Assembly (NCBI GenBank): GCA_001899235.1
Contig: MKVR01000016.1
Span: 82,868-137,172, forward strand
Direction of reading: 5' to 3'
Length of the DNA stretch: 54,305 nucleotides
DNA from: Nitrosospira sp. 56-18
Lineage (GTDB): Bacteria; Pseudomonadota; Gammaproteobacteria; Burkholderiales; Nitrosomonadaceae
Shown piece by piece: positions 1 to 54,305 of this stretch. The translations under genes and the position numbers were made by a program. How positions within the stretch are numbered: the first letter of the stretch is position 1; each line of letters opens with the position of its first letter. The notes beneath the pieces were generated by a model, which did no database searches, had not been told where the DNA came from, and was given only the letters and a program-made list of their open reading frames with translations.

Positions 1-852
1 ACGCTCCACGCCACCCGCGTCGCTGCCTGTCGAGAACGCTGCGCAGCAAAGAGGCGCCGGTGAATTGTTGTTACGGTAGACGGCGATAAAACTGCCTGGC
101 CCGCCGCCGGTATGTCCGGCAACCCATGCTCCCCTTTCGGTTTTCCCTGCCATGATGCCAAGCCCGTATCCCGGCGATAGCCAGGGCCGGCCGGCTATGG
201 CTTGACCAACACACCGGCTGTCGAGCATGGCAGCCAATAAATCGTCGGGAAGCAGGGAGCCAGTCATCAGCCGGTCCAGTAACAACGCAGCCTCATGAAG
301 CGGCCCAACCAGCAACCCGTGGTAAACCCAGCCTGGTTCGTAGGTGGCGGCCTTTCCCATCTCAACCTCGATCAGATCTTCCCGCGACCTGGCCAGCCGC
401 ACATGGCCGAGTCCCAAGGGGCGAAGGACCAGTCGCTGCAGCGCAACCTCGAATTCCTCGCCGGCCTCAAGCTCGATAAGGCGCCGCACGTACAGATATC
501 CGATATTGGAATACGTCCAGCCACTGCCAGGCGGGTAGCGCAAATTTCCTGCATTCGTGCGCGCCAGCATCTCCTCATCCGGCCAGGGCAACTGATTCTG
601 CTCCACCGCTATATGATAGTCAGGCAATTGCCCGTAGTCCGGAAGTCCCGCCTCGTGGCGCAATAGTTGCCGAAGGGTGAACGGTTGATTTTCGATTGTT
701 TTGTCCAGCGACAGCAGTTTGTCGCGCACCAGGGCGAGTGCCGCGGCAGCGATGACGGTTTTGGTGAAACTCCACCATGGCACGGCCATGGCCTTGCCTG
801 CTTGCGAGATTACCTTGCCGTTCCGGACAAGCGCATGAAACATGACAGGCAT
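1..852 (-). CDS. Serine hydrolase, beta-lactamase/class C family (partial)
   Basis: Open frame running off the left edge, so the C-terminus is missing; 284 codons are visible. I read it directly on the minus strand. The class C beta-lactamase/DD-peptidase signature is present in order: SxxK as SFTK (about residues 28-31), YxN as YSN (about 114-116) and a KTG-type box as HTGGG late in the visible part. The segment LRQLLRHEAGLPDY is typical of this family before the YxN motif. An in-frame TGA directly precedes the ATG at 852; a second ATG at 843 is equally possible, and neither has a clear ribosome site. No signal peptide is visible. The substrate cannot be told: these folds include esterases, peptidases and penicillin-binding enzymes. 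Confidence 0.8.
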   Translation of the reverse strand, partial: MPVMFHALVRNGKVISQAGKAMAVPWWSFTKTVIAAAALALVRDKLLSLDKTIENQPFTLRQLLRHEAGLPDYGQLPDYHIAVEQNQLPWPDEEMLARTNAGNLRYPPGSGWTYSNIGYLYVRRLIELEAGEEFEVALQRLVLRPLGLGHVRLARSREDLIEVEMGKAATYEPGWVYHGLLVGPLHEAALLLDRLMTGSLLPDDLLAAMLDSRCVGQAIAGRPWLSPGYGLGIMAGKTERGAWVAGHTGGGPGSFIAVYRNNNSPAPLCCAAFSTGSDAGGVER

Positions 853-951
853 TCAGCGTGGCGGGGAAATGGAGGGCCGTTTTTCCCCGGATTCAGAAGG
901 TAGGGAAGTTCCGGGGTGCGGTGAAATCCGCTGGTGGCTGGCAGGCTGGAA

Positions 952-1755
952 CTATGGAACGGCATTCAAGGTGGGAGCGGATACCGGTTTCGTGGCTTCA
1001 TCCCGCCTCTGCCTCAATTCCTTCGTATTGAGATCGATGACTCGTGGATCTTTGACTTCCCGTTCTCCGGCCTGCAGATCCAGCGCCTGCTTATCCCTTT
1101 CCTTGTTCTTCGATGCCGCGGTTCTGAAACCGGCAGTTTTCGAATCCTGACCCTTCACTTCCCCTTGCCTGGTTTCCCTGGTCCGGGAATCCTTGAGTTT
1201 GCCATCCTTTCCCTTCTTTGCCTTTGCATCCTGTTCCGCCTTTGAAGCATTCGCATTACTGTATCCGTTCTTCAGATCATGAGCGATCGCGGCATAGCTT
1301 CGATTTTCATTTTGCATCTGCCCATGCAACTGGGCATATTGCAGGTTATAGGTTGCGCGCGCGCTCTCGAGCTGGCGTAATTTGTCTTCCAGCACGCGTT
1401 TGTTATGGGCGCTGCTCTTTACTTCCACAGCCTTGGCTGCCACCGTGACATCCTCGATTTTCTGGCTCAATTGCTTGAATAGCTGAGCCACGCTAGTGGC
1501 GGCAGCGCTATAGCGACGGTAATGGAGTTCCATCCGCTCCAGCTCGGTCAGCGGTTCGCTGACGGATGGGGACGGGGCGGGTATGGGCGTGTTCCCCGCC
1601 GCCTGGCCATGCTCCACCCCCGATGTTTTCTCCACCGGCGCCGCGCTTGCGCCCGGCATACCCGGCAAGCACGGGCCATATGCCGCTATCGCCAGGATAG
1701 CCAGCGTCATCGCACTGGTTTTTCGACCGGAGGAAGTCCTGCTGTGGAAAGCCAT
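952..1755 (-). CDS. Secreted coiled-coil protein of unknown function
   Basis: 267 residues from the ATG at 1755, chosen because AGGAG lies 7 bases upstream; the frame is open further upstream but without a ribosome site. The N-terminus has a basic stretch and a hydrophobic segment (about residues 15-33) ending in ASA-AP, a plausible Sec signal peptide. The middle (about 65-165) is rich in Glu, Lys, Gln and Ala with a heptad look, so a coiled coil is likely. The C-terminal third is highly charged and low in complexity, with KAKKGKDGKLKD-like runs. I do not recognise the family. It lies on the same strand as the serine hydrolase, about 100 bases upstream of it. An envelope or structural role is inference only. 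Confidence 0.7.
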   Translation of the reverse strand: MAFHSRTSSGRKTSAMTLAILAIAAYGPCLPGMPGASAAPVEKTSGVEHGQAAGNTPIPAPSPSVSEPLTELERMELHYRRYSAAATSVAQLFKQLSQKIEDVTVAAKAVEVKSSAHNKRVLEDKLRQLESARATYNLQYAQLHGQMQNENRSYAAIAHDLKNGYSNANASKAEQDAKAKKGKDGKLKDSRTRETRQGEVKGQDSKTAGFRTAASKNKERDKQALDLQAGEREVKDPRVIDLNTKELRQRRDEATKPVSAPTLNAVP

Positions 1756-2084
1756 GATAAACTCCTGAATGTAACGTTCTTCGGGATCACGCGCTGCCCG
1801 GCGCGTTGCAATCGCATTGCAATCGCATGGCATTCGAGGCGCTGGCAACATGGTATACCCATTCGCGAGGCTGACCAAGGGCGCCACGACAATTCTAGCC
1901 GAATCGCCTTGTTCTTGCCCTTCCCTCATGAAAGCCCTGGCGACCCTGGCGAAAGGAACAAAAGCCGGATCGATGTCCCCGCCCGAGCGGGATCATGCCC
2001 CACCGGCGCCAGTAACCGGCTCAGGGGCTGGTTGCACGCAAATCAAGCATAGGATCTTTACATCCACCTTACACTTTATCAAAA
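1756..2084. other. Intergenic region with promoters and an 11-bp tandem duplication
   Basis: This 329-base gap separates two divergent genes and must hold the promoters of both. No convincing gene is seen. At 1806-1827 the unit TTGCAATCGCA is repeated twice head to tail. Confidence 0.5.
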
Positions 2085-2726
2085 ATGACCTCGACAACGT
2101 TTTCCGGCAAGTTCATCACCCTCGAGGGCATGGACGGAGCGGGCAAAAGTACCCAGTTGCAAGGGATCGAGAAATTTTTGCTCGAAAATGGAAAATCGGC
2201 AATCGTCACCCGCGAACCTGGCGGCACGCCTCTCGGGGAAAAATTGCGGGAACTGCTGCTGGATACTGGCCAGCCGATGCATCCCGAAACAGAGGCGCTG
2301 CTGATGTTTGCGGCCCGCCGCGAGCATCTGGACAAGGTTATTTTCCCGGCCCTTGAAAGAGGCGACTGGGTGATCTCGGATCGATTCACGGATGCGAGCT
2401 TTGCATATCAGGGCGGGGGCAGGGGAATGTCCCTGCGCAAACTTGACGATCTGGAAGCATGGGTTCAGGGGAAATTTCAACCCGACCTCACGCTTTATTT
2501 CGATGTGCCGGTCGAGGTGGGCAGGCGGCGTGTCCATGCCGCGAAGCCTCCGGACCGGTTTGAAAAAGAACGGGATGAGTTTTTTCGTGGAGTGCGGGCC
2601 GCCTATCTGGAGCGGGCAAGAAAATTCCCTTCGAGAATACGGGTAATCGATGCCAGCGTTCCTCTGGACGAGGTCACGAAATCGGTGAGTGATTTTCTTT
2701 CCGCCATCTGTCATGAATGGCCATGA
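2085..2726 (+). CDS. tmk: Thymidylate kinase
   Basis: 213 residues, the usual length. The enzyme phosphorylates dTMP to dTDP with ATP in dTTP synthesis, in the cytoplasm. The P-loop GMDGAGKST is at about residues 15-23, followed by [11 protein letters not shown] (substrate binding), the DRF motif and the AYQGGGRG segment of the LID region. The basic residues of the LID are placed as in the E. coli type. The stop codon TGA overlaps the ATG of holB by one base, so the two genes are almost certainly co-transcribed and translationally coupled. tmk-holB is a widely conserved bacterial gene pair. Confidence 0.97.
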
Positions 2727-2739
2727 ATGGCCATGAATG
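2712..2739 (+). repeat. 10-bp tandem repeat across the tmk-holB junction
   Basis: The unit CATGAATGGC occurs nearly three times in a row. It spans the tmk stop and the holB start and creates several in-frame and out-of-frame ATG codons close together. It looks like a slippage duplication that leaves both reading frames intact. Confidence 0.8.
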
Positions 2740-3845
2740 ATATTTTTCCCTGGCAGCGAGATGTGTGGCGACCGCTGGCGCTTGCCGGTCAACCGGGTCC
2801 GGGAAAGGCTTCCCTGGGCCACGCGTTGCTCTTGAGGGGCAGGAAGGGCATCGGCAAGCTCGCATTCGCCCGCTGTCTGGCCAAGTCGCTGCTATGCCGC
2901 AACCCAACGGTCGAACGCCTGCCCTGCGGGGCATGCGCGAGTTGCGCGTGGTTCGAAATCGGCGGGCATCCCGATTTCCGCCTGATCGAACCGGAGATCC
3001 TTTCGCAAACGGCTGACTCGCCAGAGTCTTCGGAAGCCGTTGGCGAAAAAGCGGTTGCCGAGGCAAGTTCCGGGGATGAAATTACGGATGGAAAGAAAGC
3101 GGCGAAAAAACCCAGCAAGCAGATTACCGTGGAGCAGATTCGAAATGCGGTCGATTTCGTCAATATATCCAGTCATCAGAGCGGCTACAAGATCCTGCTG
3201 ATCCATCCGGCTGAGACGATGAACGCCGCCGCCGCCAATGCCTTGCTGAAAAATCTGGAAGAACCGCCGGCGCACACCTTGTTCATGCTAGTCACGCATC
3301 AGGCGCAATATCTGCTTCCGACCATACGCAGCCGCTGCCGCCAGGTCGCCATGCCTGCGCCGGACCGCGCTGCCGCGCTTGGCTGGCTAAGGCAACAGGG
3401 AGTTAAAAATCCCGAAATCTGTCTTGCTTCCGCCGGCTATGCGCCGCTTGCGGCGCTGGAATTCAGTCATGGCGATTACCTTGATTTGCATGGCAGCTTC
3501 ATCCAGCAAGTCAGCGCGCGTGACCTCAATCCAGTCGCTCTTGCGGACAGGATGCAGAAAACGGATATGGCGATAGTGGTGAGCTGGCTGCAGAAATGGA
3601 GCTACGATTTAATGAGTTTTCGCATTACAGGGGAGATACGCTATCACCTCGACAGGATGGAGGCCATAAAATCCCTGGCGCACGGCATCGATCCCCGGCA
3701 ACTGGGCGTTTATCTGCGCAGCTTGAACGAAGCACAACAGCTTGCGGCCCATCCTCTCAATCCGCGCCTGTTCCTCGAGGATCTGCTGATTTCCTATCTC
3801 CAGGCGCTGTCCCCCCGGCCGCCGGCGACAAGCGCATTTGCGTGA
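2727..3845 (+). CDS. holB: DNA polymerase III subunit delta prime
   Basis: 372 residues. It is the delta-prime subunit of the clamp loader that places the beta clamp on DNA. The N-terminal AAA+ domain has a P-loop-like GRKGIGKLA (about 38-46) and the zinc-binding cysteines expected for the family: Cys57, Cys67, Cys70 and Cys73. The segment ANALLKNLEEPP and the SRC motif (RSRCRQ) are characteristic. An acidic/Lys-rich insert at about residues 95-128 is longer than in E. coli. The start at 2727 directly follows the tmk stop; the ATG at 2733 is a possible alternative because of the tandem repeat there. The pilZ gene often found next in other betaproteobacteria is absent; a convergent PEP-CTERM gene follows. 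Confidence 0.93.
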   Translation: MAMNDIFPWQRDVWRPLALAGQPGPGKASLGHALLLRGRKGIGKLAFARCLAKSLLCRNPTVERLPCGACASCAWFEIGGHPDFRLIEPEILSQTADSPESSEAVGEKAVAEASSGDEITDGKKAAKKPSKQITVEQIRNAVDFVNISSHQSGYKILLIHPAETMNAAAANALLKNLEEPPAHTLFMLVTHQAQYLLPTIRSRCRQVAMPAPDRAAALGWLRQQGVKNPEICLASAGYAPLAALEFSHGDYLDLHGSFIQQVSARDLNPVALADRMQKTDMAIVVSWLQKWSYDLMSFRITGEIRYHLDRMEAIKSLAHGIDPRQLGVYLRSLNEAQQLAAHPLNPRLFLEDLLISYLQALSPRPPATSAFA

Positions 3846-3920
3846 TCGATATTCGGTGGCAACGAGTTCCCGATAGAGCTTTATTTGCCGGCCATGCGCC
3901 ATCTCTTCGCAATCGACCGA

Positions 3921-3944
3921 AAGCCTTTCCCGAAGGAAAGGCTT
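3921..3944. terminator. Hairpin between convergent genes
   Basis: A perfect 10-bp stem, AAGCCTTTCC with GGAAAGGCTT, and a CGAA (plus) or TTCG (minus) tetraloop. It lies between holB (plus) and the PEP-CTERM gene (minus), where a bidirectional terminator is expected. There is no long T tract on either side, so this is a likely but unproven terminator. Confidence 0.55.
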
Positions 3945-3969
3945 CTGGTGGAACCGGTCAAGCCGGAAT

Positions 3970-4890
3970 CTATCCGAATCTGCGACGCAGGGTATGGGCT
4001 AGTCCCAGCAAACCAAGGACCAGCAGCGGGATCGTTCCGGGTTCCGGCACGGTACCGCAGGGCGGCTGTCCCGGTTCGCCGCACTGGAATACTGTTCCAG
4101 CGCCGCCGCCAATTACCACGGCCCCGGGGAAAGTGCCGCCCGTCTGGCCGAAAATTGGTCCAGTGACAAGAGTGCTCAAGCCTCCAAAGTCGCCCGAAAA
4201 CCAGGCATGCCAGGGAGTCGCGTTGCTGACATCGCTATTGGTCAGGCCGGGAAATGCGGCATTGCCTGCTGCGGTAATCGTCAGGGAGCCGGAGTTGAAA
4301 CTGGGACCGCCGTTATCTCCCTGAACTACCAATCCAGGCAGCAGGGCCGAGAGCCATCCGTAACCGATACTCGAGTTGGCTTGCTCCTGCGTGAAGAGTC
4401 CGCCGCCACTCACCACGAAATTGTTGAGAATGCCGGAATTGGCATTGACGATGCCAAGCTGCGCATCAGTGATGCCCCCCGATACATTACTGCTTACGGT
4501 AGGCATATAAATGATGCCCGTGTTGCTGGCGTTGGTGGTGCCAGTGCCATTGAAGAAGTTGGTGATATCGGATAAAGTGGAGAGGGCCACGAAGCCCCAC
4601 GAACCATCCAGGCTGGATTTCGAGGTAGCGGAGTTGAATGCCGAAAGCGCGGAGCTCGAGTTGCAGCCAATACATGCCACGGTGTGCTGCCCATTGGTTA
4701 CTGCAGGCGCAAGATTCTCAAAGGCCTTCTGCATGAACAGCCAACCCGTGAAATTGGTAGTGGAGCTGGCAGAACCATGATCATCCGCATCCGTCCCCGC
4801 AATGATGATGGGGCCGGCTGAAGCGATGGAGGCGGCGCTCAAAAATAGCGTCCCAAAAAACATCGAAATTATTTTCTTCTTGGTTTTCAT
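3970..4890 (-). CDS. PEP-CTERM sorting-domain protein
   Basis: 306 residues from the ATG at 4890, chosen for the AAGGA ribosome site and because a Sec signal peptide (KTKKK start, hydrophobic core, ending ASA-GP) then begins the protein. The C-terminus is a complete PEP-CTERM signal: VPEPG, a hydrophobic stretch (IPLLVLGLLGLAH) and a basic RRR tail. Such proteins are known to be processed by exosortase (EpsH family) and delivered to the envelope or extracellular matrix. The body is rich in Ser, Thr, Asn and Gly, as is usual for these substrates, with an isolated ACIGC cysteine pair. No exosortase gene is in the window. The gene sits alone on the minus strand between holB and tatD. Its particular function is unknown. 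Confidence 0.88.
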   Translation of the reverse strand: MKTKKKIISMFFGTLFLSAASIASAGPIIIAGTDADDHGSASSTTNFTGWLFMQKAFENLAPAVTNGQHTVACIGCNSSSALSAFNSATSKSSLDGSWGFVALSTLSDITNFFNGTGTTNASNTGIIYMPTVSSNVSGGITDAQLGIVNANSGILNNFVVSGGGLFTQEQANSSIGYGWLSALLPGLVVQGDNGGPSFNSGSLTITAAGNAAFPGLTNSDVSNATPWHAWFSGDFGGLSTLVTGPIFGQTGGTFPGAVVIGGGAGTVFQCGEPGQPPCGTVPEPGTIPLLVLGLLGLAHTLRRRFG

Positions 4891-5162
4891 TTGATTCCTT
4901 TTTGAGTTATGTATTACACAAAGTACGAATTTCCTCACACACGATATTACCGGTCAGAGATTAAGCAATTTTCATGCCTTTTTTAAATACTGGAAAAAGA
5001 TCATATAAAATCATTTGACTATAAAGAATGTGCGTTAATGCTGGCATATTTTGCCAGCTTGGCTCATCAGTTTTGTAAAAAAAGCCGGCATCTGCGTCTC
5101 TATCGCAAGACGGAGCGATGCCTGGTTTCATTCACTTCATCGCAGATTTAAACTTTGCCGTC

Positions 5163-5927
5163 ATGCTTGTTGACTCCCACTGCCACCTGGATTTTCCCGA
5201 TCTCGCAAGCCGCCTCGACGACGTGATGGCAAGCATGCGGGATAATGGGGTCAGCCATGCCCTGTGCGTGAGCGTGAATCTCGAGGACTTTCCACGCGTG
5301 CTCGCCCTGGCGGAAACCCATTCCAATCTCTTTGCCTCCATAGGGGTTCATCCCGACTATGAAAACCTGGAGGAACCTCAGGCTGCGCAACTGGCGTCTC
5401 TTGCAAGGCATCCCAGAATTGTCGCTATCGGGGAAACAGGGCTGGATTACTTCCGCCTCACGGGAGACCTGGAATGGCAGCGCGAGCGTTTCCGCCAGCA
5501 TATCCGCGCGGCAAGGGCGTGCGGCAAGCCGCTCATCATTCATACACGCGCAGCCGCAGAGGACACCTTGCGCATCATGGCGGAGGAGGGCGCCGACCGG
5601 GTCGGGGGAGTGATGCACTGCTTTACCGAAAGCTGGGAAGTGGCTCAGCAGGCGATGGAAATGAACTTTTATATTTCGTTTTCGGGTATCGTTACCTTCA
5701 AGAATGCGGTAGCGCTGAAGGATGTAGCCAGGAAAATCGGACTGAAGAGAATGCTGATCGAAACCGACTCGCCCTATCTCGCTCCCGTGCCGCATCGGGG
5801 TAAAATCAATCAGCCTGCCTTCGTGCGCCACGTGGCGGAAGAAATAGCCGCGCTGCGGGGTATCAGACTGGAGGAAGTTGCCGCCGCCACTACAGCCAAT
5901 TTCTTTAATCTTTTCAAGGTTGCATGA
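5163..5927 (+). CDS. tatD: TatD family metal-dependent DNase/hydrolase
   Basis: 254 residues from the ATG at 5163, which gives the usual family start MLVDSHCHLD. An upstream ATG at 5118 with a too-close GGAG would add 15 residues. The metal ligands are all visible: HxH in DSHCHLD, Glu in GETGLDY, His in IIHTRAA, His in MHCFTE and Asp in ETDSPYLAP. TatD proteins are TIM-barrel, Mg/Mn-dependent nucleases (3'-5' exonuclease on damaged DNA) of the cytoplasm. The stop overlaps the start of the ankyrin gene, so the two are coupled. Confidence 0.93.
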   Translation: MLVDSHCHLDFPDLASRLDDVMASMRDNGVSHALCVSVNLEDFPRVLALAETHSNLFASIGVHPDYENLEEPQAAQLASLARHPRIVAIGETGLDYFRLTGDLEWQRERFRQHIRAARACGKPLIIHTRAAAEDTLRIMAEEGADRVGGVMHCFTESWEVAQQAMEMNFYISFSGIVTFKNAVALKDVARKIGLKRMLIETDSPYLAPVPHRGKINQPAFVRHVAEEIAALRGIRLEEVAAATTANFFNLFKVA

Positions 5928-6580
5928 TGATATCTCCAATCAGATTCTGGAATTTTTTCTGCTTGCTGCTTGTCGTCGGCTTTTTCCTGGCATCCCCAGT
6001 CTCGGCAGGCGTGTATGAGGAGCTGCGCTCGGCGGTGGAGGTTAATCACACGGGAGACATAGCAAAGCTGCTTGCCCGCGGCGCCGACCCCAACACGCCG
6101 GATGAGCAAGGAAACACGTTGCTTATGATCGCCATCCAGAACAATAATCCCGAACTGGTCGATATCCTCCTGAATGCGGGCGCCAAGCTCAACCTGCGCA
6201 ACCGGTATGGCGAGACCGCGATAATGCTCGCTAGCTACAATGGACTATACGACATCGTCGAAAAGCTCTATGTCAAGGGAGCGGAAATCAAGCATGACGG
6301 CTGGAATCCGCTGCTCTATGCAGCGACCAACGGCCATGCCAGGATAATCCAGCTGCTTCTGGACGGAGGCGTTCCAGTCGATTCGACTTCGCCCAATGGC
6401 ACTACGCCGTTGATGATGGCGGCACGGGGAAACCACACGGATGCCATTACTGTCCTGCTGAAAAATGGGGCGGACCCCAACTTGAGAAACGATGCGGGAA
6501 AAACCGCTGTTGCGTTTGCCCTGGGAAGGAATCATTCGCAAGCCGCCGAGCTATTGCAATCCAGCGGGGCACAAGAATGA
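5924..6580 (+). CDS. Exported ankyrin-repeat protein
   Basis: 218 residues, overlapping the tatD stop by 4 bases (ATGA). The first 28 residues form a Sec signal peptide (hydrophobic FFCLLLVVGFFLA, then VSA-G), so the product is probably periplasmic. The rest is four to five ankyrin repeats with clear GADPN, GNTLLMIA, GETAIMLA, GTTPLMMAA and GADPNLRN units. Ankyrin repeats bind proteins; the partner is not known. An ankyrin protein downstream of tatD is a recurring betaproteobacterial arrangement. Either of the first two Met codons may be used. Confidence 0.9.
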   Translation: MMISPIRFWNFFCLLLVVGFFLASPVSAGVYEELRSAVEVNHTGDIAKLLARGADPNTPDEQGNTLLMIAIQNNNPELVDILLNAGAKLNLRNRYGETAIMLASYNGLYDIVEKLYVKGAEIKHDGWNPLLYAATNGHARIIQLLLDGGVPVDSTSPNGTTPLMMAARGNHTDAITVLLKNGADPNLRNDAGKTAVAFALGRNHSQAAELLQSSGAQE

Positions 6581-6605
6581 AGCAGCGGTGTCTTGACGAA
6601 AGCAT

Positions 6606-7010
6606 ATGGCGGCGATAGCCTTCAACCACTACAATCTGCGAGCGCCGCGGGAACTCATGGACCGGCTCAGGGATTTCTATTGCGATATCATTGGCCTGCG
6701 GCAGGGCAGGCGGCCTGACCTGGGAAGCTTTGGATACTGGCTTTATGCGGGCAGCGACTGCGTTCTTCATCTGAGCGAGACGAGGGCGGGAGAATCGCGC
6801 CTCACGCACACCTCCACCACATTCGACCATGTCGCTTTTACCTGTACCGGCCGCGCTGCGATGGAAGCAAGCCTCGATGGGCACGATATCTCGTTCTCTC
6901 GCGGCCAGGTGGCGGAATTGGGCATTTATCAGCTTTTTTTGCAGGACCCGGCCGGGAATGGCGTGGAGTTGAACTTTAAGGAAGATTCAGGGATTCCGGC
7001 TTCCGGGTGA
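6606..7010 (+). CDS. VOC family (glyoxalase/bleomycin resistance-like) protein
   Basis: 134 residues, a single vicinal-oxygen-chelate domain. The start FNHYNLRAP, the FDHVAFTCTG segment in the middle and DPAGNGVELNF at the end match the paired beta-alpha-beta-beta-beta modules of this superfamily. Likely metal ligands are the His near the start (about residue 8), the His in FDHVAF and the Glu in GVELNF. Members include glyoxalase I, dioxygenases and resistance proteins, so the substrate cannot be assigned. It lies 25 bases after the ankyrin gene and may belong to the same transcript. Confidence 0.82.
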   Translation: MAAIAFNHYNLRAPRELMDRLRDFYCDIIGLRQGRRPDLGSFGYWLYAGSDCVLHLSETRAGESRLTHTSTTFDHVAFTCTGRAAMEASLDGHDISFSRGQVAELGIYQLFLQDPAGNGVELNFKEDSGIPASG

Positions 7011-7148
7011 GTCCAGGGCAGAAACCGGGTGATCCCGGACATCGGCCGCAGACACCGGCGGTAGAGTTGACGGCAGGTCGACCGATCCAGGCTGCGCAGG
7101 GTGCGGTCCGACCATCCTGCGTATCAGCGTATTTCAAGGGAGAGGAAT

Positions 7149-7751
7149 ATGACAAAAATTCTCGTGCTCTATTACAGCATGTACGGCCATGTCGAAACCA
7201 TGGCCGGGGCGGTCGCCGAAGGCGCCCGCAGCCTCGATGGAACAGAAGTCGTCATCAAGCGGGTGCCGGAACTGATACCGGAAGAAATTGCGCGCAAGGC
7301 AGGCGCAAAACTGGAGCAGATGGCGCCTGTCGCAACGGTGGACGAATTGCCTTCCTACGACGGCATCATTTTTGGCACGCCGACCCGCTTTGGCAACATG
7401 TGCGCGCAGATGCGCAACTTCCTGGACCAGACGGGGAAATTGTGGCTGAGTGGCGGGTTGATCGGGAAAGTGGCCAGCGTTTTTACCTCGACAGCTACTC
7501 AGCATGGCGGGCAGGAAACCACCATCACCTCCTTCCATAACACCTTGCTGCATCAGGGCATGATCATCGTCGGAGTGCCTTATTCCTGCCAGGGATTGCT
7601 CAATATGAGCGAAATCACGGGGGGATCGCCTTACGGCGCGGCCACGCTTGCCGGCGGCGACGGCAGCCGGAAACCATCGGAGAATGAGCTGACCATCGCC
7701 CGGTTCCAGGGCAGGCATGTGGCAGAAATCACCAGAAGACAATGCACATGA
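7149..7751 (+). CDS. wrbA: NAD(P)H:quinone oxidoreductase, flavodoxin fold
   Basis: 200 residues from the ATG at 7149, preceded by GGGAGAGG, the right length for WrbA. The FMN phosphate loop [12 protein letters not shown] is at the N-terminus, with GTPTRFGNM (isoalloxazine contact) and the GGQETT segment that marks WrbA against other flavodoxins. WrbA is a tetrameric cytoplasmic FMN enzyme that reduces quinones by two electrons and limits redox cycling. It is followed within about 35 bases by an SDR gene, so a joint redox operon is likely. Confidence 0.94.
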
Positions 7752-7785
7752 TCCTCCCGCGTGCTGTATGGATTGCATGGACCGC

Positions 7786-8532
7786 ATGATGGCGAAACCG
7801 CTCGAAGGCAAGATCGCCATCGTCACTGGTGCATCCCGCGGCATAGGCGCGGAAATCGCCCGCTCGCTGGCGGGTGCGGGCGCAAAAATCATCATCAACT
7901 ATTTCAGCAACCGTCATGCTGCCGAAACGGTCTGCAGCGAGATCATGGAGGCGGGAGGAGAAGCACTTTCTGTCCGGGCGGATGTGAGCCATTCAGCAGA
8001 AGTGCGCATACTTTTTGATGCCGCTATCGGCAGGTTCGGCCGCGTGGATATCCTGGTCAATAACGCCGGCATCCTTCTCTCACGGGAAATTGCCGACATC
8101 CGGGACGAAGAGTTCGACCGCGTCTGGAACATCAATACGCGCAGCGTTTTCTATGCCTTGCGGGAAGCGGCCACGCGGCTGGCGGACGGGGGGCGCGTGG
8201 TCAGCCTGTCGAGCACGGTCACGCGGCTGATGCTGCCCAACTATGCCGCGTATGCTGCCAGCAAGGGCGCGGTCGAGCAGTTGACGCGCATTTTTGCGAA
8301 AGAAGCAGGGGGGCGTGGCATTACGGCCAATATCGTTTCGCCCGGTCCGGTAAACACGGAGATGTTCACCACGGGAAAAAGCGAAGAGACGATCAAGCGC
8401 ATGGCTGCGATGTCGTTCCAGGGGCGCGTGGGCGAGCCGCGGGACGTCGCCAACCTGGTGCTTTTTCTGGTAAGCGACGAAGCAGCCTGGATTACCGGGC
8501 AGAACATCAGCGTGAGCGGCGGCGCGGCGTGA
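7786..8532 (+). CDS. SDR family oxidoreductase
   Basis: About 248 residues. Classical short-chain dehydrogenase: the cofactor loop TGASRGIG lies near residue 15, NNAG near residue 88, the catalytic Ser in SLSSTV, and the YxxxK pair in YAAYAASKG. The C-terminal GEPRDVANLVLFL and WITGQNISVSGG are typical of FabG-like SDRs. The residue after the second strand (NYFSNRHAA) suggests NADP preference, which is inference. Several in-frame ATG codons (7768, 7777, 7786, 7789) give no clear choice; I take the pair next to MAKPLEGK because that matches the family start. It follows wrbA closely. Confidence 0.88.
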   Translation: MMAKPLEGKIAIVTGASRGIGAEIARSLAGAGAKIIINYFSNRHAAETVCSEIMEAGGEALSVRADVSHSAEVRILFDAAIGRFGRVDILVNNAGILLSREIADIRDEEFDRVWNINTRSVFYALREAATRLADGGRVVSLSSTVTRLMLPNYAAYAASKGAVEQLTRIFAKEAGGRGITANIVSPGPVNTEMFTTGKSEETIKRMAAMSFQGRVGEPRDVANLVLFLVSDEAAWITGQNISVSGGAA

Positions 8533-8711
8533 TATCGCGCTTTCCTATTTGCCTTTGCTGTTTCCCTGATTCCCATAAAGCGGCCGACGTATCATTCTTC
8601 ACGCGGAATAAAAACGAATGAAAACGCGCAAGCCTGAAATTTTTCCGGGGCAATCCCGGAAATGGAAACGTCGATTTCCGCGCTGACGATCCCCGCCTTG
8701 GCCGGTGCCAT

Positions 8712-9401
8712 ATGAGCGACTATCCGGTTATCGCGCTTAATCTGGCGGCAGCGCTGGCGGCAGGCGCGGTGATAGGCCTGGAAAGGACTGTCCATGGGCA
8801 TCCCGCCGGCTTCAGGACCCATGCGCTCGTATGCCTGGCCTGCAGCCTCCTCATGCTGATGACTTCATATCAGTCCCATTGGCTGCACGACGCGCCGGTC
8901 GGTTCGATAGGAGCGGATACGAGCAGGATGGCGCAGGGGATAGTGACGGGTATCGGATTTCTGGGCGCGGGAGTCATTTTCAAGGAAGGAATGACCATTC
9001 GCGGCCTGACTACTGCCGCTTCCATCTGGACCACCGCAGCCATCGGGATTCTGCTGGGGCTGGGATTTTACTTTCCCGCGCTTTTGGGAACAGGCCTCAT
9101 GCTGGGAGTGCTCACCTTGTTCAATTCAATTGAAATGAGACTTCCCCGCGACTCCTATGCTCAATACCACGTAAGCTTCGACAGAAACGATGTCATGCCG
9201 GAAGACCAGGTCCGAAGGCTCGTCGCCGACCATGGGTTTGAGATTGCGAACATGAGCTATCGCATTACGCCGACGGGATTGTTCGAATATCGCATGGATA
9301 TCCGCACCACGCGGGATCCGGACAGGACCGCCGATCTCGCGGAAACATTGCGTAAATCCGAAATGGTGCGGGAATTCCGCATTTCCACGACTGGCAATTA
9401 A
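8712..9401 (+). CDS. MgtC/SapB family membrane protein
   Basis: 229 residues. The first about 145 residues hold four to five hydrophobic helices with the MgtC signature: AAALAAGAVIGLERTVHG, GFRTHALVCLACSLLML, GIGFLGAGVIFKEG and GLTTAASIWTTAAIGILLG. A soluble C-terminal domain (about 150-229) follows, ACT-like in length. MgtC-type proteins are inner-membrane proteins linked to Mg limitation, ATP synthase control and survival; the exact role here is open. The stop codon TAA merges with the first bases of a dispersed repeat end. Confidence 0.88.
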   Translation: MSDYPVIALNLAAALAAGAVIGLERTVHGHPAGFRTHALVCLACSLLMLMTSYQSHWLHDAPVGSIGADTSRMAQGIVTGIGFLGAGVIFKEGMTIRGLTTAASIWTTAAIGILLGLGFYFPALLGTGLMLGVLTLFNSIEMRLPRDSYAQYHVSFDRNDVMPEDQVRRLVADHGFEIANMSYRITPTGLFEYRMDIRTTRDPDRTADLAETLRKSEMVREFRISTTGN

Positions 9402-9425
9402 GGAAGCGCTGAACGATTTTTGCTT
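9399..9425 (+). repeat. Solo end of the dispersed TA-flanked element (copy R1)
   Basis: TAAGGAAGCGCTGAAC matches the terminal inverted repeat of the element at 50774-51201 with one change. Its first three bases are the TAA stop of the MgtC-like gene. Similarity fades after about 25 bases. Confidence 0.7.
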
Positions 9426-9467
9426 CGAGAAGGATTCGGGATTCAGGAAGTCTTGCAGAATATTGCC

Positions 9468-9749
9468 TCACAAGGTGGCGATAACCATTCTTGCACCGGC
9501 CGCTGCGCTGCCACCGCTTGCCTGAATTGCATGAATGCCTTCGCTTTTCACCTTGTCCATGGCCATGCAAAAATCCCGCATTTCCATGCAATCCCTTGCC
9601 CATTCCCCAGGTTCAGTTTCATATGCCGCATCGTCCATGGTCATCGCCGCCGCTTCCCAGTGACCATGCGCTATTTCCAGCATGGCGATCTTGCATCGTG
9701 TGATTTGTTCGGGCGGTGCCGCCATCAGAATTTCGAATATGTTTTTCAT
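9468..9749 (-). CDS. Small protein of unknown function
   Basis: 93 residues. A strong ribosome site, GGAGG followed by 6 bases and ATG, supports real translation. The product has no signal peptide or membrane segment and is rich in Met, Ala and acidic residues, with a predicted helical first half. Cys is present in TRCKIA, ARDCMEM and DFCMAM. I do not recognise the family. It is isolated between the MgtC-like gene and the GGDEF-EAL gene. The 270 bases upstream of it (9750-10019) show nothing else. Confidence 0.55.
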   Translation of the reverse strand: MKNIFEILMAAPPEQITRCKIAMLEIAHGHWEAAAMTMDDAAYETEPGEWARDCMEMRDFCMAMDKVKSEGIHAIQASGGSAAAGARMVIATL

Positions 9750-10019
9750 GATGTGCCTCCACTCTTTTCACGTTCCTCACATTACTCTTTTCACTTTCTT
9801 CACAATAATAAGACAGTAATTTTTCATCGAGGTGCCGTCTTTTTTTCTTATTTTTACCATTTACCATTCGAGGATTTCCATGGCGAGAACAAGAGCGCCC
9901 GGCCGGAGCGGTGGCGCATCAAGTTTTTCCCGGAAATTCGGATAGGAGAAATATGGATCTGGCACCGCTATTGATATGCGGACGCTACCTTGCGGATGAA
10001 ATGAAGGAAATGTACTGTT

Positions 10020-11600
10020 TCAGGACAACAGGGGGTAGTCCAAAGCATCGAGATTCCTAGCCTTTCCTGTCGCGGCGGCCTCCTGCCTGTCTACCCAGAC
10101 GATCATTTTATCCTCCAGCATAGGCCTGGAAAAAAAGAAACCTTGCAGCTCATCGCATTGCAGTTCCTCAAGAATCCTTCGCTGCCCTTCTGTTTCGACT
10201 CCCTCGGCCACGACGCTCAAATCCAGGACATGCGCGAGGTTGATCACGGCCTTGACTATAGCGCGTGCGTCGCTGTTCTTTTCAAGGTCGGTGATGAAAC
10301 TGCGGTCGATCTTCAACTGGCGGGCCGGCAACTGGCGCAGGTAGCTCAGGCTGGAGTGGCCGGTGCCAAAATCATCTATGGACAAGCGCACGCCTATGTC
10401 CGCCAGCTTCTTGAAAAAATGCTGGGTTGCGTCGATATCTTTCATTGCGACCGATTCAGTCAACTCGCATATCAACTGCGATGGCTCCAGCTGGTGCCGC
10501 CTCAACGCCTGCCGGATGCTGTCTGCCAGATCATCCTGGCGCAGTTGATGCATCGACAGATTGATGGCAACGCTCATCCGCATGCCTTCTTGAGACCACG
10601 CCTCCATCTGGCGGCATACTTCATCGATAACCCAGTTGCCCAGGCCATAGATCAGGCCAAAGCGCTCTGCGAGAGGAATGAATATCTCGGGGCCGATGAT
10701 GCCGCGCTCCGGGTGATTCCAGCGCAGCAATGCTTCCATGCCTCTGACTCGCCCGTCGGTCACGCCTACCTTGGGCTGATAATACAACTGCAACTGGCCA
10801 AGCTCGACCGCGCTACGCAGGTCCCTGTGCAAATCAAGCTGATCCATGGCGCTGTCTTCCATTTCCGGCTCGAACAACGCATAGCCGTTTCCGCCGGAAC
10901 GCTTGGCGGTATGCATGGCTGCATCGGCGCAAGTCAACAACTTGTTCCTTATGTCCTGGTCCGGATAAACCACGACACCCACTGAACCGGAAATCTTGAT
11001 TTGCTGACCGTCGACGTGGAAGGGTTGAGCCAGCGCCTTTACCAGCCGGCTGGCCAGTTGTGCGCAATCCGCCTTGTTGCGAACATCCTCCATCAGCAGC
11101 ACGAATTCGTCGCCTCCCAGCCTTGCCACCATGTCCGTGGTTCGGGCCAGTCCGCGCAGGCGCAGCCCCGCCTCCTTCAGTACCAGGTCGCCGACTGCAT
11201 GACCAAAGGCTTCATTGACCGGTTTGAAATGATCGAGGTCGGCGATCAGAACGGCGATACTTTTGGGCTTATGCCCGGTCCCGGGCTCACCCTGGTCCTG
11301 TTCCTCTGTTTTATCGCAGAGCGAAGCAAGCTTTGCAAGGCGGTTCTCGAACTGCACGCCGTTCGGCAATCCGGTAAGCGGATCGAGAAAGGAGCGCTTC
11401 TGCAACTCCTCGTTGGCGCTTTCGAGTTGCGCGCTGGCAGCTTTCAGCGAACGGGAGTATTGCAGGCGAGCTGCAAATGCGCAGACCAGCAGCGCCAGGA
11501 GAGTCATGGCGGTATCCGCGGCATAGAGGGAAACAATTGCAACGGCTGCAGCGGCAATGACCACCAGGTTGTTGCTTAACATCGAAGGGGGCATGACCAT
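10020..11600 (-). CDS. GGDEF-EAL c-di-GMP turnover protein, membrane anchored
   Basis: 526 residues. The N-terminus has one or two hydrophobic segments (about 11-45), then a short helical linker, a GGDEF domain (about 70-245) and an EAL domain (about 255-505). The cyclase signature is intact (GGDEF at 162-166), with an allosteric I-site RTTD five residues upstream. The phosphodiesterase domain also looks active: EALLRW (289-294), ELTES, DDFGTGHSSL, KIDRSF and VVAEGVET are all there. So both synthesis and breakdown of c-di-GMP are possible; which one dominates cannot be read from sequence. No sensor domain such as PAS is present. A role in motile-sessile switching would fit the flagellar locus 20 kb away. 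Confidence 0.95.
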   Translation of the reverse strand: MVMPPSMLSNNLVVIAAAAVAIVSLYAADTAMTLLALLVCAFAARLQYSRSLKAASAQLESANEELQKRSFLDPLTGLPNGVQFENRLAKLASLCDKTEEQDQGEPGTGHKPKSIAVLIADLDHFKPVNEAFGHAVGDLVLKEAGLRLRGLARTTDMVARLGGDEFVLLMEDVRNKADCAQLASRLVKALAQPFHVDGQQIKISGSVGVVVYPDQDIRNKLLTCADAAMHTAKRSGGNGYALFEPEMEDSAMDQLDLHRDLRSAVELGQLQLYYQPKVGVTDGRVRGMEALLRWNHPERGIIGPEIFIPLAERFGLIYGLGNWVIDEVCRQMEAWSQEGMRMSVAINLSMHQLRQDDLADSIRQALRRHQLEPSQLICELTESVAMKDIDATQHFFKKLADIGVRLSIDDFGTGHSSLSYLRQLPARQLKIDRSFITDLEKNSDARAIVKAVINLAHVLDLSVVAEGVETEGQRRILEELQCDELQGFFFSRPMLEDKMIVWVDRQEAAATGKARNLDALDYPLLS

Positions 11601-11735
11601 CCTCCAGATCGGATCGAATTATCTAATCAATACGGCCTGGTCACGGGAAACTTGAGGAAAAATCAGGAAATAATCCGGAAATTCCGTTTCAAGGCAAAGC
11701 ATCTTTCACGGGATTCCAGCGAATCCGGAATGGGA

Positions 11736-12737
11736 TTATGAGGATGCGGCACGTCCGGCAGCGGTGACAAGGACGATCTTTCCGATGTGCGCGCCGGATT
11801 CCATCAGCGCATGTGCCGCGGCAGCTTGCACCAGGTCGAAGGTCTGGAAGATCACCGGCTTGATCTGCCCCTGCCGTAAAAGAGGCCAGACGTGCTGTTC
11901 CAGTTCCTGCGCAATCTGCGACTTTTCCTGCACGGTGCGGGATCGCATGGTCGATCCAGTATGGGTCAGGCGCTTGGCCAGCATGGGCATCAGGTTCAGT
12001 TCGGGTGTGGGGCCATGCTGGACGCCTACCTGGATAATGCGTCCGTTCATGGCGGCTGCCCGGTAGTTTCGCGCCACGTAGTCGCCCGCGATGATATCCA
12101 CGACGATATCGGCCCCTTTGCCCTGCGTGAATCTTTTTGTCTCTTCCACGAAATCCTGGGTCGGGTAGTGGATCGCCAGATCTGCTCCCAGCGCCAGGCA
12201 CGCCTGCCGTTTTTCTTCCGAGCCGACGGTCGCCAGTACGGCAGCGCCGAATGCCTTGGAAAGCATGATGGCGGTGGTGCCGATGCCGGATGAACCGCCA
12301 TGGATCAGTACCGTTTCACCTGCCTTGAGGCCGCCGCGCTGGAACAGGTTGGCCCATACCGTAAAGAAGGTCTCTGGCAATGCTGCCGCTTCGATCATGC
12401 CAAGACCGTATGGAACCGGCAGCGCGTTGCTTTCATGCGCAACGCAAAACTCGGCGTAACCCCCGCCGGGAACGAGCGCGCATACCTTGTCGCCGATGCT
12501 GAAGCGGGTGGCTTCCGCACCCAGTGAGACCACTGTCCCGGCGATTTCGAGTCCCGGTATCTCCGGGGCACCTGCTGGCGGAGGGTAGATTCCCTTTCTT
12601 TGGAGAATATCCGGCCGGTTGACGCCAGCCGCTTCCACCCTGACGAGAATGTCTTGCTCTCCCGTTTGCGGGATGGGACGCGTGCAAGCTGTCAGCACTT
12701 CCGGGCCGCCGTAACGCGGGATATCTATGGCCAGCAT
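11736..12737 (-). CDS. NAD(P)H:quinone oxidoreductase, zinc-independent MDR family
   Basis: 333 residues from the ATG at 12737, giving the family start MLAIDIPRYGGPEVL. The frame stays open upstream to 12905 but that extension does not look like protein of this family. The medium-chain reductase fold is clear: AAGVNRPDILQRKGIYPPP, GLEIAGTVVSLG, then the NADPH loop HGGSSGIGTTAI. The catalytic zinc cysteines of alcohol dehydrogenases are lacking, as in quinone reductase/PIG3-type enzymes. The likely reaction is NADPH-dependent reduction of quinones or enones; the physiological substrate is unknown. Confidence 0.9.
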   Translation of the reverse strand: MLAIDIPRYGGPEVLTACTRPIPQTGEQDILVRVEAAGVNRPDILQRKGIYPPPAGAPEIPGLEIAGTVVSLGAEATRFSIGDKVCALVPGGGYAEFCVAHESNALPVPYGLGMIEAAALPETFFTVWANLFQRGGLKAGETVLIHGGSSGIGTTAIMLSKAFGAAVLATVGSEEKRQACLALGADLAIHYPTQDFVEETKRFTQGKGADIVVDIIAGDYVARNYRAAAMNGRIIQVGVQHGPTPELNLMPMLAKRLTHTGSTMRSRTVQEKSQIAQELEQHVWPLLRQGQIKPVIFQTFDLVQAAAAHALMESGAHIGKIVLVTAAGRAASS

Positions 12738-13192
12738 GCTCTGCCCGTTAAAAGATTCTGGAATCCATCGCGGTCCTGCCCCTGATGGAATAACGATCAT
12801 AGCAGCAACGAACTGCCGCCAGGAAGAACCACGAAGCGCGGCGCCATCTTCCCATTTCTGAAATTGCATCGAATTCCCATCCGCGGCCGCCTTGGATTGC
12901 TTCACAGCCAGTCAGATATTATGACGTAATCCTGAAAATAAAGGATTGTAAAGATAATGGGATTTTATATCACATGAATGATATATATTTTATATATTAA
13001 TAATCAATTATATCAAGCAATAACATGAACTATTATATTAGCGTGAAACTTATGTATATATCATTATTTTTCCGGTAAAGCATTTTGCAGCCTGGAAATC
13101 TGCGGAAGCCAGAGAGGGAATGGAAGATCAAGGAGTCGCCAAATCGGAAAAAGGCGGCGAGCCTCTCTCTATCTCTTTTCCCTCAGTCCACG
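12738..13192. other. Gene-poor AT-rich stretch
   Basis: No convincing gene. 12940-13080 is far more AT-rich than its surroundings, with runs such as ATATATATTTTATATATTAA, and could hold promoters or a curved region. Confidence 0.4.
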
Positions 13193-13303
13193 TTACGCCT
13201 ATGCCCGGGGAGGGGCGGTTGGTCCATCCTCCTGGCGTTGCGCCAGGCAGGCGAACAGATGCCCGTATCTGTCCTGACCGCCCGGGATACCGTGAACGAC
13301 CAG
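13193..13303 (+). pseudogene. Remnant of an OmpR-family response regulator receiver domain
   Basis: In one frame, 37 codons read like the middle of a heavy-metal type (CusR/CopR-like) receiver domain. They include PGRGGWSILLALRQAGEQ, then MPVSVLTARDTVND, which matches the usual PGxDGWxILxxLRxxG and PVLFLTARDxVxDR segments. The phosphoacceptor Asp side is lost (LRLC where DxxLPG is expected), and the downstream ADDYLVKPF part is missing. The flanking sequence gives no receiver or DNA-binding domain. I read it as a decayed gene fragment. The resemblance is from memory of the family, not from a search. Confidence 0.5.
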
Positions 13304-13563
13304 GCAAAAATAGTGTCTATAACGCAGGGTGTAACGAAGAAGCTTCCACAATTACTTGTCTCTGGATATATCTCGTGGAGCTCGATTTACCCCTGCGCAT
13401 TTACGAAAATGTGCCCAGATACTGCATGTAAAACATGATCCTGACTCATCCGTTCTGCAGTGGCGGGATGAGGCGGGCCATTCGGGGGAAGGCGATTTGC
13501 TGAGTCCGGAGGCCCGGGAAAGGCGGCAAGGGAGTTGGTTTCTCCGAAAGACAGGAGGTCGAT

Positions 13564-13743
13564 ATGAATGCGACTTGCGAGGAGGAGCAAAGAAAGGCCA
13601 GGGAAGCGTATGAGGCGTTGCAGCAATTAATAGGCAATTCGAATCCTCATGACGGCAGTATTGCCAGACAGCATTGGCAGGATGCCGAAAAGGCCTACGA
13701 GGATTGCCTGAGAAATTCTTCCGTTCCCGGTGACATCCACTAG
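13564..13743 (+). CDS. Small acidic protein, 59 residues, unknown
   Basis: Too short for most ORF cut-offs. The ATG at 13564 is preceded by a perfect AGGAGGT with a 4-5 base spacer, the strongest ribosome site in this gene-poor stretch. The product starts MNATCEEEQRKAREAYEAL and is Glu/Gln/Ala-rich and probably helical, with two Cys and no membrane segment. It ends at TAG. No family is recognised. Codon use fits the neighbours. It may be a real small gene or a chance ORF behind a good site. Confidence 0.5.
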   Translation: MNATCEEEQRKAREAYEALQQLIGNSNPHDGSIARQHWQDAEKAYEDCLRNSSVPGDIH

Positions 13744-14127
13744 CGTTTGCCAGAGCCCGCCTGTTGGCTGAAGATTCCTGCAGGTAGTTCTTCGCTTGAT
13801 GGAGAGCGGGCTCCGCAAGCGCGCAATAGCGGGAAGGAGAAGAGGGTACTGAAATATCGTCCCCGTGCGGTCACCGCCTGCCAGGCAAGGCGCGTGGCCG
13901 CCCATTCAAGATCCGCCAGGAATCATCGGTAACAGCTATAGAGTGTAGATACTCTGTTTGCCGTCAAGCATATTTTCCAGTTTTTTGTAAGCAAATGAGA
14001 CTTCAGGCAATTCCGCCGAGCCTCCGAGACGCCGTTCAACCTAGCGCTGGAAGCACGGCCCTGGCAGCCTCCGGTTGCATCGACAGAATCAGGAAAATTC
14101 CGAGGGTTTGGGCTTACAACCCCGACT
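13744..14127. other. Intergenic stretch without a recognised gene
   Basis: Contains an inverted pair GAGCCCGC (near 13753) and GCGGGCTC (near 13805) but no T tract. Nothing else is supported here. Confidence 0.35.
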
Positions 14128-14167
14128 CCTGAACAAGTCTCTGTCGTCCAGCAAGGATTTGTTCAGG
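14128..14167. repeat. Palindromic pair of variant element ends
   Basis: CCTGAACAA (14128-14136) faces TTGTTCAGG (14159-14167) across a 22-base loop. The arms and the next bases (GGATTTGTTCAG) resemble the ends of the dispersed element but with GGAACCCCTG in place of GGGAAGCGCTG. It lies just upstream of the DUF6279-like gene. Confidence 0.55.
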
Positions 14168-14224
14168 GGTTCCGGTTGCGCCGCGCTTGCGTCCGTACCG
14201 CTATTGCAGCCACAATAACGCGGC

Positions 14225-15154
14225 ATGAAAACGTTTCCCTTCAAGCGGTCGCTGATCATCCTGCTGGTTCCCGCGCTGTTCTCCTTGACGGGGTGCAGCA
14301 TTATCCGCTTCGGATACAACCAGGCGGACCACGTGACCTATTGGTGGCTGGACCGGTTCGTGGATTTCGACGAAACGCAAGGATCGCGCGTCCGTCCCGC
14401 CTTGGCCCACTGGTTTTCCTGGCACCGGCGCGAGCATCTGCCCCGGTATGCGGGCTTGCTGACCCATTCCAGGACCATGGTGCTGGAAGATACGACTCCG
14501 GAACGCACCTGCGGCTTATGGACGGAGATACGAGGTTATATGGATGAGGCGTTTGAGCGCGCTTTGCCGATCGCCGTGGATATCACGTCAACCCTGACTC
14601 CCCGGCAGATCCAGAATATCGAGCGGAGATACGCCAGGATCAATGAGGAATTCGACGAGGACCATGTTCGGGGCAACGCCGAGGCGCGCCTGAAGAGATC
14701 GATCAACCGCACCGTCGAGCGTGCCGAGTTCTTCTACGGCAAGCTCGACAGCCAGCAACGCGAATTTATCAAGCGGCGGCTGGCGGCCTCGCCTTACGAA
14801 GTGACTATCTGGAATGCGGAGCGCCACCGGCGCCAGCAGGATCTGGTGCAGTTGCTGCGGCAGTTGACGTCCGTCACGCCGGATCCGGACAGGATACGGC
14901 AAGCGCTGCGCGCCTACATGGAGCGCATCTACAACTCGCCCAACGAAGCCTACCGCAAGTATGCGGATAACTTGTGGGCATATAACTGCGGCTTTGTCGC
15001 GGGCCTTCACAATACCGCTACTCCCGCACAACGCGCGCATGCGGCGAAGAAAATCAGGGGATGGGAATCCGATATCCAGCTGCTGCTCACGCCAACGGAA
15101 ACAGCCAGGGTGGATTCGCTGCCTTCGCAGCCAGGCTTTCCCGCTTTGAGATAG
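14225..15154 (+). CDS. DUF6279-type lipoprotein
   Basis: 309 residues. Basic start, hydrophobic segment and lipobox LTGC (Cys about residue 24) mark a lipoprotein. Next comes the YNQADHVTYWWLDRFVDFD segment characteristic of the DUF6279 family (conserved aromatic YWW and LDxxxDF). The rest is helical with many Arg and Glu and a conserved-looking LTPRQIQNIERRYARIN and LDSQQREFIKRRL pattern. The function of the family is not established. It is followed 38 bases later by a small membrane protein. Confidence 0.8.
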   Translation: MKTFPFKRSLIILLVPALFSLTGCSIIRFGYNQADHVTYWWLDRFVDFDETQGSRVRPALAHWFSWHRREHLPRYAGLLTHSRTMVLEDTTPERTCGLWTEIRGYMDEAFERALPIAVDITSTLTPRQIQNIERRYARINEEFDEDHVRGNAEARLKRSINRTVERAEFFYGKLDSQQREFIKRRLAASPYEVTIWNAERHRRQQDLVQLLRQLTSVTPDPDRIRQALRAYMERIYNSPNEAYRKYADNLWAYNCGFVAGLHNTATPAQRAHAAKKIRGWESDIQLLLTPTETARVDSLPSQPGFPALR

Positions 15155-15192
15155 CCTCGAGACCGGCCCGCCCCAGGAAGAGGGAATCGCTT

Positions 15193-15411
15193 GTGGACAG
15201 CAACGAATGGTATTTCGAAGGCGCGTATACCGAACTGTTTTATACAGCGCTGGTGATCGCCATTTTTGCCGCCTTATACCTCTTTGCCCGGCGCTACCGG
15301 CCATCCGATCAGGCGACCCGCCTCATCGAAGAAAACACGCCTTTACTGGGGTTGATTGCTCTCGCCATCGTTCTCTTCATCATCAACAGACTGCTGGGCG
15401 ATTTGTGGTGA
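15193..15411 (+). CDS. Small two-helix membrane protein
   Basis: 72 residues from the GTG at 15193, chosen for the AGAGGGAAT site upstream; the same frame is open earlier but inside the lipoprotein gene, where it is only a shadow. Two hydrophobic helices (about 18-34 and 50-66) flank a short charged loop with RRYRPSDQATR. Family unknown. It probably shares a transcript with the DUF6279-like gene. Confidence 0.6.
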   Translation: MDSNEWYFEGAYTELFYTALVIAIFAALYLFARRYRPSDQATRLIEENTPLLGLIALAIVLFIINRLLGDLW

Positions 15412-15605
15412 CGCTAGCGTAGCGTTGCAATCGGTGCCCAGTTTGCTCTGGAATGGCTGTCCGGTTTGAACTGGAATTCGCATACGCCACTGGATCCGGT
15501 CAGCACGATATTTTCATTGCGTTCGACAAGGCTCGGTCCGCCAACTTCCGATCCTGGTATTTACAAGGGTTAGATCTGTATTTCACTGCAACCGGGAAAT
15601 CGGAT
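15412..15605. other. Intergenic region upstream of the copper chaperone promoter
   Basis: Together with 15606-15774 this forms a gap of 363 bases. An open frame at 15453-15716 has no ribosome site and no protein-like composition, so I do not call it a gene. Confidence 0.4.
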
Positions 15606-15650
15606 ATACCCTATATAGGTATTGACATATACCCCCTATATGTATATGGT
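15606..15650 (+). promoter_or_regulatory. Putative metal-responsive promoter and operators of the copper chaperone
   Basis: Two similar near-palindromes, ATACCCTATATAGGTAT (15606-15622) and ATACCCCCTATATGTAT (15629-15645), lie 23 bases apart, about two helix turns. A consensus -35 TTGACA (15622-15627) is between them, with TATGGT (15645-15650) at a 17-base spacing as -10. AT-ACCC...GGGTAT patterns resemble CsoR/RcnR-type operators. That the downstream gene encodes a copper chaperone fits this. No CsoR gene is in the window, so the regulator is inferred. Confidence 0.5.
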
Positions 15651-15774
15651 GAATCCTGTCTGAAATGTTTCTGCTTCCTGGTTTCCACGCAGGAAGTCAA
15701 CGGTGTGAACCTGTAACAAAACGAGTGCAAAAGTGGCTACCAGATCGGCTCATCTGAGGATAAGGAGTAATGAA

Positions 15775-15984
15775 ATGACAACAGAAATCATCAGCGTTAA
15801 AGGCATGTCCTGCATGGGGTGTGTAAACAAGGTAAAAACTGGCCTGGAAAATACCGCAGGGGTGGAAGGTGCCGAGGTATCCCTGGAACAAAAGCAGGTG
15901 ACAGTTCAGTACGACGAGACAAAGACTCGGCCGGACCAGCTCAAGGACGCGATAAGGAAAGCGGGTTACGAGGTTATGAGCTAG
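15775..15984 (+). CDS. copZ: Copper chaperone, heavy-metal-associated domain protein
   Basis: 69 residues: exactly one HMA domain. The metal site is GMSCMGC (Cys13 and Cys16) in the loop after the first strand, and the C-terminal IRKAGYEVMS fits the ferredoxin-like fold. Such proteins carry Cu(I) to P-type ATPases or bind other soft metals in the cytoplasm. The ATG at 15775 follows AAGGAG at a good distance. No copper ATPase is adjacent, so it is a stand-alone chaperone here. Its TAG stop forms the first bases of element copy R2. The symbol copZ is by function, not proven orthology. Confidence 0.88.
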   Translation: MTTEIISVKGMSCMGCVNKVKTGLENTAGVEGAEVSLEQKQVTVQYDETKTRPDQLKDAIRKAGYEVMS

Positions 15985-16133
15985 GGAAGCGCTGAATGAA
16001 TCTCCGCTGTCGCGGCGGTGGGTTTGCGGGATGGGATGCGTGAAAGGCGACGACGCGAATGGTGCGGCCGCGCAGGGCGGAGCAGTGTCTTCCGAAAGGA
16101 AGATGCGACCCCGTAGCGGGATGCCTGGAGTCT
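15982..16133 (+). mobile_element. Truncated copy (R2) of the dispersed TA-flanked element
   Basis: Starts with TAGGGAAGCGCTGAAT at the copZ stop. About 150 bases match the reverse complement of the right half of the 50774-51201 copy, including GGTTTGCGGGATGGGATGCG and GGCGACGACGCGAATGGT. It carries the TCTTCC-GAAA-GGAAGA hairpin. Similarity ends soon after CCCCGTAGCGGG. A variant end (TAAGGAACCTCTGAACAAG) follows at 16137-16168 in the same orientation. Confidence 0.75.
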
Positions 16134-16176
16134 GCATAAGGAACCTCTGAACAAGTTTCTGCTGGCGAATTTCTGC

Positions 16177-16198
16177 AATAGTCTTCTGAAAGACTATT
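16177..16198. terminator. Perfect hairpin upstream of pcm
   Basis: Stem AATAGTCTT with AAGACTATT and loop CTGA, 9 bp. It lies downstream of copZ and the element copy. The bases after it are CTAAATAGG, not a T tract, so it is a weak terminator candidate. Confidence 0.4.
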
Positions 16199-16294
16199 CT
16201 AAATAGGTCAGAATGTCGTTGATGTCAGTTGGGCGAACCAGAACGGCATATTCTTCGCCTTGCAACTTTTATTGAGGTGATCCCGAATAAAGCC

Positions 16295-17008
16295 ATGAAC
16301 CGCTACTTTATCGTGGGCACGCTTCTCTGTTTTTGCTGCGCGTTTCCCTCGTATGGCGAGGATTACAGCGCGAAGCGCCACAAAATGGTGGAAGAGGTGC
16401 TGGCCGATCTCGCCGCCAACGGCAACCCTGCTCCAGGTCCCGACGTGGTGCAAGCCATGGAGAAAGTGGAACGGCATCGTTTCGTGCCTGACTGGCTGAC
16501 GAGGTTCGCCTATATCAACCGGCCTCTTCCCATCGGCCACGGGCAGACGATTTCGCAGCCTGTCATCGTGGCGCTGATGACCGACCTGATCAAGGTGAAA
16601 GCAGGTGACAAGGTCCTGGAGATAGGCACCGGTTCCGGCTACCAGGCGGCTGTCCTGGCGAAAATCGTCAAATCGGTCTACAGCATGGAGATCATCGAGT
16701 CTCTTGGCAAAGAGGCTGCCGAGCGGCTGGCCGCGCTCGGTTACGGCAATGTGCAGGTAAAGATGGAAGACGGCTACTACGGCTGGCCGGCGGAAGCGCC
16801 GTTCGACGCCATCGTGGTAACTGCCGCCGCGAGCCATGTGCCCCCTCCACTGATCGCGCAACTGAAGCCAGGCGGGCGCATGGTCATCCCGCTTGGGGCG
16901 CAGTTCATGACCCAGTTCCTCATGCTGGTGGAGAAACACGCGGACGGTACAGTGAGCAGCCGCCAGATCATCCCGGTGGGTTTCGTCCCGCTCACCGGCG
17001 GGCATTAG
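16295..17008 (+). CDS. pcm: Protein-L-isoaspartate O-methyltransferase, exported form
   Basis: 237 residues from the ATG at 16295. The catalytic domain is complete: NRPLPIGHGQTISQP, then the SAM loop LEIGTGSGYQAAV, VYSMEIIESL and the FDAIVVTAAA segment. These enzymes methylate isoaspartyl residues so that damaged proteins can be repaired. Unlike the cytosolic E. coli enzyme, this one begins with a clear Sec signal peptide (MNRYFIVGTLLCFCCAFPSYGE), so the product is probably periplasmic. SAM supply there is an open question. The gene ends 2 bases before the next start, indicating an operon with the spermidine-synthase-like gene. Confidence 0.92.
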   Translation: MNRYFIVGTLLCFCCAFPSYGEDYSAKRHKMVEEVLADLAANGNPAPGPDVVQAMEKVERHRFVPDWLTRFAYINRPLPIGHGQTISQPVIVALMTDLIKVKAGDKVLEIGTGSGYQAAVLAKIVKSVYSMEIIESLGKEAAERLAALGYGNVQVKMEDGYYGWPAEAPFDAIVVTAAASHVPPPLIAQLKPGGRMVIPLGAQFMTQFLMLVEKHADGTVSSRQIIPVGFVPLTGGH

Positions 17009-17010
17009 CC

Positions 17011-19443
17011 ATGGCGGCGCCGAGGCCGCCATTTTTCGCCATCGGATTGCTGTCCGGCTGCCTGCTGGCCTATGAAATAGCGCTGACCCGCCTGTTCAGC
17101 ATGGTGCTATGGCATCATTTCGCGTACATGATCATCAGCGCCGCGATGCTGGGTTATGGCGCAAGCGGCACCGCGCTTGCCCTGCTTCGAGAAAGAATAG
17201 CGCCATGCTTCAATGCCACGTTTCTCGCCACCGCGGCAATGCTGGCCCTCGCCATGCCGCTGTCGTTTCTGCTGGCGCAACAGGTTCCCTTCAATCCGCT
17301 CGAACTCCTGTGGGATACCAGCCAGCTGCCGAAGCTGCTGACTATTTACCTGCTGGTGGCTTTGCCATTCTTTTTCGGCGGAGCAAGTATCGGCCTCGCG
17401 CTGTGGCGCTTCGGAATGCAGGCAGGGCGCGTTTACGCCGCTGATATTTTCGGCGCGGGAGCAGGCAGCCTGGGTATCGTCGCCGTGTTGTTCTTCATGT
17501 CCCCTGGCGACCTGCTGATGATCCTGGCGGCACTGGCCTTGTTCGCCGCTGCGATTGCCGCCATCGAGTTGAAAGTGCCGCGCCCGTGGCTGGCAAAGCT
17601 CTTTTCCGGGCTCGCATTGCTGGCTGTCGTGGCGGCGCATGCCGGTTGGCTCAAGATCCATTCTTCGCCTTACAAGGATCTGAGCCAGACCCTCAACATT
17701 TCGGGAACCCGGATGATCGAGGAACGCACCGGCCCTCTCGGGCAGGTTGCGGTGGTGGAAAGCACCCGCATTCCCTTTCGCTACGCGCCGGGAATGAGCC
17801 TCAACGCCCTGGACGAGCCGCCGCCCCAGCTGGAAATGTTCGTCGATGGCAACGGCCCCACGGTGTTGACGCGCTTCGACGGCAACCTGGCTTCGCTCGC
17901 CTACCTGGGCCAGCTTACTTCCGCGCTGCCTTACCACGTGATGGGATCTCCAGCCATAAGATTGCATGGGCCGCGCGTGCTGGTGCTGGGAGCTGGAGCG
18001 GGCGCCGATGTATTGCAGGCGCTTTATTACCGGGCGGGCAGGGTGGATGCGGTGGAACTGGATCGAAACATCATCGACCTGGTGCGCAATCGTTTCGGCG
18101 ATTTCTCCGGAAATCTCTACAAGCGGCCCGATGTCCGGGTGCACGAGGGCGAGGCGCGCGGATTCGCCAGTGCCGGCGCCGGCCAGTATGACCTGATCCA
18201 GGTGGCGCTGCTGGATTCCTTCGGGGTCGCTTCCGCAGGGCTTTACGGGCTCAGCGAAAGCTATCTCTATACGGTGGAAGCCCTGCAGACTTATCTCGGC
18301 CACCTCGCGCCGGAGGGCATGCTGAGCATCACACGCTGGCTCACCCTGCCGCCGCGCGATTCGCTGAAGCTGTTCGCCACGGCAATCGCCGCACTGGAAG
18401 AATCGGGCGTTCCCGACCCAGCAAGACGGCTGGCGATGATGCGGGGCTGGAAGACCGTCACGCTGCTGGTAAAAAACAGCGATTTCTCCCCGGATGAAAT
18501 CGCGGCGATCAGGGAATTCAGCCGGACGCGCTCTTTCGATCCTGCCTATTACCCGGGCATGCTCCCGGAAGAGGCCAACCGCTACAATCTGATGGCCCGG
18601 CCCTATTTTTACGAAGGCGCTGTCGCGCTCCTGGGGCCGGAAAGGCAAGACTTTATCGACCGGTACAAATTCCATATCGAGCCGGCAACGGATGACCGGC
18701 CCTATTTTTTCCGCTACTTCAAATGGGATGCAGCGGTCGAGCTGTTCTCCTTGCGGCAGCAGGGCGGCATGGCGCTACTCGACTGGAGCTATCCGTTGCT
18801 GGTCGCGACCCTCATACAAGCTGTCCTCGCGAGTATCCTCCTCATCCTGGCGCCGCTGGCCGCATCCCGAGCCCGCGAAACCCTGCCTCCGGCAAGCGCG
18901 GCGCTGTATTTTCTTGCCATCGGCTTCGCATTCATGTTCATGGAAATCGCGTTTATCCAGAAATTCATCCTGTTTCTTTCCCATCCGCTTTATGCGCTGG
19001 CGGTGGTTTTGTGCGCGTTTCTCATATTTGCCGCGCTGGGAAGCTGGCTGGCCGGCCGAAAGCAGGGCAGGGCGACCGGAGTGCGCAGCGTCACCACAGC
19101 TATTGCCGTGCTGGGAATGGTGGCGCTGCTCTACCTGGCCTTGCTGCCGGACCTGTTCGATGCGCTCATCCACCTGCCGGACCCGGCAAAAATAGGCATT
19201 TCCGCAGCGCTGATTGCCCTGCCGGGCATATGCATGGGTATTCCATTTCCCACCGGCATGGCGCGGCTCGCCTGCACCTTGCCGGATGCCATTCCCTGGG
19301 CATGGGCGATAAACGGCTTTGCCTCGGTGGCAGGCGCGGTCCTCGCCAGCCTGCTGGCTGTCCACCTGGGTTTTACCGCCGTCATCCTGCTGGCCGTGGT
19401 GTTATATGGTGGGGCTTGCATTGCGATAAGAGGATTTGCATAA
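17011..19443 (+). CDS. Polytopic membrane protein with a spermidine-synthase-like domain
   Basis: 810 residues. An N-terminal block of about seven hydrophobic helices (1-215) is followed by a soluble domain (about 230-570) and a C-terminal block of about six helices (590-810). The soluble part has a Rossmann SAM-type loop, VLVLGAGAGADVLQAL, and VDAVELDRNIIDLVRNRF, as in spermidine synthases and related methyltransferase folds. This three-part build is known from bacterial membrane-fused spermidine-synthase-like proteins whose reaction is uncertain. True polyamine synthesis is not shown: the aspartate motif of classical SpeE is only partly kept. It follows pcm directly. Confidence 0.85.
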   Translation: MAAPRPPFFAIGLLSGCLLAYEIALTRLFSMVLWHHFAYMIISAAMLGYGASGTALALLRERIAPCFNATFLATAAMLALAMPLSFLLAQQVPFNPLELLWDTSQLPKLLTIYLLVALPFFFGGASIGLALWRFGMQAGRVYAADIFGAGAGSLGIVAVLFFMSPGDLLMILAALALFAAAIAAIELKVPRPWLAKLFSGLALLAVVAAHAGWLKIHSSPYKDLSQTLNISGTRMIEERTGPLGQVAVVESTRIPFRYAPGMSLNALDEPPPQLEMFVDGNGPTVLTRFDGNLASLAYLGQLTSALPYHVMGSPAIRLHGPRVLVLGAGAGADVLQALYYRAGRVDAVELDRNIIDLVRNRFGDFSGNLYKRPDVRVHEGEARGFASAGAGQYDLIQVALLDSFGVASAGLYGLSESYLYTVEALQTYLGHLAPEGMLSITRWLTLPPRDSLKLFATAIAALEESGVPDPARRLAMMRGWKTVTLLVKNSDFSPDEIAAIREFSRTRSFDPAYYPGMLPEEANRYNLMARPYFYEGAVALLGPERQDFIDRYKFHIEPATDDRPYFFRYFKWDAAVELFSLRQQGGMALLDWSYPLLVATLIQAVLASILLILAPLAASRARETLPPASAALYFLAIGFAFMFMEIAFIQKFILFLSHPLYALAVVLCAFLIFAALGSWLAGRKQGRATGVRSVTTAIAVLGMVALLYLALLPDLFDALIHLPDPAKIGISAALIALPGICMGIPFPTGMARLACTLPDAIPWAWAINGFASVAGAVLASLLAVHLGFTAVILLAVVLYGGACIAIRGFA

Positions 19444-19580
19444 GAGAGCTTGCCGCAGAGCGGCAAAACGTTTCCGACATCGCCGCGCCGATGCGGTATA
19501 TTTGGCACATGCGCCATAAGGACAGGTATCGGGCCTTGCTGGGATTTTAATGCACGCTTTTTTTCTAATCTGGAGATGAT

Positions 19581-19835
19581 ATGGGCGACTTGGGGCTGGT
19601 ACCCTGGCTGATTTCATTCGCCGTTTTTTTCGTTTTTCCATTCTGGAGAATTCTGGGCCGGGTAGGCTTCAATCCGGTATTTTCGCTTCTGGCACTCATT
19701 CCAGGAGGGGTGCTGATCCTCCTGTGGGTCGTCGCGCTGGCGAAGTGGCCTGTGCTGCCCGAGGTTAAAAAGGACAAGGCGCCTGCCGATCCTCCCAGTC
19801 CTCCCGCGTTGCCCGGCCCCGATCAGACTCCCTAA
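19581..19835 (+). CDS. Small membrane protein with proline-rich tail
   Basis: 84 residues, start supported by GGAGATGAT upstream. Two hydrophobic helices (about 6-24 and 34-54) and a cytoplasmic or periplasmic tail of Pro, Asp and Lys (residues 62-84). Family not recognised. The last 4 bases overlap tail to tail with the glycosyltransferase gene on the other strand. Confidence 0.65.
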   Translation: MGDLGLVPWLISFAVFFVFPFWRILGRVGFNPVFSLLALIPGGVLILLWVVALAKWPVLPEVKKDKAPADPPSPPALPGPDQTP

Positions 19836-20557
19836 CGCCTGCCATCGTACCAAACGGACAGTTGCTTCCTGTCCTGCAATGCCCTGCGCGGATGCAGCAT
19901 GAGGCGCAGCATCTGCGCGGCCATTTCGGGTCCCGAGTAGAGCTTTACCTTGCGCGCGGAGGTTTCCAGCGGATGGCGCGCCAGGATGACGAAATCCAGG
20001 CCGCGCTTCCGTCCCCATTTTTTCAGGAGCTCGCTCAGGTCTATCTCGTCGGCGGCGTAAAGCTCCTGGTTGAAGCCGCCGACATCGCGAAACGCATCGG
20101 CGCGGCATACCACCAGCGCACCCGCCGCCCAGCGGAAGAGGGTGGATATGCGGGTCCACAACCGTAATCCGCCATCCGCCCACCAGGGCAATCCCTCCAT
20201 TCTGATGGTGCTACCGCAGCCGACGCTCTTTCCCCCCTCGATCAGCCGCAGGATATCGCCCAGCAGTTCCGGACTCAAGGTGCTGTCGGCATCCACGAAC
20301 AGCAGCCAGTCACCTGTGGCTACCGCAGCGCCGGCATTGCGCGCCCGGCCGATCTGGTTGACAGGCTCGAAAACGACCTGCGCGCCAGCCTGCCGCGCCA
20401 GGTCCGCCGTGGCATCGGTCGAATTGTTATCGACTACGATGACTTCGGAACTGAAATTCGGCCTGGCGTTGGCGGCGAGGGCGATGGAAACCGAGCACAG
20501 GCAGTGCTCGATCAGGCGCTCTTCATTGAAGGCGGGAATGATGATGGAGAGATGCAT
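19832..20557 (-). CDS. Glycosyltransferase family 2
   Basis: 241 residues. The GT-A nucleotide-sugar fold is clear: SIIIPAFNEERLIEHCL at the start, EVIVVDNNSTDAT, then the DxD motif as FVDADSTL and the later GGFNQELYAADEIDLS segment with the acceptor/ED-type acidic motif. Family 2 enzymes move sugars from UDP- or GDP-sugars onto lipids, polysaccharides or proteins at the cytoplasmic face of the membrane. No transmembrane helix is evident. The acceptor is unknown and no polysaccharide cluster surrounds it. The PEP-CTERM/exosortase systems usually coexist with exopolysaccharide genes, but no link is shown here. Confidence 0.9.
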   Translation of the reverse strand: MHLSIIIPAFNEERLIEHCLCSVSIALAANARPNFSSEVIVVDNNSTDATADLARQAGAQVVFEPVNQIGRARNAGAAVATGDWLLFVDADSTLSPELLGDILRLIEGGKSVGCGSTIRMEGLPWWADGGLRLWTRISTLFRWAAGALVVCRADAFRDVGGFNQELYAADEIDLSELLKKWGRKRGLDFVILARHPLETSARKVKLYSGPEMAAQMLRLMLHPRRALQDRKQLSVWYDGRR

Positions 20558-20660
20558 GGGAAAGTTGTATGATTATTTTCAGTGCTGCGTTCTGCTGCCA
20601 AGCCCCTTAAAACCAAAAATTATATCGAGACGGCAAATTCGAAACATACCTGACGTGTTA

Positions 20661-21290
20661 CTAGCTATCAATGCCAAAGGTCTTCTTTCCTGATCGAGGT
20701 TCGATGTACTGTACGCTGATTACATGGACTTCTCCTGATTCTGCAATCTCAGCAAGGAATTTTCTTCTAGGATCATCCTCAGCGATTACTGCACGGACTT
20801 TCGTTTGTCCCGTTCGCTTATGAAGAAGGGGGAGGCCGATGAGTTCCCCCGAATTCGCGAGAAGAAGTTCTCCGTACCCTTCGTCAATAAGTTCTCGAAG
20901 ACTGTCCCACCATCCCATGTTCTCTACCGAATTGTCCTTCGGAAGGTGCAAATAATCCCCAAGACGACATGCGATTTGCTGGAGTCGAGAGCTGACAGGA
21001 GTATAAATTAATGTGCACTCTTCATCTTGCGATCGGGAGCGCACTGTGAAAATCATAATTTTATCGCCAGTTTGAAACGCATTCTGGATACTGAGTCCGA
21101 GCTTCGCAATAGCCCACTCTTTTTTTTGAGATTTTGGTATGTGTTCTAATGGCTCGAGATATTCCTTCAAGCGAGCTTCAACACCGCACCTTAACTCAAG
21201 AGCCGCGTATAGTAGGCTAGCCTCAGTGTTATCCTTAAGAAGAGATTCAATTCGTTTAAGATATGCTGAGACAGCTAGAGAATATGTCAT
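20661..21290 (-). CDS. Hypothetical protein, AT-rich, possibly acquired
   Basis: 209 residues with no signal peptide or membrane helix. The N-terminal third is helical (SLAVSAYLKRIESLLKDN, LRCGVEARLKEYLEPLEH); the middle has strands around KIMIFTVRSRS and CTLIYTPVS. I do not recognise the family. The base composition of the gene and the 200 bases upstream is clearly more AT-rich than the genes around it, and the codon use (many AT-ending codons) differs, suggesting horizontal transfer. Its neighbours give no functional hint. Confidence 0.65.
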   Translation of the reverse strand: MTYSLAVSAYLKRIESLLKDNTEASLLYAALELRCGVEARLKEYLEPLEHIPKSQKKEWAIAKLGLSIQNAFQTGDKIMIFTVRSRSQDEECTLIYTPVSSRLQQIACRLGDYLHLPKDNSVENMGWWDSLRELIDEGYGELLLANSGELIGLPLLHKRTGQTKVRAVIAEDDPRRKFLAEIAESGEVHVISVQYIEPRSGKKTFGIDS

Positions 21291-21501
21291 GTATTTTGGA
21301 TGATTGCCTTAATCACTGATGATATAGCTTATTCAACATGTCTATTTAACATAATATACATTATGAGCAAAATAAACCCATGTTTACTCGACTCTCTGAG
21401 GTGCGGCAAGCATATGCCCCAGCCACATAAGACGGGCCTGTGCATGCGTTATGTTAGCCGCCGTACAGAAGTCAGATCCATCTCATGAAAAAATGAACCC
21501 A
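21291..21501. other. AT-rich intergenic stretch
   Basis: First part of a 534-base gap. AT-rich sequence at 21320-21370 could carry promoters for the minus-strand gene or for the RNA candidate downstream. No gene is supported. Confidence 0.4.
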
Positions 21502-21578
21502 GGTATCCACTTTTTCTCCCTCTTGTAGTGGATATCACTGACCCGGCAAAGGCCAACTACTCCTTGCCGGGTCTTTTT
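21502..21578 (+). ncRNA. Candidate small RNA with two hairpins
   Basis: First hairpin: GGTATCCACT (21502-21511) pairs with AGTGGATATC (21527-21536) around a pyrimidine loop containing TCTCCCTC. Second hairpin: GACCCGGCAA (21540-21549) pairs perfectly with TTGCCGGGTC (21564-21573), loop AGGCCAACTACTCC, followed by five T. Both loops hold CTCC, which can pair with ribosome-binding sites. The 5' end is unknown. It could instead be a cis leader or the terminator of an unseen transcript. Confidence 0.45.
21540..21578 (+). terminator. Rho-independent terminator
   Basis: A 10-bp perfect GC-rich stem followed directly by TTTTT on the plus strand, the best terminator in the window. No protein gene ends upstream on this strand, which is why an RNA gene is suspected. 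Confidence 0.85.
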
Positions 21579-21824
21579 ACATGGCGGCATTCCCTTTAAG
21601 GAATTTCATGAATGCGCATAACACCTTCCGCCTTGCCGCCCAATAATAATCCTTGAGACGTATTGCGGCGGAAAACGCGATTGCTTATCATACCAAGTGG
21701 CAATATGGGACTAATGGATACTTCATGGTCCAGGATAGCGGATAGCCGGCTTCCCAAAGATGATCGACATGGCGCCCGCTACGAGATCTCTTTCCGAGAC
21801 TGACTTGATTAAAAAGGAGAAGAC

Positions 21825-22310
21825 GTGAACGTCATTGCGGCTATCTTCATGACACTGATTGCAGCCACCGCGCAAGCCAATTCCATTTACGACACCCCTG
21901 ATGCCGAAACCCGATTCAAGGAAGCGCAGCGACATGTAAAAGAGCTGATGGATGCGGGAAGATTTCAGGAAGCCTCAAAATACATGAGCGTCTACAAGAC
22001 CCTGGCATGCGAGGCTGCGGAACAAAAGGCAGGAAAGAGTGCTGAGGAAGGCGCTGCGGCCTGCGCGAGCAGAAGCACCCCAATTGGCCTCGCCTCAGGC
22101 GCCACCGCCCATCCTGTCGACTCAGGCGCGAACTCGCTGCTGGGTCCCGGCTTCACCGTTCGCCAGCGCCCCATGCCAGGCTCCTCCACCATGCTGGACG
22201 GTTCCACGCCATCCCTGTTTGTTTTTGACCCGCGAACCGTGCCCGGCTCGGACTCAGGTTCCAGCCCCAACCCCGGCAAGAAAGTGGACGCATGGACGGG
22301 TTCCCCTTAA
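21825..22310 (+). CDS. Secreted protein of unknown function
   Basis: 161 residues from a GTG start with AAGGAG 6 bases upstream. A short signal peptide (NVIAAIFMTLIAATAQA-NS) is followed by a helical segment with ETRFKEAQRHVKELMDAGRFQEASKYM, which looks like one TPR-type helix pair, and then by a Ser/Pro/Gly-rich tail without obvious fold. Two Cys are present in the middle. I do not recognise the family. The TAA stop forms the start of element end R3. Confidence 0.65.
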   Translation: MNVIAAIFMTLIAATAQANSIYDTPDAETRFKEAQRHVKELMDAGRFQEASKYMSVYKTLACEAAEQKAGKSAEEGAAACASRSTPIGLASGATAHPVDSGANSLLGPGFTVRQRPMPGSSTMLDGSTPSLFVFDPRTVPGSDSGSSPNPGKKVDAWTGSP

Positions 22311-22347
22311 GGAAACGCTGAACAATTCTCTGCTGGCGCGGCGGCGC
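22308..22347 (+). repeat. Solo end of the dispersed element (copy R3)
   Basis: TAAGGAAACGCTGAACAATT, then TCTGCTGGCGCGGCGGCG, matches the right-type end of the element with few changes. The first three bases are the stop codon of the preceding gene. Confidence 0.7.
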
Positions 22348-22449
22348 CCGGTTCTAGATCATTTTTCGGTTGGAACTCCCGGTGATTGGGGTGTATGATG
22401 CTGCCCTGCTCGTAACAACCGGGCAATTCCGACCAGACTGGAGGCAGTT

Positions 22450-22806
22450 TTGAGAATAGCGAGGATAGTGTATTTCACGTTGGCCGTTTCTCTCGGTATC
22501 GCGTATCTAGGCCCATTGCAGGCAACCGCTGCGGATAATGCCGGTTCCGGTGCTGCGAGCGCTGCGGGAGGAATGCCCAGTAATGAGGGCAAGGTGCTCT
22601 CCACGCTGGATGCGCCAGGATACACCTATATGGAACTGGCGAATACGGAAAAACGTTTCTGGATCGCTGCTCCCACCACCAGGGTAAAAGCCGGAGACCG
22701 TGTCAGGTTCGAGCAAAGCTTGGTGATGAAGAATTTCAACAGCAAAACCCTCAACCGGACCTTCGACCAGATCATCTTCGTCAACTCCGCGACGGTGATC
22801 AACTGA
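22450..22806 (+). CDS. Small exported protein, NrfJ-like
   Basis: 118 residues from a TTG start, supported by GGAGG 5-6 bases upstream. A Sec signal peptide (IVYFTLAVSLGIAYLG, ending ATA-AD) is followed by a Gly/Ala linker and a compact domain: GKVLSTLDAPGYTYMEL, KRFWIAAPTTRVKAGDRV and MKNFNSKTLNRTFDQIIFV. This pattern, with the KxFxSKTLNRTF box, recalls proteins annotated as NrfJ-like in nitrite reductase clusters and in Geobacter; that recognition is from memory. The role is unknown. An electron-transfer or nitrogen link would suit an ammonia oxidiser but is not shown. Confidence 0.6.
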   Translation: MRIARIVYFTLAVSLGIAYLGPLQATAADNAGSGAASAAGGMPSNEGKVLSTLDAPGYTYMELANTEKRFWIAAPTTRVKAGDRVRFEQSLVMKNFNSKTLNRTFDQIIFVNSATVIN

Positions 22807-22850
22807 ATTTCATAGGTTTGGTGAATCGTAAATTCATTATATAGAAAATC

Positions 22851-22894
22851 CCCGTCATTCCGGACGCCGCGCCAGCGGCGAGTTGGAATCCAGA
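22851..22894. repeat. REP-like palindromic repeat
   Basis: CCGTCATTCCGGAC, a CGCCGC-GCCA-GCGGCG hairpin, then GTTGGAATCCAG. The outer arms (ATTCC and GGAAT) also pair. A similar unit starts at 43622 and a related one is at 46626. It lies between the NrfJ-like gene and the end of uvrB. Confidence 0.6.
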
Positions 22895-23004
22895 GCTTTT
22901 TCAAGCTATTAAATTCCCACCTTCGCGAGAGATAACCCGGGTATTCATCCAGCGTCTTTCCGGTTCAGGCTGGAAATAACTCCAACGATATCCAGTTGAC
23001 TATT

Positions 23005-23030
23005 TTTCCATCACTTTCCATCACTTTCCC
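23005..23030. repeat. 10-bp tandem repeat over the uvrB stop
   Basis: TTTCCATCAC occurs twice in tandem plus a partial third unit. The repeat includes the uvrB stop codon. Confidence 0.7.
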
Positions 23031-25144
23031 GCCCTCCTCCGGCGTTGAGGTTTTTTCGCTTTCTCCACATTTTCCTCAGAAACAGGATCAATAAACCCTA
23101 CGAAGAGTTTGTTTTTAAGCTTTTTTAGCTCGTCGCGATACTCCGCTGCTTTTTCGAATTCCAGATTTTTCGCTGCCGCCAGCATCTGCTTCTCCAGCGC
23201 CTTGATTTCCCTGGCAAGCTGAGTCTCGCTCATTGCGTCATACCGGGCCTGCACCTGCGCGGCCTTGAGTTGCTGCTGTGCCGTTTCCATGCTGTAGACG
23301 CCGTCGATCAGATCCTTTACGCGCTTGTGCACCCCGCGCGGGGTGATCTGGTGAACCTTATTGAACAGGATCTGTTTGTTGCGCCGCCGCTCGGTTTCAT
23401 CCATTGCGCGGCGCATGGAATCGGTAATCCTGTCGGCATAGAGCAGCGCAGTACCATTGATGTGGCGGGCCGCGCGGCCGATCGTCTGTATCAATGAACG
23501 TTCCGAACGCAGGAAACCCTCCTTGTCGGCGTCGAGTATCGCTACCAGGGATACTTCGGGGATATCCAGGCCTTCCCTCAGCAGGTTTATGCCGACCAGG
23601 ACGTCGAATTGTCCCAGACGCAGGTCGCGGATGATTTCCACGCGCTCCACCGTATCGATATCGGAATGGAGATAGCGTACCTTGATGCCATGATCCGAAA
23701 AATAGTCCGTCAGGTCCTCGGCCATGCGCTTGGTCAAGGTCGTGACGAGCACGCGTTCGCTTTTCGCCACCCGCAGGCTGACTTCCGACATCAGATCGTC
23801 TACCTGGGTAGCCGCGGGCCTCACCTCAACTTGCGGATCCACCAGTCCGGTAGGCCGCACTACCTGCTCCACCACCTGCCCGCTGTGAGTGCGTTCGAAT
23901 TCCGCCGGCGTGGCGGAAACGAAAACGGTTTGCGGCATCATTTTCCTGAATTCATCAAAGCGCAGCGGGCGGTTGTCCAGCGCGGACGGAAGGCGAAATC
24001 CATATTCGACGAGGTTTTCCTTGCGGGAACGATCACCCTTGTACATGCCGCCCACCTGGGGCACCGTCACGTGGCTTTCGTCGATGACCATCAATGTATC
24101 TGGCCGCAGGTAGTCCATCAGGGTGGGAGGAGGCTCCCCCGGTTTTTTTCCCGACAAGTGCCGCGAATAATTTTCTATGCCTTTGCAGAATCCCAGCTCA
24201 TTGAGCATCTCCAGGTCGAAGCGCGTTCGCTGCTCGATGCGTTGCAACTCCACCAGCTTGTGGTTCTGCTGAAAGAAATCGATGCGCTCCCGCAATTCCG
24301 CCTTGATGGTTTCGACTGCCCGCAAGGTAGTGCTTCTCGGCGTGACGTAGTGGCTGGAGGGATAAACGGTATAGCGCGAGACTTTATTCTGGGTATGCCC
24401 GGTGAGCGGATCGAACAGCACCATGCTTTCCACTTCGTCGTCGAACAGCGATACCCGCACCGCGGTTTCCGAATTTTCCGCGGGAAAAATATCGAGCACG
24501 TCTCCCCTCACCCTGAAGGTTCCGCGCGCGAACTCGAACTCGTTACGCTGATACTGCATTTCAGCCAGGCGCTGAATGGCTTCCCGCTGGGTGATTTTGT
24601 CGTTCTCGCGCAGGTGCAGGATCATGCCGTGATAATCCACCGGGTCGCCGATGCCGTAGATGCAGGAAACGGTGGCGACAATGATCGCGTCGTCCCGCTC
24701 GAGCAGCGCCTTGGTAGCGGAGAGGCGCATCTGTTCGATATGCTCGTTGATGCTGGAGTCCTTCTCTATGAAGAGATCGCGCGACGGCACATAGGCCTCC
24801 GGCTGGTAATAGTCATAATAGGATACGAAATACTCCACGGCGTTTTCAGGGAAGAATTCGCGCATTTCGGCGTAGAGCTGCGCTGCCAGAGTCTTGTTCG
24901 GCGCCATGATGATCGCGGGACGGGCAAGCCGCGCAATCACGTGCGCCATGGTGAAGGTCTTGCCCGAACCGGTCACGCCGAGCAGCGTTTGAAACGCCAG
25001 GCCGTCATTTACGCCCTCGACCAGCTTGCCGATAGCCTCGGGCTGGTCGCCGGCGGGGTTAAAGGATTGATGCAACTTGTATAAACTATTGGGGTAGGTA
25101 ATGATCACGGGTATAATGCGCGGCTTGATTATTTTCCGGTACAC
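23021..25144 (-). CDS. uvrB: Excinuclease ABC subunit B
   Basis: About 707 residues. UvrB verifies lesions in nucleotide excision repair, loaded by UvrA and cut with UvrC. Visible motifs in order: Walker A GVTGSGKT, the beta-hairpin [15 protein letters not shown] (Walker B region), SATPAEFE, the helicase motifs [15 protein letters not shown] and QTIGRAARH, and the C-terminal UVR motif ([27 protein letters not shown]). The tail RRRRAGK is basic. The start is uncertain: GTG at 25144 or GTG at 25108; neither has a strong ribosome site. It is divergent from the aminotransferase gene with under 75 bases between, so the promoters overlap. Confidence 0.97.
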
Positions 25145-25216
25145 TGAAATCCATACTCCGGCTTATCTTATCACGCAGCAAAGCCGGCATCAGTGCAAGA
25201 CACCAAGGACATCATC

Positions 25217-26410
25217 GTGGAACTTTCATCGCGCGTTCGGGCTATCAAGCCCTCCCCCACTCTTGCGGTAACCGCCCGGGCTGCCCGGCTCAAGGCCGAA
25301 GGCAAGGATATTATCGGGCTGGGTGCGGGCGAACCGGATTTCGACACGCCGCAGTACATCAAGGATGCCGCGGTTGCCGCGATCAACAAGGGCTTGACCA
25401 AATACACGGCGGTGGGAGGCACGCCCGGACTGAAAAGCGCGGTTATCGCGAAATTCATGCGCGATAACGGCTTCGACTATACGCCCGCGCAGATCCTGGT
25501 TTCATGCGGCGGCAAGCAAAGTTTTTTCAATCTGGTGCTTGCCACCATCAATGCGGGCGACGAAGTCATCATTCCGGCTCCCTACTGGGTGTCATACCCG
25601 GATATCGTCCTGATCGCGGAAGGGAAACCCGTCATTGTCGGGGCCGGCATCGAACAAGGCTTCAAGATAACGGCGGCGCAACTGGAAGCAGCCATCACGC
25701 CGAGAACGCGAATGTTCGTCATCAACAGCCCCAGCAATCCCTCGGGCGGTGTTTATTCCATGGATGAGCTCAAGGCCCTGGGCGAAGTCCTGAGACGGCA
25801 TCCCGGCATTCTCATTGCCACGGATGACATGTATGAGCATATCCTGCTGTCGGGCGGAAGGTTCGTCAATATCCTCAATGCCTGCCCCGACCTTTATCCC
25901 CGCACCATCGTGCTCAACGGCGTATCCAAGGCTTACGCCATGACTGGCTGGCGAATAGGTTATTGCGGCGGCCCGGAGCGCATCATCACCGCCATGGAAA
26001 ACATCCAGTCCCAGAGTACCTCCAACCCTTCCTCGATCTCGCAGGCCGCTGCGGAAGCGGCGCTCAATGGCGACCAGTCCTGCATGCTGCCCATGGTGGA
26101 GGCATTCAGGAAACGCAACCGGTTTGTGGCCGATGCGCTGAATGCCATTCCCGGCGTCAGGTGCCTGTTGTCGGAAGGCGCATTTTATGCGTTTGCCGAC
26201 ACGCGCGAGGCAATTTCGCGGCTGCATGCAAGAGGTTTGCTGAGCGATCCCAGCGATATCGCTCTCAGCGAATACCTGCTGGAGCACGGCGGGGTCGCGG
26301 TCGTGCCCGGCTCGGCTTTCGGGGGAGATGGTTATATCCGTCTTTCGTTCGCTACTGCCATGGCCAACCTGGAAAATGCGCTGTGGCGCATCGCCAAGGC
26401 TCTGGCCTAG
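25217..26410 (+). CDS. Pyridoxal-phosphate aspartate aminotransferase, class I fold
   Basis: 397 residues from the GTG at 25217 (AAGGA 8 bases upstream), which gives the common family start (M)ELSSRVRAIKPSPT; a GTG at 25193 would add 8 residues. PLP-enzyme features: GAGEPDFDTP, the tyrosine-bearing YWVSYPD, NSPSNPSGG, the Asp in TDDMYEH, and the Schiff-base lysine in SKAYAMTGWRIGY. The C-terminal RLSFATAMANLE carries the substrate-carboxylate Arg. It transfers amino groups between aspartate (or similar) and 2-oxoglutarate in the cytoplasm. Prephenate activity, seen in some members, cannot be excluded. Confidence 0.94.
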   Translation: MELSSRVRAIKPSPTLAVTARAARLKAEGKDIIGLGAGEPDFDTPQYIKDAAVAAINKGLTKYTAVGGTPGLKSAVIAKFMRDNGFDYTPAQILVSCGGKQSFFNLVLATINAGDEVIIPAPYWVSYPDIVLIAEGKPVIVGAGIEQGFKITAAQLEAAITPRTRMFVINSPSNPSGGVYSMDELKALGEVLRRHPGILIATDDMYEHILLSGGRFVNILNACPDLYPRTIVLNGVSKAYAMTGWRIGYCGGPERIITAMENIQSQSTSNPSSISQAAAEAALNGDQSCMLPMVEAFRKRNRFVADALNAIPGVRCLLSEGAFYAFADTREAISRLHARGLLSDPSDIALSEYLLEHGGVAVVPGSAFGGDGYIRLSFATAMANLENALWRIAKALA

Positions 26411-26439
26411 AAGTTCCTGGCTTAAAATTCGCGAGACAC

Positions 26440-27816
26440 TTATTTTCCCGGCGCGTCGATGGGAGTGCCGGGAAGATGGGCAAGTTCCGGGTATTTCTCC
26501 AGCGCCCGCGGACGATCATAATCAACCAGTTTTTGCGCGGCGGCGGTAAAAGCCTGCTGGCTATCCGTCTGCACCCGGGTATCGGTGGCGGGCTTGAGTT
26601 CCACGGAACTGGTGATGGCGTCGGCAGGCGGCTGCGGCACATCGGTGCGCGGTTGCGCAAGCGCCTGGGCCAGCACTTGCGATACGCTTTGAATGCCCGC
26701 TTCCCTTCTCCGCTTGACCTCTTCGTTATAATCCGGGGTGCCGGCAAACTTTTCCGATAGCAGTTGCAGGATGGAGGTGTGGTCCATCGCACCCTTGAAC
26801 ACAGTGCCGGATGCGATCCACGGCGATACCACCAGCGCCGGGACCCGAGGGCCGGTACTCGTGAATTCCTCCGAAAACAACGCGCCCGGCGCCAGGGTGG
26901 CGGAAATCGGCAAAGGCAGCACATGATCGAAAAACCCTCCATGCTCATCATGGGTGACGATCAGGACGGTGCGGTTCCATTTTTCGGAATCCTTGCTCAG
27001 CAGGTCGTATATGTTGCGCAGGAAATGCTCCCCCGGACCGATGGACGTGGGCGGATGGTTATCGTTCGGGATCCAGCCGAAATGCACGGGAGAATCGGTA
27101 TATTCGGGCTCTATGAATATCACCTGCGGCATCTCGGAAGGCGATTCGGAGGCGAAATCCCCCGGAAACTGCCTAAAGCTGCGGAAGTTCGGGCCCAGCA
27201 CCTCGTAAAACCGGTCGAATAGAGCGAAGAACGAGATGCCGCAGTGGTACACGCGCCAGCTGACGTTGTGAGCATTGAGCCACTCGAAGATGAAGCTTTC
27301 CGCGACCGTGGGTATGGGGCGCGCCTTGGTATCGTCGATCAGGGAATAACCGGAGTAGGCTATCGAGCGATTGGGCTGGGTATCCGTCGGCAGCGGCGCG
27401 AACCAGTTATCGCATACCGCGTAGTTCATCGCCAGGAAATTCGACATCGAAACATCCCCTGGAGAAAGAAAACCCATCGATGGCGGATCGGCCACCTTGC
27501 TTCCGGTCGCGTCGAAATACGCCTCGACGAAGCCGCTCATGGTAAAGGCGGCGCCAGCCTGGCCCAACTGGGTGCTTACCATGGGCCGGCTGTGAGGCAG
27601 GTCATGCAGCAACGGACCATCCTTCAATTCAAAAGGCTGGTACCCCTGCCCATCCAGGAAGTTCGTGTAAGCCGGATTCTGTTCCGGGTCGATCAACCCC
27701 GCCACATCCTGGCGGTTGTTGAAGCGCTTCATGCTAAGGTGGCCCAGCACATGGTCAAACGAGCGATTTTCCATCATGACGATGACGATGGTCTGGATCT
27801 GGTCGAGCATTGCCAT
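26440..27816 (-). CDS. Phosphoesterase / acid phosphatase-phospholipase C family
   Basis: 458 residues, start supported by AAGGAGA upstream. The PF04185-type signature is at the N-terminus: IVIVMMENRSFDHVLG, with the metal-binding and nucleophile region, and later FIEPEY, PNDNHPP and VTHDEHGGFFDHV, which carry metal-binding Asp/His. RVPALVVSPW closes the domain. These enzymes cleave phospholipids or phosphomonoesters. Unusually there is no signal peptide: the protein begins right at the catalytic motif, though family members are normally exported (often by Tat). It heads a same-strand neighbourhood with a lipoprotein and an unknown protein upstream, so export by another route, or a cytosolic role, is possible. 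Confidence 0.88.
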   Translation of the reverse strand: MAMLDQIQTIVIVMMENRSFDHVLGHLSMKRFNNRQDVAGLIDPEQNPAYTNFLDGQGYQPFELKDGPLLHDLPHSRPMVSTQLGQAGAAFTMSGFVEAYFDATGSKVADPPSMGFLSPGDVSMSNFLAMNYAVCDNWFAPLPTDTQPNRSIAYSGYSLIDDTKARPIPTVAESFIFEWLNAHNVSWRVYHCGISFFALFDRFYEVLGPNFRSFRQFPGDFASESPSEMPQVIFIEPEYTDSPVHFGWIPNDNHPPTSIGPGEHFLRNIYDLLSKDSEKWNRTVLIVTHDEHGGFFDHVLPLPISATLAPGALFSEEFTSTGPRVPALVVSPWIASGTVFKGAMDHTSILQLLSEKFAGTPDYNEEVKRRREAGIQSVSQVLAQALAQPRTDVPQPPADAITSSVELKPATDTRVQTDSQQAFTAAAQKLVDYDRPRALEKYPELAHLPGTPIDAPGK

Positions 27817-27837
27817 GGCCTGTTCTCCTTGTTCTCT

Positions 27838-28566
27838 TTAGTTTTTTTGCTCTGCGCAGCTCATCCGCATATTGACGGTCAGGCGGCGTGCAACTGCCGC
27901 AAGGGCGCTCTCGCACGTTTCTTCAGGGGCGACAGGGCTGGCTATCGTCCATGTTCCCATTGCAGGGACGTTTTTGAAACGGTCTGTCCCGTCTTTTGGC
28001 GGAATTTCCACTTCCACGTCATCCTTGCGGACTATCAGCGGCCGGGGATAGCTGTTGGTGACCAGCTCGGCATGAATGCCCGGGGAAGCGTCCTGTTGCT
28101 GGATGGTGAACGAAACCGATATCGATTGCGGCTGGCCGCTGCACTGCGCAATGCCGCCCCAGATCCTGGCGCTTTCTCCGGGGACCACCTGCACGTCCCA
28201 TTCACGCTGCACGCTCTTCAGCACCCCCGGCACCTTGAGGATAAAGCGCGTGGTTTCCACTGGAGTCACCATCCTTGAACCTTCCGCGGGCACTTCCCCA
28301 ATGCCCGTGAGCGGCGGAACCGCATCCAGCATGACACTGGCATTGTTGCCGGAAGCGGACCAGTCGATTTTCACCGTCTCCCCAGGGCAAATGGTGCTGG
28401 GGGCTACGTTGAAGGTTTTTATCTGGGCGCAACCGGCGAGAAACGGCACTGCCAGCAGCGCAGCCAATATGAGCGGACGGTCAGGCAGACTGGATGCCGT
28501 TTTCGCCGGACTTATTCCTGGCATCGCGGAAGCCGGTTGTTTCAGATAAAGAACGGGGGCTGGCAT
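27838..28566 (-). CDS. Lipoprotein of unknown function
   Basis: 242 residues (or 228 from the ATG at 28524). Hydrophobic PLILAALLAVPFLAGC contains the lipobox LAGC (Cys46 from the first start). After it come beta-rich segments: CPGETVKIDWSASGNNASV is like an Ig-type/PKD strand pair, and a second half begins around residue 135. Four further Cys could form disulfides. No family is recognised. It lies between a phosphoesterase gene (22 bases downstream) and a possible Cys-His enzyme gene (6 bases upstream), so it is very likely in the same operon. A role as periplasmic partner or protector of one of them is inference. Confidence 0.7.
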   Translation of the reverse strand: MPAPVLYLKQPASAMPGISPAKTASSLPDRPLILAALLAVPFLAGCAQIKTFNVAPSTICPGETVKIDWSASGNNASVMLDAVPPLTGIGEVPAEGSRMVTPVETTRFILKVPGVLKSVQREWDVQVVPGESARIWGGIAQCSGQPQSISVSFTIQQQDASPGIHAELVTNSYPRPLIVRKDDVEVEIPPKDGTDRFKNVPAMGTWTIASPVAPEETCESALAAVARRLTVNMRMSCAEQKN

Positions 28567-28572
28567 GACGGA

Positions 28573-29658
28573 TTACCAATAGCCGGGCGGCACCATATAC
28601 AGGCCCGTGTCCCATTTCCATTCCCGGATCGGGTTTTCAGTCATGGCATCCTTGTCATCCGGCTGCGCGGTCCAATGAAAATCGCACACTTTTCCATTAT
28701 GGCCCACGAAAGTATGGATGCCGCCATTGGCCACCCCCACGAAAAACGGCACATTTTCCAGTTTTTGCAGCTGTGCTTCGGTTTCGCTATTGGGCGCCAT
28801 TCCCCGATAACCGGTGATGACGGCATCGCAGCGCACGCCATCCGATCCGGCGATGGGAGATTTCCACACCCGGGAACCCGCCTTGGCCATGTTGAGCGCA
28901 CCCAGTTTCTCGCGCTCGCCCGCTCCGGCAAGGTCGTCGGCGGTTCTCGGCGAATAGAAAATCGCGGTCCAGCCATCCTTCTGCAATTCCTCGCACAGAA
29001 CCGTGCCTCGCAGGTCGGCCTCCTTGACTCTCTGGTTTATTTCATCGGAGCGTTCGCCATGATCGGCTCCTCCGTACGCAGCCCTGACGTTCTGCATCAC
29101 CCAGCCGATGCACGAGCTTTCCTGCAACCGAACCGACTGCCCGGAGGAATTCTCGATTTCAACCGCGCCCGGCTCCAGCGCGCCGAGTCGCCAGTTTCCC
29201 GCGCTCATGGCATCGATCTCGCCCTGGAGGGTGGAACGGTTCCCTCGAAGAATATCTTCATGGAAGCGCGAATGGTCGCCATAATAGAGGCCAACCCCAA
29301 TGCGATCGATTGCTGTTTTGTGGGCAGCGGTTTTCTCCGTGATGCTCCTGTCGCCCGCCTGGGCGATCTTTCGCCAATCTCCGGCGCTTCCCGAAGCCTG
29401 GCCATTGCCCGCCCGGGTGAAGAGCCAATTGGCAATGGATAAAGCCGCATCATCCGAGATGGTATTCACATTTCCATCATGATCGAAGCTGTCGACGATC
29501 TCCCACAATTTTTCAAGATTCTCGGTCGTGCCGGCGATAACGCCGTTTCCGGGTATGCTTCCCGTATCCAGCTCGGGGTGCGCGCTTCGCAATTCCGCGG
29601 CATTTATTGATCTCCCCTTCAATCGAGCAATGAAGGTCGCGTGATCCAGTTTTGGCAT
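28573..29658 (-). CDS. Unknown protein with possible papain-like Cys-His pair
   Basis: 361 residues from the ATG at 29658, with GGGGAG upstream; no signal peptide. The N-terminal part (about 1-115) is helical and has a Ca-loop-like DHDGNVN at 59-65. The C-terminal half has Cys183 at the start of a helix (SSCIGWVMQNVRAAYG) and His315 at the start of a strand (GGIHTFVGHNGKV), with Asp residues after it. That order is that of NlpC/P60-papain amidases. I do not recognise a named family, so an amidase or peptidase function is a hypothesis. First gene of a three-gene operon with the lipoprotein and the phosphoesterase. Confidence 0.65.
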   Translation of the reverse strand: MPKLDHATFIARLKGRSINAAELRSAHPELDTGSIPGNGVIAGTTENLEKLWEIVDSFDHDGNVNTISDDAALSIANWLFTRAGNGQASGSAGDWRKIAQAGDRSITEKTAAHKTAIDRIGVGLYYGDHSRFHEDILRGNRSTLQGEIDAMSAGNWRLGALEPGAVEIENSSGQSVRLQESSCIGWVMQNVRAAYGGADHGERSDEINQRVKEADLRGTVLCEELQKDGWTAIFYSPRTADDLAGAGEREKLGALNMAKAGSRVWKSPIAGSDGVRCDAVITGYRGMAPNSETEAQLQKLENVPFFVGVANGGIHTFVGHNGKVCDFHWTAQPDDKDAMTENPIREWKWDTGLYMVPPGYW

Positions 29659-30061
29659 TCCTGTCACTCCCCTGTAATGGCAGTTGAACAAAACGAAGCA
29701 GATAAAACAAAACAGACAAAACGAAACGTTGCCAGTAGTCGCCGTTACGCCGCAATCCGAACTGATTCGCCATGTCTGTATTTTACTTTAGCAGTAATTC
29801 TGAAAAGTTCAATGCCGGTGCAGCGGGAAATACTGCAACGGGAATCTCAACCATGTTGTCATGACAGCACGGGGTAACATACTGTTTAACCGTATTTTTA
29901 TCGGACAAGCGATTTCTGGTGTGTATAGTCGGCCGGACCACGGTGGCGGGAAATGATGAATTGATATCGCCGCTTATCATGGGTTGAACTGGTTGACGCA
30001 AAAAAATCCGCACTATAAGATTCACGCGGACACCGAAATTCCATTTAAGGGAAGATCTGGA
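29659..30061. other. Intergenic region
   Basis: About 400 bases upstream of the three-gene operon and before element copy R4. It shows A-rich AAAACAAAACAGACAAAACG near 29705 and no convincing gene or hairpin. Confidence 0.4.
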
Positions 30062-30405
30062 TAAGGGAAGAGCTGGGCATATCTCCGTCAACGCAATAGC
30101 GGCATTTTGCGGGATGGGGATACGGGAATGGTGCGGCCACGGAGGACGGAACAGTGTCTTCCGCAGGAAGATTGCCCCTGCAGCGGACTCCCTGTAGCGG
30201 GCTGCTGGCGCTCCGGCAGCCTTTTAACATGGTCCGGTATCCCCGCCGCTGCCCGATCCTCGTCGCGAAATCCCTTGGGCAACACTTCAGGAAGCCATGG
30301 TTTGTGCTCCCTGGCATCGTAGTCCCTGCTGCGGCCTTTGTCGCGCCTATGATCGTCCTGATCTTACCCGCAATGCGTTCAAGGAGGATTTGCTCAGTTT
30401 TTCTA
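30062..30405 (-). mobile_element. Diverged full-length copy (R4) of the dispersed element
   Basis: 344 bases in the opposite orientation to the 50774-51201 copy. Shared blocks, in order: TTGCGGGATGGG, GAATGGTGCGGCC, a TCTTCC-GCA-GGAAGA hairpin, GTAGCGGGCTGCTGGCGC, a segment around TCCCTGGCATCGTAGTCCC, GATCGTCCTGAT and the end GGATTTGCTCAG. TA flanks both ends (30062-30063 and 30404-30405). Coding frames across it differ in direction from those in the other copy, so it is probably non-coding. Confidence 0.7.
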
Positions 30406-30470
30406 AGGAAACGCCAGTGACATGGATTGTTCACTATTCGATGGACTTTATGGAGGGGGAACGAAGAATC

Positions 30471-31235
30471 ATGAAAACAAGTGTTATGAACCGGACCATA
30501 ACGTCTGCTTTACTGATGCTGTCGATGGCGGCGCCGCTTGCCATTTCCACGAACGCAAGAAGCGCCGCGCTATCCGTCAGCTCGGTCATTCATGAGACTA
30601 TCGCTTCACCCGACTTCGGCTGCGGGTCGTTCGTCGGGGGAACCATAACGGGCACGGGAATAAGCAGCCTGCTCGGGCAGGTATCGATCTCCGCGAAAGA
30701 CTGCATTACGCCTTTCCCGGATGGACATTTCTCCTTCGCCGGTAAAATGACTTTTGGCACTGCCAGCGGTTCCATCTTTGCCGACTATGAGGGACTGTTC
30801 ACTCCGACAATCCTCCCATCCATATTTTTATTCGCCGATACCTCATTCACGATAACCGGGGGAACGGGAAGTTTTCAGAACGCGAAAGGGAGCGGGACAT
30901 TCATCGGCGGGGAGAATATAGATAGCGGGAACGGTTTGCTTCTGATTGCTGGAAACATAAGCAACTACGCCAAGCTGAAATCATCCGGCTTGCTATTGAA
31001 CTCCCTTACCACCGCTTTGGTCGGCTCATTCGATGCGGCCGCCATTGCCGCCCTGGACCCGACTCCCTTATCCCCCGGAACGACTCTCGGGCAATATCTG
31101 GCAACAGACCAGAATGCAGAAGTGCTGGCTGATACTCCCGTGCCTGAACCGATGTCGCTCGCCCTGCTGGGAATCGGCCTCGCGAGCTTCGCCGTGGCCC
31201 GGCGGCGCAGGTCTTTCATCCAGCCGCTTATTTAA
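30471..31235 (+). CDS. PEP-CTERM sorting-domain protein
   Basis: 254 residues from the ATG at 30471, with GGAGGGGG upstream and a signal peptide (SALLMLSMAAPLAISTNARS-A). The C-terminus is a textbook PEP-CTERM tail: VPEPMSLALLGIGLASFAVARRRR. The body is Gly/Ser/Thr-rich and beta-like. It is a predicted exosortase substrate, exported and anchored or released at the envelope; its own function is unknown. Element copy R4 ends 65 bases upstream, so its promoter lies inside or next to the element. It converges on fliR. Confidence 0.88.
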   Translation: MKTSVMNRTITSALLMLSMAAPLAISTNARSAALSVSSVIHETIASPDFGCGSFVGGTITGTGISSLLGQVSISAKDCITPFPDGHFSFAGKMTFGTASGSIFADYEGLFTPTILPSIFLFADTSFTITGGTGSFQNAKGSGTFIGGENIDSGNGLLLIAGNISNYAKLKSSGLLLNSLTTALVGSFDAAAIAALDPTPLSPGTTLGQYLATDQNAEVLADTPVPEPMSLALLGIGLASFAVARRRRSFIQPLI

Positions 31236-31253
31236 CCCCTCAGCGAAGTACGC

Positions 31254-31276
31254 TTGCCCGCCATCGTGGCGGGCAA
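31254..31276. terminator. Hairpin next to the fliR stop
   Basis: Perfect 10-bp stem TTGCCCGCCA and TGGCGGGCAA with a TCG loop. It abuts the fliR stop codon and lies between convergent genes, a likely bidirectional terminator despite the lack of a T tract. Confidence 0.6.
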
Positions 31277-32083
31277 TCAAGGGGAAGGCTGAGGAAGCCT
31301 TCCCGCCGCCGCCCGGGCGATTTCCAGCATGGTGTGCATGCCTTCCGTAATCAGTTTTTCGATTACCGGCGTGAAGTGGGGAAGCGACAGCATCAGGGCA
31401 ATCATTCCGACCATGAGCGTGATAGGAAAGCCGACAGCAAAAATATTCAACTGGGGCGCCGCGCGAGTGAGGATGCCCAGCGCGAGGTTAACGATCAGCA
31501 GCGCCGTGACCACTGGCAGGGCGAGTCCCAGCCCCGCCTCGAAAATCCTGCCCCCCCAGTAGGCCAGCGTTTGCCATCCCGCCGCGGATACCGGTTCGGT
31601 GGAAATGGGAAACACGCTGAAGCTCTCGGTGAGCACCGACAGCATCAGCAGATGCCCGTTCACGGCAAGAAAGACAAGTGTCGCCAGCAGGCCAACGAAC
31701 CGCGCCACGACGAGCGTGCTGCCATCGCTGCGCGGGCTGAAGAAGGTGGCAAAGCCCAAACCCATCTGCAGCCCGGCAATTTCTCCCGCCATTTCCACCG
31801 CGCTGAAAACGATGCGCATCGCGAAGCCCATCGCCAGGCCGATCACGATTTGCTGGACCAGTATCAGCAATCCTTCCATCGACCCTGGTTCGACCTTGGG
31901 CAACGGACCCAGCGCGGGTGAGACGATCAGGGCGAGGCATACTCCCAGGCCGACCTTCACCCGCACCGGAATGGCCGCATTGCCCAGCATGGGCGCAGCG
32001 GCCAGCAGCGCCAGGATGCGCGCCAGCGGCCATAGGAAGGACGTCAGCCACAGGTTGAAATCGGAGGAGGTAAGCGTAATCAT
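31277..32083 (-). CDS. fliR: Flagellar export gate protein FliR
   Basis: 268 residues from the ATG at 32083; a start at 32101 would add six residues. Six or so hydrophobic helices, with the family's ARILALLAAAPMLGNAAIPVR start, EIAGLQMGLGFATFF in the middle and GFPITLMVGMIAL near the end. FliR is part of the FliPQR export gate in the inner membrane at the centre of the MS ring. Last gene of the minus-strand flagellar series, 34 bases after fliQ. Confidence 0.95.
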   Translation of the reverse strand: MITLTSSDFNLWLTSFLWPLARILALLAAAPMLGNAAIPVRVKVGLGVCLALIVSPALGPLPKVEPGSMEGLLILVQQIVIGLAMGFAMRIVFSAVEMAGEIAGLQMGLGFATFFSPRSDGSTLVVARFVGLLATLVFLAVNGHLLMLSVLTESFSVFPISTEPVSAAGWQTLAYWGGRIFEAGLGLALPVVTALLIVNLALGILTRAAPQLNIFAVGFPITLMVGMIALMLSLPHFTPVIEKLITEGMHTMLEIARAAAGRLPQPSP

Positions 32084-32117
32084 CGGTGGGCCGTCTGGCA
32101 TTGTCCCGGAGCAGAAG

Positions 32118-32387
32118 CTATCCCACCATGGCGGGAATGCTCTCGAACACCTGCCGCATGTAGTCCGTCATCACGCCGAGCAGCCACGGACCGGCCACCA
32201 CCAGGGTTGCGAACAACGCGACCAATTTCGGTATGAAAGACAATGTCATTTCATTGATCTGGGTGGCGGCCTGGAAAATGCTGATCATCAGCCCCATCGC
32301 CAGCGCTACCAGCAATAGCGGAGCGGAAACCAGGAGAGTTATTTCCATGGCTTTCTGGCCCATGGTCATTACGCTTTCGGGTGTCAT
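32118..32387 (-). CDS. fliQ: Flagellar export gate protein FliQ
   Basis: 89 residues, the standard length, with two membrane helices. Start MTPESVMTMGQKAMEITLLV and the LVVGLLISIFQAATQINE-like segment (here LMISIFQAATQINEMTLSF) are diagnostic. GAGGAAACG precedes the ATG. It is part of the FliPQR gate. Confidence 0.95.
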   Translation of the reverse strand: MTPESVMTMGQKAMEITLLVSAPLLLVALAMGLMISIFQAATQINEMTLSFIPKLVALFATLVVAGPWLLGVMTDYMRQVFESIPAMVG

Positions 32388-32477
32388 CGTTTCCTCGGTT
32401 GTGTGAAAAATAATCCCGAATCCGGCAGTTGGACAGGGAGGAGTCTGCGGCTTTTGGAGCGCAGGGCAAAGCGCTTG

Positions 32478-33326
32478 CTAGTAAAAGCTTTCCGCCAGCG
32501 AACCGATCAGCATATGCCATCCATCCACCAGCACGAACAGCATGATCTTGAACGGCAGCGCCACCAGCGCGGGCGACACCATCATCATCCCCATGGACAT
32601 GAGCACGGAGGCCACGACCATGTCGATGATCAGGAAGGGTATGAATACGGCGAAACCAATCTGGAACGCCGTTTTCAGTTCACTGGTGACGAAGGCCGGG
32701 ACCAGCACCCGCAGGGGCACTTCTTCCGGCCCATTCAACTGGGGCGTGCCGGAAAGCTTGACGAAAAGCGCCAGATCGGCCTCCCGTGTCTGTTTCATCA
32801 TGAAAGCCTTGAGCGGCGCCGCGCCCTTCTCCAGCGCCTGGGCCTGGGTTATCTTGCTGGCGCTGTATGGCTCGTAGGCATCCGTATAAATCCGGTCGAA
32901 AACCGGACCCATCACAAAGAACGTGAGGAACAGCGCGAGGCCGACGAGCACCTGGTTGGGCGGCGAGGACTGCGTGCCGAGCGCCATGCGCAGCAGCGAC
33001 AGGACGATGACGATGCGGGTGAAGCCGGTCATCATCAGCAAAACCGCGGGAAGAAACGTGAGTGCGGTCAGCAGCAGCAGCGTCTGCAGGCTCAGCGAAT
33101 AATTCTGCCCTCCGCCGGCGGTAGGCGTGCTGGTGAAAGCAGGCAGGCCCACCGCTTGCGATTGGGCCGCGAGAGCCAGGGATGGCAATGCCAGGAATGC
33201 GATCCCCAAAGCAACACCGGCAACACTGGCAACGCCGCATCCGCTGCGATTCGCGCGCCGCCCGGCAAGCAAAGAGGGTGAGGGATTGCTGATATCCCCG
33301 TTCATCGTACCGGCATCATTCGCCAT
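32478..33326 (-). CDS. fliP: Flagellar export gate protein FliP
   Basis: 282 residues; ATG at 33326 with GGAGAAACG upstream. A cleavable signal peptide-like N-terminus (ending LALA) is normal for FliP. Signature segments: [49 protein letters not shown], and the C-terminal [19 protein letters not shown]. It overlaps fliO by 11 bases, so the two are coupled. Confidence 0.96.
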
Positions 33327-33804
33327 TTCGTTTCTCCGTCATCCGTTTTAACCATCCAGGGAAATAGTCACTGGTTGCCACGCTGGCGGCCTGGGGGGCA
33401 CCGGCAGGAAGATTTTCTCCCTTCGGCATGCTGTGCAGAGCGGTTACGTGTCCCGGCGCGACTCCCACCACCAGCCACGTGTCGTTGACTTCGATCAGCA
33501 CGACGCGCTCCCGCTGGCCGACAGCAGAACCCCCGATGACCTTCAACACCCCGGCGGCGCCTCGCGGCATGCCGCCGAAGCGCCGTAACAGCCAGGCGCA
33601 CCCTGCCATGACGGCAAGCACCAATCCAAGCCCGAGCATGACCTGAAGCATGCCGCCATCGGTGGCGGAAGACGGCGCATGCGCGGTCTGCCCGGCAGCA
33701 TGAGCGGACAAGGAGCAGCAAACGGAATAAAAGGCGGGGATGAAGCGCCTCGATGCCATCGACGCCGCAGGCGCCCTAAAACGATCAGTGTCTGGAGTAT
33801 GCAT
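33316..33804 (-). CDS. fliO: Flagellar biosynthesis protein FliO
   Basis: 162 residues. The N-terminal part holds a signal-like segment, then one membrane helix ([22 protein letters not shown]) followed by a basic stretch and the cytoplasmic domain with [25 protein letters not shown], the FliO hallmark. FliO is a scaffold that stabilises FliP during gate assembly. The exact start is uncertain; a Met 16 codons downstream is also possible. Confidence 0.9.
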
Positions 33805-33840
33805 TTATTCGTCCTGAGGAAGGGAATCGAGTATCGATTG

Positions 33841-34239
33841 TCAGCGATTCAGCTTCCGGATGCGCTCGCTCGGCGTGATGATGTCGGTAAGACGGATGCC
33901 GAACTTATCGTTGACCACCACCACCTCGCCCTGGGCAATCAGGTACCCGTTCACCAGCACATCCATCGGTTCGCCCGCCAGCCCATCCAGTTCGACCACC
34001 GACCCCTGGGCGAGCTGCAGCAGGTTTTTGATGGCGATCTTGGTGCGTCCCAACTGCACCGTCAGTTGCACCGGGATATCCATGATCAGGTCGATATCGT
34101 TATGGATTTCCGTTTTTGCCGGGCTGTTGAACTGCTCGAAAATTTGCTGTGGGGCATTGCCCGTGGCGTGGAATGGCGAGTCACCCGCATTTTCCCGCCC
34201 CTCCATCAGCTGGGCAGCACTGGCATTGCTTGCTTGCAT
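33841..34239 (-). CDS. fliN: Flagellar motor switch protein FliN
   Basis: 132 residues from the ATG at 34239, which has AAGGAG exactly 6 bases upstream; the frame is open back to 34374 inside fliM but without such a site. The SpoA domain occupies the C-terminal about 80 residues: DIPVQLTVQLGRTKIAIKNLLQL, GSVVELDGLAGEPMDVLVNG and VVNDKFGIRLTDI. FliN is the C-ring base component that binds the export ATPase complex and CheY-P effects. Confidence 0.95.
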   Translation of the reverse strand: MQASNASAAQLMEGRENAGDSPFHATGNAPQQIFEQFNSPAKTEIHNDIDLIMDIPVQLTVQLGRTKIAIKNLLQLAQGSVVELDGLAGEPMDVLVNGYLIAQGEVVVVNDKFGIRLTDIITPSERIRKLNR

Positions 34240-34298
34240 ATTCATCTCCTTGATTTCCTGTGTAAAAGGCCGTTTGGACAGATTGCGGCGTTCCATGA

Positions 34299-35273
34299 TC
34301 ATTCGTTGCTGGCCGAGCCCAGCATCCTTTCCATGCGCAGGGCATAGCGGCCATTGGAAATGCCGTAACGGCAATCCATCACCGGCACGCCGTCGACGCT
34401 TGCGGTGACGAATTCCGGCATATCCAACGGGACGACATCGCCAACTTGCATGTTGAGTATCTGGTCGAGCGTCACCTGGATATTGGCGAGGTTGACCAGC
34501 ATGGTGACTTCGGCGGCCTGTACCTGTTTCGATAGCCGGCCCACCCAGCGTTTATCCACTTCGAGCGATTCGCCCTGCATGCTGCTGGAGAGGAGGTCGC
34601 GGATCGGCTCGAGAATGGAATAAGGAATGCAGATGTGCATTTCTCCTCCCGCCGAGCCGAAATTGATCTCGAATGTCGTGGCGATGACAATTTCGTTGGG
34701 AGTGGCGACATTGGCGAACTGGGTGTTCGTCTCGGCCCGCACATACTCGAATTCGATGGGATAGACCGGATTCCAGGATTTCCCGTAGCTGTCGAACACC
34801 AGGTTGAGCAGGCGTTGGATGATACGCTGCTCCGTCTGAGTGAAATCGCGGCTCTCGATTTTGGCCTCGGCACGGCCATCGCCGCCAAACAGGTTGTCCA
34901 CCACGAGAAATACCAGGGCAGGATCGAAGACGAACAGCGACGTGCCGCGCAATGGCTTTACATGCACCAGGTTCAGATTTGTCGGAACCACCAGGTTGCG
35001 TACGAACTCGCTGAATTTGATCACTTGGACAGGACCTACCGATACATTTCCGCTGCGCCGCATGAAATTGAACAAGCTCAGGCGCAGCAGTCTCGCGAAG
35101 CGTTCGTTGATGATCTCGAGAGTCGGCATGCGGCCGCGAACGATGCGCTCCTGCGCGGCAAGGTTGTAGGGCCGGAATTTCGCGCCCAGCTTGCGTTGTT
35201 CCGGCGCCTCTTCGTCGGCGACGCCCGCGAGAAGCGCGTCGACTTCTTCCTGCGAGAGAAAATTGGTGTTCAT
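34299..35273 (-). CDS. fliM: Flagellar motor switch protein FliM
   Basis: 324 residues from the ATG at 35273. The N-terminal FLSQEEVDALLAG is the CheY-binding/switch motif start. The middle CheC-like domain includes RIVRGRMPTLEIINERFARL and the GGxG-type GGDGR segment; the C-terminal SpoA domain includes VTLDQILNMQVGDVVPLDMP. It links the MS-ring/FliG to FliN and reverses rotation. It lies 7 bases after fliL and ends just before fliN. Confidence 0.96.
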   Translation of the reverse strand: MNTNFLSQEEVDALLAGVADEEAPEQRKLGAKFRPYNLAAQERIVRGRMPTLEIINERFARLLRLSLFNFMRRSGNVSVGPVQVIKFSEFVRNLVVPTNLNLVHVKPLRGTSLFVFDPALVFLVVDNLFGGDGRAEAKIESRDFTQTEQRIIQRLLNLVFDSYGKSWNPVYPIEFEYVRAETNTQFANVATPNEIVIATTFEINFGSAGGEMHICIPYSILEPIRDLLSSSMQGESLEVDKRWVGRLSKQVQAAEVTMLVNLANIQVTLDQILNMQVGDVVPLDMPEFVTASVDGVPVMDCRYGISNGRYALRMERMLGSASNE

Positions 35274-35280
35274 GGGATTG

Positions 35281-35781
35281 TTACTGGATAACGAACGAGG
35301 TGAAAAGTACGCTTTGGATGCGCTGTTCCGCGGCACCCTCCCTGAATGGCTGCCTGATCTCGGCAGCAAGCTCGGCAGCAAGCTTTTTCTTGCCCTCGAT
35401 CCCCAGGATTTCCGATGCCGATTTGCCGGAAAGCAGGAGAACGATACGATTCCGCACTTCCGGCATATGAAGCTTGATCGAATCCGCCGCCGGGGCATCA
35501 TCCACTTTCAAGGTCAGATTGGTTTGCAGATGCTGCTCGTCCCCCTCGGAACGCAGGTTCACGGTAAAAGTATCCAATGTGACGAAAACGGGGGGCTGCT
35601 CTGCTTTCCTGGCGTCTGCGCCATCCTGCGGCCGGTTCATGTACCAGGCTGCACCGCCTCCCGCCGCAGCAAACCCCAGGATTGCAGAAATCGCGATCAT
35701 TGCTATTTTCTTGCCGCCGGATTTTTTCCCCGCGCCGCTTTCACTGTCGGTTTTTCCTCTCACCGCTGATCTGGTTGCCAT
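35281..35781 (-). CDS. fliL: Flagellar basal body-associated protein FliL
   Basis: 166 residues. A short basic cytoplasmic N-terminus, one membrane helix (about 27-50, IAMIAISAILGFAAAGGGAAW), then a periplasmic domain with VFVTLDTFTVNLR, the FliL motif. FliL sits around the stator and supports torque or stator function. 259 bases without a gene separate it from fliK, so it may start its own fliLMNOPQR transcript. Confidence 0.93.
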   Translation of the reverse strand: MATRSAVRGKTDSESGAGKKSGGKKIAMIAISAILGFAAAGGGAAWYMNRPQDGADARKAEQPPVFVTLDTFTVNLRSEGDEQHLQTNLTLKVDDAPAADSIKLHMPEVRNRIVLLLSGKSASEILGIEGKKKLAAELAAEIRQPFREGAAEQRIQSVLFTSFVIQ

Positions 35782-36040
35782 GATTTACTCCATTGCAAAG
35801 TGTGTGAAACGAATTATCGAGCCACCAGCCCGTAGCCGATGCGTCAAACAGAAGGCAAAAAGCGGGTCATCTCGGATTTTTCGGGATTGGGATGACCCTC
35901 CCCGCGGGGTGATGGGCGGGGAAGACCAAATGAAGGAAGTCGAAAGAAGAGTGAGAAAGGAAGAAGGGAGAAGCGGAGAAAGCATGGTGAAGCCGGCAGC
36001 TCCCAGCACCCTGCGGCCAGCGGTTCAGCGGCTGGCAGCG
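35782..36040. other. Gap between fliK and fliL
   Basis: 259 bases on the flagellar strand with no gene; likely site of a separate fliL promoter. A CCCCGCGGGG palindrome lies near 35898. I see no convincing sigma-28 or sigma-54 site. Confidence 0.4.
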
Positions 36041-37552
36041 CTATGCGAAAATATCCACCAGCCTGCTTTTCCCGCCGGGGTTGCTCGCTATCATTCCATG
36101 GCCATTCCCCTGCCCCGCCGGGCTCTCGCCTTGGGAATAACGCGAGCCGGGCCGATGCTGCCGCTCGAAACCCTGCTGCTGCGAACCGTCGCCGCCGCTG
36201 CTGACGGTCGCGCCCCCCAGGCTGATGCCGCTTTCCGCCATCATTTCCCTAAGGCGGGGCAGCGCCGCTTCCAGCGCCTGCCTCACATCCGCATGCTGCG
36301 ACACAAACGTTGCGGTGGCCTGATCGTTGCTGATGGAAAGCGTCACCTGCAATGGCCCGAGATCGGGCGGATTGAGGCTCAGCTCCGCAACCTGCTCCTG
36401 GCTGGAAACCATCCACAAGACTTTCTGGCCTAATGCATCGTCCCAGCCGCTGGCGCCAAGCGGCGTTTGCAGGTCCTGCATGACGGAAATGGCGGTGCTG
36501 GAACCAGTGTCCCCCATGGCGAATCCGCGTTCCGCCGGCTGCGCCATGAAGCTCGCCTGGGGCGCGGCGGACAACGATGGCGGTGGAGGCTGGGATCCCG
36601 CATCCGTTACGATTGCGCCCTGTTTTTCGGGTTTGTCCGCCACGCCCGAGCCTGGCATATCGAACTTGAAATCGTTGCGCTGCGCGGCATCCGGTTTACC
36701 CGCGTCCGTCCTGTCCATCTTATCCGCCCTATCCGGCTTGTCCATCCTGCCGGCGTTCTCCTCCACGTTGGGAAGAGCGCTCTGCTTTCCTTTCGCCGGC
36801 AGCGCCGGAACAGCTTGCGCAGTTTGTGCAGCCTGTGCTATCTGACTCATCTGTATGGCCGGAGCGGGGTTCCCGCCGGCAGCGATGCCGGCCGCCACGC
36901 TTCTCTCGCCTGTGGCGGCATCGGCCGCATCGGCTGTACCCCTTGCAACCCCTGTGCCGCCTGCACTGTAGCCACCGATCCATGGAAAGATATCCGCTCG
37001 CCCCGTTTCTTCCTTGCCCGGCCGGGCCGAAACAGGATTGGCGTCGTCCGGCCCGCCATCCCGTGCCCCGCTTCGGGTATTGGCGATCCGCGAATCCACG
37101 GCGGCAGGAGCCGGAGCGGGAAAAAATTGCGTATTGCCAAGGCTTGCCAGAAGTCCCGCAAGGGAATCGGCATGATTCTCCTCCGGAGACTCCATGCTTT
37201 CCTTATCCATCCGTGCGGCGGCTGCCGCGAAACCCGCCCTTGCCGCATGCTTCGCCGGAGCCCCTTCCGCCACGGCAACGGCTGGCTCGGGGGGAAGTGC
37301 CGTATTTTTCATGGAGGTATCCGAAACAGTACCGGAACTCATGGCGCCGGACGATATGGACGACAGGGATGATAGGGGTGCGCCCCCCTCCTCCTTATCG
37401 TGCATTTCACCTGCCAGCACCTTGCTGAAACTGGGTACGGAGGCGGCCTCGCTTCCTCCATTGCTGGCTGCGGCATTGCCGGCAGATGAACCGGGTGGCG
37501 AAGAGGGTACCGCTGCGGTTGGGGTGTTTTGCAACATGGAGGGATTGAGCAT
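36041..37552 (-). CDS. fliK: Flagellar hook-length control protein FliK
   Basis: 503 residues. The first about 370 residues are low-complexity (Ala, Ser, Pro, Gly, Asp) as usual for the ruler part. The C-terminal domain, about 375-460, has the conserved QEQVAELSLNPPDLGPLQVTL-type segment and LEAALPRLREMMAESGISLGG. FliK is secreted during hook building and switches export from hook to filament at the right length. Sequence outside the C-terminal domain is poorly conserved between species. Confidence 0.92.
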   Translation of the reverse strand: MLNPSMLQNTPTAAVPSSPPGSSAGNAAASNGGSEAASVPSFSKVLAGEMHDKEEGGAPLSSLSSISSGAMSSGTVSDTSMKNTALPPEPAVAVAEGAPAKHAARAGFAAAAARMDKESMESPEENHADSLAGLLASLGNTQFFPAPAPAAVDSRIANTRSGARDGGPDDANPVSARPGKEETGRADIFPWIGGYSAGGTGVARGTADAADAATGERSVAAGIAAGGNPAPAIQMSQIAQAAQTAQAVPALPAKGKQSALPNVEENAGRMDKPDRADKMDRTDAGKPDAAQRNDFKFDMPGSGVADKPEKQGAIVTDAGSQPPPPSLSAAPQASFMAQPAERGFAMGDTGSSTAISVMQDLQTPLGASGWDDALGQKVLWMVSSQEQVAELSLNPPDLGPLQVTLSISNDQATATFVSQHADVRQALEAALPRLREMMAESGISLGGATVSSGGDGSQQQGFERQHRPGSRYSQGESPAGQGNGHGMIASNPGGKSRLVDIFA

Positions 37553-37620
37553 GGCTTTATTCCTGTTTATTTCTGTTTATTGCCGTGTTTGCATTCGAAT
37601 GCTGCAGCGAAACTCATGGC

Positions 37621-38067
37621 TCAGTGCATCACGCCGGAACGCACCAATGCGCTGGCGTGTTCATCCGTTTCCTTCTGCTCATGCCGCGCAGTGCGCTGCT
37701 CCTGCGCGCGTGCTTGGCGCTGTGCCAGCGTGCCGTATGATTTCAGCGTCCGCTTGGCAGATTGCCACGCAACCTCGCTCGCCTCCACGCGCTGCCGCAT
37801 CAAGGCCACCATTTCACGCTGCTGAACAATGGCGGCATCGAGCTTGTCCAGAAAATCCTGGTAGTTGCGCCAGTCCGATGCGGTTATTCCCTGCTGCATC
37901 GAAGCCTGGAAGCGCGCAAGGTATTCGCTTCGATACTGGATAAGCACGCCGAGCTTCGCTTCCATGTCCAGGCCCTGCGCATTCACCGCGCCCAGGCGCC
38001 TGGCGGCCTCATCGGTCCGCAATTGCGCAAGTTCCATCAATGTATCCAGGGCAGAGTGTTTTGTCAT
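37621..38067 (-). CDS. fliJ: Flagellar export protein FliJ
   Basis: 148 residues, all helical and coiled coil, with the family length and place between fliI and fliK. The start MTKHSALDTLMELAQLRTDEAARRLG and the Gln/Glu/Arg-rich heptads fit FliJ, a stalk in the export ATPase ring that also recycles chaperones. Confidence 0.92.
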   Translation of the reverse strand: MTKHSALDTLMELAQLRTDEAARRLGAVNAQGLDMEAKLGVLIQYRSEYLARFQASMQQGITASDWRNYQDFLDKLDAAIVQQREMVALMRQRVEASEVAWQSAKRTLKSYGTLAQRQARAQEQRTARHEQKETDEHASALVRSGVMH

Positions 38068-38130
38068 TTTCGGTCAAGGCTCGGTTGAAAAGTATCAAAG
38101 GATGGGTGTCAGGTCTGGCTCGATTCAACT

Positions 38131-39564
38131 TCAGCTGTTTTGCTGGGCGAGCAGCGCGCTCAGCCTGGCTGTGCTTTCCGCATGTTCGGCACGCTCGAAT
38201 ATCCCTTGCTGAAGGAATGCCTCCAGCCTGGGGTGCAGCAGGATGGCCTTATCCAGCAGCGGATCGCTCCCCTGCGCATAGGCGCCGACACTGATCAGGT
38301 CGCGTGAACGCTGGTAGCGTGAATAGAGTTGCTTGAAAACCCGCACCTGCTCGAAATATTCGGGCGAAATCAGGCTGGTCATGGCGCGGCTGATCGAGGC
38401 TTCGATGTCAATGGCGGGATAATGGCCGCTTTCGGCAAGCTGGCGCGACAGCACCACGTGCCCATCCAGAATGGCACGCGCGGAATCGGCAATCGGGTCC
38501 TGCTGGTCATCCCCTTCTGTCAGGACTGTGTAGAATGCGGTGATCGAGCCGCCTCCCCTGGCGCCGTTGCCGGTGCGCTCCACCAGTTGCGGCAGTTTGG
38601 CGAACACCGACGGCGGATAGCCTTTGGTCGCCGGGGGTTCGCCGATCGCCAGGGCTATTTCGCGTTGCGCCATGGCGTAGCGGGTCAGCGAATCCATGAT
38701 CAGCAGGACATTTTTTCCCTGATCGCGAAAATACTCCGCGATGGAGGTGGCATAGGAAGCGCCCTGCAGCCGCATCAACGGCCAGGTATCCGCTGGCGCC
38801 GCCACGACTACCGAACGCGCCAGCCCCTCTGGACCCAGGCTTTGCTCGATGAATTCCTTGACCTCCCGCCCTCGTTCTCCGATCAATCCCACCACGATCA
38901 CATCGGCGCTGGTATAGCGCGCCATCATTCCCAGCAGCACGCTTTTTCCCACGCCGGATCCGGCAAACAGGCCCATGCGCTGTCCTCGCCCGACGGTAAG
39001 CAGCGCGTTGATGGCGCGCACGCCCACGTCCAGTACCTGGCGGATGGGTTCCCGGTCGAGCGGGTTGACGGGTTTGTTGGCAAGCGGGGCTTCCCGCGCG
39101 GCCCTGAGCGGGCCAAGGCCGTCCAGGGGGCGTCCCGCGCCATCCACTACCCGCCCCAGCAGACCCTCCCCCACCGGGAAGTGCCGCACACGGTCGGATG
39201 CGCGGCGGCGGGGAAGTCCTGGGGCGCCAGGAGCCGGAAGTATCGACGCGCTCTCCCAGGGAATCACCTTGGCGCCAGGACTCAGCCCGAAGATGTCATC
39301 GGTCGGCATCAGGTACAGCCGGTCCCCGTTAAAACCGACTACCTCCGCTTCCACCCGGTTGCCGTTGGGCATCAGCACGGTGCATCCGCTGCCCACCGCG
39401 AGCCGCAGGCCCACCGCTTCCATCACCAGCCCGGCAACGCGGGTAAGGCTGCCCGAGCGCTGGAAGGGTTCCGTGGCTGCTACGGCATTGCCGCAGCTCT
39501 TGAGAAAACTGCCCCACTGTTCCGGGTGGGATTGCATAGCGGCGGGCATGGTCATTCCAGCCAC
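38131..39564 (-). CDS. fliI: Flagellum-specific export ATPase FliI
   Basis: 477 residues. F1-beta-like ATPase: Walker [18 protein letters not shown], then [32 protein letters not shown] (Walker B region) and the [18 protein letters not shown] segment typical of type III export ATPases. It energises export of flagellar subunits with FliH and FliJ. The start at 39564 overlaps the fliH end by 13 bases; the Met four residues later is an alternative. Confidence 0.97.
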
Positions 39565-40229
39565 CCGCTATTCTGTCCCAGCGCCTGCGCAATGCGCTGC
39601 CAGCGGCTCTGGAGCGTGGCGTCGACATGGCTGTTGCCCGTCCTGATCCGGCAGCCGCCGCGCTCCAGTTGCGGATCAATGCTGATCACGCAATCGTTGA
39701 GCTCCTGGTTCAAGTGCTCGCGCACCAGCGCGGCATCGTCAGGATGCAGGGAAATCTGGGGCGGCTGTCCGAACGCCGACTCCTCGCGAATGATTTCACG
39801 CACTACCGCCAGCACGATCTCTGGCTTGACCCGCAACGCCTCGCGCACCATTTGCCGGGAAAGGTCCAGCGCGAGGGCAAGCAATTCGCTGGAAATGTTC
39901 TGGTCGGCCTGCGCCAGCGCCTGGCTGAACCCGCTTAGCAGCGCCTGCAGGCTGGCCGCCGCCTCCGCCGCGCGCCCGCGGCCGATCTCATAGCCCGCTT
40001 CGTGTCCGGCCTTCATGCCTGTCTCATACCCTGCGGCATAACCCTCCTGCTGCGCCTCGCGGTTGATTCTTTCAATCTGCTCCACCGTGGGCAGAACAGC
40101 CGCCGGCGGCGGAGCGCTTTGCTGGTCCGGCCGCGGTCCGGGCGCGGTAGAAAAGGGATCGTCCAGCGCGTCCATCTGCCAACGCTGATACGTGGCCAGT
40201 TTTTTTCGCGGGATAATATTATTGATCAT
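39552..40229 (-). CDS. fliH: Flagellar assembly protein FliH
   Basis: 225 residues. It carries a Tyr/Gly/Glu repeat region, [21 protein letters not shown], which matches the GxxxG repeats of FliH, and a V-ATPase-E-like C-terminal half ([27 protein letters not shown]). FliH holds FliI at the C ring through FliN. The product begins [20 protein letters not shown]. Overlap with fliI indicates coupling. Confidence 0.94.
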
Positions 40230-40298
40230 GATGGCTGTTCAACCTTTGTTACTTCGATAACGATATCGACGCGCATCGGCCTGCACCGAAGATGCTCA

Positions 40299-41297
40299 TC
40301 AAATGTAGGTCTCCTCGCCCTTGCCGCGGAAGATGATGGTGCCTTCCTCAGACAGGCGCCGCACGATCTGAAGTATGTGCTTCTGCTGCGCCTCCACGGC
40401 GCTTACCCTGACCGGCCCCATCACTTCCAGATCCTCGCGCAATATTTCCGCGGCCCGGCTCGACATATTCCTGTATATTTTTTCACGCAGATCCTCGGGC
40501 GCTCCCTTCAATGCAACGGCAAGCGTTTCGCTGGGAACTTCGCGCAGCACCAGCTGGATTCCCCTGTCGTCGATATCAAGCAGGTTTTCGAATACCACCA
40601 TCTGGTCCATTATCTTCTGCGCCAATTCCGGATCGTGCTCGCGCAGGTTGTCGAGCACCGAAGTTTCAGCGGCACTACCCATGAAATTGATGATCTGGGC
40701 AGCCGTGCGGATGCCTCCGACCGGGCTTTTGTTCAGGCTTTCGCTACCCGACAGCAGATCGGTGAGCACGTCGTTGAGTTCCCGCAGCGCCGAAGGCTGT
40801 ATTCCTTCCAGCGTTGCGATGCGCAGCAGCACATCGTTGCGCATCTGCTCGGGAAATTCTCCCAGGATTTCGCTTGCCTGGTCGCGATCCAGGTGCACCA
40901 GGATGGTGGCGATGATTTGCGGATGCTCCGCCCGGATGAGCTCGGCGACGGAGGGCGAATCCACCCATTTGAGACCCTCTATGCCGCTGGTGTCGCTGCC
41001 TTCGAGAATGCGGCTGATGATGTCAGTGGATTTCTCTTCCCCCAGCGTGCGATGAAGAACCGCGCGCGCATAATTCTCGGGATCCATGATCAGCGTGCCA
41101 AGCTTATCCGAGGCCCGCATGCAAAAATCGGTAATGACGCTGTCCACCTGGTCCCTGCTGACGTTCTTGAGTTTCGCCATGGCGGTGCCCACCTTTTGCA
41201 CCTCGCGCGGGCTGAGATGCTTGAGAACTTCCACCGCCTCATCTTCCCCCAGTGACAGGAGCAGGATGGCGCTTTTCTGTATGCCTTCTTCATTCAT
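40299..41297 (-). CDS. fliG: Flagellar motor switch protein FliG
   Basis: 332 residues, standard length. N-terminal KSAILLLSLGEDEAVEVLKHLSP, the middle EHPQIIATILVHLDRDQASEIL, and the C-terminal domain with charged motor helix (MSSRAAEILREDLEVMGPVRVSAVE) are diagnostic. FliG joins the MS ring to FliM and contacts the MotA stator for torque. It overlaps fliF by 8 bases. Confidence 0.97.
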   Translation of the reverse strand: MNEEGIQKSAILLLSLGEDEAVEVLKHLSPREVQKVGTAMAKLKNVSRDQVDSVITDFCMRASDKLGTLIMDPENYARAVLHRTLGEEKSTDIISRILEGSDTSGIEGLKWVDSPSVAELIRAEHPQIIATILVHLDRDQASEILGEFPEQMRNDVLLRIATLEGIQPSALRELNDVLTDLLSGSESLNKSPVGGIRTAAQIINFMGSAAETSVLDNLREHDPELAQKIMDQMVVFENLLDIDDRGIQLVLREVPSETLAVALKGAPEDLREKIYRNMSSRAAEILREDLEVMGPVRVSAVEAQQKHILQIVRRLSEEGTIIFRGKGEETYI

Positions 41298-42996
41298 GGC
41301 TGGTTACCCATTGTTTGACCACGCCCGCCACGACTTTCGGATCATCTTTCGCCAGCTGGCGCGCCAGCATCAGGTTTTGTTCATTTCGGGAAAGCTGGGC
41401 CTGCCTGAATTCGTCCGTCAGTGAAATGGGTTCGTCCTCCTTATCTCCCTCTTCCGCCAGCGCCGGAACCGGCTGGTCTGCCGGCTGGCTCATGCGCCGC
41501 AGCGCGGGGCGAAGCACGCCCAGGACCAGGTACAGGATGAGTGATCCGATCAGCAGAAGCTTTCCGCCCTGCATGGCAAGATCGATGACTTCAGGTTGCT
41601 TCCACAGCGGCAGTTCCGGCACCTCTTCCCGCGCCAGGTCGGTGAAGGGGCTGTTGGCTACGCTCAGCGTATCTCCGCGCTCCTTGTTGAATCCCATGGC
41701 ATCCTTCACCAGATCGGTGATTTGCGCCTTCTCCGTTTCATTCAGGGGCTGGGTGGTCACGTCTCCTTTTTCATCCGTGACGCGGCGGTAGTTGACGACC
41801 ACGGCAGCCGACAGGCGCTTGATTCCCCCCACGGGCTTGCGCACGTGCTGGATCGTTTTATCCACCTCGTAGTTGGTCGTTGCATCCTTGCGCGAATTGA
41901 CAGGCGCGGGGGTGCCCTGCCCGCCTGCGGGGGCGGTGCCGGCCGCGCCGGACTGAGGGCCGTTGGCGGACTTGGCAGCCGCGGTGGTGATCGGTGCGGT
42001 TGCGGGACTTGGAGGCTGATTGGAAAGCGCGCCGGGCACGCCGCCGTCAACCTGTCCCGCCACGGTCGTCGATTCGGAAGTCTGACGGCTGCGCAGGGTG
42101 GAGTTCGCCGGATCCTGATTGGGCTTGTACAGTTCCGCCAATTGCTCGGTGTGAGCAAAATCCACGTCCGCCGTCACCTGCGCCCGCACGTTTTCCAGCC
42201 CCACGATGGGAATCAGGATCGCCTCGATGCGCTTTACGTAGCTTTGCTCCAGGTCGTGCAGGTATTTCAGCTGATTCGGGTCGAGACCTGTGGATGGGTT
42301 CGACTCATCCAGCTTGCTCAGGAGGGCGCCGTTCTGATCCACGACAGTGACATTTTTGATCGGCAAATTCGGGACGCTGCTGGAAACCAGATGCATGACA
42401 GCGTTCACCTGCTGCGGATCGAGGGTGCGCCCTGGATAAAGATTCACCAGTACGGAAGCACTTGGTTTCTGTTGCTCGCGCATGAACACCGATTGTTTTG
42501 CCATGGCGAGGTGAACCCGCGCGCTGCTGACGGCAGCCAGGGACTGGACCGAGCGGGCCAGCTCGCCTTCCAGCGCGCGCTGGAAATTGACTTGTTCGAG
42601 AAACTGGCTCGTCCCGAATTTCTGGTTTTCCATCAGTTCGAACCCCACCAGCCCACCCTTGGGCAGCCCCTGCGAAGCCAGCTTGAGACGGGCATCATGC
42701 ACCTCGCTGGCCGGAACCAGGATGGCGCCCCCGCCTTCCACAAACTTGTAGGGAACGTTCATTTGCTGCAGCGAAGCGATGATCGCACCGCCGTCGCGGT
42801 CGGAAACATTGCTGAACAGCACTTTGTAGTCCGGGGTCCGGCTCCACATCCAGCCGCCGCCGAGCAACGCGACAATGGCGGAAATAGCCAGCATCAATCC
42901 CAGTTTTTGCTGGCTGGACAACCTGCCCAGCATGCCCAGCGGGCTGCTCGCAACTTGTGAAGCGCTTATCGCTACCGCTTCCGCCCCTACCGCCAT
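41290..42996 (-). CDS. fliF: Flagellar MS-ring protein FliF
   Basis: 568 residues from the ATG at 42996, with GGGGAG upstream; an open frame extends to 43206 but lacks a start signal and would run into the fliE promoter region. Two membrane helices (about 35-55 and 450-475) flank the periplasmic ring-building motifs, with NVSDRDGGAIIASLQQMNVPYK and VNFQRALEGELARS. The C-terminal tail binds FliG. It heads the minus-strand flagellar series and is divergent from fliE. Confidence 0.97.
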   Translation of the reverse strand: MAVGAEAVAISASQVASSPLGMLGRLSSQQKLGLMLAISAIVALLGGGWMWSRTPDYKVLFSNVSDRDGGAIIASLQQMNVPYKFVEGGGAILVPASEVHDARLKLASQGLPKGGLVGFELMENQKFGTSQFLEQVNFQRALEGELARSVQSLAAVSSARVHLAMAKQSVFMREQQKPSASVLVNLYPGRTLDPQQVNAVMHLVSSSVPNLPIKNVTVVDQNGALLSKLDESNPSTGLDPNQLKYLHDLEQSYVKRIEAILIPIVGLENVRAQVTADVDFAHTEQLAELYKPNQDPANSTLRSRQTSESTTVAGQVDGGVPGALSNQPPSPATAPITTAAAKSANGPQSGAAGTAPAGGQGTPAPVNSRKDATTNYEVDKTIQHVRKPVGGIKRLSAAVVVNYRRVTDEKGDVTTQPLNETEKAQITDLVKDAMGFNKERGDTLSVANSPFTDLAREEVPELPLWKQPEVIDLAMQGGKLLLIGSLILYLVLGVLRPALRRMSQPADQPVPALAEEGDKEDEPISLTDEFRQAQLSRNEQNLMLARQLAKDDPKVVAGVVKQWVTSHE

Positions 42997-43241
42997 GACG
43001 TTCTCCCCTTCGAAATTGACTGGATATGAATCAGAAATAAATCGATGCTGAATTCCATGCTCGGCTATTGCGATATCGCTGCGCTCGTGAATGACTGCAT
43101 TATCAATATTCGCGGGGATATCAAAGCAGGGAAAAGAGGCGGGTTTGCGGCGCTTTTCATTGCAAGGGACAGCCGCAGGCACTGCTATTGTGCCGCCATG
43201 CAACAACCAGCAATAGCGTGAACGACAGCGGAGGCCGCATC
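42997..43241. promoter_or_regulatory. Divergent fliF-fliE promoter region
   Basis: 245 bases between divergent flagellar genes. A short palindrome GGCAC-TGCTATT-GTGCC lies at about 43180-43196. Spacing is close to, but does not meet, a sigma-54 -24/-12 site (GG then GT, not GC). No regulator site is certain. Confidence 0.4.
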
Positions 43242-43616
43242 ATGGATGTATCGAAGATGGATTCAATGCTTGCGCAGTTGAAAGCAGGAGCCGCGCTGGC
43301 AGCAGGCAGGCCTGCCCCGCTTTCCGCTTCCAGGATAGCTTCAGCAGGAGTGAATGAAGCGCAGGGAGGGATAGGAGGGGCCGGGGGCGTCGGCGTGGAT
43401 TTCACCAGCGTTCTGAAAAAATCGCTGGACCAGGTCAATCATACCCAGCAGCATGCTACCAGGCTTGCACGGGATTTCGAGATGGGCGCACCGGGCGCGA
43501 ACCTGACCGATGCCATGATTTCCTTGCAGAAGGCGAACATTTCCCTGCAATATACCCTGCAGGTGCGCAACAAGATGGTCGCCGCATATCAGGACATCAT
43601 GAACATGCCGGTATGA
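43242..43616 (+). CDS. fliE: Flagellar hook-basal body protein FliE
   Basis: 124 residues from the ATG at 43242, preceded by GGAGG. The C-terminal half is conserved: VDFTSVLKKSLDQVNHTQQ, the LARDFEMGAPGANLTDAMISLQKANISLQ segment and the end VRNKMVAAYQDIMNMPV. FliE links the MS ring to the rod and is the first exported rod component. It is divergent from fliF and ends just before a repeat end. Confidence 0.95.
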   Translation: MDVSKMDSMLAQLKAGAALAAGRPAPLSASRIASAGVNEAQGGIGGAGGVGVDFTSVLKKSLDQVNHTQQHATRLARDFEMGAPGANLTDAMISLQKANISLQYTLQVRNKMVAAYQDIMNMPV

Positions 43617-43621
43617 GGTCT

Positions 43622-43670
43622 CCGTCATTCCAGACCCCGCACCGGCGGAGATTTGTTCAGCGCTTCCCTA
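43622..43670 (-). repeat. REP-like unit joined to a solo element end (copy R5)
   Basis: On the plus strand CCGTCATTCCAGAC, then GGCGGAGATTTGTTCAGCGC and TTCCCTA. On the minus strand this reads as the element end TAGGGAAGCGCTGAACAAAT starting at the yeaD stop codon (43668-43670). The left part resembles the repeat at 22851. Confidence 0.7.
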
Positions 43671-44609
43671 ACCTTCGACGTGAAGCGCTTTCAATTCGTC
43701 CGGCAGATCGCGCTCTATCCGGTAGGTGGCCGTCAGCCGCGCTTCTCCATCAGGAAGGACTTGCGCCACGTCCGTATCCGCGTTGGTTGTTTCGACGCAT
43801 ACGAAGCGCTGGTAATCGTCGTCCTCGAGATCGCCCATTTCCGCAGAAATCTTCTCCCAGGGATTCCACACGACAGCGGTGTGACTACCTCTGGAAGCAA
43901 TGCATATCCTGCGATCCAGGGCAGCATCATCGATGACAAGTTCACTGCTCCCGTTACGGTAGATGCGATCCACTTCCCTGTTTATAGTGATCGGCCCGGA
44001 TTGCAGCTTGCGTGCGCCCTTGTCGGTCTTGTCGATATATTCGGTATTTTCCAGCCCCAGGACAGCTATCCGGCTGATATGCCCTACCTTGAAATAGGTA
44101 TGAAGCGCCTGAGTGATCGAAAAAGGCTGGCCGCCAGCATTGCGCGTGATCAATTCCAGGCGCAGCGACTTCCCCACCGTGATTTCCAGTTGCAGCATAA
44201 ATGCGTTCGGCCAAATATCCCGCGTTTCCGCGCTATCGGCCAGCCCCAGTGTCACCTTGCTCTCTTCACTGGAAATTGCTTCAGTGTGCATCACTTCCCA
44301 GAACCGGGTGCGCACAAATCCATGCGCCGGCCGGCCCTTCCCTTCCGGATCCGGACCAAACCAGGGCCAGCAAACAGGACTTCCCCCCTTGATGCTTTTG
44401 CCGGGAGCATAGTAGGCCAACTGGCTGAGGAACATCAGGTTGTGCTGCTCATTGGCTGGTTGAAACGATAATACCTGCCCGCCATAGACCGAGATGACGG
44501 CGCTGGCACTGTCATTGCTGACCTTGATGAAAGGAAAGCCGGCGGGACCTTCGACAACCTTGATCTGGTCATCGATGCGATGGTCGATATTCAATTGCTC
44601 GATATCCAT
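43668..44609 (-). CDS. D-hexose-6-phosphate mutarotase (YeaD family)
   Basis: 313 residues from the ATG at 44609; a TTG 7 codons upstream is weaker. Aldose-1-epimerase-like beta sandwich with GGQVLSFQP, GGSPVCWPWFGP, HGFVRTRFW (catalytic His region), LHTYFKVG and the Glu in VETTN near the end. It interconverts the alpha and beta anomers of glucose-6-phosphate and similar sugars in the cytoplasm. Function by family; specificity not tested. Its TAG stop coincides with element end R5. Confidence 0.92.
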   Translation of the reverse strand: MDIEQLNIDHRIDDQIKVVEGPAGFPFIKVSNDSASAVISVYGGQVLSFQPANEQHNLMFLSQLAYYAPGKSIKGGSPVCWPWFGPDPEGKGRPAHGFVRTRFWEVMHTEAISSEESKVTLGLADSAETRDIWPNAFMLQLEITVGKSLRLELITRNAGGQPFSITQALHTYFKVGHISRIAVLGLENTEYIDKTDKGARKLQSGPITINREVDRIYRNGSSELVIDDAALDRRICIASRGSHTAVVWNPWEKISAEMGDLEDDDYQRFVCVETTNADTDVAQVLPDGEARLTATYRIERDLPDELKALHVEG

Positions 44610-44876
44610 GATTCTGCCTGGCGCCTCCAAGTCGCCTTCTTCCTTATGCGGCGGCTCCGCCGCGGATGCCCCCCGCCGGGTTGATCGGGTGATCGGGATA
44701 TTCCTGTTTTAAAGCGGAAATGAAACGCGACGCCGTGAATGAATGTGCAAATGAAGCCAGCCCCGGCAGCCACCCGTGCGGCGTTCGGGAACCGCATTGC
44801 GCGGCGTAATCCAATGCGATGATAGCACGCAAAAATTCCATTGAGGAAAGGCAGTGGAGAAGATTTTGGCAGAGGA
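44610..44876. other. Gap between yeaD and the DUF3293 gene
   Basis: 267 bases on the minus-strand side. No reliable gene; overlapping short frames have no start signal. Probably the yeaD promoter region. Confidence 0.35.
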
Positions 44877-45425
44877 TCAACGAAGCAGGATGAGCCGGGG
44901 AATGGCGTCTTCGTCCGCCCATACCAGGGCATTCTGCCTGAATTCCCTGCCCAGCCGGATCGCTGTTTCCAGATCCAGCCCCAGCACGAGAAAACTCTTT
45001 TCTCCCGGCCATGTGCCGATGGAATCGCTGCTCTCCCCATCGATGATCTCTTCCGGCCGGGCACAATAGTGCATCAGCCTGTCCCGCAGCCGGGCGCAAG
45101 CCGCAAGGTTCTCCTCGTGGCCATGCGGCATGCTCAAGGGATTGCATGCCGTGATGAATGCCGCGCACCGATGGCCGGAAGCAGCGAAAAGCTGCGATAG
45201 CGCTGCGGAATACTCATCTACATGCAGGACGAATGCGCTATCGAACGCGTTATCCGGGCTTGCGGCCACTGTTCCTCCTCCCGTCGCCGCCGATGGCGCC
45301 GCTGGCATGACCCAGTAGCCAGCGGAACGGTAGGCACTGATGAGCCTCGTGGGAATGGCGGATCGTGCAGGTTGCGTAGGCCGGATTAGTGGAGCGTAAT
45401 CCGGCAGCGGCAATTCATTCTTCAT
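44877..45425 (-). CDS. DUF3293-type protein
   Basis: 182 residues, ATG directly after an in-frame TGA and without a good ribosome site. The segment AAFITACNPLSMPHGHEENLAAC and the later SFLVLGLDLETAIRLGREFRQNALVW fit the DUF3293 family (conserved NP and Gly/Leu patterns). No signal peptide. Function unknown. The gene lies between yeaD and a 2-hydroxyacid dehydrogenase, all on the minus strand with separate promoters likely. Confidence 0.75.
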   Translation of the reverse strand: MKNELPLPDYAPLIRPTQPARSAIPTRLISAYRSAGYWVMPAAPSAATGGGTVAASPDNAFDSAFVLHVDEYSAALSQLFAASGHRCAAFITACNPLSMPHGHEENLAACARLRDRLMHYCARPEEIIDGESSDSIGTWPGEKSFLVLGLDLETAIRLGREFRQNALVWADEDAIPRLILLR

Positions 45426-45481
45426 TCATATGGGCGCATCGCTTTTTCCGGATTCATTACATATGCGGGTTCATAGCTCAG

Positions 45482-45506
45482 CGAGGATTTGTTCAGCGCT
45501 TCCCTA
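45482..45506 (-). repeat. Solo element end (copy R6)
   Basis: Minus-strand TAGGGAAGCGCTGAACAAAT then CCTCGCTGAGC, nearly identical to the left-type end at 50774. Its first three bases are the TAG stop of the dehydrogenase gene (45504-45506). Confidence 0.75.
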
Positions 45507-46514
45507 GCCTCCACGTACCAATTCAACAGTCACCTCGTTCTGGCACAATCCCTCGCGCTCGAACAAACTGACATTCTGCAACGTGGTTCGCGCGATGCTG
45601 GCAAGCGCTTCAGCAGTAAAGAATCCCTGATGGCCGGTGATCACAACATTGGGAAATGTCAGCAGGCGCTCGAATACGTCATCCTGCCGCACCTGGTCGG
45701 ATAAATCGCGGAAGAACAAGTCGCCTTCCTGCTCATAGACATCCAGACCAAGGTAGCCGATCCTGGATGCTTTCAGTCCCTCTATCACCGCGCGGGTATC
45801 GATGACCGCGCCGCGGCTCGTGTTGATCAGCATTACGCCGCGCTTCATGCGCGCAATCGCCGCGGCGTCGATCAGATGATGCGTTTGCGGATTGAGCGGG
45901 CAATGCAAGGTAATGATATCGCTGCCGGCATAGAGTTGTTCCAGCGGCACATACTCAACGCCCAGACTGATGCAATCGACGCTTGGCTGGGGATCGTGGG
46001 CCATCAGGCGGCAGCCGAAACCATGCAGTATCTGCGCCACCGCGCTGCCAATATGCCCGGTGCCGATGATGCCGGCAGTTTTTCCGCGCAATTCGAAGCC
46101 AAGCAACCCCTGCAGCGCGAAATTGCCGTTGCGCACCCGGTTGTAAGCCTGATGCAGATAGCGGTTGAGCGCCAGCATCAGGGCGACTGTATGTTCCGCC
46201 ACGGAATACGGCGAATAGGCAGGTACGCGTACCACGCGGAGCCCAAACCTGCCCGCCGCTGAAATATCGACATTATTGAATCCCGCGCAGCGCAGCGCGA
46301 TCAGGCGCGTGCCCTGCCCCGCCAGTGCTTCCAATACCGGGGCATCCAGTGTGTCATTGACGAACGCGCACACCGCGGGAAATCCCGCCACCATTTGCCG
46401 CGTCTCCTGGCAGAGGTGCGAATCGAAGAACGCCAGTTCATGCCCGGAGTCGCGGTTGGCATCCGACAGAAACTGGCGGTCGTAGGACTGGGCGCTGCAC
46501 ACGGCGACTTTCAT
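45504..46514 (-). CDS. ldhA: D-lactate-type 2-hydroxyacid dehydrogenase
   Basis: 336 residues. Family order: AGFNNVDI, the YSPYSVAEHTVAL segment, NAD loop GTGHIGSAVAQI with the Asp in LMAHDPQP, LHCPLNPQTHHLI, NTSRGAVIDT, then DVYEQEGDLFF and the catalytic His in ITGHQGFFT. The DVYExExxLFF segment is typical of D-lactate dehydrogenases of the LdhA group, so D-lactate/pyruvate interconversion with NADH is likely. Start at 46514 with a weak AGGAG-like site (CAGGAAAGGAGCC). Confidence 0.9.
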   Translation of the reverse strand: MKVAVCSAQSYDRQFLSDANRDSGHELAFFDSHLCQETRQMVAGFPAVCAFVNDTLDAPVLEALAGQGTRLIALRCAGFNNVDISAAGRFGLRVVRVPAYSPYSVAEHTVALMLALNRYLHQAYNRVRNGNFALQGLLGFELRGKTAGIIGTGHIGSAVAQILHGFGCRLMAHDPQPSVDCISLGVEYVPLEQLYAGSDIITLHCPLNPQTHHLIDAAAIARMKRGVMLINTSRGAVIDTRAVIEGLKASRIGYLGLDVYEQEGDLFFRDLSDQVRQDDVFERLLTFPNVVITGHQGFFTAEALASIARTTLQNVSLFEREGLCQNEVTVELVRGG

Positions 46515-46625
46515 TCAGGCTCCTTTCCTGCTTTCCCCCGCATTGTCCGGCGAACAAAAAAACAGCACCATCCAGCGGCAAACAGAACGATTGTCATGAT
46601 TGTCATATCTGCGAAAAATCAGCAT

Positions 46626-46644
46626 GCCTGCGAAAGCAGGTATC
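46626..46644. repeat. Short palindromic REP-like repeat
   Basis: CCTGC-GAAA-GCAGG hairpin followed by TATCCA, the common bacterial CCTGCGAAAGCAGG repeat. It lies between the dehydrogenase and the GDCCVxC gene. Confidence 0.6.
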
Positions 46645-46680
46645 CAATTATATACGCAAGCCCAAAGTGGCGAAATTGCA

Positions 46681-47013
46681 CTACCGCCTTGTGGCATTCC
46701 CTTCGCAGCAGGCGGATCGCGCCTGGATCGGAGGACATTTGACCGAACCAAAGGAACAAAAAACGCAGCAATCGCCGGGGCGGGGACGCAACAGCGCCTT
46801 GCAGCCGCTGCACTCATAATAGTACTGGCATGCGTTCGTCGGCATAAGTTCTTTCTTCGCGCACCCGCAGCGAGGACATGTCAATACGGATTCCAGGACG
46901 GGGACATTCGGATGATGGTCTTGAGACAAGATGCGAGACATGATGCGCCACGGAGTTTTCAAGGACATGATATCGATGAACGGCAGCCGTGTATTCATTG
47001 GTTTGAATCGCAT
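46681..47013 (-). CDS. GDCCVxC-type zinc-ribbon-like protein
   Basis: 110 residues; ATG at 47013 with AGGAAAA upstream, though the conserved part starts near residue 42 and later Met codons are possible. Four Cys in two pairs (TCPRCG and ECSGCK) form a zinc-ribbon pattern. They are followed by GDCCVFCSFGSVKCPPIQ, the hallmark of the GDCCVxC family. In some members one Cys of this box is selenocysteine; here both CC codons read TGC. Function unknown, perhaps metal or redox handling. Confidence 0.8.
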   Translation of the reverse strand: MRFKPMNTRLPFIDIMSLKTPWRIMSRILSQDHHPNVPVLESVLTCPRCGCAKKELMPTNACQYYYECSGCKALLRPRPGDCCVFCSFGSVKCPPIQARSACCEGNATRR

Positions 47014-47186
47014 CGATATTTTCCTGTAGTCTTGTAGTCCTGTAGTCCCATGTTTTGCCGACGATCCGGGGCCTTCACTATCCTGAATTGCTTAAATCCA
47101 CAAGCCTCCCCATCTCGGCTATCATGAGTAAGGGATGGATAATTTGTTCATCAATGAAACGATTTGCTGCAAACGGAGGAAGGGAG

Positions 47187-48155
47187 ATGAGGATTTTCGT
47201 TCAAAGGCAGGCCGCGCCTCAACCACCCCTTCCCTCCTCCTTTTTCCGTCCTTCTCCCGCGGCGGCAAGCCCTCGCGAACCACGCGATCTCATTCTGCGC
47301 CTGCAGCGCACGATGGGCAACCAGGCGGTGCGGCGCATGTTGGGCTCGCATGCCGGATCGCCTCGCGGCAAACCGTCGGGCAGCATGAACATTACAGCGA
47401 GGCCTGGCCGGCAAGTTGTGGCCAGCGATCCGGCGCAACTGGCTGAGCGAGCAGGCATTCAAGGCAGTTTTTTGGCGAAATCGCCCGCCACGGTCATGCG
47501 CCAACCTTCCGATCCCGCTAAAAAAGGCGGCGAGCCCAAGCCGGAAAGCAAACCGGTGGATCGTGAAAAGATGATCAAGGCGCTGTGCGTGAATGAACCC
47601 ATAGACGATGCGCACGCACGCTGCCAGTTCACCAGCGAGCAGTTGAGCGTGGCCAGAATCATCAAGGAGCACGCCCTGCGCAGGTGCACACGGGCAATTT
47701 CCGCCATCAACATGCCCGGCAATGAAGACCGGGTGAAGCAGCTCGCCCGGGATTATTTCAACCTGAATGTCAAGCTGAGCGACAAAACAAAAAAGACATT
47801 CATCCGCAGCATCCAGGCGGTCGCAGACAAGCTGAGCCAGTCGCCCATCGAATGCGGCAACTGCCAGGACAAGCATTGCAATGATAATGCCATTGCCCAC
47901 GTGGACGAAGCGCGGACATTCCTGGTCTTATGCCCCTTGTTCTTCAACAGCGACATGACCAAGCTCGCCACGGCTCCGCGCGTGCTGATACACGAAGCCG
48001 GGCATCTCGCAAACCTGGATCAGAACACCAGCCTCAACGAGGAATTCTATTGCTTTCAGGCGGCAACCAAGGATGAAAAATGCCCGCTGGTCGATGCCAT
48101 CCATAATGTGGACGCCTGGTCTCACTTCATCAACGAGCTGTCGTTCACCATTTGA
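47187..48155 (+). CDS. Metallopeptidase with an eCIS-type N-terminal tag
   Basis: 322 residues from the ATG at 47187 (GGAGGAAGGGAG upstream). Residues 39-52 read LQRTMGNQAVRRML, the motif common at the N-terminus of proteins linked to extracellular contractile injection systems. A Pro/Lys-rich linker follows (about 100-125). The C-terminal half has HExxH as HEAGH (269-273) and NVDAW (307-311), in the arrangement of aspzincin/M35 or Lys-specific metallo-endopeptidases with Asp as third ligand. Nine or more Cys in the C-terminal domain suggest disulfides, as in secreted proteins. No signal peptide. No eCIS structural genes are in the window, so delivery is unknown. Confidence 0.75.
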   Translation: MRIFVQRQAAPQPPLPSSFFRPSPAAASPREPRDLILRLQRTMGNQAVRRMLGSHAGSPRGKPSGSMNITARPGRQVVASDPAQLAERAGIQGSFLAKSPATVMRQPSDPAKKGGEPKPESKPVDREKMIKALCVNEPIDDAHARCQFTSEQLSVARIIKEHALRRCTRAISAINMPGNEDRVKQLARDYFNLNVKLSDKTKKTFIRSIQAVADKLSQSPIECGNCQDKHCNDNAIAHVDEARTFLVLCPLFFNSDMTKLATAPRVLIHEAGHLANLDQNTSLNEEFYCFQAATKDEKCPLVDAIHNVDAWSHFINELSFTI

Positions 48156-48236
48156 TAAAATTCCCTGAAAAGAATGGGGACAATCCGGTATTGCCATTAT
48201 CGGCGGTGGCGGCGCCGTGACGCGGGTGAAAATTGA

Positions 48237-48983
48237 ATGAAAGAAGATTATTGGCTGGATCGCTGGAAGCGGGGCGAGACCGCGTTTCACCAGGACGAGA
48301 TCAATCCGTATTTAAGCCAATACTGGCCTGAACTCGGCCTTGTGCCGGGGAGCATGGTTTTCGTGCCGCTGTGCGGCAAAAGCCGGGATATGCTGTGGCT
48401 GCGAGCGCAGGGCCACCCCATTTTGGGCATAGAACTGAGCAACGTGGCGGCTGAGGCATTTTTCGTGGAAAACGGCCTCGCGCCGAAGCGTATTCGCAGC
48501 GAAAAATTCGACTGTTACGAAGCGGATGGCATCCGCATCCTGTGCGGCGATTTTTTCGACCTGGACAAAGCGGAACTCGCGAGCGTCCACGCCATTTATG
48601 ATCGGGGAGCGCTGATCGCCCTGCCGCCCGAAACGCGCAAACGCTACGCGGCGCATCTGCTTGGCATCCTGCCCGCTCTGCCCGTGCAGCCCGCGTCACC
48701 CACCGTGCTCCCTGCCTCCGCGGTATCTTCCTCCATTCAAATGCTGCTGATAACACTCGATTATCCTGCCGGGGAAATGGAAGGGCCGCCATTCGCGGTT
48801 CCCCCGGAAGAAGTGGAAGCGCTCTACAAGAACAAGAAAAGCAAGGCGCACGCGGATATCCGCCTGCTTCTGCACGAGGACGTGCTGGAAGAAAACCCGC
48901 GCTTCCAGGAACGCGGCTTGAGCCGGCTGGCGGAAAATATTTTCCTGCTGAGATTCGAGGCTGGCGGCAGGCCTGGACCATGA
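48237..48983 (+). CDS. tpm: Thiopurine S-methyltransferase family protein
   Basis: 248 residues. Start MKEDYWLDRWKRGETAFHQDEINPYL, then VFVPLCGKSRDMLWLRAQGH (SAM loop), GIELSNVAAEAFF, and IYDRGALIALPPETR are diagnostic. The proteobacterial enzymes methylate thiopurines or, for tellurite and selenite tolerance, metalloid compounds. A Pro/Ser-rich insert at about 148-165 is extra. ATG at 48237 has no strong ribosome site but the frame begins with the conserved motif. Confidence 0.93.
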   Translation: MKEDYWLDRWKRGETAFHQDEINPYLSQYWPELGLVPGSMVFVPLCGKSRDMLWLRAQGHPILGIELSNVAAEAFFVENGLAPKRIRSEKFDCYEADGIRILCGDFFDLDKAELASVHAIYDRGALIALPPETRKRYAAHLLGILPALPVQPASPTVLPASAVSSSIQMLLITLDYPAGEMEGPPFAVPPEEVEALYKNKKSKAHADIRLLLHEDVLEENPRFQERGLSRLAENIFLLRFEAGGRPGP

Positions 48984-49072
48984 CTCGTTGATGGCCTGAC
49001 GGGATGGAGCCTACGAAATTGCGGAAATGTATGTTTCAAAACGAACGGCCACCCTCTCAGATCCAATCCCCA

Positions 49073-49088
49073 AAACGGACATCCGTTT
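49073..49088. terminator. Short hairpin between convergent genes
   Basis: Perfect 7-bp stem AAACGGA and TCCGTTT with CA as loop. It lies between tpm (plus) and the lipoprotein (minus). No T tract beyond the stem, so weak. Confidence 0.35.
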
Positions 49089-49101
49089 CGCCTTGGCGTC
49101 G

Positions 49102-49458
49102 CTACTCGCTCGCATCCTCCGCGAGCCGGCGGTGAAACTTCGCCATATTGCTGTTTGCCTCCGCGCCTTCCTCGTATACCCGCACCATGGCTTCGGTATG
49201 TTCCTGCAGGTCTTCCGTGCGGCGGCCATAATAATAGCCGTGCTGCGTGTATTCATTCATCATGTTCCTCTCCACCTTCGCCTTTGCCTGCATTCTTTTC
49301 GCCGCGTTCTCGTAGTACTGGGCCAGGGCGCTGTGGTCGGCCCTGGTCCTGGCATTGCGGATTGCACTGCTCATGTCCGTGGATTGAGGATCGGTATGCG
49401 CGCAGGAAACAAGCAGGCCAAGAGCGAACAAGGTTGCGATAAGACGTTTCGATTTCAT
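49102..49458 (-). CDS. Small lipoprotein of unknown function
   Basis: 118 residues from the ATG at 49458, with GGAGATTGATA upstream. Signal peptide with lipobox LVSC (Cys about 19), then a helical, charged domain: SALAQYYENAAKRMQAKAKVE, a His/Tyr-rich HGYYYGRR and a C-terminal helix. Family not named by me; small lipoproteins of this kind with a DHxALAxYYE start occur in several betaproteobacteria. Confidence 0.65.
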   Translation of the reverse strand: MKSKRLIATLFALGLLVSCAHTDPQSTDMSSAIRNARTRADHSALAQYYENAAKRMQAKAKVERNMMNEYTQHGYYYGRRTEDLQEHTEAMVRVYEEGAEANSNMAKFHRRLAEDASE

Positions 49459-49762
49459 TATCAATCTCCAGGGACAGGCAACAAGATAACTTCATGACTG
49501 ATTTCGACAATGCCGCAGCACTGAAAGTAACCTGCACTCCGGTGCCAGGTCCATCGTTCACCGCCGTCGCGGCACGGTTTTGCAGGGATATTTACAGCGA
49601 AACCCTCGACCCAACTCGTTGTATTGATGCCAGCAGGTGCGGCAATTTGTCGCATATAAACGTCATAAATTATATTACACTACGTAAATAACTATATATG
49701 GAATGTGGTCTTTTGCATTGAATTATAGTTTGAAAAAAAGAAAATTTTTCGGAGCGGGACGG

Positions 49763-50776
49763 ATGAATCAGTCGAAGACCCTGCCGGGATTGCTTGCAAT
49801 CTCCGCTTTTGCCATTTGCACCAGCGCGGAGGCCGATCACGGCTCCCTGGGGTTTGGTATCGGTACCGCCTCCCCGATCATTACCCAGACTGGCATAACG
49901 CTTCCTGCCGGAATGTGGGCCGGAGGCCTCATTACGCAATTTACGAGTTTCAACAGCGCTTCGGATTCCCTGCTTCTCAATTTGAAAAATAATGCGATTG
50001 ATGATGCCCATGGGGACGTTCACAGCGTGAAATCCCTTCTGGTCCCATCCGTGTTTGCCGCCTACGGAGTGACCGACAACCTGACCCTGGGCATCAGGCT
50101 TCCTTATGTTCAGCGTTTTGGCGTACGTTCGCCCAATGAAGATGGGGATGCCGTGGATAAACTGGGCAATCCGGGAGGTTTTGGCGGTGTCTCCCTGTTC
50201 GGTCAGTATCGTTTTTTTCATACCCCGGATCAGCTGAATCATTTATCTCTGGTAGTTGCGCTCAAGACCCCATCCGGCGCAACCCACGTCCAGACTAATC
50301 AAGGCGAGCGCTTCGAAACGCACCATCAGCCCAGCAGCGGATCATGGAATCCGGCGGTCGGCTTTTCTTTCACCCGCGCGATGGGAAAGTTTTCGCTGGA
50401 TAGCAGCGTGCTTTATACGGTAGCGACCCAGGGGGCGCAAAAAACCGACCTGGGCGATACTTTTGACTATAACCTCGCACTTTCCTATGCTTTCGTCGGC
50501 GTGGCCAGAAACAATCTTTTTGTTGGCAGCAACAATGCGCCGTGGACAGCGGTATTGGAGCTCAACGGCATGTGGCAGGATCGCCAGAAAACTACTGGCC
50601 TGGTTGACCCCAATTCGGGTAGCAATACCGTTTATATTTCTCCCGGCATACGGTACGCCGGAGGCAAGCACTGGAATACCGCATTGTCGATAGGCACGCC
50701 GATAGTCAAGGACCGCAATGGCTACCAAAGCCCGCCTGATTACCGGATTACCTACCGCCTGGTTTTCGCATATTAG
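49763..50776 (+). CDS. Outer-membrane transporter-like beta-barrel protein
   Basis: 337 residues from the ATG at 49763 (GGAGCGGGACGG upstream). A signal peptide ends SAEA-DH. The rest is beta-rich with alternating hydrophobic strands, with GVTDNLTLGIRLPYVQRF, GFGGVSLFGQYRFF and aromatic C-terminal RITYRLVFAY (ending in Tyr, near the usual C-terminal aromatic of outer-membrane proteins). It fits the meta-pathway phenol degradation-like (PF13557-type) barrel. What it carries is not known. Its TAG stop begins element R7. Confidence 0.75.
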   Translation: MNQSKTLPGLLAISAFAICTSAEADHGSLGFGIGTASPIITQTGITLPAGMWAGGLITQFTSFNSASDSLLLNLKNNAIDDAHGDVHSVKSLLVPSVFAAYGVTDNLTLGIRLPYVQRFGVRSPNEDGDAVDKLGNPGGFGGVSLFGQYRFFHTPDQLNHLSLVVALKTPSGATHVQTNQGERFETHHQPSSGSWNPAVGFSFTRAMGKFSLDSSVLYTVATQGAQKTDLGDTFDYNLALSYAFVGVARNNLFVGSNNAPWTAVLELNGMWQDRQKTTGLVDPNSGSNTVYISPGIRYAGGKHWNTALSIGTPIVKDRNGYQSPPDYRITYRLVFAY

Positions 50777-51201
50777 GGAAGCGCTGAACAAATTCTCGCT
50801 GAGCGCGTTGCTGGTAAAATCGGGATGATCACAAGGCGCGCGGCGAAGGTCGTAGCTGGGACTACGATGCCAAGGAGCGCAACGCGGTGGCTCCCCAGAG
50901 CGTGGCCCGAGGGGCCCCGCGAAGCGGGGATCGGGCAGCGTCGGGGATGCCAGACCGCGCTAAAGTATACATGGGGCGCCAGCAGCCCGCTACGGGGTCG
51001 CATCTTCCTTCGGAAGAAACTGCTCCGCCCTACGCGGTCTCGCCCGATTTTACCGCAACCCTTATGGGGCGGGGTTTTGCGAGCGGTCTGCCTTGTCAGG
51101 CTCCTGGCGAAGGGGATCAACCATTCGCGTCGTCGCCTTTCGCGCATCCCATCCCGCAAACCCACCGCCGCGCCAGTGGAGATTTATTCAGCGCTTCCCT
51201 A
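50774..51201 (+). mobile_element. Full-length dispersed element (copy R7), MITE-like
   Basis: 428 bases with terminal inverted repeats. The left end reads TAGGGAAGCGCTGAACAAAT, the right end ATTTATTCAGCGCTTCCCTA. TA flanks both ends, the target pattern of IS630/Tc1-mariner-type MITEs. The inside has no convincing protein gene but many stems, for example TCGTAG-CTACGA, CCCCGC-GAA-GCGGGG and TCTTCC-TTC-GGAAGA. Left and right ends differ inside the shared 20 bases, so solo copies can be typed by end. Confidence 0.75.
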
Positions 51202-51280
51202 GCAAACAGCATGCAGTAGAATGATCGCGGAATATCCGGCCAATCTCCGTATGGCACTTTTTCCCCAGGGTGTACCTATC

Positions 51281-52513
51281 ATGCGCAGCGGAAATAACAG
51301 ATTTGGATTTCTTCTGATTTGCCTCCTGCTGCTCGGCACACTTGCGTTCAGTCCCGTCAGTTATGGAGATCACGACCGCCTGGAAGCAGGCCGGAGCGAC
51401 TACTCGCACTATCCGCAGGGCGGGAGTTTGTTCGTGAGCGTCTTTTTTGGTTCGGATGGCCGGCTCTGGCGGATCGTGCCTGAGAAACAGTATGTATATG
51501 TCGATTACTCGACGGATCTCGGCAAAACTTTCAACGCGCCAGTGCGCGTGAACAACGACGCACTGCGCGTCAAGGCGAGCGGCGAGAACCGTCCTGGCAT
51601 CGTGGTGGACGGCACAGGCAAAATCTACGCTACCTTTGCCGCAGAAGGGGCGCAGCCGATAGAACAGGTTTTCAGCGTTTCTACCGACGGTGGCCGCAGT
51701 TTTTCGACTCCCATGCCCCTGAGCAGCATGTCTTCGGAAGCAAACTCCTTTGAAGGCCGCCTCGCGATAGGGCCTTCCGGCCAACCATATGCATTCTGGC
51801 TTGACGAACGCGACCGCACTGACTGGAGGCAACCAGGCAATGCCATCTATTTCCGGGAGCTTGGCCCCGGAGACGGCAATCATTCCGTTGACCGGAAGCT
51901 TGCCGATACCGTTTGCGAATGTTGCCGTATTGCCGTGTCTTTCGATCATGCGGGATATCCTGTCGTGCTCGCCCGATTTGTTTATCCGGGCGACATGCGG
52001 GATTTGGGACTGGTCCAGCTTGGATCGGATGGAAGGCCGTTTTCGTCGCGCGCCACGCATGACCAATGGGAACTCAAGGGCTGCCCCGAACATGGACCTG
52101 CATTGTCGATAGGCAGCGATAACCACTACCATATCGCATGGTTCACCCAGGGAAGCGCCAGGCAAGGCTTGTTCTACGCCTTTTCATCCGATGGCGGCCA
52201 GCGCTTTTCGCAACCCCAGCCCTTTGGCACACCCGGAAGAATGCCAAGCCACCCCGACGTCCTGGCCAGCGGTAGAAACGTCTTCCTCACATGGGTGGAA
52301 TTCGATGCCGAGAGAAGTCACCTCCTCTTCATGCGATCCGGCGATGGAGGCGAAACCTGGTCCTCCCCCGTTCAGGTTGCGGAAAGCCGGGCCAGCAGTG
52401 ATTTTCCATTTCTGCTGACCGGCCCGCGGGGTGTTTTCATATCGTGGAACAGTAAAAAGGAAGGCTACCGGTTGATTCCCATCACCCCAGCCGCTTCTTC
52501 CAGCGACAGGTAA
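51281..52513 (+). CDS. Exported sialidase-like (BNR/Asp-box) protein
   Basis: 410 residues from the ATG at 51281; starts at 51221 and 51251 are in frame and possible. The signal peptide (FLLICLLLLGTLAFSPVSYG-D) shows export. Asp-box repeats SxDxGxxF are clear: STDLGKTF (77-84), STDGGRSF, SSDGGQRF and SGDGGETW, so a beta-propeller is likely. A rigid cysteine motif VCECC follows a conserved-looking VDRKLAD. True sialidase activity is doubtful because the catalytic Arg triad is not evident; the fold is the supported claim. The upstream promoter must lie inside or beside element R7. Confidence 0.72.
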   Translation: MRSGNNRFGFLLICLLLLGTLAFSPVSYGDHDRLEAGRSDYSHYPQGGSLFVSVFFGSDGRLWRIVPEKQYVYVDYSTDLGKTFNAPVRVNNDALRVKASGENRPGIVVDGTGKIYATFAAEGAQPIEQVFSVSTDGGRSFSTPMPLSSMSSEANSFEGRLAIGPSGQPYAFWLDERDRTDWRQPGNAIYFRELGPGDGNHSVDRKLADTVCECCRIAVSFDHAGYPVVLARFVYPGDMRDLGLVQLGSDGRPFSSRATHDQWELKGCPEHGPALSIGSDNHYHIAWFTQGSARQGLFYAFSSDGGQRFSQPQPFGTPGRMPSHPDVLASGRNVFLTWVEFDAERSHLLFMRSGDGGETWSSPVQVAESRASSDFPFLLTGPRGVFISWNSKKEGYRLIPITPAASSSDR

Positions 52514-52630
52514 GCCACGGTCAGCCATTTCCCCAAACCATCTCCAGCTATTTCCCGGCTGCTTCCCCGTCCTCGGTTCCATGGGTGAGGCCAACCATAA
52601 AATACCCTTCTCCAAGACAGGGAATAGCGT
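52514..52630. other. Intergenic region before the Fur-like palindrome
   Basis: Part of a 449-base gap between the sialidase-like gene and the outer-membrane gene. No gene seen. Confidence 0.35.
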
Positions 52631-52653
52631 ATAATAAGAATCATTCTTATTAT
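52631..52653. promoter_or_regulatory. Fur-box-like perfect palindrome
   Basis: AATAAGAATCATTCTTATT (52633-52651) is a perfect 9-1-9 inverted repeat, extended by two more pairs to 52631-52653. It is close to the Fur consensus pattern (AATGAGAATCATTCTCATT type). TATAAT at 52630-52635 would be an overlapping -10. The nearest downstream gene starts at 52963, so the leader would be about 320 bases. Regulation by Fur is inference. Confidence 0.6.
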
Positions 52654-52962
52654 TATTAACAATAAGTTAACAAAAACACAACAATAAATTCACAATACCC
52701 GGAAGCCTGCAAGCAGCGCGAAAATTTTCCTCCTCGCGACCAGATCCGGTATGAATATCCATCGCCGCTAAGTTCGCCTGCATCAGCGGCATTTCAGCCA
52801 GCCGATCCCATTCCGGGCAAGCCAGCCAATTATTATCTGACTTGTCATGGGAGCAAGGGTTGTGACAACGGTTAAAAAAAGAAGCGCGCCTTATACGCCG
52901 GATTTCGTTTCTTTTTCCTCTTCGTTTCGTAGCGGAAAGCTATACGGTGGGGATTTGGGGAA

Positions 52963-53772
52963 ATGAAATCCAGCAAGTTTTGCCTGATTCTGGTTGCGTT
53001 GCCCGTCGTGCTGTTTTCCTCCCTCGCGAAAGCGGTCGACCCTTTCGAGTTCCAGATTTACGGATATGCCACCCAGGGGAAAGGCAATTTCAGCCCGCAG
53101 CTTCTGAATAGTTTCGTTGCCTATGGGCGCAAGGAAGGAGAAGGTGGCACCTCCCCAACCTTTGCGAGCCAGAGCATGATGCGCACCGCCATTGAATTGG
53201 AGTATGGCCTCACCAACAAAATAGATGTGGCGTACTACATCAATTTTGCGCGTCCGGCCGGGGGGGATGTGCAATACGCCGGTTCAAAGCTCCGGTTTCG
53301 CGGACGAATCGCGGAGCAAGGCGTCTTGCCGGTAGACCTGGGGTGGTATTTCGAGGTGGAGCAATGGACTCCAAAAATCAACGATGACACGCTTGAACTG
53401 GAATTCAAACCAACGCTGCAAAAGGATTTCGGACCTTTCATCGTTATTGCCAACTTTCCATTCGAAAAAGTGATACGAGGCGAAAGCGCGAAAGAGCAAT
53501 TGTTCGAGGTTGGCTACCTCACTGAGTTGAGCTATCAGAAAAACAAGCGGTTGCGCTATGGCATTCAGTTCATCGGCGGCCCGGGCGGAGTCAGAAATAT
53601 CGACCCCTTGCGCGAGCAGCAGCATTACGTAATGCCGGTGGTCCATTTTGTCGCTCCCGGTGAAGTTCGAAGCACTGTCGGCATCGGTTTTGGCCAAACC
53701 CATGGTTCGGATCGAATAATCCTCAAGGCCAATTTTTCCTTTGGTGGAGGAAGAGGATACATATGGGATTGA
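52963..53772 (+). CDS. Outer-membrane beta-barrel protein, unknown
   Basis: 269 residues, start ATG at 52963 with a GGGG-rich site. Signal peptide ending LAKA-VD. Beta-rich with amphipathic strands such as LEYGLTNKIDVAYYINFA, a DLGWYFEVEQWTP segment and ANFSFGGGRGYIW at the end. Not recognised as a named family; it resembles barrel proteins annotated as hypothetical outer-membrane proteins. It lies downstream of the Fur-like palindrome, which might put it under iron control. Confidence 0.65.
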   Translation: MKSSKFCLILVALPVVLFSSLAKAVDPFEFQIYGYATQGKGNFSPQLLNSFVAYGRKEGEGGTSPTFASQSMMRTAIELEYGLTNKIDVAYYINFARPAGGDVQYAGSKLRFRGRIAEQGVLPVDLGWYFEVEQWTPKINDDTLELEFKPTLQKDFGPFIVIANFPFEKVIRGESAKEQLFEVGYLTELSYQKNKRLRYGIQFIGGPGGVRNIDPLREQQHYVMPVVHFVAPGEVRSTVGIGFGQTHGSDRIILKANFSFGGGRGYIWD

Positions 53773-53874
53773 AATCTCCTGCACGTGGGGTAATTCCGGT
53801 GAAAGAAAAGCATAGGAAGTTTCATCCTGATAGGACACTGGCCCTGCTTTAATCGATTCAATTTGGAGGCAATC

Positions 53875-54240
53875 ATGAAAAACCTGGGAATGGGACTGTG
53901 GATACTGGCCGGTTCATGCCTTTTGCTGCCCAATGCAGCCATGGCGGACAATTATTTCGAAAATGCAGGTGGAAAATTTGCTACCGGCGCTGCCAATGCC
54001 GGTGGAGCGGTCCTGGAAATCCCGAAAAACATAAAGATAGCCAGTCTTGAGAAAGGGCCTCTCTACGGCATGACGGCCGGAGTGGTGGCGGGAGTCCTGC
54101 ATACGATCGGGCGCACGGTGTATGGAGTCGTGGACATGGCGACATTCATGATTCCCACCAGTTCCATGGTTGATCCGGTATATGCCTGGACGGATTTTGA
54201 CAGAATGACCACTTATAGGTCGGCCGTGCAAATGCGCTAG
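53875..54240 (+). CDS. Exosortase system-associated protein, TIGR04073 type
   Basis: 121 residues from the ATG at 53875 (GGAGG upstream). Signal peptide ends MA-DN. The mature part has ATGAANAGGAVLEIPKNIK, then a Gly-rich GPLYGMTAGVVAGVLHTIGRTVYGVVDMATFMIP segment (read in parts), as in the TIGR04073 family found near exosortase/PEP-CTERM systems. The function is not established. It fits the PEP-CTERM proteins at 3970 and 30471. Confidence 0.75.
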   Translation: MKNLGMGLWILAGSCLLLPNAAMADNYFENAGGKFATGAANAGGAVLEIPKNIKIASLEKGPLYGMTAGVVAGVLHTIGRTVYGVVDMATFMIPTSSMVDPVYAWTDFDRMTTYRSAVQMR

Positions 54241-54305
54241 ATAGTGTAGTCACGAGATATTTGTCCAGAGAGCGATACATCTGATTTGCACAGCGGCGAG
54301 GAAAG

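What the first reader, a model, noticed from the sequence alone, without database searches (positions are those of the whole stretch)
9399..50776. The element begins exactly at stop codons in six of its copies
The stop of the MgtC-like gene (9399-9401, TAA), copZ (15982-15984, TAG), the 161-residue gene (22308-22310, TAA), yeaD (43668-43670, TAG), the dehydrogenase (45504-45506, TAG) and the transporter (50774-50776, TAG) are all the first bases of the element. A TA target inside TAG or TAA, with the element supplying the next G or A, would restore a stop on insertion. This puts the element directly at gene 3' ends, where it could act as terminator, 3' UTR or mRNA stabiliser.
Basis: seen in the sequence. 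Interest (0 to 1): 0.75.

Follow-up and report, generated by a model that had tools for sequence, protein, structure and literature searches.

The report
Mini-transposon lodged at gene stop codons
A small non-coding relative of the IS5 jumping gene has spread through this bacterium, and because its landing site (pyrimidine-T-A-purine) often coincides with a TAA or TAG stop codon, a good share of its copies sit flush against the ends of genes, probably because they do little harm there.

Summary
The six coordinates are right. The element is an IS5-family MITE with ends GGAAGCGCTGAA[C/T]AAAT and a 4-bp YTAR target duplication. The stop codon is part of that duplication: a host stop that was already there. 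Of 66 congener orthologs of five of the six genes, 64 end within 3 residues of the same place and none has the element within 80 nt.

The pattern holds outside the window, but more weakly. In 40 stretches taken on a fixed grid (800 kb), 8 of 28 copies abut a called stop, against 106 of 848 non-coding YTAR sites (p=0.02). The stop itself is not special: over all 60 sampled stretches, stop sites and sites 1-50 nt past a gene end are used equally (18 per 165 and 17 per 167). Both are used more than other non-coding sites; coding sites are almost unused (2 per 1276). Halomonadaceae show no excess.

A terminator/3' UTR role has no support: no terminator-like site lies in the six window copies, and the two element ends face stops equally (13 and 13).

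Verdict: a new member of a known kind, with a clear target-site explanation.

The parts
9398..9401 (+). TTAA target site containing the TAA stop of the MgtC-family gene 8712-9401
   Evidence: 16 of 16 orthologs stop at the same residue
9402..9418 (+). solo element end relic (GGAAGCGCTGAACGATT); not supported by body similarity
15981..15984 (+). CTAG target site containing the TAG stop of the CopZ-like HMA gene 15775-15984
   Evidence: orthologs not tested
15985..16127 (+). truncated element copy, L-type end at the stop, about 143 bp recognisable
22307..22310 (+). TTAA target site containing the TAA stop of the 161-residue gene 21825-22310
   Evidence: 14 of 14 orthologs stop at the same residue
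22311..22346 (+). solo element end relic, 36 bp
43668..43671 (-). TTAG target site (minus strand) containing the TAG stop of the aldose-1-epimerase (YeaD-like) gene 43668-44609
   Evidence: 12 of 21 orthologs stop at the same residue, 19 of 21 within 3
43637..43667 (-). solo element end relic, 31 bp
45504..45507 (-). CTAG target site containing the TAG stop of the 2-hydroxyacid dehydrogenase gene 45504-46514
   Evidence: 12 of 12 orthologs stop at the same residue
45476..45503 (-). solo element end relic, 28 bp, R-type
50773..50776 (+). TTAG target site containing the TAG stop of the gene 49718-50776
   Evidence: 3 of 3 orthologs stop at the same residue
50777..51198 (+). complete 422-bp MITE with two 17-bp inverted ends; second flank CTAG at 51199-51202
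   Evidence: fold z -5.3
30122..30397 (.). body of the same MITE without recognisable ends (not counted among the insertions)

Best explanation
The element is a non-autonomous IS5-family MITE (complete copies mainly about 273, 345 and 422 bp). An IS5_4-type transposase inserts it into the palindromic-type tetramer YTAR and duplicates those 4 bp. A TAA or TAG stop preceded by a pyrimidine is such a tetramer, so an insertion there leaves the host stop intact in the first copy of the duplication and puts the element directly downstream. Shown here: the ends, the YTAR duplication, pre-existing stops in congeners, absence from TGA stops, near-absence from coding DNA, and equal use of stop sites and sites 1-50 nt past a gene end. 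Inferred: stops are hit because they are YTAR sites in the 0-50 nt zone behind genes, where insertions are tolerated; an end abutting a stop is further protected because deletions that cross into the gene are removed, which leaves short solo ends such as the four 17-36 bp relics in the window.
For: Ends and TSD: 24 of 44 complete non-window copies have identical flanking tetramers, 29 of 44 have YTAR on both sides; non-palindromic direct repeats. Full IS5_4 elements with one exact end and one end at 2-3 mismatches in other organisms (L105 1214 bp, L139 1185 bp, L081 1231 bp); a congener IS with related ends and CTAG on both sides (L216), and exact ends near transposase frames in G019 and G020. 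Stops pre-exist: of 66 orthologs of 5 genes, 57 end at exactly the same place, 64 within 3 residues, none with the element within 80 nt, 39 with YTAR at the stop. Target requirement: of 700 stops in 40 stretches, an end with at most 2 mismatches follows 14 of 123 YTAR stops and 0 of 577 others, including 0 of 352 TGA stops. Site use over 60 stretches, insertions per YTAR sites: stop 18/165, 1-50 nt past a 3' end 17/167, 51-150 nt 5/133, 61-150 nt before a start 8/197, within 60 nt of a start 5/277, coding 2/1276 (summed). Retention: stop-adjacent ends lack a far end in 15 of 29 against 19 of 95 other ends (p=0.0016) and keep shorter homology (median 147 against 289 bp, p=0.02) (part of that DNA was fetched around exact ends).
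Against: Sites far from any called gene, which should be the most tolerant, are little used (4/294); so tolerance alone does not explain the 0-50 nt zone unless such regions hold features that my gene finder misses. Body identity of at-stop and other copies is the same (93.0 against 92.8 %, p=0.78), which does not favour greater age of the relics. Exact ends alone are at stops in 4 of 47 against 111 of 1554 background sides (p=0.77). In the new grid stretches alone the stop excess is not significant (4 of 18 against 56 of 491, p=0.25). Halomonadaceae copies show no excess (6 of 29 against 24 of 142). No intact IS5_4 transposase was found in this genome (two weak fragments), so the mobilising enzyme is inferred.
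Confidence: 0.75

Rival explanations
1. Targeting of gene 3' ends: the transposition machinery prefers the 0-50 nt zone behind genes (for example easily opened DNA or transcription-linked supercoiling), and stops are simply its first YTAR site.
For: Stop and 1-50 nt sites are used equally and several times more than sites far from genes (18/165, 17/167 against 4/294). Helix-destabilised DNA is proposed to attract E. coli IS5 (PMC5493358, passages read).
Against: No stop excess in Halomonadaceae copies with the same ends. Selection against promoter and coding insertions predicts part of the same gradient. 'Far' regions may hold missed genes.
Confidence: 0.15
2. Exaptation: copies at stops are kept because they serve the upstream gene as terminator, 3' UTR or mRNA stabiliser.
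For: Stop-adjacent ends are retained even as short relics. A full copy read as RNA folds better than shuffles (z -5.3).
Against: No terminator-like site in any of the six window copies. No Rfam match. L and R ends face stops equally (13 and 13, OR 1.04). Stop-adjacent ends are more degenerate, not more conserved (13 of 29 against 16 of 95 with mismatches). Relics of 17-36 bp lack the body that forms the hairpin.
Confidence: 0.06
3. One reading: a TA target, with the element supplying the next G or A to rebuild a stop.
For: Stops next to the element are always TAA or TAG (30 of 30 at-stop ends).
Against: 4-bp YTAR direct repeats on both sides; orthologs without the element have the same stop; the third stop base varies with the target, while the element always starts GGAA.
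Confidence: 0.02

Closest known systems
MITEPsy1 of Pseudomonas syringae pv. phaseolicola 1448A (PMC3189936, passages read)
   Same: Listed as 'IS5?' MITE; similar end (GGAAGGTCTGAAAAAGCC); [quoted passage not shown]
   Different: 100 nt and six copies in that table; here mostly 273-422 bp and 108 exact ends, a different body, and a marked position behind genes.
IS5 of E. coli and the IS5 family (PMC5493358, passages read)
   Same: Py-T-A-Pu 4-bp target duplication, most often CTAG; full elements with the present ends encode NCBIfam IS5_4 transposases.
   Different: The copies here carry no transposase; different end sequence.
Correia/NEMIS elements and RUP (PMC2229807, passages read)
   Same: Short non-autonomous repeats with TA at the boundary.
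   Different: RUP is linked there to IS630-Spn1; here the duplication is YTAR and the ends are IS5-type.

Membership tests
IS5-family MITE | Terminal inverted repeats | tested here: met
   17-bp ends, 44 complete non-window copies plus one in the window
IS5-family MITE | 4-bp YTAR target duplication | tested here: met
   24 of 44 identical tetramers, 29 of 44 YTAR on both sides; non-palindromic direct repeats. The others differ at one or more bases.
IS5-family MITE | No transposase of its own; ends shared with an autonomous IS5 | tested here: met
   106-423 bp copies; full IS with these ends (one exact, one with 2-3 mismatches) and IS5_4 transposase in other genomes, related ones in congeners; none intact found in this genome
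IS5-family MITE | Mobilised in trans by an IS5 transposase | not testable with these tools
   needs a transposition assay
IS5-family MITE | High copy number in one lineage | tested here: met
   108 exact ends in this genome, 0-2 in each of 22 congeners
Intrinsic transcription terminator | G+C-rich stem followed by a T run | tested here: not met
   no consensus site inside the six window copies; other copies not scanned

The most novel reading that the evidence does not exclude
Gene ends act as a dedicated safe harbour for this MITE: either the transpososome senses the 3' zone of genes beyond YTAR, or stop-adjacent ends are altered after insertion because a fixed, immobilised copy there is favoured by the host (over 60 stretches, 5 of 9 stop-adjacent ends of complete copies carry mismatches, against 3 of 47 other ends).
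Probability: 0.15. Interest if true: 0.6.

Novelty: new member of a known kind. Interest (0 to 1): 0.3.

Why it matters
It shows how a short target that contains TAA/TAG lets a transposon spread in a compact genome with little damage to genes, and gives a worked case of separating target sequence, tolerance and relic retention. It also warns that an 'element begins with a stop codon' pattern can be a target duplication rather than a function.

Tried and rejected
Rejected: TA duplication; stop restoration by the element; terminator; RNA family. Claims of my own that I dropped: the YTAR-conditioned odds ratio of 3.9 and the two-fold excess of stops over the 1-50 nt class (p=0.07), which came from requiring an intact YTAR (kept by selection at a stop); without that condition stops and 1-50 nt sites are used equally. 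The claim that only degenerate relics are enriched (noted), which the insertion count does not bear out. I therefore fetched 20 more grid stretches and recounted.

The consensus of the 421-423 bp copies mixed two orientations and was not used. The cross-taxa gene finder was trained on mixed species for the 'other taxa' set (8 of 57 against 22 of 374, p=0.04), so that figure is weak. The gene finder is my own, not a standard annotator.

Rows dropped: ends within 250 nt of a stretch edge; insertions within 300 nt (10) and truncated copies within 450 nt of an edge (3 and 10; 0, 3 and 0). Ortholog loci used: 21 of 21 matching congeners for YeaD, 16 near full-length of 22 for MgtC, 3 of 3 for 49718-50776, 12 of 22 for the dehydrogenase (fragments and paralogs left out), 14 of 22 for the 161-residue gene; CopZ not tested. 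Element bodies were found by similarity to complete copies, so very old bodies are missed.

Full report
What is there. All six stated stop codons are followed directly by a common end sequence. Searching the window's own genome (3.29 Mb, 54 contigs) with GGAARCGCTGAAYRAAT gives 359 ends with up to 3 mismatches, against 23 for the reversed control pattern, and 86 exact ends preceded by YTAR. The 36 complete copies first collected are 106-423 bp, mainly about 273, 345 and 422 bp.

Target duplication. Flanks on the two sides repeat the same four bases, including non-palindromic cases (TTAG...TTAG, CTAA...CTAA). In the non-window DNA, 24 of 44 complete copies have identical tetramers and 29 of 44 have YTAR on both sides; the others differ at one or more bases. 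The element therefore begins at GGAA, and the TAA/TAG belongs to the duplicated target. The 422-bp window copy has TTAG on the left and CTAG on the right, one base different.

Relatives. Three of these loci hold insertion sequences of about 1.2 kb with one exact end and one end at 2-3 mismatches (L105, L139, L081); their proteins match DDE_Tnp_1, DUF772 and the NCBIfam IS5_4 model above cut-off. In the genus, 5 of 23 genomes have an IS5_4 transposase above cut-off. One of these (L216) is bounded by related ends with CTAG on both sides, and exact ends lie near transposase frames in G019 and G020. In this genome only two weak fragments were found. The exact end GGAAGCGCTGAAYAAAT occurs 108 times here and 0-2 times in each of 22 congeners, so the expansion belongs to this lineage.

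Stops were there first. For five of the six genes I compared 66 congener orthologs: 57 end at exactly the same place, 64 within three residues, none has the element within 80 nt, and 39 carry YTAR at the stop. The element supplies nothing to the stop.

Is it more than chance? I built a hexamer gene finder. Three sets of 20 stretches were counted by insertion, without requiring an intact YTAR. Grid: 4 of 10 copies at a called stop, against 50 of 357 non-coding YTAR sites (p=0.045). Grid: 4 of 18 against 56 of 491 (p=0.25). Both grids: 8 of 28 (3 of 10 complete, 5 of 18 truncated) against 106 of 848 (odds ratio 2.8, p=0.02). Stretches, picked after I had seen element places but not their stop status: 10 of 31 against 59 of 385 (p=0.02). 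Counting single ends in the first 40 stretches without regard to flank, 13 of 62 are at stops against 111 of 1554 sides (p=0.0006), but exact ends alone give 4 of 47 (p=0.77). All 30 at-stop ends are at CTAG, TTAA or TTAG. Among 700 stops, ends with at most 2 mismatches follow 14 of 123 YTAR stops and 0 of 577 others, including 0 of 352 TGA stops. The excess is real but moderate; the window (6 of 6) is an extreme sample of a rate near 30 %.

Is the stop special? No. Summed over the 60 stretches, insertions per available YTAR site are 18/165 at stops, 17/167 at 1-50 nt past a 3' end, 5/133 at 51-150 nt, 8/197 at 61-150 nt before a start, 5/277 within 60 nt of a start, 4/294 far from genes and 2/1276 in coding DNA. 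Stops and the next 50 nt are used alike. The low use of far sites is not what tolerance alone predicts; either my gene finder misses features there or transposition favours gene ends. An earlier count that required YTAR had shown a two-fold excess of stops over the 1-50 nt class; that was a selection effect of the requirement.

Relics. In one search (124 ends, partly from stretches fetched around exact ends) stop-adjacent ends more often lack a far end (15 of 29 against 19 of 95, p=0.0016), are more often degenerate (13 of 29 against 16 of 95, p=0.005) and keep shorter homology (p=0.02), as expected if deletions erode the element from the side away from the gene. Body identity is equal (93.0 and 92.8 %, p=0.78), which does not favour greater age. 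An unexplained detail: in complete copies, stop-adjacent ends carry mismatches in 5 of 9 and other ends in 3 of 47, while in the four such copies listed the far ends are exact.

Other taxa. In Halomonadaceae loci with the same ends, 6 of 29 non-coding ends are at stops against 24 of 142 sites, no excess; in a mixed set 8 of 57 against 22 of 374 (p=0.04, weak).

Function. No terminator-like site falls within the six window copies, no Rfam family matches the window, and L and R ends face stops equally (13 and 13, 4 unclassified). A full copy folds well as RNA (z -5.3), as an inverted-repeat element would; the short relics lack that body. I conclude that position at stops is most likely a by-product of target sequence and of the favoured zone behind genes.

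Literature. MITEPsy1 (PMC3189936, passages) is the closest published element that I saw: IS5-like end, CTAG/YTAA duplication. IS5's Py-T-A-Pu duplication is in PMC5493358 (passages). In five searches of the held library (titles and abstract starts of the listed papers) I saw no report of an IS5-type MITE concentrated at stop codons; that is a statement about those listings only. A review of prokaryotic MITEs (PMC10969869) has no occurrence of 'stop codon' in its main text.

Noticed in passing
window 30122-30397: Body of the same MITE without recognisable 17-bp ends, apparently an end-less remnant.
   Followed up: partly
window 16137-16167; L140:763: End of a sister IS5-type family (GGAACCTCTGAACAAGT); a 346-bp complete sister copy lies in L140.
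   Followed up: partly
L154:9716, L161:17627, L165:10553, L170:3852: Stop-adjacent ends of complete copies carry a mismatch while the far ends are exact; unexplained.
   Followed up: partly
window 22849-22885 and 43619-43655: A short GTCATTCC-type repeat near gene 3' ends, overlapping the solo element end that starts at 43637.
   Followed up: no
G000 contigs C8, C9, C10, C16, C18, C24, C35, C36, C48: Element ends within about 500 bases of contig ends, suggesting that copies break the assembly.
   Followed up: no
L287, L288, L289: Two viral (IMG/VR) contigs carry the exact YTAR-flanked end.
   Followed up: no
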